In this document: piece by piece, positions 1 through 64,000 of the stretch
Layout: every line of letters begins with the position of its first letter
Position numbering within the stretch: position 1 is the first letter of the stretch
Assembly: GCA_905160935.1 (NCBI GenBank)
Contig: CAJHZI010000833.1
Coordinates: 371,001-435,000, forward strand
DNA: 64,000 nt
Origin: Enchytraeus crypticus
Lineage: Eukaryota > Annelida > Clitellata > Enchytraeida > Enchytraeidae
Direction of reading: 5' to 3'
Made by a program: the position numbers and the translations under genes
The notes under the pieces: model-generated
What the model was told of the DNA's origin: nothing
The model's database searches: none
The model's input: only the letters and a program-made list of their open reading frames with translations

Positions 1-416
1 ATTTTACAATTGCCAAGGGTAAGAAAACACATTCGAAACACATTTTTTAATTCTAAACACAATGTTGCTGCAGAAAATCAATGTCATAGGAGTAATTAAG
101 ATGAATTTAAGCCAGTTTAATGACTGCTAGAATTGACTTACAGCCATACTAGAATTAACTTACAGCCATATACAGAATAAACAAACCATAAAGTTAACTT
201 AACAGCAAATTAACGAAGAATCACACATCAATACCTTAAAGTGAGTGTTTCTCTTAAACACTGGCCATAAAATATCTTCGTATGAATTAAGATAATTTCA
301 CTTAGAAATGATGAAATGAAGAAAGCAGACAACACATCATACAACACATAATACAACACATCATACAATACGTTTTACAACACATCATACAACTCGTAAA
401 TAAGAGTAGAAGTTAC
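1..416. other. LONP1 intron sequence downstream of exon 7
   Basis: No further Lon coding block was found here; the next exon must lie outside the window. ACAACACATCAT-type repeats occur at about 330-395. Confidence 0.55.
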
Positions 417-3400
417 CCAGATCACTGAGATAGACTGGATTGTCAATCACTCTCTGTCCTCCCTGTATCATCTGTGCCACCGTCTCTCTATCAGGTGAAA
501 CAGCAAAAAATACAATATCAAATACAATAGAAAATATATATAATACATTTACAACAACAGCGCAAACATACCACAACCAGCAAAAATATACAACAACATA
601 CAACAGCCAATGGCAATAATAAGTATATTGCCGACATCGACACCACCACAGGTTGGAGTCAGCGTGATGTCAGTAGGTATTCGACGGCGGATCAGTACGT
701 GCGCTTTTGAGTGAGGAAACTGACGTTAACATTAGCTTTACCAGCTTTTTAACAATCAGTAGCAACTAGTAAGAAGCTGCATCCTCACTTACTCGCTAAA
801 TAATTGAAACTGTTTGCAGATGAGAAGAAAAGTATAAACTATAAGAAATGAAGAATAAACTATTGCTCAGGATATTTTCTTAACTAGGCCTGTTACACAA
901 ACTACAAATTTACAACAAATTACAATCACTTTAAAAAAGATAGAGAAATATTACAGTACTTAGGAACCTTGATGTTAAGAGCCCATCAACAGACATTTAT
1001 GAAATCACACTGATCAGTTAATTAATTAAGTCAGCTTTAATGCCGCCAATATGGATCTATCCCTATTTACAGGTTAAAAAACTTATCGTGAAGGCAAAAA
1101 TAAAGAAAAACACTCGTTCAAAAGCTACTTCATTTTACATTTACAACCTTACATACTGCGTATATTCTACAAAATTTTAAATTATATATAAAAATTCTTG
1201 CAAAAGGTGTATATAACGGTTTGAGTAGTGTTTAATCGGATGAATCCTAAAGTAATGTAACTTTATGGCTCCTAATTGCCTTATCAGGACCCACGCAATC
1301 TCATCGAGTCTAAAGCGACAAAATAGTGGCAAGATTAGGACAATGCAGTGACATGACCATTTTGCCTAGATACACAAAATAACCATAAACACTGACTCTC
1401 TTAATTCTCTATTGCACTCGATAGGGATGCCAAATATCTGATGAACAGGAAACAATAGAAATTTAATCGTACTTTAGTTCAGTTTATGAGTAGATTTATA
1501 AACATTTACCTATATAATGGATTCATTGCAATTATATCTCGAATTGTCTTCACAACTTCACCCGTTAGAGCCTGCAACAAATTATAAAAAAACAGAGATA
1601 CTAGGAATTTGTAAATAGGAACTCTGTAGAATATAACAGTAAATGATCAAAGGTTCATCAGATTCACAATATAGAAAATGCAAAATTAGGATAATGACTT
1701 CAGTCAGCCTCATATCCACATATAATACTCGAAACTTCTATAATAATCCTAATAGCAATTGTTGCATTGACTTATCAGCCGATAGCATATCTTCTCTAAC
1801 CTAATCATTACTCCTAGGCAAGTATAATACAATGGAAAGCATGCCATGCATACCTTAATCTCTTCAGTTGTTTTATAAGGATCGTTCACAATATTCTCCA
1901 CTTCAACCATCAGTACTTTATCTATCACGGGGGGTATGATTTCAGCGGCTGGAATAGACTGCATCTGATCAGCACCATTGACAGAGCCTCTGCGTCTCTG
2001 CTTGCGCAGACGTTTAGAATCTGAGACTGCATAAAAGTTAATTTATATAATAATAAAAGTTAATGGCATTCTGAAAATTTAAATAAAATGCTCTGCGAGC
2101 TATATATTATACAACATGAAATAAAATTAAATATTCAAGAAGCTACCATCAAATAATTTAAGTTGTGTGAATGTTTTAAGCTACATTTTAGTTAAATGTA
2201 TTAGTCCATACATATTTAATACAGGGGTGATTTTGTACAGAACTAGAAGATCAAGTGGAGAACTATCAGATCAACCTCAGAACTATTAGATCAGTACAGA
2301 ACTATTAGATCAGTACATAACTAGCAGATCAAGTACTGAACTATTAAATCGATTACCTTTGACAAGGGTTAGATATCAGGATTGACAATCAAAAAATAAG
2401 AACTGAATTCTTGTACAAGAGCAGTTTGCAAACTTTGTACAGAATAAAAATAAAGTCAAGTAGAAAAATTTAATAATGTCATCAATATGGAATAAAATTC
2501 TCTATAGATATAAAACATACGGATTTTTCCCCAGAAGTATCATGCTAAACTAGATAAGTTAGACTTACACTACAAAATTCAGTTAATAAAATCTTGTAGT
2601 TGATATATAGAGAGTCACCGGTAGCGGTCGTGGTACTAGCTTGTTCAACAGGGGGCGCGTATTCAGCATCGTCTGGTAGTAGGCTTGTTATTCGTATCCT
2701 GCACAAACAAATATCAGTATTATAATACAAAGATTCATACAATGCAGTAATTGATGCAAAAATCATAAAAATCTTTAAATGTCAATTTAAAGTAGAAAGC
2801 ATTTCATAAATCAACTTGCTGTCTACACTATAGCAACTTGGACTAATTATATATTATTATTAATAATTAATTATGATTTATTAATTATATAAAAATGAAA
2901 TAACGATTAACACTTTATTGCTAATTCTAAACAATTCATACTGAAAATGAAAGTTGCATATTACATATAAAATTGAAATTTGGATATTACATATAAAATA
3001 AAAAAATTGTAACATGAAAGAAATTGTCAAAAATGATAACGAAGTCAAAATTCTCAGTTGAAATATACATGATATATCTCACTCAAAAACAATTTAAAAA
3101 TTTAATTCGCCTGAAATTTAAAGAATTGACAATTTAAAGAAGTTAAAATAGTCGGCACAAGTATAATTATATCAGAAAGAAACGACGACCACATATTATG
3201 TAATACTAGCTACAGTGTATCATATAAAAATCGCTACAACAAGTGACGTTGCAAGCAGTAATGACGTTCAATGAATTATTCTCTTACAATACTAATCTAA
3301 CTTATACATATGAATAACCAAGTTAAGCAAGAAACCTACAAAAGAGCAAAATATAAAATTTTTGCTATAGAGCAAAATTAACTTCATTTCTGAATCAACA

Positions 3401-6147
3401 GGTGATGATAAGACCATAGGCAGAATGTCAATCACTGTGAGTCTAAATGTTATAAAATAGGAAAGAATAAAATAAAAATAAGGATGGCATGCATAGATAT
3501 AAGCATAGATATGCTTGCATCTATGCATACATAGATGCAAGCATAGATACAAGCATAGACACACAGATCAGTACCATTCCTGTGATCAACTGATGATAAC
3601 AAACCTCCGATGTCCCATGACAATCATTCTGAGTTTATCTCCGAGATCCTGGAGCTCATGTATCTGCACAAATGTGCCGAGAGGATAGATCTCATCCAAC
3701 CTACTCACCACCTCGCTGTCGTTACTGCAAACAATGATGTGCACATTTACATTAATTCTCAAATAAAATAATTAAATAATTGAAGGTCAACTGTTTAACT
3801 TATGCTTGAACTACAAAACAAATATTTTAATTTTTGCTATATACGTTGAGTTTTGCTTCCCTTTATACGCTTCTCAAGTGGAAGGCCAAAATAAGATTAG
3901 TGAAGTAATAGCTTAAGACCTAAAGTGAGACGATAAATTGTTTGTCAGTAGCAGCTTGAACCCTGGGCTAATCATATGACTAGTGAGAAATAAGAGCTAC
4001 CAGAGAATTACTTGTAACCATACTTTAGAGGATCTTCACCATAGTCATCATCTTGAATACCAATTTAACTAGGGTCGGGATACAAATAGACATCTCACTC
4101 CTCTCTGTAGGGTAGGAAATATTTACTTTGTTTAAAAAAATTGTAATTACTCTATTAATTAATTAATAATTATAAAGAAATATTAATTCGTTATTAATTA
4201 ATTCATAATATTACTCTCCTAATACAAAATAATACACTCTTGAACTGTTTAATAACTACAATGAAAATCTGAAATCTGTTAAGTTAAATCTAATAAAATA
4301 TAGCTTACTCATCATCTTTTTTTAGAAAAACTCCTGCATAGGGCTGATTAGATTTCACTTTTCTTCTTATCACATCAATCAATCTTTTGTCTGAAACCTA
4401 AAGCATGCCAACAATAGCAGTCTATAAAACTCAGCAAGAAAATGCTTTATACTTATCATAACCATACATTAACAAACTATGAGGAAGTTTTACACTGACA
4501 CAATAAATGTCTGTTTTTTGTGCTGCTACACAAAAAAATCACTGACACAATAAATTCAATACACATGCATTCAAAATAACATCAAAATCAATAAAATCAA
4601 TAAATCAATCAATCAATAAGAATTTAAAGTGATAACCCGGTTTTTATAGCTTAATTTTAAACTGTTTTATTCCATCATGAGTAAAGTTTTCTGAACTAGC
4701 ATTACTGTGACCTACTTCATAGAGAGGTGATTAAATAAATTCACTTACTATTTTTATTATGATTATTATTATTATCATTAAACTATTATTAACCCAAATA
4801 ACGTGAACATATATTAAGATTTAAAAACGTAAGGCATAATTTATAAAATTTAATATCCTAAAAAACAGATGTTTTCTCTATTTTCATATATGACCTAAAG
4901 CGAAAAATTTCACTACACATTGAAAGTGTACATTAAATTCAACAAGTTCAAAGCCTCATACTAGTAAATCACATTGCATTACTTTACTTTTTTTAAACAA
5001 GTACATATGATCAGTAACAGTGAAGCATAGAACTGGTTCAATTCAAAAACTAAGATATATCTCTAACCATAACCTTAAAATAGATTGAAGCATGAAATTT
5101 TAAGCACATTTTGAAAGAATAAGCTGAAGCCTGCAACATCTACAAGCTCAATAACATTAACCATAGATTAGCGGCGGGATTAGCGCACTTGGTTTAGTTG
5201 CGCGTCAATTATCGAAGTTAAGCTGCATCGGCCACGGTTAGTACTTTGTGGGTGACCATCTTGGAAGACCGAGTGTTGGTAAAAGCTAAGGAAGGAAACA
5301 ATCCCAGGGTGATGGAAGGTTATTATTAAATCCGCGCTGGCTGTAATTGATGTGCCATCAAAAGGCAACGATTACTAATAACCATGGAGAGGAAGGAGGA
5401 AATGGGTCCTAAACAAGCATCTGTGCTTCCTGACCCAGTGTGCCATTATGTTTTAGATGTGATAACGAGAACTAATCTATAACTAACCTCAATCATTTTA
5501 ATAAATCGCGGAAAGAGGGGATTCCTGCGGACTGCAATAGCCGGAACTCGAGGCCATTCCTCAGGCACTGTCATAGGTGATAAGGCCATCAGAGACGGAG
5601 CAAAATCTGGAACCGAACTCGAACCACCACTCTGCTCTCCGCCCTCACTTTCAGAACCATCTGAGCTCTCCGGTGGTTGGCTTTCGGAAGAAGAACCATC
5701 CCCTTCGTTCGGATCGCGAGTAGAAAACAACCGAACAGGACTGTAATAATGATGCAATCCAACACTACCGATATCCCACTGATAAACGGGAGATCGTGAT
5801 AACCCTCTATTATTGATGTTATATGTAGTACTTTTTAGCTTCCCCTGAGTCGCTAAACCTAGCAAACCCGAGCCATGATAACGTCGATATTGATATCCAC
5901 TAAAGGCTGTATTTAAACGATAAAATGGCTCAAATTCCAAATTGGACGATATTGAGTGTTTTGGCTGATTTTCTCTTGCTCTGGACCCGGTGGAATAATA
6001 TGCATATCTGCAAGCGTTGATCCTGTTTGAACTGTATAATGCTGAATACTTTGAGCACGTATCCGGTCTAGTTAGGCATGTAAAATTAGGCAGTGAAGTC
6101 AGAGGCCGGGGAGCAACCCTAGCAAGATTTACATAGGACATCGCCAT
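417..6147 (-). CDS. LONP1: Lon protease homolog, mitochondrial (5' part, seven exons; continues beyond the left edge)
   Basis: ATP-dependent serine protease of the mitochondrial matrix that degrades oxidised or unassembled proteins. Exons read on the minus strand: 5488-6147, 4309-4397, 3605-3724, 2619-2698, 1854-2026, 1510-1571 and 417-487. All junctions are GT-AG and in phase, giving about 418 residues. Residues 1 to about 190 are Arg/Ser-rich then Ser/Glu-rich, as expected for a mitochondrial targeting region. The Lon N-terminal substrate-binding domain starts near residue 200 ([17 protein letters not shown]) and continues through [45 protein letters not shown] and [14 protein letters not shown], all close to animal LONP1. 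The AAA+ and protease domains lie outside the window. The start ATG at 6145-6147 has a good context (AACATGG). Intron 1 carries a 5S-derived SINE. Confidence 0.93.
652..752 (+). mobile_element. SINE-1 (tRNA-derived) copy, internally deleted
   Basis: Has the SINE-1 head (GGAGTCAGCGTGATGTCAGT, then TTCGACGGCGGATCAGTACG) joined directly to the tail GAGTGAGGAAACTGACGTTA. The B-box segment is missing. It lies in LONP1 intron 6. Confidence 0.7.
2225..2350. repeat. Degenerate tandem repeat, unit about 20 bp
   Basis: Variants of AACTATTAGATCAGTACAG recur about six times. LONP1 intron 4. Confidence 0.75.
3490..3562. repeat. Short GCATAGATA repeat with inverted orientation
   Basis: GCATAGATATAAGCATAGAT and ATGCTTGCATCTATGC form overlapping direct and inverted repeats. 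LONP1 intron 3. Confidence 0.6.
4018..4112 (-). mobile_element. Family-A repeat 3' end
   Basis: Plus strand reads AGTCATCATCTTGAATACCA, AATTTAACTAGGGTCGGGAT then ATCTCACTCCTCTCTG: reversed family-A end in LONP1 intron 2. Confidence 0.6.
5167..5460 (+). mobile_element. 5S rRNA-derived SINE (SINE3-like)
   Basis: The head, about 5190-5280, matches the internal-promoter half of 5S rRNA: CGAAGTTAAGC, then GGTTAGTACTT and GGGTGACC, followed by a GACCGAGTGTTGG-like 3' stem. The body continues into an unrelated tail containing AAACAAGCATCTGTG and CTGACCCAGTG. That tail recurs without the 5S head at 25241-25300 (+) and 20549-20598 (-). It lies in LONP1 intron 1, antisense to the gene and about 28 bases from the exon 1 donor. 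The mutated 5S part is not a working 5S gene. Confidence 0.8.
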
Positions 6148-6470
6148 GTTTGTTTACAGTAGCTTCCAGAATGCGTTGCCATAACGTAAAACAAAAATAT
6201 ACAAATGATAAAGAAAAATCTAGAAAATTGTTTACTAAAGTGTTTGATAAATTATTAATAAAGGCGACAAGTACAAACTTGAAGCTATGGTGGAGATCAA
6301 TAGCGCCTTGTTTAGAAACAAGTAGATCAGAGCGAGAGATTGATAATTTGTTTTTAAAATAGTAAGTGGCTTTAAGTATAGTAAGTATAATAAGTGTAAT
6401 AAGTTTAAATTAAAAGTTTTATTAGTTTATAATAAGTTTAAGTACAGTAAGTGGCTTTCGTTTAGGACCT
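6148..6470. promoter_or_regulatory. Upstream region of LONP1 (probable promoter and 5' UTR)
   Basis: About 320 bases immediately upstream of the LONP1 start codon, before the first LINE tail. A 70-codon plus-strand reading frame begins at 6150 but resembles nothing known. Promoter assignment is by position only. I see no clear TATA box or other diagnostic site. Confidence 0.35.
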
Positions 6471-6600
6471 TACTTCTCCTCAGCACATTTCTTTTGCAGA
6501 TTGGTCTGAGTGAATTGATCTGTAGTGATGTGTGCTGTTGGGGATGTCCCTGACATCGTTCCTTGATGTGGAAATGGACGTTAAACTTTTATTTAAACTT
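6470..6600 (+). mobile_element. LINE-T1 3' tail
   Basis: 3' end of a CR1/L2-like LINE: TCCTCAGCACATTTCTTTTG, GATCTGTAGTGATGTGTG, GTCCCTGACATCGTTCC, GAAATGGACGTTAAAC then T-rich sequence. The same tail recurs many times in the window. Confidence 0.6.
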
Positions 6601-6639
6601 TGTTAAACTTTGGACACGACAACAAGAATGCTCAGAAGA

Positions 6640-7546
6640 AGGTAAGAAATAGGACGTGGAGTAAGACAAGGTTGTAGCATTTCGCCGCTGCTGTTTTACA
6701 TTTACGCTGAGGCAATGATAGAGGAAACCATGGAAGACTTGGAAGAAGGAATAAAAGTAGGAGGGAATTTGTTGCAAGATGTACGATTTGCAGATGACCA
6801 AGGAATGGTAGCGGGCAGCGAGATTGGATTGCAGAAGATAATGGATAGGCTGAATGATACGGCCCTAAGATATGGCATAAAGATTAATATAAAAAAGACG
6901 AAGGTTATGAGAGTGTCCAATAATAAAGGTGAAGTTAATATCACAATGAAAGGTACGAAATTGGAACAGGTAAGGAGTTTCAAATATTTGGGTCATACTA
7001 TAACCGATGATGGGAAATGTGAGACAGAAATATGCAGTAGGATTGCACAAGCAAAAGCGGCCTTTGGTAGTAGAAAAGAACTGTTAACAAAAAGTCTAAA
7101 GAAAGACACAAAGATAAAGATAGTGAAAACTTTGGTTTGGACCACGCTATTGTATGGATGTGAAACATGGACCTTAAGGAAGGAAGATATTAGGAAACTG
7201 GAGGCATTGGAAATGTGGATTTGGAGAAGAATGGAGAGGATTAGCTGGACTCAAAAGGTTACAAATGAGGAAGTCCTGGAGAGAGTTGGCACAGATAGAC
7301 AGTTGATAAATGTATTAAGAAATAGGAAGAAGAGATGGATAGGACACATTCTAATGGGGGAAGGTCTATTAAAAGAGGTCAGAGAAGGTAGAATGGAAGG
7401 AAAAGGAGGCAGGGGCAGGCCGAGATTAGGTATGTTAGATGATTTAAAGACCCACTCATATGTTGAAATGAAGAGGAAGGCGGAAGACAGAGAAGAGTGG
7501 AGGCCTTATGTACTACGGACCTGCCAGTAGTCACTAGGAGGCAGAG
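6640..7546 (+). pseudogene. RTE-type LINE, reverse-transcriptase C-terminal half
   Basis: An open frame from about 6652 to 7530 encodes the RT palm and C-terminal region of an endonuclease-reverse transcriptase LINE. In order it shows RGVRQGCSISPLLFYIYAEA, the catalytic FADD box (VRFADDQGMV), INIKKTKVMRVS, SFKYLGHTITDDG, LLYGCETWTLRKED, RRMERISWTQKVTNEEVL and GRGRPRLGMLDDLKTHSYVE. A stop lies just upstream in the same frame and the N-terminal half is absent, so this is a 5'-truncated copy. The frame itself remains open to its stop, suggesting a fairly recent insertion. Related fragments occur at 37082-37345, 40900-41025 and 48845-48990. The clade call (RTE-like) is from pattern recognition. 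Confidence 0.8.
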
Positions 7547-7700
7547 AGAAACTTTGGACTGATTATCTGGATTTTGGAATTTGCACTGTTTTTGGACCTT
7601 CTTTTTGCTCGCCGGCTTAATTTTGTCTCAATAGTGCTCGATGCTGTTATTGATGACTGTAGCACTTAAATTGCTATTATTATTAATTGTTATTATTAAG
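7547..7700 (+). mobile_element. LINE-T2 3' tail
   Basis: Starts TTTGGACTGATTATCTGG, continues through CTTCTTTTTGCTCGCCGGCT and CTCAATAGTGCTCGATGCTG, and ends in (TTA)n. It is nearly identical to the tail of the LINE at 7776-8460 but is joined directly to the end of the RTE copy. Confidence 0.75.
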
Positions 7701-7717
7701 CTAAGTACTGACCTAAA

Positions 7718-8414
7718 CAGTGTCGTAGCCAAAAATGTTTTATGGGGTGACAGTGGGGTGGCAGTGGGGTGGCAGCTTAAACTTCAATCTCCCTGTCTGT
7801 GAGATAAATCGATTGCAGTTTGTTCAGAATTCTCGTGCGCGAGCAATTTTTTGTAGTTCCAAGTACTCACATGTTACGCCCATTTTAAAGTCTTTGCACT
7901 GGCTAAAGTTTGAAGAGCGTATCATTTACACAACAGCTTCGTTAACCTATAAGTCCATCACCATCCCTGGACAAACTTGTATGTCTCACTTGATTAAAGT
8001 GATGCAGCCTGCTCTTACTCGATCTTCTAAATTAATTACTCTTGTGAGACCTAGCTTACCTTCGCGCTCTAAGCTATCTTATCGTTCTTTCCAGCTTGCT
8101 GCACCGTAGATCTGGAATTCTCTTCCATCCAATCTTCGGAAATCTTCATTTGAAAATCGTGAAGCACGTAGGCCTTCGCTTTCCTATGAGAAGTTCCATA
8201 GGCAGTAGAAGATCTATCTTTTCCATCTCTCTTTTCCATCCAGTGTCCATGAACAGCGACCTGCGCCTAAACCTCCTTTTCTTTAATTCCCTTTTCTTTG
8301 GACTGATTATCTGGATTTTGGAATTTGCCCCGTTTTTGGACCTTCTTTTTGCTCGCCAGCTTGATTTTGTCTCAATAGTGCTCGATGTTGTCATTGATGG
8401 CTGTAGCACTCTAA

Positions 8415-8459
<45 letters not shown>

Positions 8460-8582
8460 TGGGGTGGCAGAATAAATGATATTGGATTGGCACCTGTAGA
8501 TAATCAATGCAAATTAGTTTTGATTATTGGGACAGCTGGGGTGGCAGCTTTTACATTGTGCTCCCCCTGTGTTACGCCCCTG
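7718..8582. mobile_element. Non-autonomous hAT-type element, split by a LINE insertion
   Basis: Ends are CAGTGTCGTAGCC on the left and the inverted GTTACGCCCCTG on the right, flanked by a perfect 8-bp target duplication GACCTAAA (7710-7717 and 8583-8590). Without the LINE at 7776-8460 the element would be about 180 bases. The 8-bp duplication is the hAT signature. No transposase is present. Confidence 0.8.
7776..8460 (+). pseudogene. CR1/L2-like LINE (T2), 5' truncated, inserted in the hAT element
   Basis: The translation of 7797-8160 resembles the C-terminal end of CR1/L2-type reverse transcriptases: LQFVQNSRARAIF, HVTPILKSLHWLKFEERI, SYRSFQLAAP, a stop at 8107-8109, then WNSLPSNLRKSSFENREA. 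It is followed by a 3' UTR (TTTGGACTGATTATCTGG...) and a (TTA)n tail at about 8418-8459. A 10-bp duplication GGGGTGGCAG flanks it (7766-7775 and 8461-8470), although that motif is also locally repeated within the host element. Inactive copy. Confidence 0.75.
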
Positions 8583-8727
8583 GACCTAAACCACGAATTA
8601 CTACTTGGACAGCAACATCATTTAGATATCTATGAGTATAGGGCCTAATGAAGAAAGAAATGATATTTTACCGTATTTTTACCGCGGTGACGGTTACTCA
8701 AAATTATCTTATTCTCTACTATTCTCT

Positions 8728-8739
8728 CTCTCTTTCTCT

Positions 8740-8784
<45 letters not shown>
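8728..8784. repeat. (CT)n microsatellite
   Basis: TCTCTTTC then an uninterrupted TC run, between the hAT nest and the TA tract. Confidence 0.9.
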
Positions 8785-8785
<1 letters not shown>

Positions 8786-8886
8786 CAATCTCTATACCAA
8801 ACGTTTTCATTCAAATGGCTGTTTAAAGCTCATCCAACATGCTTATACTTTACAACACCGTTGCAACAGGTTTCAATAATAATAGC

Positions 8887-8977
<91 letters not shown>
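8887..8977. repeat. (TA)n microsatellite with an internal CAG interruption
   Basis: Two TA runs separated by ACAGTATA; it ends exactly where the family-B repeat begins. Confidence 0.9.
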
Positions 8978-8979
<2 letters not shown>

Positions 8980-9306
8980 CCCGTGTTGTACTCGGGTGTG
9001 GTTGGACCACTGCAGAATAGGGCAACCGCAAAACAATCTGCGGCGTGTACGTAAGAGGCGACTAAAGGCAGGCGCTGAGGATGGCAAGAGGGGACCCACC
9101 TCACCATGAAATATTTTCCCCAGGATTAAATGGTAATTAATCCACCTAACTGAGGAAGGCAACGGACGGGAAATCACCTCAGAAGCCATAATTTTCCCAA
9201 GCCATAGGCTGCATAAGGTATGAATCAGGCATAGCCTTTGTGAAGGGATTAACTTGTTGATCTAGAGAGTGCTAGCTCTTATGGAGCGAGAAAGTAGACT
9301 TTGGAT
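8978..9306 (+). mobile_element. Family-B interspersed repeat, longest copy
   Basis: Moderately repetitive element of about 330 bases: CCCGTGTTGTACTCGGGTGT, CAGAATAGGGCAACCGCAAA, GTAAGAGGCGACTAAAGGC, GGGACCCACCTCACCATGAA, GAAATCACCTCAGAAGCCAT, TTTGTGAAGGGATTAACTTG and ATGGAGCGAGAAAGTAGACT. Both sides are (TA)n. It has no coding capacity and its class is unknown. Other copies are listed separately. Confidence 0.65.
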
Positions 9307-9310
9307 ATAT

Positions 9311-9378
<68 letters not shown>
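9300..9378. repeat. (TA)n microsatellite
   Basis: Uninterrupted TA run following the family-B copy. Confidence 0.9.
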
Positions 9379-9379
<1 letters not shown>

Positions 9380-10600
9380 ATACATGTACATATATGAATT
9401 AAGACTATAGAGATCGAGAAACAACGAATGAAAAAGTGATGAAACAAGTGATAGTCAGAAAGCGAAAGATACGGATAGAATGGGAAAGAGAGTGAGCGAG
9501 AGTGAGTTAATTAGGGTGAGATAGAGAAGATGAGGAAGAATTAGAGTCTAATTAGCAGTGTTTCGAAATCTATGGCAAATAATAAAAATTAGAATCGATT
9601 TATTTGAATTTAACAGGTTTGTTCTATGTCTTAAGTTTTGTTTTATGGATTAAACCCGGCCTACTCAACACGACATAATTGAAACGGGTTCACGAAGTAA
9701 ATTGCAACTGGAGTAGAACTCCATTCAAGCCGGTGAAGCAAGCCGATAAATAAATATTTGCATAAACCAGTCTGCTTAGATCAAGAGTTTAAAAATCAAC
9801 CATCTGCCACCGCGAATCTAATATGTCTAAAACATGCAATATACATTGTGCATGCGTAATTATAGAATATTATAAGAGAATACTGGTAGAGCTTGTCTAT
9901 ACGTTTTGGAAATGATGTGTAAGTTCTTAGTACACATATTTTATAGCGCTAATGAAATTTTAACAAATATTTAATAAACAGTAGAAACCACGAAAATGCT
10001 TAAGTAATATAAAGTAGTCGTAAAATTTTCACATTTTAGATAAATACAACGTTAGGTTTAAGCAATATTATAAAAATTTTAATAAAACTGATTGAATAAT
10101 TAGCTAATATTAACCAACCATTATTACTCCTTAATCTTAACCAACGTCGTCTACTAACTACAGGCGTTAAAAAACTTTGCGCGGTCAGTTTTGCGCACCC
10201 CAACTCAAGTTAGCCCAGGGCGTAACTATGCGAAAAAGGCCTTTCTATATGTAAATTGCACTATTAATATTTAAATAAATATTGCATCACAGTGTGCCCC
10301 GTAGGCAAGTCAAAAATTGAGATATAAATGGAAAAACATTTTATCAGCATAATATCATAATAATTATGTATGTTTGTGTTTCTATACGTCTTTATGCATG
10401 GCTGTGCTTTAGTAGCTAATAACTTATAGTCTAATAAGCATATAGAATACATATATTCCAAACGTTACATTTAAAAACTCAAAGTAGGCTAGAATGCAGA
10501 TCTATTGTCAATAGGGTGAACAAAGGGACAAAATCAGGAGGGACAACATCAGGAGCGAAATTGTGCAACTCCAGTTGAGCCTCAGGGCAGGAGTAAATAT
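9380..10600. other. Gene-free stretch
   Basis: AT-rich sequence. A purine-rich GAGAG segment at about 9480-9540 is the only compositional feature. No coding or repeat match was recognised. Confidence 0.5.
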
Positions 10601-10607
10601 GCCTACT

Positions 10608-10736
10608 GGCTGGAGCCAGTGGCGATGTCGGTAAGATATTCGACCGCGGATCAATATGTGAGGGGTTCAAATCCTGGACTGACATCGCTTTCGAGTGAGG
10701 ATACTGACGCTAACATTAGCTTTACCAGCTTTTTAA
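10608..10736 (+). mobile_element. SINE-1 (tRNA-derived) copy
   Basis: Nearly full length: head GGCTGGAGCCAGTGGCGATG, B-box GGTTCAAATCC at about 10666, tail GAGTGAGGATACTGACGCTA and a final T-rich stretch. It sits about 160 bases downstream of the stop codon of the myristoylated-protein gene. Confidence 0.8.
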
Positions 10737-10896
10737 ATATTGCACAAAACAATGTAATTTTATATACCACTACATTTTACGGTTCTTGAACCGACTGTTC
10801 ATATACGTTCGAGCTGCTGAAAGGGGAAAAATTGACCCAAAATGGAGCCTTGTGGTTTCCTAGTAACTCAAGCGACAGTAAACCACAAAACAACAA

Positions 10897-13800
10897 TTAT
10901 ATTACAATCTTAGCCGGTCGATTTGAATTTCCAGCTAAGCCACTAATCTTACTGGAATCTCTATCGCCGCTGTGTGCATAAGAACTCTGATAATTATTAC
11001 TAAAGTTATGTCCAGAAGGTACACCCGAGCCAGCCTTTCTTGAGTCGTCATTCAGAGCGCTCTGAGATAAAATATCGCTCATGACCTTCGATTCAGTATT
11101 ATACAAACTGAAGAACTTTCCAGAACCCCCCGAGGCTGGAGAAGTGGCAGGAGTGGATTTAGCTGATCTCAGAGCCTTCATCGCATCGAATATGGCCATG
11201 TGGGACTCGGTTCCAGGAGGTCCAGGGTTCTTCACCTCTGAGCTGATCACTTGATCCGTTCTTTGCTGGCGAGTAACCTGTGACGTCACCACACGTTCGC
11301 CAGGTGGAAAATCCGAGGAAGGTCTTTGACCTTGCGGATGATCACGAGATATTAAAGGCTGGGAAGATTCTGACCTTGAGGTTGTGTAAGTGGTGTGAAG
11401 AGTTTCTCGTTGAAAGGAAGACGATTCGATGGTTGCCGAGGTCAGAATTGTGTGCTGCTGTGTTCCCTCTCCGCTAACTGGTTGATCGATGATTTCTCGA
11501 TTCCTATCGGTTGTCGACGATGTTACAACTTTAGAATTCTGCTCTTGAAGAAATTCTGTGATCGGTTCGTTTGTTTGCAGTCTTCCTCCATCACTAAACG
11601 TATCAATATTATGTTTATTGTTGTTCTGAAAGTCACGTTCTACTGTCACGTGATCCAAGCGCTGGTGTAGCTGATTCGAGCTTTGAGGGTTATTGCTAAA
11701 TCGCTCTGTGTTGTTCTCCGCAAAATCATCCTGATAATGTTTCAATTCTCTAACACTAGCTTCGTCGTTTCGTATAAAACCTGCCTCTGAAGAACCATCA
11801 CGACGCTCAGGCACGACGTGATCTATGTCTGTTCCAACATCTCCCACTTCCAACTGAGGCTTAACGTTGTTCTCCAGTGCTGGGTCTAAGGGAATGTCTG
11901 CATTGATGGTCTCCTGAACCACGTCTATCGTTGACTTGGGAGTGTACTTGTATTCTTTCTTTGGTGGACGACTCCGAGGTGTTGGTTCTCTTACGTCACC
12001 CTGAAATGTTGAACATACTACTGACCAACGAAGTATTAGAGAGAACTAGAAGATTCAGTAACAAGAACTGCAATATAGTCCAATGGTAGCAAATAAACTC
12101 TTTTGTTTACATTAAATTTAGATGAAACTCTGTTAATAATTAAGTATGTTAATTGTTGTTAATAGGCTTTCAGTGAATTATCATCGAACCGGAAGTGAGA
12201 CAAAAGTCGCCATCATTTTATAGGCTGTGGTGTATCTTCAACTTTTATATCTATGCTACTGACGTTAAATCCCAGTTGAACTAGGGTCGGGATAGAAAAT
12301 GCGGTAATAGTTTTGTATTAAGCTATTGAGAAGTAATGTCCTGAATATATTACGTCCCCTTTATATTATGTGTAAATAGCTGAGTGTGACAACATCATAT
12401 AACGCCAAGAAATATGTAAATAGCTAAGTGTGTGGGGCGCCAGATAACATCAAGATATGTCTAAATAGCTAAGTGAGTAAACGAGATAACGTCAAGAATA
12501 TGTCTAAATAACTACTAAGTGTGTAGAACAAGAGTCATAACAAGAAATGTGTAAATAGCTAAGTGTGCAGAGTGTCAGATAACGTCAAGAAGATTTACTC
12601 TTCCTAAGGGCCTGCTCCTCAGGTCAAGGGATCAATTCCCGAGTGGACTAATCGGAGCATAAGATCTCAGACAAGCACCCGATTGCAAGAACGAAAGTAA
12701 AAAAACTGCCTTTATAACTGTTGAATCATGGAATCGTCAAACATGGAGTATAAAAACGATGTACATGTACATGTATATCGTTAAAAAAAAACAGAGATGG
12801 TCATTTCACTATAATAAGTATTTATAAATATAGTTAGAAAAAATTACAAAACATGAAATGAAAACAAGTGACTGTAGGCTACCATTAAATTCTTTAAATA
12901 AGCTACTTATAAAAACACAAATGGTCCTCCTAGATAGGCCTATAGGGCCGCGTTGATACCTTTCATCCGTTATATAGGATTAGCACTATTGAAAATTTCC
13001 AAATATTAAATAAAGGCGATCAGTGATAGAATAAAATTTGACAAAAATAAATATTGACTTTAATGCTTTTAACGTAAATATTTGAAATACTGGTTATCAT
13101 TTAATTAATGATTATCATTTAATTAATGATTATCATTTAATTAATGATTATCATTTAATTAATGATTATCATTTAATTAATGATTATCATTTAATTAATG
13201 ATTATCATTTAATTAATGATTATCATTTAATTAATGATTATCATTTAATTAATGATTATCATTTAATTAATGATTATAATTTAATTAATGATTATCATTT
13301 AATTAATGATTATCATTTAATTAATGATTATCATTTAATTAATGATTATCATTTAATTAATGATTATCATTTAATTAATGATTATCATTTAATTAATGAT
13401 TATCATTTAATTAATGATTATCATTTAATTAATGATTATCATTTAATTAATGATTATCATTTAATTAATGATTATCATTTAATTAATGATCCATCATCAT
13501 GTATCAGCAAACAGACTTGAGCGTCAGAACGGAATTTTGTCAATCTCTTCGTGCTGAAAGAAATTTTACTGCAGAAATTTATTTGCTAATAATAATATCA
13601 ACAATACTATCAACCAATAAAAACACTTCACCGCTTACCACTGCTTGATTTTCTTCCTGTGGAACTGGATGATTATTTGGACTCAACGCGGATGGAGTAG
13701 AATTCTTCACGGATTCGTCAGTAGCGGAAGACTTTGTTACCGGAGTCTTCGTTGTGGACTCTGTTGTAACCGGAACAGCTGATAGAATTTCCTTGTATTC

Positions 13801-13917
13801 CTGTATCCGCTTTGATCCCCTCTTTGATCCTTTCTTTGATCCTGTCTTAGTGCCTGGTCCATACGGAGCCTTGTCTGGATCGGTGGTCTTCGATCCTTTA
13901 GAACACGATCCGCCCAT
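10897..13917 (-). CDS. Unrecognised protein with an N-myristoylation signal, two exons
   Basis: I do not recognise this gene. Exons 13639-13917 and 10897-12000 join in phase 0 at good GT/AG sites (GTG|GTAAGC and TTTCAG|GGT), giving about 460 residues. The N-terminus MGGSCSKGSK fits an N-myristoylation signal (Gly2, Ser at positions 4 and 6), with Cys5 available for palmitoylation. The polybasic stretch GSKKGSKRGSKR at residues 26-37 would strengthen membrane binding. A short segment after the junction is basic and Pro-rich (PRSRPPKKEYKYTPKSTIDV). The rest is Ser/Thr/Gln/Asn-rich and probably disordered, except for one possible helix (MAIFDAMKALRSAK) near the C-terminal third. Coding status is supported by the long open frame, matched phase across the intron and the coherent N-terminal motif. 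The intron contains an 18-bp satellite of about 22 units. Function unknown. Confidence 0.72.
12325..12600. repeat. Degenerate tandem repeat, unit about 45-60 bp
   Basis: Recurring TGTAAATAGCTAAGTGTG followed by AGATAACGTCAAGAA-like text, four to five diverged units. It lies in the intron of the myristoylated-protein gene. Confidence 0.65.
13093..13490. repeat. 18-bp satellite, about 22 units
   Basis: The unit ATTATCATTTAATTAATG is tandemly repeated almost without error; one unit near 13273 has ATTATAAT. Each unit contains the palindromic TTAATTAA. Intronic. Confidence 0.97.
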
Positions 13918-14556
13918 ACTGTGGGAATTATCTTTTACTTTATGTAATTAATCAAATCGATCCGTAGTAAGCACAACTGGAATTATACAAAAATAATTTC
14001 TTTTATTATCACTAAATTGTGATATTTTGCAAGTGTAATTCATTTATATAGAATAAACGTATTTTAAACTTGTGATTAACTGTAAACGCTAGCAGTGATC
14101 AAATTTACATTCAGACTCAGGAATCCGTTTCAAAGGCGATTATTATAATTAACGTACTTTTACCGATATGTCCGCTCAATTAAGCGATATAGATAGAATA
14201 TAGGCTGTTTAGTGGAACTACATGTCTTATAAGGTGCAGTAATATTATTATTGTCAACATTTCAACTGCCAGTGCCTATTAAACTTTGCATACAAAGTTA
14301 TCTATAGGCCTATGTGGAACGGACAAGTAGGCCTATAGGCTGTTTAGATGAGCCAGCCACGTGACCAATGTCGTCTGAGGTGTCCTAGAAATCGTATTGA
14401 GATAGTAAATAGTAAACGAACGTTAAAAACATCGTTATAGATGTGATCAGAAATAACCATGAGCTGCAAGAAGTAAAAAAGCGTAATATATTTTTATATA
14501 TCGTAGTACATGCAGTCATATACATTATAAATGGAATACATCTAAATAAATAAATG
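13918..14556. other. Upstream flank of the myristoylated-protein gene, no gene
   Basis: AT-rich sequence that should include that gene's promoter by position. I see no TATA box or CpG-rich block that would fix it. Confidence 0.4.
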
Positions 14557-14635
14557 GATTTGTCTCAATAATGCCAGATGTTGTCATGGACGACAGTAGC
14601 ACTCTAATTGTTGTTGTTGTTATTATAACATTCTG
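14557..14635 (+). mobile_element. LINE-T2 3' tail fragment
   Basis: TTGTCTCAATAATGCCAGAT, GACAGTAGCACTCTAATTG and a (TTG/TTA)n end match the T2 tail at 7547-7700. Confidence 0.6.
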
Positions 14636-14699
14636 AAGAGCCATTATATGTATAGAAATTATTATAAACAATTAGTAGTAGTATTTATTTTAACCCGGG

Positions 14700-15065
14700 T
14701 ACAAAGAACTGGAGGTATGATAATACGATTCGAGCAGTACGTCCTGAATCGCCGCCCGGCTACTCGAAGTCATCTAGCTGCTTTAAAGAACTGCTGCAGC
14801 AGACTGCATTAAATCTTTGCAAAGTCATGCATGGAATGGGTTGATAAAGAAAATAGGTCCCTCGCTCATCTCTGCAATAAATATGCTTATGCCATTAATG
14901 AAACCCGATTGGGATTCATAAGGCTCATAGTTTCAGTGGCCTCGGTTAGTTTAGCAGCCCTCCAAGCAACGACTAAAGTTGTTCTCAGGTAACAGTTCGA
15001 CATAGTGTCAATGACCAATGTAGGGATGTCTGCTCGCGAAAGGGTTCGCCATATTATGTCGTTTA
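14700..15065 (-). pseudogene. Degraded retrotransposon-derived coding fragment
   Basis: The minus-strand translation from about 15065 contains NDIIWRTLSRADIPTLV and, further on, ATETMSLMNPNRVSLM. These resemble the NDVIWRAL... and VETLGPM... blocks common in invertebrate retrotransposon polyproteins downstream of RT. Stops interrupt the frame. The similarity is judged from memory of the pattern and needs a protein search. Confidence 0.4.
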
Positions 15066-15185
15066 AATTGCGATTAATAATAATATAATTAATAATAATA
15101 TTATTATTATTATTATTATCGTTATTATTATTATTAATTGCTATAAAATGTTCCAATCCCGACCATGGCTATACTGGAACTCAAT
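15065..15185. repeat. (TTA/AAT)n tract and family-A 3' end
   Basis: ATT repeats at about 15090-15140, then the family-A end (TCCCGACCATGGCTATACTG, GGAAGATGATGAT). Confidence 0.5.
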
Positions 15186-16410
15186 GGAAGATGATGATAT
15201 CGATGATTATTATAAAATATGGTATTAGAATCTTCAATATTACTATACCAGAAAATAAACCCAACTTTACTGGTAAATTGAGTATACTAATGAAGTATAT
15301 ACAGTCCTACTTCACAACACACTAATCATGCATTTCTGTTACCGCTTTTGTATTTATTTATAAAATAAATTTATTTGTTGAATTTGAAATACAAATAGGC
15401 GCCTAATCTACCATTCGCCTTTCTTAAGCTCCCTACAAACTAACAATATAACCTCGTACTATTTATTACGCCAATATCGTCTTTGTAATTAATTAGAAAG
15501 TAGACTACAGCAACTTCAATTATGAAAATACACTGCTTATCTACCAACTAACGTGTTTTCACGAATATAACTCTAGAACCGCTTTATATTAGTCGCTTAA
15601 ATATTCTGAGATCAAAACGCTTACGTCAGTGTAACTATTCAATCTGTTTTATAGCATAAACTATCCGTAGCTTCGTTTAATGTTTTACAACACCGTACTA
15701 TTTGTCGTCGCAACAATTTCAATGGGTAACAAACTGAACGATCGCTGTAAGTTTCCGATTTGTTGAACGCATTTACTTCTCTAATCACCAACGCCTTATT
15801 TGAATTATAACAACCATATATTTCAATCAAGTATTTAATCCTAGTCTCTTAGCTGCTACGCTAGTCTACCAACTAACCTGTTTTCACCTGAGTTACCCAT
15901 TCAACGTCTCAAATAGATCTAAAGCCATACAATATCAACAAGTTGTAACCAGGTGTGCAGGCCTATACCTTTCAGCGCAATAATTCACTTATATTAGCCC
16001 TTGTGTGCCGCCAGGCATCGTTTAAGCACTGAATAAGTGGGGTGGTGGCAACGTTGCCCCCTAGCACGAATTATCCCGAAATGACACTATCTATTCCCTT
16101 CTTTAAAATCCGAAACTTTCTTTGAGTGAGTTTTTGACAAAAATTTCAGATTTATTGTTTGAATTTGCTTAATCTCTTCTATTGATGTAATCCAAATGTA
16201 AAATCATAGAGCTTTGTTATGTAAATTCTTCTTTATTACTAGTGTGATAAAGTCAAAACATTTTTTTTATTTATTTCACCAATTCAATGGTAGACAAGTA
16301 CAAAAGACAACATTGCAAAGCTATCAAGTGAGCAACTAACATGCAAATTGTCAATATTGTTAAATGACAAAAAGTGAATAGCAAAATTATAAAACGTTAC
16401 AGGCACATCC
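15186..16410. other. Gene-free stretch
   Basis: AT-rich single-copy-looking sequence. A 63-codon minus frame at 15639-15830 has no recognisable motif and is not called. Confidence 0.5.
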
Positions 16411-16412
16411 AA

Positions 16413-16541
16413 TGGCTGGAGCAAGTGGCTATGTCTGTAAGATATTCGACCTCAAATAAGTATGTGCGGGGTTCAAATCCTCTGCTCGCCCGTCACTGAC
16501 ATCGCCTTCGAGTGAGGAAACTACGTTAACATTAGCTTTTT
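16413..16541 (+). mobile_element. SINE-1 (tRNA-derived) copy
   Basis: Head GGCTGGAGCAAGTGGCTATG, B-box GGTTCAAATCC, then CGCCCGTCACTGACATCGCC and the tail GAGTGAGGAAACTACGTTAA. Confidence 0.8.
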
Positions 16542-16544
16542 ATA

Positions 16545-17865
16545 GATTTATCCATGCTTAAAATTGAAAAATATATAAAAAAGAAGTTTTATAATAAAAA
16601 TTGCAAAACTTTGATGGAATTTCAATTTATTCTCAGTGACATTATAAAAGTGTTTAACTTCTCCCAGTTTAGAAATCTAAAACCGCCAAGCGCACTTAGT
16701 TTAAAGCTTTAGCCCGTCTTCCATTAATATGCAAAGAATCTCCAACGAAAATTGTCGCGGTCGGTAGACACTTTACAATCGATTTTACAATAAACTTACA
16801 TTAGATACGCTCGAAGCCCACACTAAGTCTTGGGCGCCGTGTTGTTACTTGTAAGCTTTTGACAACTGATACACTCCGTACGTTTTACGTTTGAATTAAC
16901 AAGCGAGGGCATTGCTTGCGGTAATTACTACAGACCAGGGGAGTTGATGAAATATGTTAGATTTTAGTTTAGTTTTCATTTCCTAATTTGTCACATCAAC
17001 AACTAAGAAGGTGCACCCTAAATAAAATCAATTCAGTTCGGACTCAAGTCCGTATCCTACAGTAGAAATCTGCTTCCATATTGGACTATATGCTTCCTTA
17101 TTGGACTATATGCCTACCTACGCTGTGCTGTATGAACTATGCCAGATGTAGAATGCGTGTCTTTGTACAACAGTTTTGTTAAGATTTAGCTAGGAAATAG
17201 TTATATTGTAATTTAAACCGTTTTTTTGCTATATGGAATATATGCCTAAAAATGTATAAGGTCCAGGAACTTTGTTTTTCAGGCATAATAATTTTCTTAA
17301 TTGTAGTAGATATACAATAGTAATTCATTATTTATTTTAAACCATCTCTTGACGGTCGAATATAATAGTTAAATAACTCTTATGACGTGATCGAATTTAT
17401 CAGATTTTGTTATCTCTATCCTGACAGTTTATTTACTATGCATGTTTCACTTGTTTGGAATTACATGAGACGTTAACGGTTATAATGAATGATTGTCAGT
17501 TATTAAAAAATTTACTTTACGTTGTTGTTCATTTTTTAATTAATTAAATATTTAATTGAAATACATCATTAAATGCAAAGATTGAAAAGATTGAAGAAAT
17601 AAACGCTTCCAATAATTCGGATTCATAAAGCACTCGTTTGATTTATTACACATATACATGTAAATCTCTTAATAAATCTGTCAGGCGACATGTATCACCA
17701 CGTTCACGTTGTAAAACTTCTAAATCGAAGCTGCTGGTGGCTTATGCTATAAAATGGATTAAATAACTTGATCCTAGCGCTTTGATCTCAGATTATTTAA
17801 GCGATTAGGTAAGCTTCCACAGTTGTTCTGACGTTACATTTATTCGATGCAACTTACCATTGTAA
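16545..17865. other. Gene-free stretch
   Basis: Mostly AT-rich. A small direct repeat, CTTCCATATTGGACTATATG, occurs twice near 17075-17115. No gene seen. Confidence 0.5.
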
Positions 17866-17867
17866 GT

Positions 17868-18075
17868 AGCACTAGCCCGTGTGGTGTCCGACTATTACAG
17901 AATATACACACCGTAAACTCACGCGTTGTAGCAGTCGATTAAGCAGAAACTGAAGAAGGCAGTGGGAACCCGTATCAGAAGCCAAATTATTTCATGGATA
18001 AAGATTTGATGAAAGCTTTTCCTTTGGAGTGGGATTAACTTGTCAACGGAGTAATCTTCGAACGTGAATGCAGGT
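17868..18075 (+). mobile_element. Family-B repeat, diverged copy
   Basis: AGCCCGTGTGGTGTCCGACT, GTGGGAACCCGTATCAGAAG and TGGGATTAACTTGTCAACGG follow the order of the copy at 8978-9306. Confidence 0.5.
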
Positions 18076-18123
18076 TGTGTAGGTTTATCCTTACCGGGCC
18101 TATCTCACTAGACGGAGCGTAAG

Positions 18124-18124
<1 letters not shown>

Positions 18125-18164
<40 letters not shown>

Positions 18165-18429
18165 GGTATAACGTCCGTTTCCTCATCCAAGGATGATGTA
18201 AGGGACGTCCCCAAAGCACACATCACTACAGATCACCTCACCCAAACCATTCTGCAAAAGAAATATGCTGAGGAGAAGTAAGGTTCTAAACGAAAGCCGG
18301 TCCGGTGATCAAAAATGGTCAGGGTTGATTGCTTGTGTCTCTGGTGAGAAGAGGCAAGTCTTAAGCTTACAACAGAAAGCTGAAAGAGAAGAACAAGAGC
18401 TAAGATAAATGGGTGCAGAGTTCCAGATA

Positions 18430-18430
<1 letters not shown>
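18125..18430 (-). pseudogene. CR1/L2-like LINE (T1), 3' end
   Basis: On the minus strand the last pol codons read LWNSAPIYLSSCSS and FCCKLKTCLFSPET, followed by GATCACCGGACCGGC, AGCATATTTCTTTTGCAG, GTCCCTTACATCATCCTTGG, GAGGAAACGGACGTTA and a (TTA)n tail (plus-strand AAT repeats at 18125-18160). It carries the same tail as the other T1 copies. Confidence 0.7.
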
Positions 18431-18476
<46 letters not shown>

Positions 18477-18493
18477 AAGAGATAGAGAGAGAT
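18431..18493. repeat. (GA)n microsatellite
   Basis: GAGAGATAGAGAGAGA... run adjoining the LINE-T1 copy. Confidence 0.9.
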
Positions 18494-18539
18494 ACCTAGT
18501 TAGTTGGGACTCGAGCACCGCTACCATGTTCAAATAGTA

Positions 18540-19126
18540 TTGAGACTAATGACATTTTGACGTAGGCCTATATTTTCTGCTACATTTATATAATTATTGT
18601 CAACTTATCAGAAGGCGTATATTATAGTCTAAATCATAGAATGGGCTTGCAGAATTTGACAAGATATCACGAAGATATCACATATGACAATTATCAGAAC
18701 GACACGTATATATCTATAAGGCTAGTATTTGTTTTGTACAGACTAACTTGCATTTTATATTTCTTGCGCGTTAGGTCTCAGATTCATTATAATTTAGTAC
18801 CACGTCTAGACCTTAATTAATGCAGCCTGCATGTACATGTATATGTTGTATATGTTGATACACTTCCAACGTACTTTATTGCTCATTTGTAATTTTACAC
18901 CTACTTTTTCATTTCAATTAAGCAAAACTAGACATAGAATCTGTAGGTTTGTGTTTATATTGCATAGGTGCGGTCATGTTACATTGGTTAGCCCTATTAC
19001 GTGTAGTTCGTTTGAACTTCTAACGGTTTGTAAAGCAGCACCTTCAAGGCTGTAATATATGCTGCTTACTCTATTTTAATTTTTTAAGGTAAATATTTGC
19101 ATGTTGGCACTCCCTCCCCCCAAAAC
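18540..19126. other. Gene-free stretch
   Basis: AT-rich sequence; a 74-codon plus frame at 18831-19055 has no recognisable motif. Confidence 0.45.
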
Positions 19127-19272
19127 TGAAATAATAATAATAATAATAATAATAAAGGTTTAACGTCCGTTTCCTCATCCAGGGATGATGTCAGGGACGT
19201 CCCCAACAGCACACATCACTACAGATCAATTCACCCAGACCAATCTGAGCAAGAAATGTGCTGAGAAGTGGC
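19127..19272 (-). mobile_element. LINE-T1 3' tail
   Basis: The reverse complement reads CTCAGCACATTTCTTGCTCA, TCTGTAGTGATGTGTGCTG, GTCCCTGACATCATCCCTGG, GAGGAAACGGACGTTAAACC then (TTA)n. Confidence 0.7.
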
Positions 19273-19830
19273 AAACAATATTATGCATTAAAGACTATAT
19301 GTAGATATTAGTTATTACTAAATGTGTAATTAAACTATCGGTCTTGTCTTCATCGATCTGTAGATTGTCGTTATACATGTATATAGCGACATAGTAATTT
19401 TTTTCTTTTTTCTGCTAATGAATTCCATATATTTGCTTCTTCATTACTAAGTTACCATGTTGCGTTAATGATACTATAAAGCGAACCAAAAGTAAAGCGT
19501 ACGAAACGTACGAGGTGACTGGGAAAGTATTGAGGAAAGCAACGGTAAATCATCAGATACAGATCTTGACTTTGAGTAACTTAGATGATTTAAAGTTTAA
19601 TCTAGGCTGACGAACATGTTAATAACGTGTCAGCATCGTATCAAAGCGTATTGCTTTGAAAATTAGGTATAACTTAATTATCAACAGTCAGCCATCGGAA
19701 AATGAGAAAATCATAAAGTAACAATAAAACTTAAAACCAATTTGAGCAAGAAAATATAACAGCTCTTTCAAACATTTACCAGTTTAAGTGAAAAATAATT
19801 CTCTTTATCTCTCAATTTCTCAGCGCACGC
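19273..19830. other. Gene-free stretch
   Basis: AT-rich sequence with no coding or repeat signature that I recognise. Confidence 0.45.
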
Positions 19831-19832
19831 CT

Positions 19833-19978
19833 AGTGCACTGCCTAATGCACTGCCTAGCAGCCTAGTGCACTGCCTAATGCACTGCCTAGCAGCCTAGTG
19901 CACTGCGTAATGCACTGCCTAGCAGCCTAGTGCACTGCCTAATGCACTGCCTAGCAGCCGAGTGTACTGCCTAATGAC
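19833..19978. repeat. 32-bp tandem repeat, about 4.5 units
   Basis: The unit alternates CCTAGTGCACTG and CCTAATGCACTG with CCTAGCAG, so each 32-bp unit contains two related half-units. Confidence 0.85.
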
Positions 19979-20296
19979 AAGTCCATGGTATATAATTCCT
20001 TCACATATCAGTATTATTTGTCTTTCGTTTCATAGTCACACGCATTATCGCATCATCTAATATTCTCATTATTGATCTTCCGCAGATCTCTTTTCCTCTA
20101 TTCTTTCTTGTGTAGGCCTATATGTTTTGCAAAATTTAAAGCAGTAAAATGATGAGCAAAATAATATTAGTGGGTAACATAAAAAATGAGTCAAATAATG
20201 AGCAAAATAATAAACCATAAACATAATGAGCAAACTAATAAAAGAGTAAAGAGTAATTAAACAATTACAAAGTGAACTTTAAATTTACTATATTTG

Positions 20297-23200
20297 CTAG
20301 GAACCGAACACTTGTTCAATAAATTCTTCATAGTCCAGTGTCCCGCTCTGATCCTTGTCCGCCATCTTGATGATCCGATTGAGTTCGTAGTCGGAGAAAG
20401 CTTTTCCCATACTCCTGAACACACTGTCCAGTTCAGACTTGTCGATCTTTCCGTCTCCGTTTATATCAAAAGAGCGAAAGACAGATCTCATAGTAGCGGC
20501 TCTGAAACATAAAAAATAACAAATCGATGTAAAATACAAATGAAGGCATAACATAACGGCATCCTTGGCTCAGGAAGAACACAGATGCTTGTTCAAGGTA
20601 TACCTTTTAACTCGATTAACACATGTATGATATTTAAATGTCTCCTTCATTTTGTGACACGAAGTAGCCATTCGAACAAAATTAAATCGCGCACAATGCC
20701 ATAGATTCACTAAACCCTTCAACAATCTCTTTTCGTCCCTGACATTGTCCTAAGATGAGGAACCGGACGTTAAATTCTTAGCATTATTTTATCGAATTTT
20801 AATAACGTCGTAGAGGAATCGAACGTACCAAAATACATAGATTTTGCTTGCTTACGAATTTCTATTGGACAACTTTAGCGAGTCAGCATTAGTGTATTCA
20901 CTGTGGTAAACAACCGCATTTTTCAAAGCATTCCAGTGTAAAGAGATGAAGCAGGAAACGATAGTAACAGCTGATAGTTTAAGTCAAGTTTGTTTATCGA
21001 GTTTGTCAATAGTCTTAAGTCAAGACGCTCTCATGCCGATACTTTCTGTTTCTCATAAGATGATCTACTTTCATTTAGGCGAGTGGGTTCAAACATATAG
21101 AGGCCTAGTTTGTTTAATTTTACAACGAACAAAAATTTTAAATCTTCAAATATTACTAATTCTTTTAAAATAAATAGTCTTAAAGTATCTCAATTCTTTC
21201 AAATTGAATTAAGTCGCTAGTAACAGTTTGTTCTTTGTCAAACTGTCATATAAACATAAGCCTAACCATATAAATTTAAGTGCGGAATATTTTTGCTCGA
21301 ATACACAAGAATTAAACTACTCATGAACGTAGTTAAGTACACGTTTAATCCAGTTTGTTTAATCCAACAATTTAATCAAATATTATTTATAATCAGCACG
21401 GTTAATCCATAGTTGCAGCCCACCACTTTGATTCAAACTTTTTTTCTGTACAGAGTTAATGCATGCAGGCATAATTAAACTAACTCGTCACACTGATTCC
21501 CATATCCTAGTTCATTTTTGCTCAAGTTGGGACTCAACGAAATAGTAAATGAATAGTAACGAAACACATAAATAAATTATATATATATTCCTCATCATCA
21601 TCAACATCTTTCCTTAAATCCCAGTTTACTGGAAGTAAATTATATATAGGCCTATATATATTAATATATAAAATATATTACAAATATATATCCATTATAT
21701 ATTAAGCTCTACAACATTAAGTAATGTAGGCCAATAGATCTGCAGACACTGTAGTTAGAGCCTAAAATCGAATTAGCTCAGTTGATAGAGGATAGGCCAG
21801 TCACAATATTCTGATTTCCAGTCAGTAATTAATAATGAAGTACGTAAAGTCTATAAATGTACAAAAACAATTTAATAACTAAACTAATTATTTCTTTCTA
21901 AGCTACAGCGGATAACTTAATATTTAACTTTATTAGTTTTACTAATAGCGGAAGTTTGTATTTCTAAAGTTCCAGATATTTTAAATCCAGTGAACTTGTT
22001 AATTGGGGTCGGTTCCTATGTAGGCCTATCTTGAGCTATTTCATTCTAGTGATGTCAAAAAGAATAAGATTTAAAATAATACTGATAAAAACCACATTCG
22101 CTGAAAGATAATGATTACATGTGATAGATAATTATTACAAGTAGAGCCAAGCGTTTAGCCTCTGAGAGTCTGACTCATTAACGACTTTCAGGAAAATTAT
22201 CACTTCAGCAGTTGAAGTGTTGGCTATACATCGCACTTGGCTCGAGTGAATCAGCTTTAATAGCGTCAGATCTAAACTCTAAACTCTAGCTTGAAATTCA
22301 TATTTCTAAATTCTAATGTAATTTGACCTGTTATCTTTTAAGCGTGTACAGTATTGTTGATAATCATTACAGCTATTACACGTTACTGCTGTTACACGTT
22401 ACAGCTATTGAACGTTATAGCTATAACACGTTACAACTATTACAAGTTACATCTAGCTACTACATGTTAATTTGCTAACGTTAAAATGATATCTAAAACT
22501 GCTAAAATTTTAATATTTGAACATAAAATATTACAATTCTAAAGTTTCATGCTGAAAGAGATCAGAAGGTCACAGGTAGGAAATCTTTCAACATAGAAAA
22601 TAAAGAGAAAAAGACTAGAACATACTTATGATTCTTCGGAGGCATTAATCCCATAGCGATCTTGTATTCTTCCAGAGATATCTTGTTATCTCCTGAAGTG
22701 TCCACTGATCGGAACATATCCTGAGAAAATATATATACAGGATAACATTGATGAACACATGGTTAGTTCATCATCTGTTTATCGGTTTGGTTTTGATTCT
22801 ATTGTGCTCGATTTTGTCCTAGACGATAGTAGCGCAGTAGTTAATATTGTAGTTACTGTAGTTATTTCTGCATCAGCTTGATTAAGCTAGCATGGTTAAG
22901 TTAGCATGGTTAAGTTAGCATGGTTAAGTGGGCATGGTTAAGTTAGCATGATTAAGCTAGCATGGTTAAGTTAGCATGGTTAAGTGGGCATGATTAACTT
23001 AGCATCCTTAAGTTAGCATGGTTAAATTAGCATGATTAAGTGGGCATGATTAAGTTAGCATGATTAAGTTAGCATGATTAAGTTAGCATGATTAAGTGGG
23101 CATGATTAAGTTAGCATGGTTAAATTAGCATGGTTAAGTGGGCATGATTAAGTTAGCATGGTTAAGTTAGCATGGTTAAGTTAGCATGATTAAGTGGGCA

Positions 23201-23938
23201 TGATTAAGTTAGCATGATTAAGTTAGCATGGTTAAGTTAACATGGTTAAGTTAGCATGATTAAGTTAGCATGGTTAAGTGGGCATGATTATACTGTAGTT
23301 TAATATGATTAAGTTAACATGAATAGGTTAATGTGATTAAGTTAGAATGATTAGAGGTTAACATGGTTAAGTTAGCAATATTAGGTTAATATGATTTAAT
23401 ATCCCCTTTATTTCATGATGCTAGTCTCGCACCTAAGCACTGAGTTACAAGACCAAACATGTCTAATGATGTCGGCAGCATAGCAGGTAATATGACTATA
23501 AAACTTGGTTACCATATTATGCTAAAAACGCTTTCGTAACACAAATTTAATTTATCTTGCACAAGTTCATTAATGTCTAATCATAAAAAAATTAATTAAG
23601 TACCGGAAGAAACTTTTACTTCTAAGATAATATCCTTAAAACAGTAAATAGCAAAATCGAAATAAATCAAAATTCAAACTCCGTTTCTTTAACACAAATT
23701 TACTGACAATGACGTCCCAGTGTGGTTTCGAACTAGTATCCACTGTCTGATAAACAAATAAGCCATAAACTCTACCACACTCCGGTTTTAATTCAAAATC
23801 GTTATATACCTTTATCTTCGCATCACTATCTCGATATCCCTTGCTCCTCAGCATATCCGTGAGTTCCTTGAGTGTGAGAAATCCACTTCCGTCAACATCC
23901 GCTTGCTGGAAGAACCTCTCGTAAGAACTCTCCGTCAT
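20297..23938 (-). CDS. Calmodulin-like protein with four EF-hands, three exons
   Basis: Small calcium sensor of 142 residues. Exons: 23810-23938, 22626-22720 and 20297-20501; the phases fit and all junctions are GT-AG. Four canonical EF-hand loops are visible, with Asp at position 1 and Glu at position 12: DVDGSGFLTLKE (residues 14-25), DTSGDNKISLEE (50-61), DINGDGKIDKSE (87-98) and DKDQSGTLDYEE (123-134). The length is close to calmodulin (148-149), but the sequence is well diverged and the central linker (GLMPPKNHKAATM) is not that of calmodulin, so it is called calmodulin-like. The N-terminus MTESSYERFFQQAD starts just before the first loop. Intron 1 contains a 14-bp satellite; intron 2 holds a 5S-SINE tail. 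Binding partner unknown. Confidence 0.88.
20549..20598 (-). mobile_element. 5S-SINE family, 3' tail fragment
   Basis: The reverse complement reads AACAAGCATCTGTG then CTTCCTGAGCCA and GCCGTTATGTTA, matching the tail of the element at 5167-5460. It lies in intron 2 of the calmodulin-like gene, about 50 bases upstream of exon 3. Confidence 0.55.
20735..20785 (+). mobile_element. LINE-T1 tail fragment
   Basis: GTCCCTGACATTGTCCTAAG then GATGAGGAACCGGACGTTA: the last part of the T1 tail only. Confidence 0.45.
21585..21645 (-). mobile_element. Family-A repeat 3' end
   Basis: Minus-strand CCAGTAAACTGGGATTTAAG then GATGATGATGA: the terminal part of family A. It lies in the calmodulin-like intron 2. 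Confidence 0.5.
21768..21840 (+). other. Degenerate tRNA-like segment
   Basis: TTAGCTCAGTTGATAGAG is a strong match to a tRNA D-arm/A-box, but the expected B-box region reads GATTTCCAGTCAG and is degraded. Possibly a dead tRNA pseudogene or SINE head; weak. Confidence 0.25.
22370..22470. repeat. Degenerate tandem repeat, unit about 15-20 bp
   Basis: Variants of ACACGTTACAGCTATT recur five to six times. Confidence 0.65.
22783..22866 (+). mobile_element. LINE-T2 3' tail fragment, diverged
   Basis: TTTTGATTCTATTGTGCTCG, GATAGTAGCGCAGTAGTTA: a diverged match to the T2 tail. It lies in intron 1 of the calmodulin-like gene, beside the 14-bp satellite. Confidence 0.4.
22870..23295. repeat. 14-bp satellite with two unit types
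   Basis: Units TTAGCATGGTTAAG (or with GATTAAG) alternate with TGGGCATGATTAAG at intervals of two to five units, making a loose higher-order pattern. About 30 units, with diverged units continuing to about 23400. It lies in the calmodulin-like intron 1. Confidence 0.93.
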
Positions 23939-24595
23939 GATGATCCACTATCCGTCAGATTGGAATCCCTGAGAGGCACTGGAATGATGAAGTATTGCTG
24001 TCTGTATACAAGTAAACGACTGCTAAAATAAAATATATGCTTTGATTAATGCCAGTTTCTATATTTACTATAGTTGTACAAATATATTTTCTACTGCACG
24101 AGTGTACTAAAAACTAATTCCCATCATCTCTGTATTTCCATTAGCATTTGTTGTATTTCATTTGTATCGTTGTATATTCTGTGTGAAGCTGAAGTTATCT
24201 TTATATAAAACAGCGGGAAAAGTGTAAAAATATCATTAACATTCACTAATTATAAACACAAATACTAGGAAAGTATAGCCACCGAGAAACAGGCGGAAAA
24301 CAGGCGTGGAGAACCAGTCAACTTCTGCGCAATTAATTCTATGTTTATGCTGCATGTTTAACATTTTACAGTGGCTTCATTAGCCCCATAGAGGATGCTA
24401 TTACATTGCTATGCTACATGCCAAGAGGATGATACAAAGGAGCGTTAGTAAGTTATGTAAAATTAAGAAATAATGAGAGCCACTAGAGTAGCAAATGTTT
24501 AAATCTACAAGAAAGTGCTCCTTCGTGAGCGTGAGAATAGACTGCGACTGAGCATGACTGCGTACTAAGGATGTGTCCCGTAACAAATTAGAGTG
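23939..24595. other. Upstream flank of the calmodulin-like gene, no gene
   Basis: AT-rich; should contain the promoter by position. No specific element recognised. Confidence 0.4.
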
Positions 24596-24602
24596 GCATA
24601 AA

Positions 24603-24795
24603 TATGAAAGAGAGAGCAGATAAACAGAAAGAGAGCGAGAGCGAAAGAGAGCGAGGGAGAGAGAGGGAGAACGAATGAGAGAGAGAAAAAGATAAAGATA
24701 GAGGCAGAGAGAAATAGGCAGAGAGAAAGAGAGATAAAGAGAGAGAGAGAGAGCGAGAGAGGGAAAAAGAGAAGAACAAGAAAGAAAAGAGAGGG
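24603..24795. repeat. Impure (GA)n purine tract
   Basis: About 190 bases of GAGA with scattered A and C. It opens Ser/Leu-rich frames on the minus strand that are not genes. Confidence 0.85.
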
Positions 24796-24894
24796 AAAAA
24801 AGTAACAAGAGTAGAACTTTAATTAGATCTACTTATGAGATGCATATATAGCCTCTTAGCAACTTTTAACATGTTAACTGGGGGCGAGTACCCT

Positions 24895-24955
24895 TGAAGA
24901 TTCTTTGCCCTTCCTGACATCGCCTGTGGATGACGAATAAAACGTTAAACCTCAA
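24895..24955 (+). mobile_element. LINE-T1 or SINE-1 tail fragment
   Basis: CTTCCTGACATCGCCTGTGG then GACGAATAAAACGTTAAACC: a diverged shared tail; too short to assign to the LINE or the SINE. Confidence 0.35.
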
Positions 24956-25240
24956 TTGAGAAAGAAGACTCCTAGAGATCTTTAAACTCGTATTTTAGGA
25001 TATGTACTGGGGATACACTATAACACTTTCTCGCCATACTCCTCAGCGTTACGCTTTTCGTCTAATAACCACGATATTGCAAAAAGATTCGATTTACGCA
25101 GATATTAACCAACGAGTGATAAATTGAGGCGCTAAGCTGTGATATCAACCAAACTATACAGAATATTATATCCCCGATGGTTACTAGCGGTGAGGCAAAA
25201 CGATCGCAAATAATAACAAACAAAATTTTCTCTCTCTTAT

Positions 25241-25300
25241 GTGTGGGTCTTAAACAAGCAGTTGCTCTTTCTGACCCAGTACAGTTATATGTTATGTTAA
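25241..25300 (+). mobile_element. 5S-SINE family, 3' tail fragment
   Basis: Shares the AAACAAGCA...TTTCTGACCCAGT block and the following TTATGTTA region with the tail of the 5S-derived SINE at 5167-5460. No 5S head is present, consistent with 5' truncation. Confidence 0.55.
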
Positions 25301-25448
25301 CATATTGGAAACTTTAGAACTGATCTTAAATTTACTAACTTATCTTATGAGAACTTCTTATTTTGCTTATATTTCATATTTTACTCATTTATCATATTGA
25401 TAACCTTTAATTTGGCTTAAATACGGTATTTGTATTAATAACACATAG

Positions 25449-25450
<2 letters not shown>

Positions 25451-25540
<90 letters not shown>
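25451..25540. repeat. Compound (TA)n(GA)n microsatellite
   Basis: TA run 25451-25500 followed without a break by a GA run 25501-25540. Confidence 0.95.
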
Positions 25541-25543
<3 letters not shown>

Positions 25544-25544
25544 G

Positions 25545-28140
25545 GATTTAGATTTAACAATATAGATTGTATTCTATAAGGTCTATGACTGAACTCCAAA
25601 TTGAATTTTGTTTCGGCAATAACTTTTTCCTTCAATTTAATCAAGAATTTATACACACCGGTACAAGAACCTTATAGCTATAGCAAATAGTTATAAATTA
25701 ATAATTAGGCCTATGCTTGTAGATTAGTTCATGACGATACTTTAGACACGTACAAATCGACAGCTATCTAAACCTATCTTTACACTGTATTACTCTACTG
25801 TGGTCTCTACAGCAACTAGTAAGCAGCTATAGGTTGTGTATGTAGCATATCTACGCGTTGTTCATCATACGTACAAGCCAGATAGAAAGAGCGTGCTAGG
25901 CGATAATACCAGTTCACCGTGAAACATTAGCCATGGGAATAAACGTGTAGCTCAGTTTTGCCAATGTTAACCTAATCTCTGCTATAACTTTTCATCTAAT
26001 TAATATGGGAGCGTGATGTTACCTTTTTGAATTGTTTCTTTTATGAATTACAGGAAAGCATGAGATTAGTAAAAAAAGTAACGGAAAATCGAAACGAAAG
26101 AAAAACCAAAAACAAGAGAAAATCAAAATTAGCAAAGGAAAAATAAAGAAAACAAAAAACACGAAATAGAGAAAAGGAACGAATTAAAAAGAATGCATTC
26201 TATCAAATAGCCTGTGCCATATCTTAGGCTTAATAGCCAAAAATGTGCAAAATAAACAAATTTGAAGGTAGGATTATGCATACTCGTAGCATGTTATTAG
26301 GTTTCAGCTTCAATGTATATTGAAGAATCCGTCAGCTTCATTTACTTTCATTTTATAGTTACTCTTGTGTAGTCTTACGTGGCTGTTTACTTTCTCTACT
26401 AGCCTACTATGTTTATTGTTTACACGGGCATGATGAACATACATTTATGTTGTGATCAGGGCCGACGCCAGGCCCAACTGACTGGGGTGTACGATAGCTC
26501 ATTTATGGGGGGCCAAATTTCTTTTTGCAAGGTACACCAAATTCTATACGGTACACCTTATTTGACAAGTTTCATAATTAAATTTGACATACAGAAACAT
26601 AATAGTGTTAATGACAGTGACATAAAATAAATTTAGGCTACTGTACATTTTAATATCAGTTTATTTAATTTATATTAATTTATTAAAGCAAACTTTTGAC
26701 TAAATTATAGCCAGGCAATTATTCGGTCGTAAGTTAAATTTCTATAGCAAACTAATATTAATTGTATTATGGGAATTTATATAGTATATTTCTGTAGGGA
26801 ACAATAGCCTTTACAAAATCTACTACTTAGCTTCTCAGAATACAGAATTGAACATTTTTAGAGTGATGTCAAACTTTAAGCTTGTGCAACAGTTAAACTG
26901 TGATTACTAATAAATAATCTTTAATATGTCCCAACTTACATTTAACTTTCATATGTCTGGTAGAGCTGCAAACTATACTGTGTGTTTAACTTTTACGCTA
27001 CTTTTACTCTTACTTTAACGTTTTATTATTATTTTTTTATTTTACTTTTTTACTTTTACTTTCTAGGCTACTTTTCAACTATGAAATAGCATAATGCAAC
27101 TTCGTAGCTATCATGCGTACCACTTAGGGGCCTATATCATTAATCAAACTGGTGGTAGACTACAATCAATCGCTAATCTTTAAATAACCAGCTATAACCA
27201 GCTCTGCAGTATCTTGTATTAAATCTATTATAAAAATGAACCATAAATATCAATATCATAGCTGATTTAAACAAAACTCTAGCCGAACAGCTAATACGCC
27301 ATTTATCGCGATGAGTCCACATCCTCACATGTCATAGGCTTGGATTTAGAATCCACAGAGGTCGATAACGTCAGTATACGTAGAATTAAAAATTAGTAAT
27401 GTTGTTTTTATGAAGTAAATTAAAGCATAGCCAAAAATTATGTAGGATTTCTATTTTTTATTTTTAATCCAGATTTTTTAATCCCGTACTGTAGATTTTA
27501 AATCCAGCATATTTAAAATCCCGTACTATTGTCAGAATATTAATGACCTGTAATCATTCTACAAATGGCATGTCTTTAAGTGAGAAACGGAAATGCTTAT
27601 GAGTAGAATTTAACTATTTAAATTTTCGAATTTAGACTCACCATTTACACTCTTAGTTAATGCAATAAACAATTCTGAATTTGAGATATTTTATTAGCTT
27701 TCAACGATTAACTGTCAAAATATATTTAAATGTAACTTTTAATATTAAAGTTCAGTTTCTGCGAAATAATTGTAAGTTGATTAGTTCCGGATAAATGGAA
27801 ACAGCCAGCAACATAATGCTTCCAAGTAATACCTATAATTACAACACTTTTTGGAAAACTGTCTCGTAAATTGCAAATCTATTAAAGCATCCAAACTCAC
27901 AAATTGCACGTCTATAGGCTTCAGTGTGTTTTAGGCTACTAGTGGACAAGAGGGAGCGCTAACATGTATTTACCCAGCACTTCAACGCAACAGTCAGTCT
28001 TAATGGTTTCTGTAGGCGTGATATAGCAATTAGGCTATGCCACAGAATTAGCTTATGATTAGCCTTAAATATACTCCAATAAAATGTAAATGTCACGAGA
28101 TGAAAGTGTACCTTTAAAAAACATGTAGTGTAACAGTGAG
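25545..28140. other. Gene-free stretch
   Basis: 2.6 kb of AT-rich sequence. 26455-26530 is G-rich and resembles hAT-derived text (GGCCGACGCCAGGCCC, GGGGGGCC). An A-rich block lies at 26070-26200. No gene seen. Confidence 0.5.
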
Positions 28141-28304
28141 AGAAAGCATGTCGTAAGAAGTAACTAATCCAGGAGTGGAGGAAGGCAACTGAAAATTACT
28201 AAAGAGGTCATATTTTTCAAGCTCTGACTACATTAAGATTTGCTATAATAGTCATATAACAAGTCTATAGTTTATACTCCATTATAGTACACTCTGCTCC
28301 GAGA

Positions 28305-28547
28305 TCTTCGCCCATGTTCCACTGTTTCCACTTTCTCTAATGAGCAGAAAACATATCTCTTTCCCCCATAGATATATATTATCTTGCCTGACTGGTTTTT
28401 GATCACCGGACCGGCACCGTTCAGGATCCCTTTTCTTTCCCATTAGCATATGCTTTTAAGATGGTTTTGGGTGAATCGATTTGTAGTGACATGTGATGGA
28501 GGGACATCCCTGACATCATCCTTGTATGAGGAAACGGACGTTAAACC

Positions 28548-28577
<30 letters not shown>
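28305..28577 (+). pseudogene. CR1/L2-like LINE (T1), 3' end
   Basis: CCCATGTTCCACTGTTTCCA through GATCACCGGACCGGCACC, CGATTTGTAGTGACATGTG, CCCTGACATCATCCTTGTA, GAGGAAACGGACGTTAAACC and (TTA)n. It is collinear with the copy at 31800-32135. It sits downstream of the HTD2 stop codon. Confidence 0.7.
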
Positions 28578-28580
<3 letters not shown>

Positions 28581-28876
28581 ATATTGTCAATGAGAGCATT
28601 TGAAGAGTGTCCAATCAGAATGCAAGTAACAGTAAGTAGTTTGGTCCTTGGACTTGAAAATTTTTAGAATACTGCTGCAAGATAACAGCAATACGATATT
28701 AAATCATGACGAAAATAACTTTAAAATAGTAAAATTCAATGTTAAGCTATATAACTATATATTTTGAACAAACATAAAGCAATTTTATAGAACCAAGCAA
28801 GCTTGATATAACTATAGAATAAAGTAATTAATTGTGTTATCCATAACAGACGACAGTCAATAGGAAACTAGAATAT

Positions 28877-29073
28877 TTAAGATTCAGGTTTGGATTGAAC
28901 TAAAGATTTAGGAACAAGAGTCAATGCTTCTCCTTTTACAAGAACCTGAAATACAAACAGTATAACATGTAAAACCACAACTCCATAAAATACTGCCAAA
29001 CGGTGGGGCCCAATAAAGAAGAATTCCAAGACCCTGAACATATGGTGTATGCTATAAATGCAACATATGCCAC

Positions 29074-29109
<36 letters not shown>

Positions 29110-32100
29110 ACACACGCATACTCTCTCTCTCTAATCACTCTCTCTAATGTTCTGCCAAGTGGCAGAACATTAGAGAGAGTGAGAGAAAGAGACAGAGAGA
29201 GAGAAACCCTCCATAAGAGAGTAACTGCTGTACCACTCAATACATCCACAAGTTAATCACTTCACAAAACGCCAATGCCATATTCATGCAGCCCATAGCT
29301 TAGGAAAATAAGACTTCTGAAGTGGTTTTCCGTTGCATTTCTCAGTTCTTGCTCAGTTGCCTTTTACACAGTCCAGTTACAGGTTGGTCTATTTTTCAGT
29401 GACTTGAACACAAAACGAAAAAAATTTATATTCCATTATAAATACCAAAAATGTGCCAATAACGTAACATCCGAGATAAAGTAGCCAAAACCAAGTGAAA
29501 ATCTTCTATATACAATAGAATATGCTATCAAACTCCGAAATTCAGCTGCATATAAGAAATTACTCAGACAAAAGGTAAAAATTTCATTAAAGCTTGAAAA
29601 AATCATAACATTACACGTTTAACGGCCTCGAAAATGTTGTGTCTCATTCATTAAAGAGCAAAAATTTAATATTCCTTAGATGAATTAAATTACAATCTAC
29701 AACATGAAGTTGATAATACTATAAATTTGGTTGCAGTAAGCTTAACAATTAGCCCTATGGTATCCATTTATATCTTTAAGGTACCCATTCTCGGTACTCA
29801 GGGACGCCCATTTAGAGAGAGTGTCAATATACATGACGTCCCTGACATCTTTCTTGGATGAGGAAACAGACGTTAAACCTTTATTATTATTATATATATA
29901 CAGCAGTATTCCTAATATCATATACAGTAGACTACTAAAAAAAACAAAAAACTCGCATTATAGTGAAATGATCAATTATGTCGATATCTATTACTTTTAG
30001 CACCACATGTTTAAACCGTTAGGCAATCTAGTCCATTTTCCGTATAACCAGTCCAGTAAATATTCGAGATTTTACTCTCAGATCAGCGCGGTTGGGATTC
30101 GAACCCGCGAGAGTTCAATTCACCTCAGGATCTGTCATTTAAAATTTCATGATGTTACCCCTACGCTATTAAGACATTCAATAGCGTAGGGATAACTGAA
30201 GTTCTAGCAAGCACACAACAGGTAACAAACAGTAAAACTTAGTTTCAAGTATTATAAAACACTTATAGTGTCAGAATTACCTTAAATTTGGCATCCATAC
30301 ATTTCAGGCTGAACGTCGCTCGACGCCCTTCCAGCTTTATCAACTCGACCTCAGAGAGAATAGAGTCGTTTACATAAGCTGTAGCAATAGTGAAATTAGA
30401 CAGTACAATTTAAAGTTCATGATAATAAGTAATACAAGTAATCAAGCTTAAGTACTGTATATAATAAGTAGGCCTACTACAATAATATACGTTTAATACT
30501 TTATAATTACTATTAATAATTATAATTAGATATCTAAAAATTGGCATGATTTTTGCATCTCTCATATACCAGCTGTTATAATATATAAAAAACATGATTA
30601 AAATGTCCTACCCAGAATATGTAAGAAAACTGTTAAAATTCACGCTCATCATCTGTGCATTGACTAAACAGTGATTCGTTTGAGAGATAAATGATGTATC
30701 ACTCAACCAGAAGTCAGTGCAGAATCGCATTTACTACTGTAAAAAATATAGAAGTTGCGTGATAAGTCACATATTAGAAAAAAAATTACAACATGAAATA
30801 AAAAAATAACAATTTCACTAAAAAATTTATAGAACTGAAGCAAATAATCAGCATTTTTCGTAAGAAAGTTTTATAAATACATCAAAACAGCCAAATTGAC
30901 CTATAACTGAGAAAAATAACTGTGACAAAACGGAGACAAACAGAAGAATTTATGTGCTAGTTAAGCAGCAAAATTAATTTAGGTCTTTAGAATAAATTCA
31001 TTACAAAACCTTTGAGCAAATTACAAATTTCTATAATAAATACAATAATCTATTTACCCGCGCTGTGTCAGAGTTGCTGAAAAATAGACTAATCATGGAG
31101 CCGTGGACTGCACGTGTCGTAAAAGGCGACAAAGCACTAAGATTCAAACCAATGTCTGAAAGAGCATTCGGTGGGTGAGCGCCTAGGCTCCGGAAATTAC
31201 TGAAAAATTGTCTCTAACAAATGGATATTATCCCGACCCTAGTTACACTGGAATTCAAAAGAGACGATGTTGATGAATAGAATATTATGTTGAATAGTAA
31301 TTTATATTAATTAGTAATTGAAAGTTTTACAAATAAATTAGTTAGCAATTGCAAGTGTACAAGGATGGTACCATCACACGCCACACGGCTAGGCTTGGAA
31401 CCTGTGTACTTATACTTACATGGCAAGTTTGATGCGCAATTGGACATTAACTGGGACATTAAAATTGGTAGTTCAGAAAAGAGATTAAAAACAAAACTAA
31501 ACCTGGTGCAATGAATTCCATGTTATAAGAAATTAATACAGTGCCCATTCCTGGATATTTAGTTCCTAAAATCCCTGACAGGATCCTATAACAAACAAAA
31601 ACATTAATTTTAATATCATTAATATCAAGAAATGAAACAATTATATAATTTTATATACGTAGGCCTATTTTTTGCTAAAAGCACCAAAATCCAGTAAACT
31701 AAAACCAGAATCTGGCACACCACTTATACATACATGTCTATAAAAAAAACTTTAAATAACGTTGACTCACTCAATGTCTATAACTGAAAGACTTTACTGA
31801 AATTGTTTTGATTTTTCGTTCATTTTCTTTCTCCACTCCTACTGTTTGGAACTCTCTGCCTCTTGATCTTTGCTCATGTTCTACTACTTACACTTTCCGT
31901 TGTAAGTTGAAAACACATCTCTTCCCACCATAGATTTTATTTCATCTTGCCTGACTGTTTTTTTGATCACCGGACCGGCACTGTTTAGTTTCTTTTATTT
32001 CGATTCAGCACATGTTTCTTCAGATCATTTGGGGTGAATCGATTTGTAGTGACATGTGATGGGGGGACGTCCCTGACATCATCCTTGTATGAGGAAATGG

Positions 32101-32370
32101 ACGTTAAACATTTATTATTATTATTATTATTAAATTAAACTATTTACTCAACTAGAAATAGATAGGATGCTTTGCGACCTTTATGGCCTAGTATTTGATT
32201 CCATTTTGGGTGCACATTTTGGCACTCAATTTCTCTTATTACTTAGCTTCTGTTAATGATTATTTCACATGTCCGTCACATGTTCATCCATGCTATTGCT
32301 TTTGTGAAATTTGCAAAATTAAACAAAATTCTCTCTCTCTCTTAAACATATTTTTCTCTCTTTCTGAGAA

Positions 32371-32466
<96 letters not shown>

Positions 32467-33631
32467 ACGGCTGGAGCCAGTGGCGAAGTCGGTTAGATAC
32501 TCGACCGCGGATCAATTAGGTGCGGGTTGAAATCCTGGCTCGCCCGTCACTGACACCGCTTTCGAGTGAGGAAACTGAAGTTAACTTTAGCTTTAGCTTT
32601 ACCATAGTTATATTTGAATGACATGAGCATGTAACAGTCCTGTAACATGCATGTAGGAGGCCTATCTCACATTATGGTAGACTTTAGATTATGTTTAAGT
32701 GGCTCACCTAAAAGAGCGCCTACTATAGTGGACTAAATTCTATCATAGAATGATCATTGAAAGCTCAATATTTAAAGCTTCAAGCGCCTACATGTGTGCC
32801 TAGCATCTGAAGGTGGTTGTATTGAACATGAATTACATATGTACGTAGGTACATCCTACCAACTTGTCATCATCACAGGCTAAACCACAAAGCTCTTTTC
32901 AGAGCAACAATTTCAAAAATTTCATGCCATCTCATATTATAGTGAGATACATGCATGTAAGTTTGTTACACGGACTCTCCATGCAAAATGTTTGTATTTG
33001 TGTATTGAAAATGTTTGTATTTGTGTATTGAAAATGTTTGTATTTGTGTATTGAAAATGTTTGTATTTGTGTATTGAAAATGTTTGTATTTCAGAATTTG
33101 TCTCTACTCATATTCCCAAATCTATAAGGTTCCAGTTATTATAAAAAATATTCAAACATAATTTCTCTCGCTTGGCAAAACTAGCTGTAGGTCAAGCCCA
33201 ACAAATTTATTTAAAGAACATCAGTCAGTTCGTTGCTCCTTTATATATATTTTATATATTATAACATCTAATCAATCATTCAATTAAACTTTAAAATAAT
33301 AAATAAATAAATTGAGATTGTGCAATCTAATAAAATAGGATTACTTAAATAAAAAAATCTAATTTTAATATATAAGATTGCTAAATTAAATTGGAACCTA
33401 CCCAGCAAGCAGTACGCCGTGCACAATAGGTTTTCCATAACGAGTTGATTTGGCGTAGGTGTGATCTAGATGAATGGGGTTGGCATCACCGGAAACCTCT
33501 GCGAAATTTCTAACATCTTCATCAGAAATTGTTTTTATCACTGAAGCTTTACTTCCAACGACAAGCGTGGCATAACATCTAGATAATCCGAACTGACACA
33601 GTCTTAGAGTGTTTGACAGATGAAGGAACAT
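28877..33631 (-). CDS. HTD2: Hydroxyacyl-thioester dehydratase type 2, mitochondrial, four exons
   Basis: Enzyme of mitochondrial type II fatty-acid synthesis that dehydrates (R)-3-hydroxyacyl-ACP to trans-2-enoyl-ACP. Exons: 33402-33631, 31503-31585, 30281-30378 and 28877-28945; all junctions are GT-AG and in phase, giving 159 residues (human HTD2 is 168). The N-terminus (MFLHLSNTLRLCQFGLSRCY) is basic and amphipathic, as expected for a mitochondrial signal. The R-specific hydratase (MaoC hot-dog) signature is present: SGDANPIH at 48-54, with the expected catalytic Asp49 and His54, followed by RYGKPIVHG. Exon 2 gives LSGILGTKYPGMGTVLIS and exon 3 the last hot-dog strands. In vertebrates this frame shares a transcript with RPP14; no RPP14-like sequence is seen nearby. 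Introns carry SINE-1, SINE-2 and LINE tails. Confidence 0.93.
29078..29108. repeat. (CT)n microsatellite
   Basis: Short CT run next to the hairpin at 29136-29181. Confidence 0.9.
29136..29181. repeat. Perfect inverted repeat, 22-bp arms, 2-base loop
   Basis: Arms 29136-29157 and 29160-29181 are perfectly complementary (core ATGTTCTGCCA / TGGCAGAACAT), with CT-rich distal ends. HTD2 intron 3. Confidence 0.95.
29197..29400 (-). mobile_element. Family-B repeat copy
   Basis: Plus-strand order AGTTAATCACTTCACAAAAC, GACTTCTGAAGTGGTTTTCC, TTGCTCAGTTGCC and GGTTGGTCTATTTTTCAGTG is the reverse of the copy at 8978-9306. Confidence 0.6.
29800..29897 (+). mobile_element. LINE-T1 3' tail fragment
   Basis: GACGTCCCTGACATCTTTCT, GATGAGGAAACAGACGTTA and (TTA)n. 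It lies in HTD2 intron 3. Confidence 0.6.
29943..30192 (-). mobile_element. SINE-2 (tRNA-derived) copy
   Basis: Read on the minus strand: GAATGTCTTAATAGCGTAGG with an A-box-like TAGCGTAGGGGTAA, then B-box GGTTCGAATCC, the body GAGAGTAAAATCTCG...GGTTATACGGAAAATGG, the block GCCTAACGGTTTAAACATG and the end TTCACTATAATGCGAG. It lies in HTD2 intron 3 in the same orientation as the gene. Confidence 0.75.
31055..31280 (+). mobile_element. Family-A interspersed repeat
   Basis: Head CCCGCGCTGTGTCAGAGTTG, GTGTCGTAAAAGGCGACAAA, GCACTAAGATTC, AGCGCCTAGGCTCCGGAAAT, end TCCCGACCCTAGTTACACTG then GATGATG. An element of about 220-290 bases with no coding capacity. It lies in HTD2 intron 2. Confidence 0.65.
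31800..32135 (+). pseudogene. CR1/L2-like LINE (T1), 3' end
   Basis: The translation includes TVWNSLPLDLCSCSTTYTF and RCKLKTHLFPP, the C-terminal signature of CR1/L2-type pol. It is followed by GATCACCGGACCGGCACT, the T1 tail and (TTA)n. It lies in HTD2 intron 1, antisense to the gene. Confidence 0.75.
32335..32466. repeat. Compound (CT)n(TA)n microsatellite
   Basis: CT-rich 32335-32431 then TA to 32463, immediately before a SINE-1 copy. Confidence 0.9.
32468..32596 (+). mobile_element. SINE-1 (tRNA-derived) copy
   Basis: Full copy directly after a (TA)n tract: GGCTGGAGCCAGTGGCGAAG with an A-box-like TGGCGAAGTCGG, a slightly mutated B-box (GGTTGAAATCC) and tail GAGTGAGGAAACTGAAGTTA. It lies in HTD2 intron 1, antisense to the gene. 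Confidence 0.8.
32985..33095. repeat. 23-bp tandem repeat, about 4.5 units
   Basis: The unit AAAATGTTTGTATTTGTGTA plus TTG is repeated almost exactly. HTD2 intron 1. Confidence 0.93.
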
Positions 33632-33999
33632 ACTGAATTGGCTCTGGTCGCTTAATAATTCAAAAGCTTTAAAATATAAAACTTACAAGATAGAAGAAGA
33701 AATAAATATTGCCTGAATAAAATGCATACAATATGGTAACTTTTATCAATAGTGTCAAGGCAAAAAAAGTGTACTGTGCCGTGAGTTAAATAGAAATTAT
33801 AGTAAGTAGTGAATCTACTGGAAGTGTACCAAATACTGCTTCCTGTTTTGTCGGATTCAGACAATTTTGCAAATCTGGTTTTATTTTTGGTTTATTTCGT
33901 AAATTTGACCAGGTTTAAAATTTTGATCATTAAGTGATGATTTCAAATATCTACATTCAATAATATCATTATCATTCAGTACTAGCAAACCACCATAAG
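33632..33999. other. Upstream flank of HTD2, no other gene
   Basis: AT-rich; position suggests the HTD2 promoter. A 70-codon minus frame at 33652-33864 has no recognisable motif. Confidence 0.4.
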
Positions 34000-34262
34000 G
34001 CTTGCTCTATTCCTCGTTATCGTTATGAGTGCTTGCATTCCGAACGGAATATAAGGCGGCAACATTTCTTCACTCATTTCAGTTATAATTGCTACATCCC
34101 TCTTGATTGAGAATTTCCATGCTTCTTAGCCACTTCTGATTGTGCTGTTTCAGGTTATCCTAGGTCTTTCCGTCTTCTCCTTTCCCTTCTAAGTGAGTTT
34201 CCAGTCAAATGAAAACTTAGCGCATCTATCCTCTGTTTTCTCATTATGTGCCTAAAGAAACT
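34000..34262 (-). pseudogene. LINE pol C-terminal fragment, degraded
   Basis: The minus-strand translation gives FFRHIMRKQRIDALSFHLTG then NSLRRERRRRKDLG, resembling the C-terminal FGHIMRK...GKRGRGRPR block of LINE endonuclease-RT proteins. Stops follow. Confidence 0.45.
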
Positions 34263-34416
34263 CATTCTTTTCTCAGATTTTAATTCATCTAGTTTCCTTG
34301 ATCAGTCAAATCAAACCCGGAACACCCCTAGAATCTCCAACTATTTCAAACTCATTGTACCATCTTCAATTTTTAAAACAATACAAGCATCACCTACAAT
34401 AATTGGTCAAGTACTA

Positions 34417-35240
34417 TGTCAGGTGGTGTTCTACCTCAACAAGGCTAACCTCCCCTGAAACAGACGCTAAATCCTTTAATGTCCTACTTAAATGGATTTT
34501 GCATCTGACCTCGTAATTGAACTACACTAATCTAACCCGACCTTCTACGGATTAACTGACAGACTACCATATTTAATATTTAATTATTTTAATGTAAACT
34601 AAAACGCGAATTTAATACAGATCAAGAAAATAAAGAAATATCCACATGTATAACATCAACAAAAGAATCAAGTAGGCCTAAGTTTAAATTGACAGTCCCT
34701 ATGATGAATCTGAAATATTCATATACACGTTTAACTCGAAACACTAAAACGACTTTACTTGATATAAGATCAACGAAAATACAATACCTAGCTCTATCTA
34801 ATTAACACGTCAAAACATAAATTCCACTATGGAAATGCTAACTGATTATTCCTCAATAACTGCGTTTACTTCAATCATATTTCGGGAACTCTTTCCTTTG
34901 ATCAACTATTGATCAACTCCTGGATATCACCTAAGGATTATCCAATACTGTTCTATAACAGTCTAATTCTTTCGATCCTTCTAATCCTCTATCCAAACTA
35001 ACACGTGGAATCTCATCTACCACTTCCCCTCGTGTCCTTCACCTTCCTTCCTCTCTCTAAACAAAACAAAAAACCCTCTAGCTCCGCCCACTCTCGTGAC
35101 GTCATAAGCTTAACTAACTTCTCAACTCCCTAATAATAAAAATACTAAAATCAATCAAAATAATATTAGATAACTTTCCATATATATAAATAATATAAGT
35201 AATCTTACTATACAAAATATCAGGGCATAATTCCCTGACA
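34417..35240. mobile_element. Solo LTR
   Basis: 824 bases bounded by TGTCAGG...CCTGACA (short inverted termini, TG...CA ends) and flanked by a perfect 5-bp target duplication TACTA (34412-34416 and 35241-35245). No internal retrotransposon region follows, so this is a solo LTR left by recombination. Near its right end it has a GC-box-like CTCCGCCCAC and a palindromic CRE-like TGACGTCA at 35097-35104, plausible LTR promoter sites on the plus strand. A 5-bp duplication fits Gypsy, BEL or Copia; the superfamily cannot be set from the LTR alone. Confidence 0.8.
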
Positions 35241-35364
35241 TACTATATATAATGATTTCGTTGTAGACGTGTTACCTGATGAATCATTAACCATATTCTT
35301 AAATACTATTTAGTCTAGTTTGCTAGAAACATAGGCTTTTTGAATTAATCACCCTTTCAACTGG

Positions 35365-35462
35365 TTTTGGACCTTTTAGTTTTTGCTCCTTGAATTAGTT
35401 TTGATTCATAGTGTTCTATGTTGTTATTGATGATAGCAGCATTCTAATTGTTATTGCTTTTG
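35365..35462 (+). mobile_element. LINE-T2 3' tail fragment, diverged
   Basis: TTTTGGACCTTTTAGTTTTT, ATAGTGTTCTATGTTGTTAT, AGCATTCTAATTGTTATTG: a diverged T2 tail just downstream of the solo LTR. Confidence 0.5.
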
Positions 35463-35599
35463 TTATTGATGGGACTATCAAATGTCGATGTCAAATATAT
35501 GATTCGTATTTAGCAACTACTCAGTTACTTTATTAAAATATATATTTAAAGTTTTTTTACCATAACATAAACATTACGTGATCAGCTGATCCCAACAAT

Positions 35600-35835
35600 G
35601 TCAAGGTTACGCAACACAGTGTTTCCCGGCGAAAATCTGCAAGAGAAAATCGACATCTTTAACACTCCATCGATTAACAAGCTAATCCCTTCACGAAAGG
35701 GTTTGCCTTATCCATATGTAGACTATTTATATATGGCCTGGAAAAATTTAGCTTCTTAGGTGGTTTCTCTTTACCTTCCACACATCATTTCTTGCTTACT
35801 TGTCTATTACTATATGCGAAGCTTGTGAACGGCCA
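35600..35835 (-). mobile_element. Family-B repeat, diverged copy
   Basis: ACAAGCTAATCCCTTCACGA, GGGTTTGCCTTATCC and GCTTCTTAGGTGGTTTCTCT match the reversed family-B order. Confidence 0.5.
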
Positions 35836-36059
35836 GTCTAGTTTTCAATATTCCGGACTTAAAACGGGAATTGAAATTTGAAATATGAGAATTAATTTGG
35901 GGCACTTTACTAAAGTGAATTACATATATTTATCAAAAGGTTGAATTTAGGAAGTACTTTAATTAAAATTTAGGCCTGCCTTAAAGTTTCCTATCGCGCT
36001 CTAGCAAAGTACGGTTTTTATTCATCTTTCTCTCTCTCAATCTCTTCATCTGTCAGTAT

Positions 36060-37078
36060 TCTATTCTCCACTATGAGATATCGTTGTGCCATATACAATG
36101 TTCTATTTTTGATACAATGTATCGCTGCATTCAATGCTCTGCTGTGATATACTCAGACTATCTTGTACTATATATTATATACTATGGTATAACGAACTGC
36201 TGTATGCAGCATTCTACTATGCTATACTTAACGGTGCATTCAATGCTCTGTTATGAAAATCCGTATCGCTGTATTCTATACTCTACAGTGATATACCATA
36301 TTTCTGTATGCTGAATTCCATGCAATATTATGATAAACCGTACCGCTGTACTCTATGCCGCTGTACTCTATGTAGAATGTCTTATTAGCGTAGGGGTAAC
36401 GTCCTGAAGTTTTAAAAGATAGACCCTGAGGTGAATTGAACTTTCGTAGGTTCGAATCCCGGCCGCGCTGATTTGAGAGTAAAATCTCGGACATTCACTG
36501 GACTGGTTATACGGAAAATGGTCTAAATTGCCTAACGGTTTAAACATATGGTATTAAAAAGTGATAGACATCAACATAGTTGATTATTCACTATAATGCG
36601 TGTTTACTTTACTATGCCGTAATATGATATACCCGTAGAGCTGCAAATCATGATACTCCGAACTCCTGCATTTCATGCTCTACTTTTATATACATTACCG
36701 CTGTGTTCTTTGTTCTGCTACGATATACCGTTCCACTGCATTCTGTGATCTAATATTGTATTCCGTACCGCTCGCCTTATTGTTAGCTCTGCTATGAGAT
36801 AACTTCCCGGTGTATTCTATATTCAAATATGATATAACTTGCCCCTGTATTCTTTGCTGTACTATGATATACTGTACCGCTTGACTCTCTGATCTACTTT
36901 GATATACCGCACCGTTGCATTCTATGCTATATTATGATATACCGTATTTCAGTATTCTATGCTATACTATATGTTATACCGTGTTTCTGTATTCTATGCT
37001 CTACTATGTTATACCGTACCGCTGTATTCTATGCTCGACTATTTTAAACCCTACCGCAGCATTGTATACTCTACTCTA
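36060..37078. repeat. Degenerate 35-bp tandem array, interrupted by a SINE-2
   Basis: Variants of CTATGATATACCGTACCGCT then GTATTCTATGCTCTA recur across about 1 kb with heavy divergence. A SINE-2 copy at 36372-36612 interrupts the array. Confidence 0.8.
36372..36612 (+). mobile_element. SINE-2 (tRNA-derived) copy
   Basis: Full-length copy: GAATGTCTTATTAGCGTAGG, GTAGGTTCGAATCCCGG, GAGAGTAAAATCTCGGACAT, CCTAACGGTTTAAACATATG and the end TTCACTATAATGCGTG. It interrupts the degenerate 35-bp repeat array at 36060-37078. Confidence 0.78.
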
Positions 37079-37081
37079 CTA

Positions 37082-37345
37082 GCTTTCCTCTTCAGGTTCA
37101 CATATGATTGGAGCTTTAAATCATCAAGATTGCTAATCTCGGCCTGCCTGCTTCTTCCTCTATTTTCTTCCACACTGCCTTCTATGACATCTTTTAGTAC
37201 ATTTTCCCCCTTATAATGAGTCCTAGCCAACTCTCTTCTTATTTCTTAATGCATTTATCAAATGTCAGTTGTACCAACCCTCTCCAGAACTTCCTCATTT
37301 GTAATCATTTGAGTCCAGCTAATCCTTTCCAAAAATATTTTATGT
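37082..37345 (-). pseudogene. RTE-type LINE fragment
   Basis: The minus strand matches the 3' coding end of the RTE copy at 6640-7546: GGAAAGGATTAGCTGGACTC, GAAATTCTGGAGAGGG-like text, AGCCGAGATTAGC and GATGATTTAAAGCTCCAATC. Frameshifted. Confidence 0.7.
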
Positions 37346-37349
37346 AATT

Positions 37350-38249
37350 ATTAAAAGATATTTAATATTTTAATATTTAATATTAAATATTAGTATTGTT
37401 AAATAGTTTAAAAAAATTAAACAATATTTTAACTTTTTAATATTTTATTTTAATATTTTAATAATTTAACCAATGTTCATAGTATAATGTCGTTTGATCA
37501 CGTCATGCAATCAATACCTTGATACTCACTTTTAAAAAGTATTTTATGAACATATTTTCGAAAGTATTTGCTAAATATTATTTTCTTTTCTTTTTTCAAA
37601 ATACTTTAAAATAAAGAGCCAGAATAATTTCAAATTGTTTACTTCCTATCTATTATTCCAAAATACTTCAATATATAGAGAAAGAGAAAAGTTCAGTTTT
37701 CTCTATTAGGCTGCTAGTTTGCTCACACTCCATACATCATCAGTCAGAATGTTCCACGTAGAAACATATTGTAACAGTGGGCTAACAACAACACTGGTAT
37801 CCACTGTTCTTTCTTGTTGTTAACGCTGTCGAGTTCAAACTAGAGGCGAACTTTATACCCACTTAGTTTAGGAGGGAAGTGACTTAGTTTAGTTTTACTC
37901 ATTTCTGTTCCGGTCGTCAGAGTGTGCGGTTCTGCGGTGCTTGGGATCCTGGTTCTTCTCTTGAGTCCTCTGACGCTCTTCCCTTCTTCTTTAAGCTAAG
38001 TATCTTTAGAGTACTTGTGTGTTCAACTATGTTGTTGATAACGTTATGTGACATTTGTTAATAAAATTATATTTTATTAATGTCAGTGTAAAAATATATG
38101 AAGAAGTTAAGAACCGAATAACAGGTAGTCAAGGTTTAACGAGCCGTTTCAACATATTCGGTGGTTTCCACTTAGAGACATATCCATTTACCCCTAGACA
38201 ACCTTTTAGGAAATCACACGAATTGTTATAATATCACTAAAACATTTAT
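37350..38249. other. Downstream flank of the SLC10 gene, no other gene
   Basis: TTTAATATT-rich block at 37360-37460, otherwise single-copy-looking sequence. Confidence 0.45.
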
Positions 38250-38250
38250 T
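38245..38250 (-). terminator. Poly(A) signal of the SLC10 gene
   Basis: AATAAA on the minus strand begins with the last base of the TAA stop codon, implying a 3' UTR of only a few tens of bases. Confidence 0.5.
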
Positions 38251-41200
38251 TAAAACTTTTCTACAATTTTATCAGCAGCAATATCATTTATATATACGTT
38301 TGACTCGTTTAAATTTGGTTTCGAAACAAACGACACAGAATTGTAACTTTCTTCTTTTTCATTAGCAGACATTATTGACCTGGCGATCTCGTAGGCAACC
38401 CTGACCAGACAGGCGACTAGGAGAGGTATGTAGGTGGCAAGCACGATGATTGTGGGAACGCTGATGGCCAGGCTACTCTCAGGGGCAGGGATCGAGTACC
38501 CGATGAGAAAGAAAGAGAAGGAAATATTCTGAACTCCCGTCTCGATGGTAATCGTCGTGGCGTACTTGACATTTCTCAGGAATAGCATCGACAGGCCAAA
38601 GCTGATGGCAAACGCCACGTACGGCGTAACAATTCCTGCCACTATTATCTTCCAGTTGTCCAAATAATCGAAAGCCCACGAGTAGACCCATAGCATGATG
38701 CCCACTAGTACCAGAGCAGCTGTTACACCTATCAGCCGCAAGATCATGGCAAGTTTTGGAGCGACCTTTGGGTGCCGCAGTCCAAAGGCGACCCCGGCAA
38801 TGGTTGGGACGGTGAGGACGGCGATGAGGATGCAGAAGATGACCCAGGGCAGACGAATGACTAGACCAGGATAGGCGTCCTGAAGGAGCTTCTGTCCCAG
38901 TGTGTACATCCATAGAGGTGTCATGACTTGTACAGACAACAAAACAGTAATTGTAAGTGCAAGAATATAACGTCAGCTTACTATTAAATATAATTGTTAC
39001 TTATTAATTAAAATTTAGTCAAGATTATTGTATGGCTAGCATTATTGTATTACAATTTTCGACTTTGTTTTCCAGTATTGTAGCATTTAAGTTTATCAAG
39101 TATTTTATTCTATTAAGTAATATTTGCCGCATATTGTTGATTTATTATTACGAATTTATTTAATTTATTCCATAATATATTCCATAATATTGATCTGCAT
39201 TGCTAGAGGCCTGCTTTGTAGGCAATTGCTTCATATAGGCCTATCTACTCTACATGTACATGTATATTATTCTATTCTGCGTTATCATTCTGCATTGCTA
39301 ACTACATGTACTAAACTATAGTGTCGCAAAAAACGCTATTTGATTTCATTAATTTCTGTTCTGACAAAATTCTTCTAGGCATATAGTATTATTACGAAAC
39401 GTTATACCAGCCGCGCTGACCTGAGAGTAAAATCTCGGACTTTCACTGGACGGGTTATACGGAAAATGGTCTAAATCGCCTAACGGTTTAAACATGTGAA
39501 ATTAAAAGTGATGAATGTGGTATCAACAATGATAATCAGTTCACTATAATGCGCGTTTACTTTACTTTTTAGCAGACTATTCTAGATTCAATTCTAACTA
39601 CACCCTGCTTCTATATAATCTACTGCTTTACAAAAATCATTAATTTTTATTTATTTTTGTTGATTTTAGTAAACGTCACAAACCGAAAGCTCCCAGGTTT
39701 CCCAGTGACGTCAGAACTATGCTGAGGTTGACGTCACCGTTGAAGGCCATTGTGATAGCGTTGCTGGGCAACCCGCCAGGCACGCAGCACACAGCCAGCA
39801 GGGCTATCCTGATGTGTGCATCCAAGTCCATTATCAATCCCACCACAAATGCTGCCTGGAATAGGGTTGTGAATATCGTATATACTTTTAACATTAATAT
39901 TTTCTAACATTATTGAATATTTTAAACGTTTAATTTGAAGTGGAACTTTTGAATATTTTATAATTTTGAATACTTTTACATTTTATCGCCTTGATCATCT
40001 CTGTCAGTACACTTTTGATACAGAAACGGACATAAAATTTGAATTTTCTTTGTTCTCAAAACCTATTTACGTCAAGTATAATATGTAAGTCTTTGATAAA
40101 AACAAGGACATTAAAGCAACAAGGTCAAACATGACAACAGTTCATGAGAGCGTTTAGCATTATGAAGCCTAAAAGCCAATCCAAATGACATTACAAGTCT
40201 AATTTCTAGCAGATAACTTGGAAAACAAAATCAATCAAAAGTGTGGATGAGTTAACGTACCAACATAAAAGGTTTTAGTGCACTTTTAAAAACTTAAATT
40301 TAAAATTTTCGAACTCAGTACAATTGTTTAACGCCTAATTCAATTACCACATCTAATTGCAATTATCATTAAAACGGCGTAAGATCGATATCTTCACGAA
40401 ATCGCATACTAAACGTATACTTAAAAAATTACGCATAGTTCATCATTTTCTGCAGCAGTCACCCACTATGTACCGATTTCTACTAATTTCCAAATCGTGA
40501 AGAAATCTAGGGCCTGGTTCGCTCGTTGCTTGCACATCCGAAATGACTTACAAGAGAACTTTTTTCAATTTTATAATTAAATATACATCACGTAAATCGT
40601 GTTGTACATGCAACTCGGTCACTGAAGAATAAATCAACTGTAAACCGCATTTGTTTCAAGAGACGACAGAATAAGAGCTGGGAAGGCTAAAGGAAATCAT
40701 CTCAGGAACCATATTTTTCCAATAGATAAACTACTCCCAAACAATAGCGCAATTACTTTTTGAGCGCAATATACAGTATACGCGCTCTTGGTTAGACAGG
40801 ATAGTGTTCTCAGGTAATTACGCCCTGCCCAGTAGGTGTTAGTCAAAGCTGAGTAAGGCATCAAAGGAGGCCCACCTCGTTATAAGCAGAATCACCCAAA
40901 ATTATATGATATGTCCAAGGAATGTTATAGATGATTTAATGATCCACTCGTATGTGGACATGAAGACGAAAACGGAAGATGGAGGCGTTTTATACCATGA
41001 ACCTGCCAGTAAGCAGTGCACTAAGAGAGAGAGAGAGAGAGAGAGAGATATGCTAAGCAATTAAAGTGGGGAAAAGGCATTGCCGTTTGTAAAGAGATTA
41101 AATTTTTATCGTTTAAGTGGATGCGTGAAAGCAGATTGATGGTAGGTATAAGTTTATAGGAACGGTTATTTTACAGGACATAGTGATATAACTGTAGATA

Positions 41201-42233
41201 TCTCGTGTAACGATAAATTGCAGGCTTAATCATCATCATCGTCATCATCTTCCTTTGAATGCCAGTTTAACTAGGGTCAGGATACGAATAGACTGTCTCA
41301 AATCCTCTCTATTTTATATCATATCATCCGTCAATCCCCTATTTTATACTTTTCTATTCGTTTAAATTTTTGTAGCAAATTCTGGAGCCTCGGCGCTCAC
41401 CAACCGAATGTAATTTCTGACGTTGGTATGGATTTTAGTGCTTTAGTCGCCTTCTACGACACGTGCAGTCACCGGTTGGTCAATTCTTCAAACAACCCGG
41501 ACATAACACGAGGAAATTGCAGCGCGATAATGCGCGATAAAAATTTGAAGTTAAAACACAAATAGTATATTTAAGGTAGACATAAGAATTATACCGCTGG
41601 AAGAATAACATATTGGCAAGCGAATGCTATAAAGATTCCACACGGCTTCTTTATGAAATCCTTCACTTTCTCCCAGTCGATCTTCAGACCGAAAGCGATA
41701 GAATTTAGCCCCAAAGCAGCCAGCAGACCAAACTGAACCACATCATTCCAGACTGAATTTGGCTGAACCACAATCGCTTGAATATACTCCACTGCGGACC
41801 CTTGTGAAAACTGCTCTATCACTTCACCGCTATCTGTTATCAGTGATACACTAACTGATATATTAGCTCTTCCTAACCGGACAGGTTCGATGAGACAGTG
41901 AAATGTGTGATTTTGAACTCCTTGCCAGATTTCGGTGCTTTTGTTTCCAGCTGTCACAGCCCGGGCGATACGCTCATTCATCGAGCTGCAGTTAAAAGTC
42001 AATTGTGATTTGTCTATGGTAACGTTTGAGCTGAAAGTCACCAATATTTCTTCTCGTTCTTGAAGTCTAACTAGAACTCTGTCCCGCGGACTCACCGATA
42101 TCACGTGCTCCGCCGTGTCTTGTCCTAGGACACATCTTACAATTACAACGAATATCACGGATCTAATTATAGACATCTTTCTATGGGATTGTTTAAAGCG
42201 GTTAAATAGAAAATTCCTTGCAGCTTTGTACAT
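38250..42233 (-). CDS. SLC10-family sodium/bile-acid cotransporter-like protein, three exons
   Basis: Multi-pass membrane transporter of the bile acid:sodium symporter family. Exons: 41595-42233, 39684-39855 and 38250-38926, phases matched. From the first ATG the protein is 495 residues. The internal Met at 42174-42176 (MSIIRSVIFVVIVRCVLGQ) gives an N-terminal signal peptide and is the more likely start, about 476 residues. An extracellular domain of about 140 residues with potential N-glycosylation sites (NVT, NCS, NKS, NHT, NIS) precedes the first membrane segment. That layout resembles SLC10A3/SLC10A5 more than SLC10A1/A2. Family signatures: CCVPGGLPSNAITMAFNGDV (sodium-site loop) and ETGVQNISFSFFLIGYSIP (the EVGMQN-like sodium-binding helix). 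The substrate cannot be inferred. Exon 2 to 3 joins as GAFG|VMTPLWMYTLG. Intron 2 holds a SINE-2; intron 1 holds family-A, family-B and RTE pieces. Confidence 0.9.
39408..39572 (+). mobile_element. SINE-2 copy, 5' truncated
   Basis: Starts inside the body (CAGCCGCGCTGACCTGAGAG), keeps GGTTATACGGAAAATGG and CCTAACGGTTTAAACATGTG, and ends TTCACTATAATGCGCG. It lies in SLC10 intron 2, antisense to the gene. Confidence 0.72.
40640..41150 (+). mobile_element. Family-B repeat with an internal insertion
   Basis: 40640-40740 (AGACGACAGAATAAGAGCTG, GAAATCATCTCAGGAACCAT) and 41045-41150 (GGCATTGCCGTTTGTAAAGA, GCGTGAAAGCAGATTGATGG) look like the two halves of one family-B copy. About 300 bases lie between them, including an RTE end and a (GA)n run. 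Confidence 0.45.
40900..41025 (+). pseudogene. RTE-type LINE 3' end fragment
   Basis: GATGATTTAATGATCCACTC, TATGTGGACATGAAGACGAA and GAACCTGCCAGTAAGCAGTG parallel the end of the copy at 6640-7546. SLC10 intron 1. Confidence 0.65.
41223..41500 (-). mobile_element. Family-A repeat copy
   Basis: Plus strand reads TCATCATCATCGTCATCATC, TTTAACTAGGGTCAGGATAC, GAGCCTCGGCGCTCACCAAC, TTTAGTCGCCTTCTACGACA: family A reversed and well preserved. It lies in SLC10 intron 1. Confidence 0.7.
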
Positions 42234-43440
42234 GTATATAGAAATTGTAGATGTCTCAATTCAAAATTGATCTGAATAGCAGTATAAAGATATTCGAGTA
42301 TTCTGCTCAAATTTAAACTTGCTCCGATGCAATATTGTAACTCGATTCAACAAAATATTCAAAGTCACCCTGCTGAAAAATGCTACAAATGTGTACCTTA
42401 CAGTAATGGTAAGCCCTTAAACTATATCATATAATGTGCCAATCCTAAAGTTTAGTTCTAGCCTAATTTTTTTTACAAATAACCTCACTTAGGTCTATAC
42501 AAAAGCAATTCAGCACTAAACTTCAATATTATTGGTATCAATATTCATGTAGTAAAACTAAATGATTTTACATTAAATTATAAAAGTTAATAAATTTTAA
42601 TACTAAATGTTTCCATTTATCCTTTATCATTTGATTGAGTTATTGCATAAATTAATTATGCAACAACTACAATAACATATAAATACAGATATATACAGAA
42701 AATAATTACTAAGCAATCGTAATATTTTAAAGCAACCTACTATGCAGATCTATTGTACAATAATTACGTCAATTTATGTTATTCCGTTTCCTATGTTTAA
42801 TCAGTTTAGAGTCTTATATAGCCATACGTTTTATACTAGCATGACCACAGGTTTTTACAGCAATAATCAAGGTCGCAGGTGTAAATTACGTTAAAGCAAT
42901 AAATTAAATTCAATTAATAGACTCTCAATCTACTATGTCGCCAATTTCAGCTAGTAAAGTATATGACATAACAAGACACTTATGTCGTCTTATTATTCTC
43001 TGCAATAAATCTGTAACTTACATTAAGTTATGAAATGATACAAATTAGTGACATTACTCAGCTTTGGAATGCATTCAATCTTCAGAACAAGTTTTCCCAC
43101 AAAGCTCTGTCTGAACTTTAAGAACTCTAGCACTCTGAGTTTAATTATAGTTCATTATTTAAAAAAATGCTCTCCGCGATAGCCACTGTAGCTTATGAGG
43201 TGGTTTGTCTTTATTTGGTTTGACGTCGTTTTCACCTATGGTTCATAATAATTGTACGAATTCATTGTGCAATTGTTTCTTTCCAATGTTCAGGCAATAT
43301 TAAGTGAGTGGCAGATCCAATGTATGTACATGTGTGTATAATTATTTTCTCTGCTTTCATGATCATGAACGAGAGTCCTAACGACTAAAAAATAGATATA
43401 ATATATATGATTAAGAATCATTCTATGATTAATATATATT
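42234..43440. other. Upstream flank of the SLC10 gene, no other gene
   Basis: AT-rich sequence without a recognisable repeat or coding signature. The SLC10 promoter is expected here by position. Confidence 0.4.
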
Positions 43441-43447
43441 CATATAT

Positions 43448-43449
43448 AT

Positions 43450-43527
<78 letters not shown>
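43448..43527. repeat. (TA)n microsatellite
   Basis: Uninterrupted TA run of about 80 bases. Confidence 0.95.
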
Positions 43528-43529
<2 letters not shown>

Positions 43530-43891
43530 GAATCATACCATTGCAAAAAAACAAACGTAGAAGCACTAATCCTTAAAGCAACCTTTAGATGACTTCAGAA
43601 CTAGTTTTTAATTGTCTTCCTCAGCTCCGGTATACTCACGCACTTATGCGGACACAACGCGGGCGCGGGAAATAATAAACATATCTAGTGTGCTTATAGT
43701 TATGTAAATTTATTATTTCCAGTTTCTACTATAAACAAATTCTACAAAGCAAGACGCCGACGGTACTTATGAGCTGTAAATATTAAATTTATGATTGAAA
43801 GGGGACCCAAACAGTGAACCCAACTTCTATTTTTATTTATACTTGCTTTGCGCAGTTACGAAATGTGTTGAAATTACGTATAGGTCAAAAC

Positions 43892-43924
43892 ATTGAGAGA
43901 GAGAGAGAGAGAGAGGAGAGAGAC

Positions 43925-43955
<31 letters not shown>

Positions 43956-44165
43956 ACTGGACAGAGAAATAGTGAGAGCGAAAGAGAGAGAGAGATAGAA
44001 AGATAGAAAGAAATACGGAAAAAAGAAAGAGAAAGAAAGAAATTAAAGAAAGAATAGTTCTACAAAAGAAATGAAAAGAAAAGGAGAACTAAAAAGGGAA
44101 TAATTAAAGAAAATAAAGAAAAATGAAGAGAAGCGGAGAAAATTACAAAATAAATGAGATACAAT
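43892..44165. repeat. (GA)n grading into a purine-rich tract
   Basis: GA repeats to about 44000, then 150 bases of GAAAGAAAG-type purine sequence. Confidence 0.85.
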
Positions 44166-44557
44166 GAAGATTGGATGTAGTCTCATAATGCATTAAATAA
44201 ATGATAATGATATATATATAGTGATAATGGTATACATAGTGAACTGTATCATGAACTAGGACTTCGGATGAAACGCATGGCGCCTCTAATAAACAGCACC
44301 GTCCTTCAGCTTATGTAGTGTGTAATATTTATATCGGAACGATTTATGAGCATTAAATATTATTCTCTAATCATTTTATATAGTACAACCTAGTAACTGA
44401 GTATAACTTGACATGGAAATCAAGGCTATGCCTATAGCATCGCCACTCAATTGTTTAGTGCTCCGGAACGCTTGTATATTTTCTACCACAGGTTTTAACT
44501 GTAACGTTTTAGCTAATAGCTAAACATAACCCAAATCCAAACCCTAAACTTTTCCCT

Positions 44558-44646
44558 AAACATACACAATTACGCGAGCGGCAATCGAACCTATGACGTC
44601 AAGATCTAAATCCTAACACCTTAGCCACTGGACTACAGCAGCTTTT
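44558..44646 (-). mobile_element. tRNA-like SINE head (third type)
   Basis: The reverse complement shows a tRNA-like order: GTAGTCCAGTGGCTAAGGTG (A-box-like) and, about 40 bases on, AGGTTCGATTGCC (B-box-like). It has too little stem pairing to be called a tRNA gene, and no tail shared with SINE-1 or SINE-2 is visible. Confidence 0.4.
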
Positions 44647-44991
44647 TGATATAACGGTTTAATAGAACGATTTAATGGATAGTGCATGAAATCTATCTCT
44701 ACATATATATACGTGTAAATGTATTAAGTTCTAGCCAATCAGAACGCTAGAGCATGGTAATGTACAATGTGACTTTAAGTAAAATTGCAAGATTAATAAA
44801 CGATGTAACATTAATAAAATATATGCTACATCTATATGGAGATATCATCATATTGAATAAACATGACATTCAATTCACTTTTTTATTTATGAGGTAAGTG
44901 TATACTACCTGTAATTAAAACTTCGATTTCACGGTGGTCAGCTAGATAAAATGTATATCATCTTTCCTGACGGATGTTGTTGATGTTGTTC

Positions 44992-45142
44992 AGGCTGGCT
45001 GGAGCCAGCCAGTGGCGATATCTGTAAGATCTTCTACCGCGGATCAGTCTGTGCATAATTCAAATCCTGGGCTCGCCCGTCACTGACATCGCTTTCGATT
45101 GAGGAAACTGACGTTAATATTAGCCTTTACCAGCTTTTTCAT
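44992..45142 (+). mobile_element. SINE-1 (tRNA-derived) copy
   Basis: GGCTGGAGCCAGCCAGTGGC head with a short duplication of GCCA, then CTACCGCGGATCAGT, a degraded B-box (ATTCAAATCC), CACTGACATCGCTTTCGA and tail GAGGAAACTGACGTTA. Confidence 0.8.
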
Positions 45143-45234
45143 GTTCATGCAAACTATCTGATACCTTGTATTATTTTATTGTATCACTATTTGTATTTTT
45201 GTTTGGAATCAGTGCATATAGTGTCATATAATAT

Positions 45235-45289
45235 AGAAATATATCTATATTACAGTGTCTAATTGACACTGTAATATAGATATATTTCT
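45235..45289. repeat. Perfect inverted repeat, 25-bp arms, 5-base loop
   Basis: Arms 45235-45259 and 45265-45289 are exactly complementary around the loop TAATT; inner arm TACAGTGTC / GACACTGTA. It is followed at 45316-45405 by short repeats of CACTTGCAAG and GGACTCA. Confidence 0.95.
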
Positions 45290-45683
45290 GAAAAAAGTAA
45301 ATCAGCCTGCGACCTTGCAAGTGAAGTCCACTTGCAAGTAAAGTCCACTTGCAAGGACTCAATGGTGGACTCACTGGACTCAGTGTACTCAGTGCATGGA
45401 CTCATTTATTTTTTTTATTTCACAAGAAAAACTCATAAGTTTACCGTTTCGTGATTTTCTTCTCCGGCGTGATGATGTTCATGAAGGTCATAGTAAGAAT
45501 TCAACGCCGCTAAACCTCGTTCCATTAGATGACTTTTTATCGAATAAGTTTAGTGGAATTGTTTAGTTATATCTCGTTTAATAATAGCTCTATCTAGTTT
45601 AATAATATCTCGTCATGTATTAAAGACTTCTTAACATATAGTTCGCCTGAATCCAGGATAATCACGAAGTCTTGGGAACGGAC

Positions 45684-45828
45684 GGCTGGCTGGAGCCAGT
45701 GGCGAAGTAGGTAAGATACTCGACCGCGGATCAGTATGTGCGGGGTTCAAATCCTGGGCTCACACGTCACTGACATCGCTTTCGAGTTAGGAAACTGACG
45801 TTAACCTTAGCTTTTTCAGCTTTTTTAA
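45684..45828 (+). mobile_element. SINE-1 (tRNA-derived) copy
   Basis: Well-preserved copy: GGCTGGAGCCAGTGGCGAAG, GGGGTTCAAATCCTGGGCTC, CACTGACATCGCTTTCGAGT and tail GAAACTGACGTTAACCTTAG. It lies only about 540 bases from another copy in the same orientation. Confidence 0.82.
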
Positions 45829-45829
45829 A

Positions 45830-46777
45830 CGATGTACAATGCTGTAAATGTATATCTATTTCGAGATCTTACCAACTCATTAGTACATATAACGAAGTTT
45901 GTAAGTGTTATTATAATTAATAATGTGTCATTTATTCAAACCACATCGTTTCTGTTATTCTGTATGAAAGTCAAACTTTATCAGTCGAATTTGTATTATT
46001 AAAAACCACAGCTTTTTTTATTAAATCATGTTTTAAATTGTTAATTAGACCATATTCGATGCAGAATGCTTTCTTGTCTAAGTCTTAATTTTAACAAATT
46101 TGACTTAAAACTAGTTAAGATAACCTCATAATCTATCTACCAACAAATAGCACATTCCATAGAGATAATTTATGATTGCCATCAAGACCTGAGACCTACA
46201 TCGGGTGATTCTGCTTTTATAAGTAGTTTAATTCACAAGATTATGAGTTTTGTTTGAAGGTTACGGTCTCTTCGTAGCAATATCTCAATACATCGTGAGA
46301 ATCAGAGAAAAGCAGAAAGTTCATCTTAATATATACGATTGAATGATCCTCTTAAAAGTAATTTATTATTATTGTCGCGTGATAAGTCTGCAATATTTCA
46401 CATGTATTGGGAGTGTTGGACAGGTTTATTAATGGAGCTAATAATATTGAATAATTCGACAGGTTGTAATTACATAAAGTCTTCAGCGTGCACATGTAAG
46501 CCTAAGTTAATCGTGCTAGGCTTGGCTATCAAATCAGATAAAAATTTTCCCTAATAGATTCGAAAATTGCCTCGTGTAGTATTTGAAATAGAGAAATGTA
46601 CCTTCTGATAACTGCACTCTTCCAACCGAGCTAGTGACGTAGATAATGCAACTGATAATAATGCAATAATAACGATGCTAATGATAATAATAATAATGAT
46701 AATGCAACTTTTTAGGAAAGTTCTATTACTGTATTGTAATATCTTAAAGCAGTTGGTGGCTAATTAGTATATATACA

Positions 46778-46811
<34 letters not shown>

Positions 46812-47270
46812 TTATATATACAGGTATAAATATATATTATATACATACAATATATGCATGCAGATTACTATTGTATACTATATATCATACTGTATTTATA
46901 CATACTTGTAGAGACCTCACTCTATATTGGCTATCTATAAGTTTCCAATTACAATATACACAGTATATAATAATAGTGATTTTAAATATAGAATCAAAGA
47001 TAAATATTATTTGATTAGTCAATAGAATACGTTAATCGTTTTTTAAAGTAATGGAAAAGTTAGTAACTTTCATTTGTTAAAGCTTCAGAGTGTTTGATTT
47101 TTTTCACTGACCCAATATTAAGAGCTTTCTCCACATTTTATAGCCTACGTGATGTTAAGAAATTCCACTGAACTAGTAAAATGACGATATCTTTATTTAC
47201 AACCAATAATTTTCTCACGTTGTACAGTTATTAACAACTTCATTTTCATAAAACACTTTTATGAGACTTG
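45830..47270. other. Gene-free stretch
   Basis: AT-rich. AAT/AATG repeats lie at about 46650-46705 and a (TA)n tract at 46770-46808. A 71-codon frame at 46339-46554 shows no motif. Confidence 0.5.
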
Positions 47271-47655
47271 CTTGAGCCCACCCAGAGTTATGGTTTACCA
47301 CTCAATCCTATAGGATTACTCCACCCAGAGTTATGGTTTACCACCCAATCCTATAGAATTAACCCACTCAGAGTTATGGTTTACCACCCAATCCTATAGA
47401 ATTAACCCACTCAGAGTTATGGTTTACCACCCAATCCTATAGAATTAACCCACTCAGAGTTATGGTTTACCACCCAATCCTATAGAATTAACCCACTCAG
47501 AGTTATGGTTTACCACCCAATCCTATAGAATTAACCCACTCAGAGTTATGGTTTACCACCCAATCCTATAGAATTAACCCACTCAGAGTTATGGTTTACC
47601 ACCCAATCCTATAGGATTAACCCACTCAGAGTTATGGTTTATCCACTCAGTTTTA
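47271..47655. repeat. 43-bp satellite, about nine units
   Basis: The unit GAGTTATGGTTTACCACCCA, ATCCTATAGAATTAACCCAC, TCA is repeated with a strict 43-base period; first and last units are diverged. Confidence 0.95.
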
Positions 47656-47932
47656 AAGGATTTAGTCCAGCCAGTACGTGGGTTTGATCACCGAGTCCTA
47701 TGGTTTGCCCATCTAGCTCGTTAGATTGCCAATCCTAAGTTATAAACAATGGCACCTCCTAGAGTAACAGCCGGAATAAAATAATACATATTCATACTCA
47801 TGCTGCTTTTCATTATCCATAAATAACACTCCATCGATCAACTAGCTAATCCCTTCACAATAGACTATGCCTTGTCCACAGCATAACGTAGCCTATAGCT
47901 TGGGATTATATGGCTTCTGAGATGGTTTAAGG

Positions 47933-49291
47933 TAGAGATGAGAATTTTATGAATTTCCAGAGTTCGGGTTTGGTTCGTTGAAAATGAAAGTTCGGTTCGG
48001 TTCGGGTTCGGTTCTAACAAGGGTTCGGGTTCGGTTCGGGTTCGGCTTGCTTTCCAACCCGCAAGAGTTCGATTCGAGTTCGTAAAGATTTGGTTTGGAT
48101 AATGTTGCAATTGTTTAACTTTACTTATAATAATCATGGTTATGACAAACATGTTTAAAATGGCTTTTGGTAAATATGCTTAAAAATTCATTAAGTCATA
48201 ATAGCTGCCACATTTTTTCACCTGGGTAAAAATATGAAAATTAAAAATGGAGAGAAGTGGTATTTATTACTGTACATTTCTTAAAATATTGTTAGTTGAC
48301 CAACAAATGTTCATAATATAGATATTTAGCTTTATTATTGTATCTGAAATACTGTCCTGGATTATAACAAGCAAAAAAATGCTTCATCAGTCTTCTAATT
48401 TTTATTGTCACTATAGGCCTATATACATGTATATTAGATACGTTTATAATTAAGTGGAAATGTCTTGGCTAAAATTTGATCCAATATTTCAGAGACAAAG
48501 TGCAATTTAGTAACATAAAAGTGTCAAATAAAGATGATTTGGTAAACACGTGTAATTCCATAGAAAATGATCATAATGTACACCGTTTGCTATCAACTGA
48601 CCAATAATAAGCTTCACAATTTACCTTAGGGTTTCAAATTTGAAACTCTCAGATCAATTATGAAGTTACGAAAATAGTTATGAAATTATTGCATCGCTAT
48701 GGTGCATAATTATAGCCTTAACACATATAGAATGTCATGTATAATTATTTGTAAATCTGGCTGCAAAATTATTAAAGTAGCACACTAAAATTAGAAAAAA
48801 TTCATAATTTGAATTTAACAAGAACAAATCCACCTAGATTGAGTCAAGCATTTTCAGATTTTTATGGGATACTCTCATCACTTTTGTCTCTTTGGTGTTA
48901 ATCTTCATTCCATATTTCAAATCCGAGTCATTCAGACTATCCATTATCTTCTGTAGGCCCGTCTCGCTTCCCGTTACCATTCCTTTGAACTGCTACCATT
49001 TTAAAATTTGTGTCGGAACCAGCCTTACCAGCCTTTCCTTATGCTACTAGATACTGTAAGACATGTAAATGCAAAAGCTAATAAGTATTTGTATTGTTCT
49101 AACTATCTCTATTTAATGTCAGGCTGGTGAAGAAGAAAGGAACTCCAAGAGTTTGCTTCATTTCGATTTGGACGAAGTCTGGGTTCGGGTTCGGTTCGGT
49201 TCGGCCAGAGTCTGGGTTCGAGTTCGGTTCGGTCAAAATTCTAGATTTTAGGGTTCGGTTCGGTTCGGGTTCGGTTCGATTCCCATCTCTA
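47933..49291. mobile_element. Non-autonomous hAT-type element, 1.36 kb
   Basis: Termini TAGAGATGAGAAT and ATTCCCATCTCTA are inverted with one mismatch and flanked by the 8-bp duplication GTTTAAGG / GTTTAAAG (47925-47932, 49292-49299; 7 of 8). Both subterminal regions carry repeats of GGTTCGGTTCGGG-type text, possible transposase-binding arrays. No transposase frame. An RTE fragment is nested at 48845-48990. Confidence 0.75.
48845..48990 (-). pseudogene. RTE-type LINE fragment inside the hAT element
   Basis: The minus strand encodes GMVTGSETGLQKIMDSLNDS then KYGMKINTKETKVMRVS, matching the same region of the copy at 6640-7546. Confidence 0.75.
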
Positions 49292-49399
49292 GTTTAAAGT
49301 TGCCTTTCTTAGTTTTTGCTCAGTCGCCTCTTAATACATATGTAGTTTACGGTTGGTCTATTCTTCAGCGTCCCGGGCACATCACGGAGAAGAAAGCCA

Positions 49400-50058
49400 C
49401 TCAAATAATTAATATTAATTAGTACATAACGGTATTCTGTAGAGCTGATAATATTTTTTAAATCTACAGTCTACGAGTCGCTGAATGACTGCTCTGTTGA
49501 AATACCCTACCCTAGGCACAAAATTACTATTACTATTTTAAGCAGCTTCTGTTCTTGACGAACCGATTAATGAATGTTTAGAAATGGTCCGACTTAGCCT
49601 ACAACTCGCAAATATTTATGACAGGAAATTTTGCAAATAATAAATTATTTTGCATAATGCTGCTATTTAGTAGATAGTTGAAAATTAGTTGCCACGTTAA
49701 CAGTAGATTGCAAAAGTCATCTGAGCCGAAATAGTAATTTACTAAATTATTTTAAGTAATTTATAATATAATATAATATACTTGTAATATAATAAATAAC
49801 TGAATAAGTTTAAAATCTCCATAATGTATAAAATATCAAAGTAAAAGATGTTATATTCCTATTTCTTGAAATTATGGAAAATTCTAATTCGAGCTGGTGG
49901 AGTGCATTACTTGACAAATTTGTTTCCATTTATTGAACTCAGACTCCGTCGAGTAACAGTTAGTCTTAATTTAATTGGTTAACTAATTGAATTTAGTTTA
50001 TAAGTTTAGTCATATGAAATTAATCACAATTTTGCAGATTTGTAGATACTGTATAAAT
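49400..50058. other. Gene-free stretch
   Basis: AT-rich sequence with a short TATAATATAATA run near 49765. No gene seen. Confidence 0.45.
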
Positions 50059-50059
50059 A

Positions 50060-50275
50060 ATAGTACCCGCGCTGTGCCCAGATCGCTGAAGAATAGACCA
50101 ACCGTGGACTACATGTTTCGTAAAAGGAGACAATGCACTAAGATCCAAACTATCAGCAGTAAGAGCATTCTGATAGTGCGGTTCCAGAAATTTCTACAAA
50201 ATTTTCTAACAAGAATTGAATAATCCATTTGTATTCCGACCCTAGCTAAATTGGGATTCAAGGAAAGATAGCAGG
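50060..50275 (+). mobile_element. Family-A repeat copy
   Basis: CCCGCGCTGTGCCCAGATCG, GTTTCGTAAAAGGAGACAAT, GCACTAAGATCC, end TTCCGACCCTAGCTAAATTG, GGGATTCAAGGAAAGAT. Confidence 0.65.
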
Positions 50276-50621
50276 AGAGTTTCATTCTGATCTCCTTCAT
50301 TCCAACTTAGACCAATAGGAGTCGTAAAATTGTCTATCCTGAAAAATTTAGTTTTTGTAAACTATTTTCTCGGTAAGTCGGTTTATTACGTTAGCTCAAC
50401 ATCAACGACATTATACTCAACTATTCAACGATTGCATAGCATCACACGCAGATCTACAACTAGAAAAACTAGAAACACCCTTATATACCTTTTGCACAAA
50501 AGTTTAGCATTATAGTATTTACAACTTAATTTATGAGTCAGGAAGCTCGCGTAAATTTATTTCTTGAACTGTGTCCTTTTCCAGAAACAAGAACTCTGGC
50601 ACGGCACTGCTTGAAAGACAA

Positions 50622-51012
50622 TCTTTCCACTGACAGACTTTCCACTGACAGGCTTTCCACATACAGATATTCCACTGACAAACGTTCCACTGACAGACCT
50701 TCCACTTACAGACGTCCCACTGACTTTCCACTGACAAACTTTCCACTGAAAGACTTTCCACTGACAGACTATCCCCTGACAGACTTTCCACCGACAGACT
50801 TTCCACTGACAGACTTTCCACTGTCAGACTTTCCACTGACAAACATTCCACTGTCAGACTTTCCACTGACATACTTTCCACTGACAGACTTTCCACTGAC
50901 ACACTTTCCACTGACAGACTATCCACTGACAGACTATCCACTGACAGACTTTTCACTGACACACTTTCCACTGACAGACTATCCACTGACAGACTTTCCA
51001 TTGACATACTTG
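50622..51012. repeat. 15-bp satellite, about 25 units
   Basis: The unit CTGACAGACTTTCCA varies slightly along the array. Because 15 is a multiple of 3 and the unit lacks stops, long frames stay open on both strands (SVESL or DFPLT repeats). It lies about 130 bases beyond the GPCR stop codon. Confidence 0.95.
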
Positions 51013-51140
51013 TCTTTGGTTCGCGGTGTTGTAGCAATATAATTACGATGATCCTTGAGAAGTTCTATTGCTGTTGTTTTTCGTCGTTTAGTCGGCAGTG
51101 GTCTCTTACCACGGCTTCTGTTGTTGCTTTTGTTCAACGC

Positions 51141-53453
51141 TTAGGCGGCGGCGGCTGTGGTAACACTGACCGTGGCGCCCTCAGGCCTAATCTTCTTCCT
51201 TAGGAAGACGTGCTGCACCCCTGCCCTGAACTGAGCGTAGTTGATTGAGTAGACGATAGGGTTGACGCAACAGTTGACGAAGACCATGATGACCGTAAAG
51301 TTGTAGAAATTACTCGTGAAATCCGACTTGGAATAACCGAGGTAGTACATCAAATAATAAACCTAAACATGATAATCCAAATGCACAAAATGTCGTTAAA
51401 AGTATAGACCTATCTATGATTTCAATATAGCATCTAATAGGAGTAAGAACAGGTAACAATAGCATTAACAATTAGACTAACAATTTAAATATTTCTTCTT
51501 AATGTTTTTGTTTAAGTTTTTCACATTCTCTCGTTTTATAATCACTCCTGTTATTATTGTTCATACTTCACTGTTTTCATTTTCTTTTAGGTGTAATTGC
51601 AACTGTATACTTGTGGACCGTACGGAGTTATCATACCCTTTCCTGGATACTAGATAACTAAATATGTAGGCCCCTATTGCCCAAAAGCAACCGATAGATT
51701 TACGGGATTAGTAAAATTGCAGTTCAACCGCTCTTGTTTGCCGATATTCGGCATTTAAGCTGCTAAAAATAACATCTTAATAATATTAATAACACACATT
51801 ATATGCGCTAATATCTATCACTTTAATACCACATATTAAATCCGTTAGCAATTTATTCCATTTTCCTTGTATCCAGTCCCGTAAGTGTCCGAGATTTTAC
51901 TCTTAAAACTCGAGATATGCCTAAAGTAACATCAGTAAATATCATCATCATCTTATTATCATCCTCTTAAGCCTAAAGTAACATCAGTATTCTGTCTCGA
52001 TAGCACACCAGTGACTGAGCGAGCACTGAATCTGAATCCTACACCTACTAATCCGCAGCCTGACAACTTGATGACTTCCTGTTAACTGACCTCTTCCTGA
52101 TTAACTCTAGCTATGAACTGCAAAGCGTCAGAATTAATCATGGTCTGTAACGCATAACTAAATTTAATCGGTTCTCTTGGAGGAAAGGTCAATGGGATGT
52201 AATAATAAAAATAGAGACTTAACGTCCGCTTCCTTATACAAGGATGATGTCAGGGACGTCCCCCATCACATGTCACCACAAATTGATTCACCCTAAACGA
52301 TCTGAAAAAAAACCATGTGCTGAAGAAAAAGTTCCTAAGCGGTGCCTGTCCGATAATAAAAAAACAGTCATGCAATATGAAAAACGTCTACGGTGGAAAG
52401 AAAATATGGATTATAATATGGATTTAAAATGTCTTTATCATAGCTTAAGTCTGAGCTGAACACCAAATGCATCTTATGCGTTCGGAAATAAAAGAACTTT
52501 CCATTTCAATGGTATTTACCAACCTGATTCCACGTCCAACAGAAGATGAAGAAGAAAGCAATGATCGCCAAGGTTTTGATGACGTTTGTCCTAGCCCTAG
52601 CCATGCTCTCATTTCTCTTGGTTTCTTTACCTCCACTAGTCCCATTCTCGCCCTTACCGGACGAACCCGGTCCCTCATTGGACTCGACTCTCTTGTGCAG
52701 AACCAACACCATCCTGGTGTAACCGTAGCTGAGCAGACCAAGAGGTACTAGGTACTGAAGGAACACCGTGAAGATCCCAACAGCTGTCTGGGTTCTTTTG
52801 TTGGGCCAGACAGAATAGACCGTGCACTTGCCTTCTTCTGTAATCATCGCACTTGGTGTCATGTAGCCAATGTTGAAGGCAGGTCCGATGAACCAAGCAA
52901 AACCCAGAGTCAGCCCGATCATGATCTTATTCTTCGAGTAGGTTGTCTTGTGCCAGATGGGATACACCACAGCGAGGAAGCGCTCGAAGGTTAAAGCGAC
53001 TATACCGTAGCTAGAGGTCACGAGAAGCCCCCAAAGAGGCATCTTTGTGTACCACAGGCGACATATGGCTTCGTCGGCTATATTGTGCTGCACGCGTGTT
53101 CTACCAGTATCGGCAAATATGGTCGTGAAGAAAAGAAAGGTGGCCACCGTCGAATCGACGATGCTCTGATTTATGATGTAGACATTGGTGAGTTGTTTGT
53201 GCATGGGCTTATATAGCGCTATTACGACGATGACGTAGATGTTTGAGATAAACCCAAACACGCCTATGACGATGTAGAGAGCCTTGAGGGCTTCTGAGGC
53301 GGTGATGGTGTTGGCACTTCCTTCATTTACTCCCGTTGAGTTACCCCTCGTGTCGTTGATGATCGCGCTGAAGTTCATGACCCTCTGGAATCGAGTCTCA
53401 TGCGGCAACGGCTGACACATAGAAGAACAGTTACTGATTACTCGCTCAGTCAT
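51141..53453 (-). CDS. Rhodopsin-family (class A) peptide-receptor-like GPCR, two exons
   Basis: Seven-helix receptor of 383 residues. Exons: 52524-53453 and 51141-51362, joined in phase 0 (NQ|VYYLMYYLG) between helix 6 and helix 7. Visible landmarks: four N-glycosylation sites in the first 40 residues (N8, N27, N33, N38); Asn71 in helix 1; Asp100 in helix 2; disulphide cysteines C131 and C210; ERF (157-159) in place of DRY followed by LAVVYPIWHK; a Gly/Ser/Lys-rich third loop; CWTW (305-308) in place of CWxP; and NPIVY (344-348). The overall pattern resembles the galanin, allatostatin-A and somatostatin-like receptor expansions of marine invertebrates, but the ligand cannot be assigned. The C-tail is short with a Thr/Ala end. 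A LINE tail ends 3 bases upstream of the ATG, so an upstream non-coding exon or a longer N-terminus is possible. Confidence 0.9.
51783..51912 (-). mobile_element. SINE-2 copy, truncated
   Basis: Minus-strand copy of the 3' half: TAAAATCTCGGACACTTACG, then CGGATTTAATATGTGGTATT, then ATTATTAACA after the family end. It lies in the GPCR intron. Confidence 0.6.
52203..52395 (-). mobile_element. LINE-T1 3' tail
   Basis: The reverse complement reads TTCAGCACATGGTTTTTTTT, AATTTGTGGTGACATGTGAT, GTCCCTGACATCATCCTTGT, GAAGCGGACGTTAAGTCT. It lies in the GPCR intron, sense to the gene. Confidence 0.65.
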
Positions 53454-53456
53454 GGA

Positions 53457-53540
53457 TTAATAATAATAATAATAATAATAATAACAATAATAAAGGTTTA
53501 TCGTCCGTTTCCTTATCCAAGGATGATGTCAGGGAAGTGA
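53457..53540 (-). mobile_element. LINE-T1 3' tail abutting the GPCR start codon
   Basis: On the minus strand: CTTCCCTGACATCATCCTTG, GATAAGGAAACGGACGATAA and then a (TTA)n tail that ends 3 bases before the GPCR ATG. The 5' UTR of that model would therefore be LINE-derived. Confidence 0.7.
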
Positions 53541-55040
53541 TTACTAGAATTGTTAGAATAATTGTTTATTATTGTTTAATCGACCTCTAGTACGAGTAAA
53601 ATTATAGATCAATCAGAGAATTATTTATCATTAGATCAACTAAAGATATTGCAGTATTTTGTCCGTGACACTGACGAATAGGCCATCCGTTAGTTTCAGG
53701 TGTCGTAGGTGGCGACAAAGAAAGAACTAAGGGAAGAAACGTAAGACCAGGGCCATACAGCCAGTACAAAATATAAATCCAACTAGGAAAACTACTACCA
53801 ACTAGAACAATTATAATTATTGACCATTTCGACAATTATTGACCACTCCGCCAAATAATAACCACAATGTCAACTATTGACTACTAGATTAACAGTTTAC
53901 TGCATATTTTATTCCGCAATACTTCTCCCGACCTCTCAAGTAGTAATTAGCTGGCAATTCTCTATACTTCCGTTATGGAAATAATTGGATCGTAGCACAA
54001 TTGGTCTATTGAATAATATACAAAATAGGGATTTAACTAGTTACAACCATACTTACTCGCCAGTTGAACAGCAAAGCTATGCTAAGTTTGCATTTTAGAT
54101 TGTAATAGAGTCAAATGGAATATTTTAAAACATGAAATCACTTTATACCAAGCGCGTTTGTTTCAAATACTGAGTATCATGTATTGTATATTATTGTCCA
54201 TAGTAATATTCAATATAGGCCCTAGAATTTTATCGAATAGTAGAAGTTTTTATAATATAATTATGGTAGGCTTGCATGAATTATACATATGAAAATAAAG
54301 GTAGTGAATGCCATGAAGTCTATTAGCCGAGTCTAGAAATATACAAATTTACGGCTGAACGATTTTTTGCATACTAAGGTTATCTTTAAATTCATTATAA
54401 CTGTATTGGATCATTTGATATTGCATTAGTTACTAGGAGTAAATTTTGAGGTTTATAAATTATAAATCCGTTTATTGAATTAAAACGCCAATCGATCTAT
54501 CGTAAATTTCAAATGGAGTTCACATATTTCCTTCGCATTTCCGAAATTTTCGCGCTGACTTAAGCCAGCTGCGTCTATGCCTATCGTCGTATCAGTTTCC
54601 ATTTATTAATGCATGTTTCTATACACTTCCATGGTTATTTAAAATGATACGTGACTAGCAGGGAAAACAATAACAATCTACATTATCATAATCTACTTAA
54701 AATATTAAACTAACAAATATGGCCTCGGTGTAGTTAGAATTACATATATATTAATGGAGTATTTAATCTTTTTGCTAGTGTATTTCATTACAGTAACGTG
54801 ACAAGTTGAGCAAGTTATATTTAATTCTTTGAAAATGAGAAGCATTTTAGAGACGGCAGTATTTTCTGATGTTTTCACTTCGTAATATACAGTCGCCCAC
54901 GGAGTAAATTAATATATTAATGAAAACATTAATTCTGAGTTGAATTTAAAATATGATTAAAAGAACTGTACTTGGTGCATTGACTTTATACTGGATGATT
55001 GCTTACTGGCCGTGATCCTTAGTCACTAGACTATTTCATT

Positions 55041-55046
<6 letters not shown>
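53540..55046. other. Gene-free stretch upstream of the GPCR
   Basis: AT-rich. 53655-53745 resembles a diverged family-A or family-B head (GACGAATAGGCCATCCGTTA, GTGTCGTAGGTGGCGACAAA). No other gene seen. Confidence 0.45.

Positions 55047-55110
<64 letters not shown>
55047..55110. repeat. (TA)n microsatellite
   Basis: Uninterrupted TA run directly abutting the foldback element. Confidence 0.95.
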
Positions 55111-55115
<5 letters not shown>

Positions 55116-55869
55116 CTGGGGCAAAAAAAATCCCCTAGCGAGATCTCAATAACTTTAAGAAAACTCAAAATATCTCTACGCAATTTACTGAGCTTCTAGG
55201 GAAGGAATTTCTACGTATATCCTGCAAATTTTATGAAAATCTATTGGGCAGAAAAAATATTACAGCGTTTCTACGAAAAAAGTGCAAAATCAGTTTTAAC
55301 AAGGCTCTTTTTACCAGAAGTCTTAATAACTTGGACAAAACTCAAAATTGTTTTACAAAATTTACGGAGCTTCCGGAGGAGAAATTTATACATATATCGT
55401 GTAAATTTGGTGAAAATATATTTAGAAGTAATGAAAATACAGCGTTTCTTCGAAAAAATGTTAAAATCAATTTTAACAAGGCTTATTTAAACAAAACTAC
55501 TGGATATTTTCTTCAAAATTTAGGAATAATTTTAACAGAAGAACGAATTTAAAGCATCTTCTATTGGAGTAGCTAACAAGGTAGTGCAGGCTTAAACTCC
55601 ACCACTTAAGTAAACGGCCCTTTTCAGGGTCGTTATTTTCTTTAAAAGGAACGACTGACATTTCGAAAAGCCTTGTTAAAATTGATTTTAGCACTTTTCT
55701 TTTAGAAATGCTGTAATTTCGTAACTAATGAAAATATTTTCATCAAATTTGCAGGATATACGCAGAAATTCCTCCCCTAGAAGCTCCGTAAATTTTGTAG
55801 AGATATTTTGAGTTTTCTTAAAGTTATTGAGATTTCGCTAAGGGATTATTTTTTTTTGCCCCAGTCTGT
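55111..55869. mobile_element. Foldback element with three copies of an arm module
   Basis: Both ends begin ACAGACTGGGGCAAAAAAAA when read inward, and the inverted arms align over about 200 bases (TCTCAATAACTTTAAGAAAA, CAAAATATCTCTAC, GGAATTTCT, GTATATCCTGCAAATTT, TTTTAACAAGGCT). A third, diverged copy of the arm lies in direct orientation at about 55318-55495. It sits in TA-rich DNA, so TA target duplications cannot be verified. Non-coding; probably a mariner-like MITE or foldback element. Confidence 0.8.
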
Positions 55870-55889
55870 CTATTATTATATAGATATTA

Positions 55890-55915
55890 TTATACATATA
55901 TTATATATATATTAT

Positions 55916-55964
<49 letters not shown>

Positions 55965-55965
55965 C
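55890..55965. repeat. (TA)n microsatellite
   Basis: TA runs just right of the foldback element; another lies at 56048-56092. Confidence 0.9.
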
Positions 55966-56045
55966 TTATATACATGTCAATATACATGCATATATGCATG
56001 TATAAATACATGTATATATTCATGTGTATATATGTATATATATAT

Positions 56046-56096
<51 letters not shown>

Positions 56097-56257
56097 TTCA
56101 GTGCTACTGTTGCATTTTATTTTGTAGAGGGATACGTTTATAAATATACCTATTGATTGATGAACTGATTTGAGCATTGATCTACTCCCTCAGCTATGTT
56201 TTGGCACCAATCAATCAGTTAACAATAAAATAACAGTCACCGGAGGCACTAAGAGTG

Positions 56258-56522
56258 TTTAATAATAACACACATTATAGTGAAATGATCAACTATGTTG
56301 ATATCTATCACTTTTAATACCACATGTTATATCCGTTAGGCAATTTAGTCCATTGTCCGTGTAACCAGTCCAGTGAATGTCCGAGATTTTACTCTCAGAT
56401 CAGCGCGGCTGAGATTCGAACCAACGAGAGTTCAATTCACCTCAGGCTCTGTCATTTAAAACTTCATGACGTATTTTCTACACCCTTAACCATTGCGCTA
56501 TTGAGACATTCTTTAAATTCTT
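56258..56522 (-). mobile_element. SINE-2 (tRNA-derived) copy
   Basis: The reverse complement contains GAATGTCTCAATAGCGCAAT, a degenerate B-box region (GTTGGTTCGAATCTCAG), TGAGAGTAAAATCTCGGACA and the characteristic end matching TTCACTATAATG. Confidence 0.72.
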
Positions 56523-56639
56523 TAAATGACATGTTTAAATGAATCTCATGTTAAATTATGAATATAAAGTTAGCTATGGAGATTCTCATGCGGTTTCAAA
56601 TAGAGAAAAGAAGACAAATAGAAGCTAACACAGAAAGCA

Positions 56640-56762
56640 CATGTTTTAGATTTATTAGTTGCAAAAGGGTGTGGCTGAAGAATCGCCTTTCGGAAGAGAT
56701 TATCAATTTGATCTATGGAGTGATTATCATGAAGTGTGAAGTCATACTCTGAGTATGAAAAA
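56640..56762 (+). mobile_element. Family-B repeat 3' end, diverged
   Basis: GATTATCAATTTGATCTATG, GAGTGATTATCATGAAGTG and ACTCTGAGTATGAA follow the family-B end order. Confidence 0.45.
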
Positions 56763-56827
56763 GTGCCTTGGATCTGCTACTTTTAAAAATACTGGAGGGA
56801 ATGTGAGATACTGATTCATTTAAGGCA

Positions 56828-56902
<75 letters not shown>
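56828..56902. repeat. (TA)n microsatellite
   Basis: Uninterrupted TA run. Confidence 0.95.
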
Positions 56903-56903
<1 letters not shown>

Positions 56904-57047
56904 TGCTTACTCTATAATGATGAATTTGTAGGATATAAAAATTAGCAACTTGTTCGGACTTAGAGGGTTATCACATATTGAATACGTCAATAAGAGAAAT
57001 TATTTAAAAGTTGCATTTTATATTGATGGCATTGTTTTTGTATAATG

Positions 57048-57049
<2 letters not shown>

Positions 57050-57093
<44 letters not shown>

Positions 57094-57141
57094 ATATATT
57101 ATATTTATTGGCCTATATATATATATATATATATATACAGT

Positions 57142-57183
<42 letters not shown>

Positions 57184-57204
57184 CCTATATATATATATAT
57201 ATAT

Positions 57205-57276
<72 letters not shown>
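57050..57276. repeat. Compound (TA)n array with ACATGTA and GGCCTA interruptions
   Basis: More than 200 bases of TA; the interruptions TTGGCCTATA and GGGCCTATA divide it into sub-blocks. The frames it opens are not genes. Confidence 0.9.
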
Positions 57277-57278
<2 letters not shown>

Positions 57279-57930
57279 AAAGTGTAGAAAGTAGCCTATC
57301 CTTTCATCAGCCAATTCCAAGAAAGTAACTTAGTGCAGAACTTCAATCCATTTTAATATTAACAGAATATTTTGGCATCAATGTCAAAATAAAATAGAGT
57401 TCATTAGAACTGTCAACAAATTTATATACAACCAATTTGATAAGCGAATAAACGAAAGTCCACGAAAATGTCAGAAAAAATTTACAAATATTTTCAAAAT
57501 ACTAAATATGATTTAATGCTTTCAATAACATTATCAATAGCTTACAGAACAGCAGTTATAAAGTTAGTTACCTAGAGATCCTTGCATCCACGTCCAGTAT
57601 GCTTAGTATCACTTATTTTCACCTTATTCGACTAACCACTGAAATCATTGCTTCAGTTATTCTACAATTTCATTTGTAAGAAGTAAAAATACATACGTTT
57701 ATGACGACATAAATATCAGTTTCAGCAGTGATTTAGCTAACTATGGGCTTCTGAGAAACTGCAGATAATTGCGCAGACTTCAGTGTTCTAAGAGAGTTGA
57801 GTGAGCGTGAGTATATTCTGCTAAACGTTTAAACCTGATTGTATTTCTTGTTATTTAACAATCTCATTAGTTGTATTTCTGTCGCTCGTCTTTTAACATT
57901 TGTCATAAACTATATTTTCCAGCTTCCCTT
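57277..57930. other. Gene-free stretch
   Basis: AT-rich sequence with no recognised repeat or gene. Confidence 0.45.
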
Positions 57931-57934
57931 CTCA

Positions 57935-57937
57935 CTC

Positions 57938-57971
<34 letters not shown>

Positions 57972-58055
57972 CCTCTTTCTCTCCCTCTTTCTCTCTTTCT
58001 CTCTTTCTTTCTCTCTCTCTCTCTCGCTCTCTCGCTCTCTCTCTCTCTCTCTCTG
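57935..58055. repeat. Impure (CT)n tract
   Basis: CT/CTTT repeats of about 120 bases. Confidence 0.9.
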
Positions 58056-58624
58056 TCAATCTAGATGTGTTTAGTTAATTTTCAGTTTCTCTGTCTCTCT
58101 TGCTTTTATACTTTTACGGTCTCTAACATTAATAGCCTCAGCACGTACGTGATATATGTCTCTGTGTTTCTCCACACCTCCGATACTCCTTTCTTAACTC
58201 ATCAGTTTCCCTCAATTTTTTTCTTCAGTCAATCTCATTTTATATCTAATTTTCCTCTCTTTTTCTTTCACTCTCTCGTTCTATTTGTTCTTTTAGACTG
58301 CCGCGGTGAGAAAATTTGAAGCAGGCTGTCGTGGCAATATTAACAAAACTAAAACCATGCAACATGAGTGTCATTAAAAGGGTTTATTTTTATAGGCTTT
58401 AAAGTTAGATGGCAAAAATTGTAGCTCATTGTTTCAAAAATATTTCCATGAATTCCAAATTTCTGTCGCCAGCTAGCGTCAGTGTTCGTACATAAGTGTT
58501 TCCGACTTCTTAAACACAGTTTACATCGAGCGCTCTGCGTGAATCTCTCTGCATTAGAAAAAAAAGTCTGCAATAAAAAAGATTCGGATAACACGTGCCT
58601 CTCTAGTTTTCTGTTAAATGGCAG
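58056..58624. other. Gene-free stretch
   Basis: Pyrimidine-rich to about 58300, then ordinary AT-rich sequence. A 93-codon minus frame at 58349-58630 shows no domain I can recognise. Confidence 0.45.
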
Positions 58625-58870
58625 ATTCAAGGAACAAATTCATACACAGAGTCTGCTTTCACGCTTCATCAAGAGCACTCCATAGATCAATAAGTTAATC
58701 ACTTCACAAAAGGCAATGCCATTTCCATAACTTCGTAGCCTATAAATAAATAAAAATGGCTTCTGAGGTGATTTCCCGTTGTCTTTCGTCATTCTTGCTT
58801 AGTCACCTCGTACGACACGTGCAAATATCGGTTGGTCTTAACTTCAGTATCCCGGTCACATTACGGAAAC
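58625..58870 (-). mobile_element. Family-B repeat copy
   Basis: Plus strand reads CACAGAGTCTGCTTTCACGC, AAGTTAATCACTTCACAAAA, GGCTTCTGAGGTGATTTCCC, GTACGACACGTGC and GGTTGGTCTTAACTTCAGTA: family B reversed, nearly complete. Confidence 0.65.
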
Positions 58871-58872
58871 GC

Positions 58873-58912
58873 GGTCGAATATCTTATCGATATCACCACT
58901 GGCTCCAGCCAC
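58873..58912 (-). mobile_element. SINE-1 5' fragment
   Basis: The reverse complement begins GGCTGGAGCCAGTGGTGATA and continues into ATTCGACC. It sits between a reversed family-B repeat and a long (TA)n tract. Confidence 0.6.
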
Positions 58913-58920
58913 AGTATGCA

Positions 58921-58938
58921 GTATATATATATACATGC

Positions 58939-58995
<57 letters not shown>

Positions 58996-59018
58996 TACAT
59001 AATTATATATATATATAC

Positions 59019-59070
<52 letters not shown>
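58921..59070. repeat. Compound (TA)n array
   Basis: TA runs separated by GCATACATAATT and ACCACA. Confidence 0.9.
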
Positions 59071-59072
<2 letters not shown>

Positions 59073-59371
59073 TACATAGATACTAACAATAATAGTAAAC
59101 AGCAATCTGCTCTAGAGAAATGATGTCACAGAACTGTTAGCAGCTGACTTCTTCATCAGCGGAAGATAATGATACTTATCGATCCAAATTACGAGACTAC
59201 AATTAAATCCGTCACAAGCTCTAACGTTAGAACATCAAGTGTTCCTCAGATTCTCCCGTTCGTGCTCAGTTGTTGCTGTTGAACACTATATCTCGTCAAT
59301 GTAGTAATAAGCTGCAAATGTCACCAGGGCGCGAATCGATACGACATAATGAGATGTGATTTGGTTAGATT

Positions 59372-60003
59372 AGAGTTGGATACCGGATTTAAACTTTGGG
59401 GACCTCAAGCACTTGCGCAAGGGGGGTACCAAAAAATCTTACCCTAACACCAACACCCAACCTTAACCAATCAATCACTCAATCAATCAATAAGACTTTA
59501 AAGTCCGGTTCCTCGCCATAAGGCAATGTCAGGGACGTCAAACATAAACATCTTAACGCCTGAATTATATTTTACTAGATATAAAAAATCAACCACCCAC
59601 AAATAGATACAAAATGCAGTGGATAAGATAATACTTTAAAAAGTAAAAAGTATTCATATGTTATCCACAGTCCAGAAACAGGATTGTATATCTAATCAAT
59701 ATCTAAGCTTAATGTAGTAATTTGGATACAACTTACAGCTACCAGATGATCTTTAGACAACCAATAATTTCCAAGAAGGTCTTCAATTGGATTAATATTA
59801 TTTCTTTTCCAAAAACTATAGTATTTTTTTAATCAAGTTTGGTAAAGAATGGCTTCAAATTCTTTTTATTTTAAGTGCATTGTGCCAAGATAGTAATAAC
59901 CCTTTGAAGCCTTAATATTCTTTTAAAATAATCTCGGGGGCGCCCCTTGGCCGTGGGGCCCTCGGCCTATGCTGAAAGTGCTTCATGGTAAATCCATCAC
60001 TGA
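59372..60003. mobile_element. Possible hAT-like non-autonomous element
   Basis: The right end GGTAAATCCATCACTG and the left CCGGATTTAAACTTTGG are roughly inverted, with GC-rich subterminal text (GGGGGCGCCCCTTGGCC). I could not find a target duplication, and the left end is degraded. It contains a LINE-T1 tail. Confidence 0.3.
59475..59550 (-). mobile_element. LINE-T1 tail fragment
   Basis: The reverse complement reads TTTGACGTCCCTGACATTGC, GCGAGGAACCGGACTTTA: diverged T1 tail, inside the hAT-like segment at 59372-60003. Confidence 0.45.
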
Positions 60004-60267
60004 CGATGAGCAGTCAGTGAGTCATTTCAGAGATGAACTGAAGAGAAAATGTAAGATCGAAAGTAGGGCTCGGTACTGAACTAACTGAGGGGTTCATGAG
60101 CACGTAAATGAACTTAATTAAAAGAAGCCTTTCTGAACGCAATTTAGTGCATTGATTGTCAATGCCAAGATATTGAACCGTTGTAGTATGCAAATGTTTT
60201 GGGGGTAAATATGAAGCAATTTAATATTAATATTTAATCTTTAATATTCAATGCATGTTACGTTGTT

Positions 60268-60555
60268 CCCATATTGCGTTCGCCTCCGTGTTGCTTGAGA
60301 GTTTTTTGAAGAATCGACCAATCGGTGACTACGTGTCGTAGAAGGCAACTAAAGCACTAAGATCCAACCAATATCAGAAAGGGCGTCCGATTGTTGAGCG
60401 CTTAGGCTCCAGAAATTGCTTCAAAATTTTATAAAGCGAATAGAAGAGATTATAGGGAATTTATTGACGATACTGTATGGGAGAGAGAAGCGGAGAAGGT
60501 CTATTCGTATTCCACCCTATCTAAACTGGGATGAAAGGAAAGATGATGCTGATGA
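60268..60555 (+). mobile_element. Family-A repeat, longest copy
   Basis: TTCGCCTCCGTGTTGCTTGA, GAAGAATCGACCAATCGGTG, CGTGTCGTAGAAGGCAACTA, AGCGCTTAGGCTCCAGAAAT and the end CACCCTATCTAAACTGGGAT then GATGATG. Confidence 0.65.
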
Positions 60556-60704
60556 ATTAATATTTAATGCAATATCAGTCATATCAACCAATCAGTTTTA
60601 TAGATTTTATATGGATTTATCAATTGAGCTTAATTAAGGTCTAGTTAAGCTTTACGCTAATGGTGAAAGAGAAAGTAGCTTAGCTTTACAAAGCCAAAGA
60701 AATG

Positions 60705-60815
60705 TGTAATAATTTTTCAGATCGTTTGGGCTGAATCTATTTGTAGTGACATGTGACGGGGGACGTCCCTGACATCATTCTCGCATGAGGAAACGGACTT
60801 TAAACCATTATTCTT
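60705..60815 (+). mobile_element. LINE-T1 3' tail
   Basis: TTTTTCAGATCGTTTGGGCT, TTTGTAGTGACATGTGACG, GTCCCTGACATCATTCTCGC, GAGGAAACGGACTTTAAACC and a (TTA)-rich end. Confidence 0.65.
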
Positions 60816-60819
60816 CTTC

Positions 60820-60931
60820 TTATTATTATTTTTATTTTTTATTTTTATTTTTATATTATTATTATTATTTTTATCATTTTTATTTTTTTACCCCGATGTA
60901 AAGAATCTGAGGTTTGATAAAAACGATTCAA

Positions 60932-60974
<43 letters not shown>

Positions 60975-60975
60975 G
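60820..60975. repeat. (ATT/TTA)n tract
   Basis: Two ATT-rich blocks, 60810-60880 and 60930-60974, the first at the end of a LINE-T1 tail. Confidence 0.8.
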
Positions 60976-61237
60976 GATTGATGATCAAAATAGCGACTTT
61001 TGCGATAACTAAGACAGCTGCTGTTTACTTCACAAGGCATTGAACTGCTGTATGTCGCAGCATCTGTCTGAATTGCAACATCTACAGAGGTAAACATCTA
61101 CAGCGGCAAACATGACTTCGGGCGTTAGCAGCTTCGCGAATTTCTCAAACAAAAAACTAAACGTTTTCGTAAAAAGGCGACTAGTGCAAAGGCAGTTTAG
61201 CACTCTACGTTTTCCATTCGTTATTTTAATTTTAGTA

Positions 61238-61400
61238 AATTACCCGTCTTGTATCCGTGTTGTTTTAAATATAGAACAACCAGTGACTGTATATGTCGTA
61301 GAAGGCGATTAAATCACTAAGATCCAAGGGTACGTCAGAAAGGGAATTCGGATGGTGCTTACAGAAATTGCTAAAAATGTTTCTAAAACGAACGAAATAG
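61238..61400 (+). mobile_element. Family-A repeat, 5' part
   Basis: CCCGTCTTGTATCCGTGTTG, AGAACAACCAGTGACTGTAT, GTCGTAGAAGGCGATTAAAT, CACTAAGATCCAAGGGTACG. Confidence 0.6.
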
Positions 61401-62400
61401 ATCATATTTGTGAATTTACCGAATGCATAAATTAGAAGAGTTTAACAGTAAAATAACGCACAAATTTCTTCAGCATTTGATTTACAACATGACGTATAAG
61501 ATGGTCTATAAGCATCTACATGCTGCCATCACTGTATAACACTGTAGACTTTTATGGGACCTTTTTAAGTTCTTATGTACTTGTAACTCTGACGCACTCG
61601 TTCGAATGAGGTTTGTAAATAAGCACAAGCTTTAGCAGCGTGGATATAATAATAACTTTATGTAGAGCACTGTAATGAAAATATCGTAAAAGATGCTATG
61701 CACGGTAAAATGAGCATTATTTAAGATCTCCAATGGCATCGATATCCCGGTAAATATCTGAACAGCAATCCATTGAAGGCATCATGCTTGTGTATTGAAT
61801 TCTGTATCCATCGATATCCTGGTCTCTAATTGGACGCTAAGCATGCAAAGTAGAAGAGAAACCTGAGGCCTAGGAGTGCTGTAACTTTATCACCGTCAAT
61901 TATTCATCATGGATTACTTTGGATGCGGGTCATCATTGCCAAACAAAACTGACACTGTATTTAATGAAGAAGTCGATATTTATTTATTGATGTGAAAACT
62001 GAATCTAGCGCATATAAGCACATAATGGCCTACAATTAAGTTACATTCAGCAATCAGCATAGACTGTGCGGCCTTCAATAGTTAACTGCCATAAATAAGC
62101 TCTCCGTCACAAAACTTTCAGTAGGCCTACAGTGTGTGTGTAGTTATAAGTCGAAAGATGTTTAGCCACGCCCATCCCTCGATGATGAAAAGGTTTAGCT
62201 ATGGCTAGCTGTCTGCATTACGGACAGCTATTTTCAGCAGGTCAGAACGTCTTGTACTATCTATTCTAACTTACTGCTGAAATATCATGTCACCTGTTCT
62301 TTTATACTGAACAAAGAAAGACTATTTGATCAGTGTGAAAGATCTAGTAAACCTAAAATATCCAAATTTAATAAATGAAGTTTCGATGAAAATTTCTTTA
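61401..62400. other. Gene-free stretch
   Basis: 1 kb without a recognisable gene or repeat. Confidence 0.5.
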
Positions 62401-62405
62401 TATCT

Positions 62406-62594
62406 TAGTGGCGTAGCAAAGGGAGACAGCTAGGGGACATGCACCCCCCCCCCCCCGAGATGTCACGTACAATTTTTATTGAGCACAAAACTATAATAGC
62501 ATATATAGCTTAAAGTATGTGTCTCACCCAAAGTGCCCCCCCCCCAAAGATTAAGGTGCCCCAAAAGATTAGATCCCGGCTATGCCACTGCATG
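62406..62594. mobile_element. Possible short hAT-like MITE
   Basis: Left AGTGGCGTAGC and right GCTATGCCACTG are inverted, with C-rich subterminal runs. No 8-bp target duplication was found. Confidence 0.4.
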
Positions 62595-62813
62595 GTAATT
62601 GCCATTACGTGATGAATAAAGAAGCCAAATAAGAACTAAAGCCCGAATATGTCATAATCATTTTAACAACTTCTGGATAAATATACTCACGCATACTTCC
62701 CCAGCAATCTTCCTTCTATTACAGTAGGCCTACATCCTTCAGCAACCATTCCCCCTGATACTGTACTATGTCCTATCCAGTTTTTCTTATTTTTCTTATC
62801 ACATCTATCATCT

Positions 62814-62820
62814 CTCTCTC

Positions 62821-62911
<91 letters not shown>
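62814..62911. repeat. (CT)n microsatellite
   Basis: Nearly pure CT run of about 98 bases. Confidence 0.95.
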
Positions 62912-62914
<3 letters not shown>

Positions 62915-62957
62915 CCGACTCGTTTAAGAATTTCTTCATGTGTTTAGTTCCTTATGC

Positions 62958-63125
62958 CATTAAATGATGTTAATCATAAGAAATTTAATGGTGAGGTGGG
63001 TCCCCTGTGTCTTTCTCAAATCATGCCTTAGTCGTCTCTTAACGAACACGCGGCAGCTTGTCTGCGGTTGCCCTATTCTTCAGTGGTCCAACGTACCACA
63101 CCTCGGAACAACACACGGGGTTCAG
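62958..63125 (-). mobile_element. Family-B repeat 5' part
   Basis: The reverse complement reads CCCCGTGTGTTGTTCCGAGG, AGAATAGGGCAACCGCAGAC, GGGACCCACCTCACCATTAA, matching the first half of the copy at 8978-9306. Confidence 0.65.
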
Positions 63126-63348
63126 TACATAAAATTAATAAGGTTAAAACTTAATTAACTTTTGGTTAATCCTCTTTAGAAATGATATCAATGTCGGGTT
63201 TGGCTAAAATATGAACCTCGCATTTGCCAGTCTGTATTAACAAATGACGGTCTAACGTTGGGTGGAGTTTGGTTCATAGTTCAAGTGTAGGCGTCTATCA
63301 GAAAGTGAGGCGTGGAACACTCCACTATGAATGTTAAAAATCAGTATG

Positions 63349-63401
63349 TCAGCACATACTGATCCGCGGTCGAATATCTTACCGACATCGCCACTGGCTC
63401 C
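63349..63401 (-). mobile_element. SINE-1 5' fragment
   Basis: The reverse complement gives GGAGCCAGTGGCGATGTCGG then TAAGATATTCGACCGCGGAT, the SINE-1 head only. Confidence 0.65.
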
Positions 63402-63582
63402 ACTGATATGCTGATGGTCGACGACAAGCACAGACGTAACCACGACAGATATTCTGGGGGAACGTGTCCCCCTCCCCCCCCCCCGTGGTTACACCAATGC
63501 CGACAAGGCTCAATGATGGTTGTCTGAGCATTGAAGTTGTCCAGCACCTTTCTTATAATATAACTAAACTTTATAATTTAAT

Positions 63583-63992
63583 CAGTGGCGTAGCCATAAT
63601 TTATTCTTGAGGCACTTTAATGCTGGGAGGCACTTTAATGCTGGGAGGCACTTTAATCCTGGGAGGCACTTTAATCCTGGGAGGCACTTTGGAGAGGCAC
63701 ACACTTTACAATTTATAAATTATAAAGTGTAATAATTAATTTAATTATTTTAACGAATGGAAAAGTCTCAAATAGGGGATTGACTGATGATATGGTGTAC
63801 GACAAATAGGTTTTGAGACAGTCTATTCGTATCTCGACCCTGGTTAAACTGGGATTCAAAGGAGGATTATGATGATGATGAAAGTGTGATAATTGTAATT
63901 TATTAAATTATAAAGGTGCAATTAATAAAATATTACTTGAAATCTTAGGGGTAGGGGGTTGTACCTCCTGTCTCCACTTCGCTACGCCAATG
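63583..63992. mobile_element. hAT-type MITE with nested family-A end and 18-bp tandem repeat
   Basis: Termini CAGTGGCGTAGCC and CGCTACGCCAATG are inverted and flanked by AATTTAAT (63575-63582) and AATTGAAT (63993-64000), 7 of 8 matching. Inside are four to five units of GGGAGGCACTTTAATCCT and a family-A end at about 63755-63885 (CTCGACCCTGGTTAAACTGG). Confidence 0.7.
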
Positions 63993-64000
63993 AATTGAAT

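Follow-up and report, generated by a model that had tools for sequence, protein, structure and literature searches.

SINE-1, a short, dispersed repeat present in very high copy number in the genome of Enchytraeus crypticus, ends in a 36-nt hairpin that is also found at the 3' ends of at least two LINE families, T1 and T2. The tails are homologous, they adopt a common fold in which some changes are compensated, and T1 encodes an endonuclease and a reverse transcriptase (RT). We think it quite probable that SINE-1 is a tRNA-like SINE, that its hairpin descends from the 3' terminal sequence of an L2-type LINE, and that LINE machinery copies SINE-1 by means of this hairpin.

Results

Elements in the window

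The DNA analysed is a window of 64,000 nt (assembly GCA_905160935.1, contig CAJHZI010000833.1, positions 371,001-435,000 of the forward strand). It contains the following elements:

10606..10740, plus strand: SINE-1 copy (tRNA-like head and hairpin tail)
16413..16539, plus strand: SINE-1 copy
32469..32595, plus strand: SINE-1 copy, with its own hairpin at 32544..32581 (row S_w32544 of alignment A2)
44995..45139, plus strand: SINE-1 copy
45686..45828, plus strand: SINE-1 copy
about 652..739, plus strand: SINE-1 copy with an internal deletion taking out part of the 5' side of the hairpin
58862..58909, minus strand: SINE-1 head fragment
63350..63402, minus strand: SINE-1 head fragment
51969..52078, minus strand: SINE-1 relative, old and diverged
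31830..32112, plus strand: LINE T1 3' end with the ORF2 end, the 3'UTR, the hairpin (32067..32104) and the start of (ATT)n (profile match; ORF2 by eye)
28289..28549, plus strand: LINE T1 3' end (profile match), tail at 28504
18163..18425, minus strand: LINE T1-type 3' end, tail at 18208
19155..19264, minus strand: LINE T1-type 3' end, tail at 19200
52219..52401, minus strand: LINE T1 3' end, tail at 52259
60713..60805, plus strand: LINE T1 3' end, tail at 60763
6480..6589, plus strand: LINE T1-type 3' end, tail at 6544
29836..29881, plus strand: T1-type hairpin-only copy
53493..53538, minus strand: T1-type hairpin-only copy
59494..59538, minus strand: T2 hairpin-only copy, followed by (TTGA)n
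20733..20777, plus strand: T2-like hairpin-only copy
24908: LINE-type tail, a weak match (E 0.05) of no assigned family

The seven or eight SINE-1 copies counted in the initial annotation agree with the full, deleted, head-only and old copies found here. Its eleven or so T1 copies have their counterpart in 12 LINE-type tails, but the T1 label had lumped families: by our own reading nine are T1-type, two are T2 or T2-like and one (24908) is weak.

SINE-1

SINE-1 is about 135 bp long. Its tail occurs 28,434 times in the genome at up to 2 mismatches (reversed-pattern control, 0), and 38 of 40 sampled copies of the exact tail carry a clear head. Within the head, TGGCGATGTCGG and GGTTCAAATCC fit the Pol III box A and box B consensuses by eye; ARAGORN gave no tRNA gene within the 64-kb window, and the head is therefore called tRNA-like by eye only. 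The hairpin loop is UUCG and the 3' terminus is ATTAGCTTTACCAGCTTTTT, while the tails of older SINE relatives are already CACTGACATGCTATCGAG-like and different from those of T1 and T2. Target-site duplications were not in excess in 38 copies (the common string averaged 4.95, and 4.63 when flanks were paired wrongly), which is weak counter-evidence, since the duplications of L2-type elements are often short or absent. Snap-back duplicates of the head were found by strict filters in 1 of 38 and 1 of 61 copies, further ones being seen by eye only. The tail patterns had no exact match in one scan each of the genome_contigs and viral_contigs collections, and four tail strings searched as letters in the open-access literature led to no paper.

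The LINEs T1 and T2

Judged from its sequence, T1 is a real LINE with an endonuclease and an RT of the CR1/L2 type. Pieces of single copies match Pfam RVT_1 (E 1.1e-27) and Exo_endo_phos (E 1.5e-8), and the element has a 3' stem-loop and a short terminal repeat, as a CR1/L2-type LINE should; it is provisionally placed in the L2 group by motifs such as FYADDTQLY. No single uninterrupted full-length ORF was seen. At 31830..32112 the ORF2 end was read by eye as ..FRCKLKTHLFPP and a stop, the same end is present in locus L036, and the ORF2 ends of T1 and T2 are alike, each finishing in KLKTHLFPP and a stop. T1 has the loop CUUG and a terminal (ATT)n, T2 the loop UUAU and a terminal (TTGA)n. Genome-wide there are 6,446 T1 and 4,195 T2 tails (up to 2 mismatches; reversed-pattern controls, 0); T1 copies include 5' truncated ones, and the best 39 after the query are 94-95% identical to it. 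A reading of T1 as a chimera inside a longer repeat was dropped when the loci were read: minus-strand matches had been left unreversed.

A shared tail that folds

SINE-1 and T1 share a 3' tail of about 40 nt in the same order, as first annotated. Without gaps, 31 of 40 positions are identical, whereas 20,000 mononucleotide shuffles gave 25 at most, and the T2 tail equals the T1 score (31/40). A profile of 38 SINE tails, built from headed SINE copies alone (an iterated version had pulled in T1 tails and was dropped), scores T1 and T2 tails at E 1e-5 to 0.14, with most young T1 at about 1.4e-4; the reversed-sequence control was clean, with a best E of 0.42. When 3 mismatches are allowed, the pattern GAGGAAACNGACGTTAA occurs 18 times in the window, where 0.38 occurrences would be expected.

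The tail forms one 36-nt structure. Its lower stem is CGUC(C/A)...(G/U)GACG in SINE-1, T1 and T2; above this come a 6x6 internal loop (CUGACA/GGAAAC, where T2 has GGAACC) and an upper stem of 5 bp, capped by a loop of 4 nt. When the 40-nt core of seven tails was folded, this 5+5-bp hairpin came out best in five (SINE-1, two older T1, T2 and the window copy at 20733); young T1 forms the hairpin too, its upper stem having 4 pairs and its loop 6 nt, and an old SINE relative (L012) does not adopt it. In alignment A2, made of 21 hand-chosen related copies whose cells are not independent events, 89.2% of the cells are paired, against 82.9% after shuffling (0/500 shuffles as high), and the covariation score is 0.328 against 0.203 (0/500), falling to at most 0.134 when the partners are slid. 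RNAalifold predicts 8 of the 11 hairpin pairs from it. Part of the stem variation is compensated from one family to another, with CG in the LINEs and AU in SINE-1: at pair 6-33, 13 rows have CG and the five SINE rows all have AU. Two other covariation measures in A2 did not rise above shuffles, the one for pairs changed on both sides being equalled or exceeded in 209/500 and the one for additional pair types in 408/500. The 3' element of the UnaL2 LINE is an Rfam family; no family, this one included, reached its gathering score in the window, and a search of six short loci at E up to 10 gave four hits, each of them to a family other than that of UnaL2 and short of that family's gathering score.

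Because the 36-nt hairpin is shared with compensated stem changes, and because T1 encodes RT and endonuclease, a LINE origin of the SINE-1 tail is well supported at the level of sequence. The hairpin is probably the handle gripped by the LINE copying enzyme.

Copies that begin at the hairpin base

Among sampled copies, the 5' start lies within 3 nt of the hairpin base in 10 of 20 T2, 5 of 20 T1 and at most 1 of 40 SINE-1, and many LINE insertions thus consist of hairpin and repeats. These T1 and T2 copies (15/40 sampled) measure about 45-60 nt. The LINE-derived part of SINE-1 starts at the same base. This suggests the hairpin base as a frequent end point of reverse transcription or of the template that it copies, and as the place where the SINE was put together. 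A hot spot of equal strength in all three families was not borne out, since at most 1/40 SINE-1 copies are hairpin-only against 15/40 for T1 and T2 together (Fisher test with 1, p 1.2e-4); with truncated copies only, the figures (1/13 against 15/40, p 0.08) give no firm contrast. Ten hairpin-only T2 copies had no excess of target-site duplications (mean 5.2 against 4.9).

Discussion

In the mechanism that we favour, the ORF2 protein would bind the shared hairpin, reverse transcription would then start in the 3' repeat, and SINE-1 would have been moved by some LINE of the T1/T2 group. In zebrafish L2 LINEs, a comparable 3' stem-loop is described as bound by ORF2 and required (PMC4176376), and both the eel elements and zebrafish ZfL2-1 and ZfL2-2 are reported to need the stem-loop for retrotransposition (PMC4176376, PMC5135761). 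Convergence, or a common non-LINE repeat with no role in copying, would fit the hairpin-only copies, in which the hairpin occurs free of LINE or SINE sequence, but it is very improbable given that 40 nt are shared in the same order, with partly compensated stems, by two LINE families and a SINE, and that the shared part sits at the 3' end directly before the terminal repeat.

Which LINE is the partner is a separate matter. Of the resident SINE-1/T1 pair proposed in the initial annotation, the LINE-derived tail and the RT and endonuclease of T1 stand, but the pairing with T1 in particular is supported only in part: T2 matches SINE-1 equally, and SINE-1 and T1 differ at the loop (UUCG against CUUG) and at the end (ATTAGCTTTACCAGCTTTTT against (ATT)n). 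A scan for the LINE-type stem with the SINE-1 loop turned up no LINE matching SINE-1 much better than T1 either. The T1 and T2 tails resemble that of SINE-1 to the same degree, and both lack its loop and terminus; SINE-1 for its part carries neither the (ATT)n of T1 nor the (TTGA)n of T2. T1, T2 or another LINE of the group may therefore be the partner. T1 could be the present partner if its ORF2 protein reads the stem and the internal loop and tolerates another tetraloop and 3' end, and in its favour are the tail identity, the abundance of T1, the closeness of its best copies to the query and the fact that T1 and SINE-1 adjoin in the window. We nevertheless consider this unlikely, given the equal match of T2 and the unlike loop and 3' repeat: in two zebrafish L2 LINEs the terminal loop is reported to set specificity (Hayashi et al. 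2014, PMC4176376), a loop swap sharply lowering retrotransposition of ZfL2-1 and a loop mutant of ZfL2-2 being immobile (PMC4176376).

That the partner is or was a third L2-type LINE, possessing the SINE-1 loop and 3' end and now rare or extinct in the assembly, has in our estimation close to an even chance. The SINE-1 tail has a loop and terminus of its own, and the CACTGACATGCTATCGAG-like tails of the older relatives imply that it has long been on a separate course. Against this, a genome scan for a LINE-type stem with the SINE-1 loop found 0 places at 0-1 mismatches and 7 at 2, one of them a headed SINE copy (L044) and the rest resembling SINE variants by letters alone, and LINE-like sequence was present in the 75 nt upstream of 0/40 sampled exact SINE-1 tails. 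These counts would still leave room, at the level of a few percent, for a LINE whose stem is likewise that of SINE-1.

The frequent start of LINE copies near the hairpin base is new here; no description of hairpin-only copies was found in the open-access literature, where the prime sign is unsearchable. A tentative proposal, to which we give less than even odds, is that the hairpin base is a hand-over point, at which many T1 and T2 insertions stop and at which SINE-1 arose by an RT jump from LINE RNA onto a tRNA-like RNA; a LINE part starting at the hairpin base is as expected if RT jumped there. The RT might copy the bound hairpin and then often stall, in an abortive target-primed reverse transcription, or the ORF2 protein might shield the bound hairpin while the other RNA is degraded, the remnant still serving as template.

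Several known systems resemble this one, each with differences: (i) in the eel, UnaL2, UnaSINE1 and UnaSINE2 are described as an L2-type LINE and SINEs sharing a 3' stem-loop with an interrupted stem, as T1, T2 and SINE-1 do, but there SINE and LINE also share a short terminal repeat, whereas SINE-1 lacks that of T1 or T2, and the hairpin described here differs in sequence and lacks the UnaL2 loop GGAUA (PMC5135761). The internal loop of SINE-1, T1 and T2 is, as a further difference, a symmetrical 6x6. (ii) Sea urchin SINE2-8_SP, with L2-1_SP/CR1-3_SP, is reported as an invertebrate tRNA-type SINE with a tail of the CR1/L2 group, like SINE-1, and SURF1, with CR1-4_SP, follows the same pattern, a likeness drawn from the published descriptions (PMC3747384). 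(iii) Maize and sorghum SINEs and LINE1-1_ZM are credited with putative tail hairpins and compensatory changes, as in SINE-1 and T1, although LINE1-1_ZM is a plant LINE of the L1 clade with another sequence, unlike T1 and T2 (PMC3747384). (iv) In Magnaporthe (MGL, Mg-SINE and WEIRD), RT is described as leaving the LINE template at preferred points, much as in our reading of the hairpin base, and chimeric SINEs are said to arise, among other ways, by template switching; the hot spots there, however, track a GCC*A/U motif along the LINE and not the base of a 3' recognition hairpin (PMC2104539).

SINE-1 is a large new case for the rule that SINEs and LINEs share tails, with 28,434 SINE-type tails and two LINE families. 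The RNA structure can be read across these families, the stem and the internal loop being mostly kept and the terminal loop changed, and these changes make possible a direct test of what the LINE enzyme reads. If the hot spot at the hairpin base reflects copying, genomic copies would record a hard-to-see step of target-primed reverse transcription and would give a concrete reason for the position of the SINE/LINE junction.

Results

The window (C730:371001-435000) belongs to an assembly of 524 Mb in 802 contigs that resembles an animal genome. Besides the window, our sample comprised eleven 10-kb stretches, placed at round coordinates of long contigs that earlier matches had pointed to (L039-L043 and L058-L063; 174 kb with the window), and further loci retrieved by searching, together with three groups of short segments surrounding tail matches. 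Querying the window by blastn with a single copy of each element revealed five full copies of the tRNA-like SINE-1, partial ones, and eleven LINE-type pieces (SINE tails excluded), confirming the presence of SINE-1 and T1 that the initial annotation had described. What it assigned to T1 is not a single family: alongside T1 itself the set contains older T1-type copies and members of a second family, named T2 here.

T1 is a LINE: pieces of ORF2 in single copies matched RVT_1 (E 1.1e-27 in L014 and 6.3e-14 in L036) and Exo_endo_phos (E 1.5e-8 in L056), and ORF2 has the C-terminal end KLKTHLFPP*, about 135 nt upstream of the hairpin. No complete uninterrupted ORF2 was seen among the T1 copies examined. 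For the T1 3' end, the best 40 of 4,437 first-look candidates include the query, the other 39 being 94-95% identical to the window copy. The T2 copies L076, L077 and L079 have an ORF2 end related to that of T1, L076 ending in ..WNSLPQDLRSCNCIGTFLGKLKTHLFPP*. From their motifs, we take both families to belong to the CR1/L2 group. In one T1 copy (L054:2231-2842, on contig C546 upstream of L014), the N-terminal frame includes GDIELNPGP, a 2A-like ribosome-skipping motif; such motifs are known from some non-LTR elements. Another L2-type LINE lies at window 7700-8450, with about 36-40% amino acid identity to T1-type ORF2 ends and similar 3' ends at window 7622, 14559, 22792 and 35399; its own 3' end differs, being, by eye, a hairpin-like GTGCT...AGCAC followed by (TTA)n.

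The initial annotation had also claimed a tail of about 40 bases common to SINE-1 and T1, and this stands: 31 of 40 positions are identical, as are 31 between SINE-1 and T2 and 30 between T1 and T2, and a tail profile built from headed SINE copies only (38 rows) picks up T1 tails. This profile gave 128 matches in 277 kb at E <=10, 82 of them at E <1e-3; of the 67 outside headed SINE copies, roughly a dozen are at chance level, and the T1 and T2 tails (E 1e-5 to 0.14) are among the others. A reversed-sequence control yielded 5 matches, none with E below 0.42. Two further tails, at window 24908-24950 and L003:866-905(-), have this type of hairpin but can be placed in neither T1 nor T2, which hints at more families.

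Folding predicts that the part common to SINE-1 and the LINEs is a hairpin. In five of seven tails folded (SINE-1, two older T1, T2 and window 20733) the best fold of the 40-nt core consists of lower and upper stems of 5 bp each, separated by a 6x6 internal loop and capped by a loop of 4 nt. In young T1 the upper stem has 4 pairs and the terminal loop 6 nt; L012, an old SINE relative, does not take the common fold. In an alignment of 21 hand-chosen copies (A2), paired cells amounted to 89.2% vs 82.9% in shuffles, the covariation score was 0.328 vs 0.203 (falling to <=0.134 once partners were slid by 1-3 columns), and both-side changes occurred in 21 cells vs 7.7, with 0/500 shuffles as high in each comparison. 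Pairs with a double change (4, matched by 209/500 shuffles) and further pair types (11, matched by 408/500) were not above shuffles. Since kinship of the copies inflates these counts, a statement at the level of families is safest: in A2, pair 6-33 is CG in 13/16 LINE rows and AU in all 5 SINE-1 rows, at pair 16-23 most T1 rows have UA, and SINE-1 and three of the four T2 rows have CG, and at pair 17-22 SINE-1 has UA, and older T1 and T2 mostly have CG. CUGACA forms the 5' side of the internal loop and GGAAAC (GGAACC in T2) its 3' side. The terminal loop is UUCG in SINE-1, CUUG in most T1 and UUAU in T2, and the SINE-1 3' end, ATTAGCTTTACCAGCTTTTT or variants, is unlike the (ATT)n of T1 and the (TTGA)n of T2.

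Old SINE-1 relatives, 26-33% diverged from the consensus
L040:2363-2488, old SINE-1 relative
L040:2879-2999(-), old SINE-1 relative
L042:5757-5859(-), old SINE-1 relative
window 51969-52078(-), old SINE-1 relative

In some of these older relatives the tail has yet another upper stem and a ACTTGGCTTTAA-like end, and SINE tails therefore have a long separate history. SINE-1 begins with a palindrome, ACTGGCT-GG-AGCCAGT. Directly upstream of the head, several copies show an inverted duplicate of it (L044:630-755(-), L050 near 1506, L109, L120 and C799:706806-706984), as would result from self-priming by a folded-back cDNA end; strict filters retain such duplicates in 1/38 and 1/61 copies, the remainder being assigned by eye.

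In the 174 kb, with classes assigned by eye and weak unassigned tails excluded, 10/13 T1-type tails run on into the T1 3'UTR and 3/13 begin at the hairpin base with unrelated sequence upstream; 1/4 T2-type tails continues upstream and 3/4 do not; and 2/13 SINE-1-type tails lack a head. The idea of the hairpin base was written down before its test on new T2 and T1 copies. For T2, we took the first 25 places among the matches listed and, leaving out five on already sampled contigs, kept 20 exact tails. Of these, 10/20 begin 0-3 nt ahead of the pattern's first base, and the sequence before them has no similarity to the other copies at E 1e-3; in nine more, blastn shows a common T2 3'UTR of about 25 to >350 nt, and L078 has about 25 nt of it by eye. 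For T1 (the first 20 exact tails among the matches listed, L089 and L090 apparently being one duplicated copy), by eye 5/20 begin 0-1 nt from the hairpin base, a sixth (L091) can be placed only to within 2 nt, two reach about 9-14 nt beyond the base, and 12 run on for about 75 nt or more; the T1 pattern starts one base earlier than that of T2, so T1 copies with T for A are missed. Ten of 20 T2 ends within a 4-nt stretch has p 2e-15 if truncation is even over 400 nt, and the T1 clustering p 3e-4 if it is even over 100 nt. With 10/20 T2 and 5/20 T1 ends there, the base of the recognition hairpin is therefore a preferred 5' end in two LINE families. Of the hairpin-only LINE copies (L065-L083, L096-L102), 13/15 have T as the host base at their junction (window background 0.32, p 3e-5).

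Discussion

For the zebrafish L2 LINEs ZfL2-1 and ZfL2-2, passages of PMC4176376 describe ORF2 binding the 3' stem-loop via the region between EN and RT, a requirement of this stem-loop for retrotransposition, and the loop as specificity determinant, a stem swap being tolerated. T1, T2 and SINE-1 likewise have a 3' hairpin, which by analogy would be the handle gripped by the ORF2 protein, and SINE-1 would be copied because of its own copy of it. The resident SINE-1/T1 pair proposed in the initial annotation keeps its shared tail, but T1 is only one candidate partner: T2 is equal at 31/40, and the loop and 3' end of SINE-1 differ from those of T1. We do not call T1 the partner mainly because the loop sets specificity in the zebrafish elements, as those passages of PMC4176376 have it, and the SINE-1 loop is neither T1's nor T2's. 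A rare LINE with a complete SINE-1 tail is a possible candidate. A genome pattern search for a LINE-type lower stem with the SINE-1 upper stem and loop found nothing at 0 or 1 mismatch; at 2 mismatches it found 7 places, one being a headed SINE copy in L044 and the other six, by pattern letters alone, deviating in the direction of the SINE or at single bases. The first 72 places among the matches listed for the SINE-1 tail, thinned by contig, yielded 40 exact tails (L114 and L115 are apparently one duplicated copy), none of which had LINE-like sequence in the 75 nt upstream. Within this distance 38/40 have a clear head (score >=46; maximum 18 in 40 shuffled flanks), L107 has just 7 nt of one left (score 14), and L123, with only a weak, detached head match (score 22), is hairpin-only or internally deleted.

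SINE/LINE pairs that share CR1/L2-type tails are already well known: parts of PMC3747384 put at 58 the SINEs for which there is a partner LINE, including examples from sea urchin and sea anemone, and its Figure 8 legend describes compensated hairpins for plant L1/SINE pairs. Rfam gave no family at gathering score in the window, the four tail strings, as letters, had no match in the open-access papers searched, and, as far as open-access literature searches reach, the hot spot at the hairpin base may be new.

Both abortive copying, in which the enzyme, still on the hairpin, stops at its base, and re-use of a protected hairpin remnant as template fit the preferred end in T1 and T2. SINE-1 ends there in at most 1/40 copies and at most 1/13 truncated ones; when truncated copies alone are compared, the difference from the LINEs does not reach significance (p 0.08), and the scarcity may reflect a different enzyme, a different kind of transcript, or too small a number of truncated copies. 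The similarity between SINE-1 and the LINEs begins at the same hairpin base, upstream of which SINE-1 has GGGCTCGCC, T1 GATGGGGGG and T2 CTGCAAGAG. For Magnaporthe, PMC2104539 reports that a LINE reverse transcriptase switches templates at preferred sites, and names such switching as a source of chimeric SINEs. We propose that the hairpin base may be the point at which the SINE-1 head was joined.
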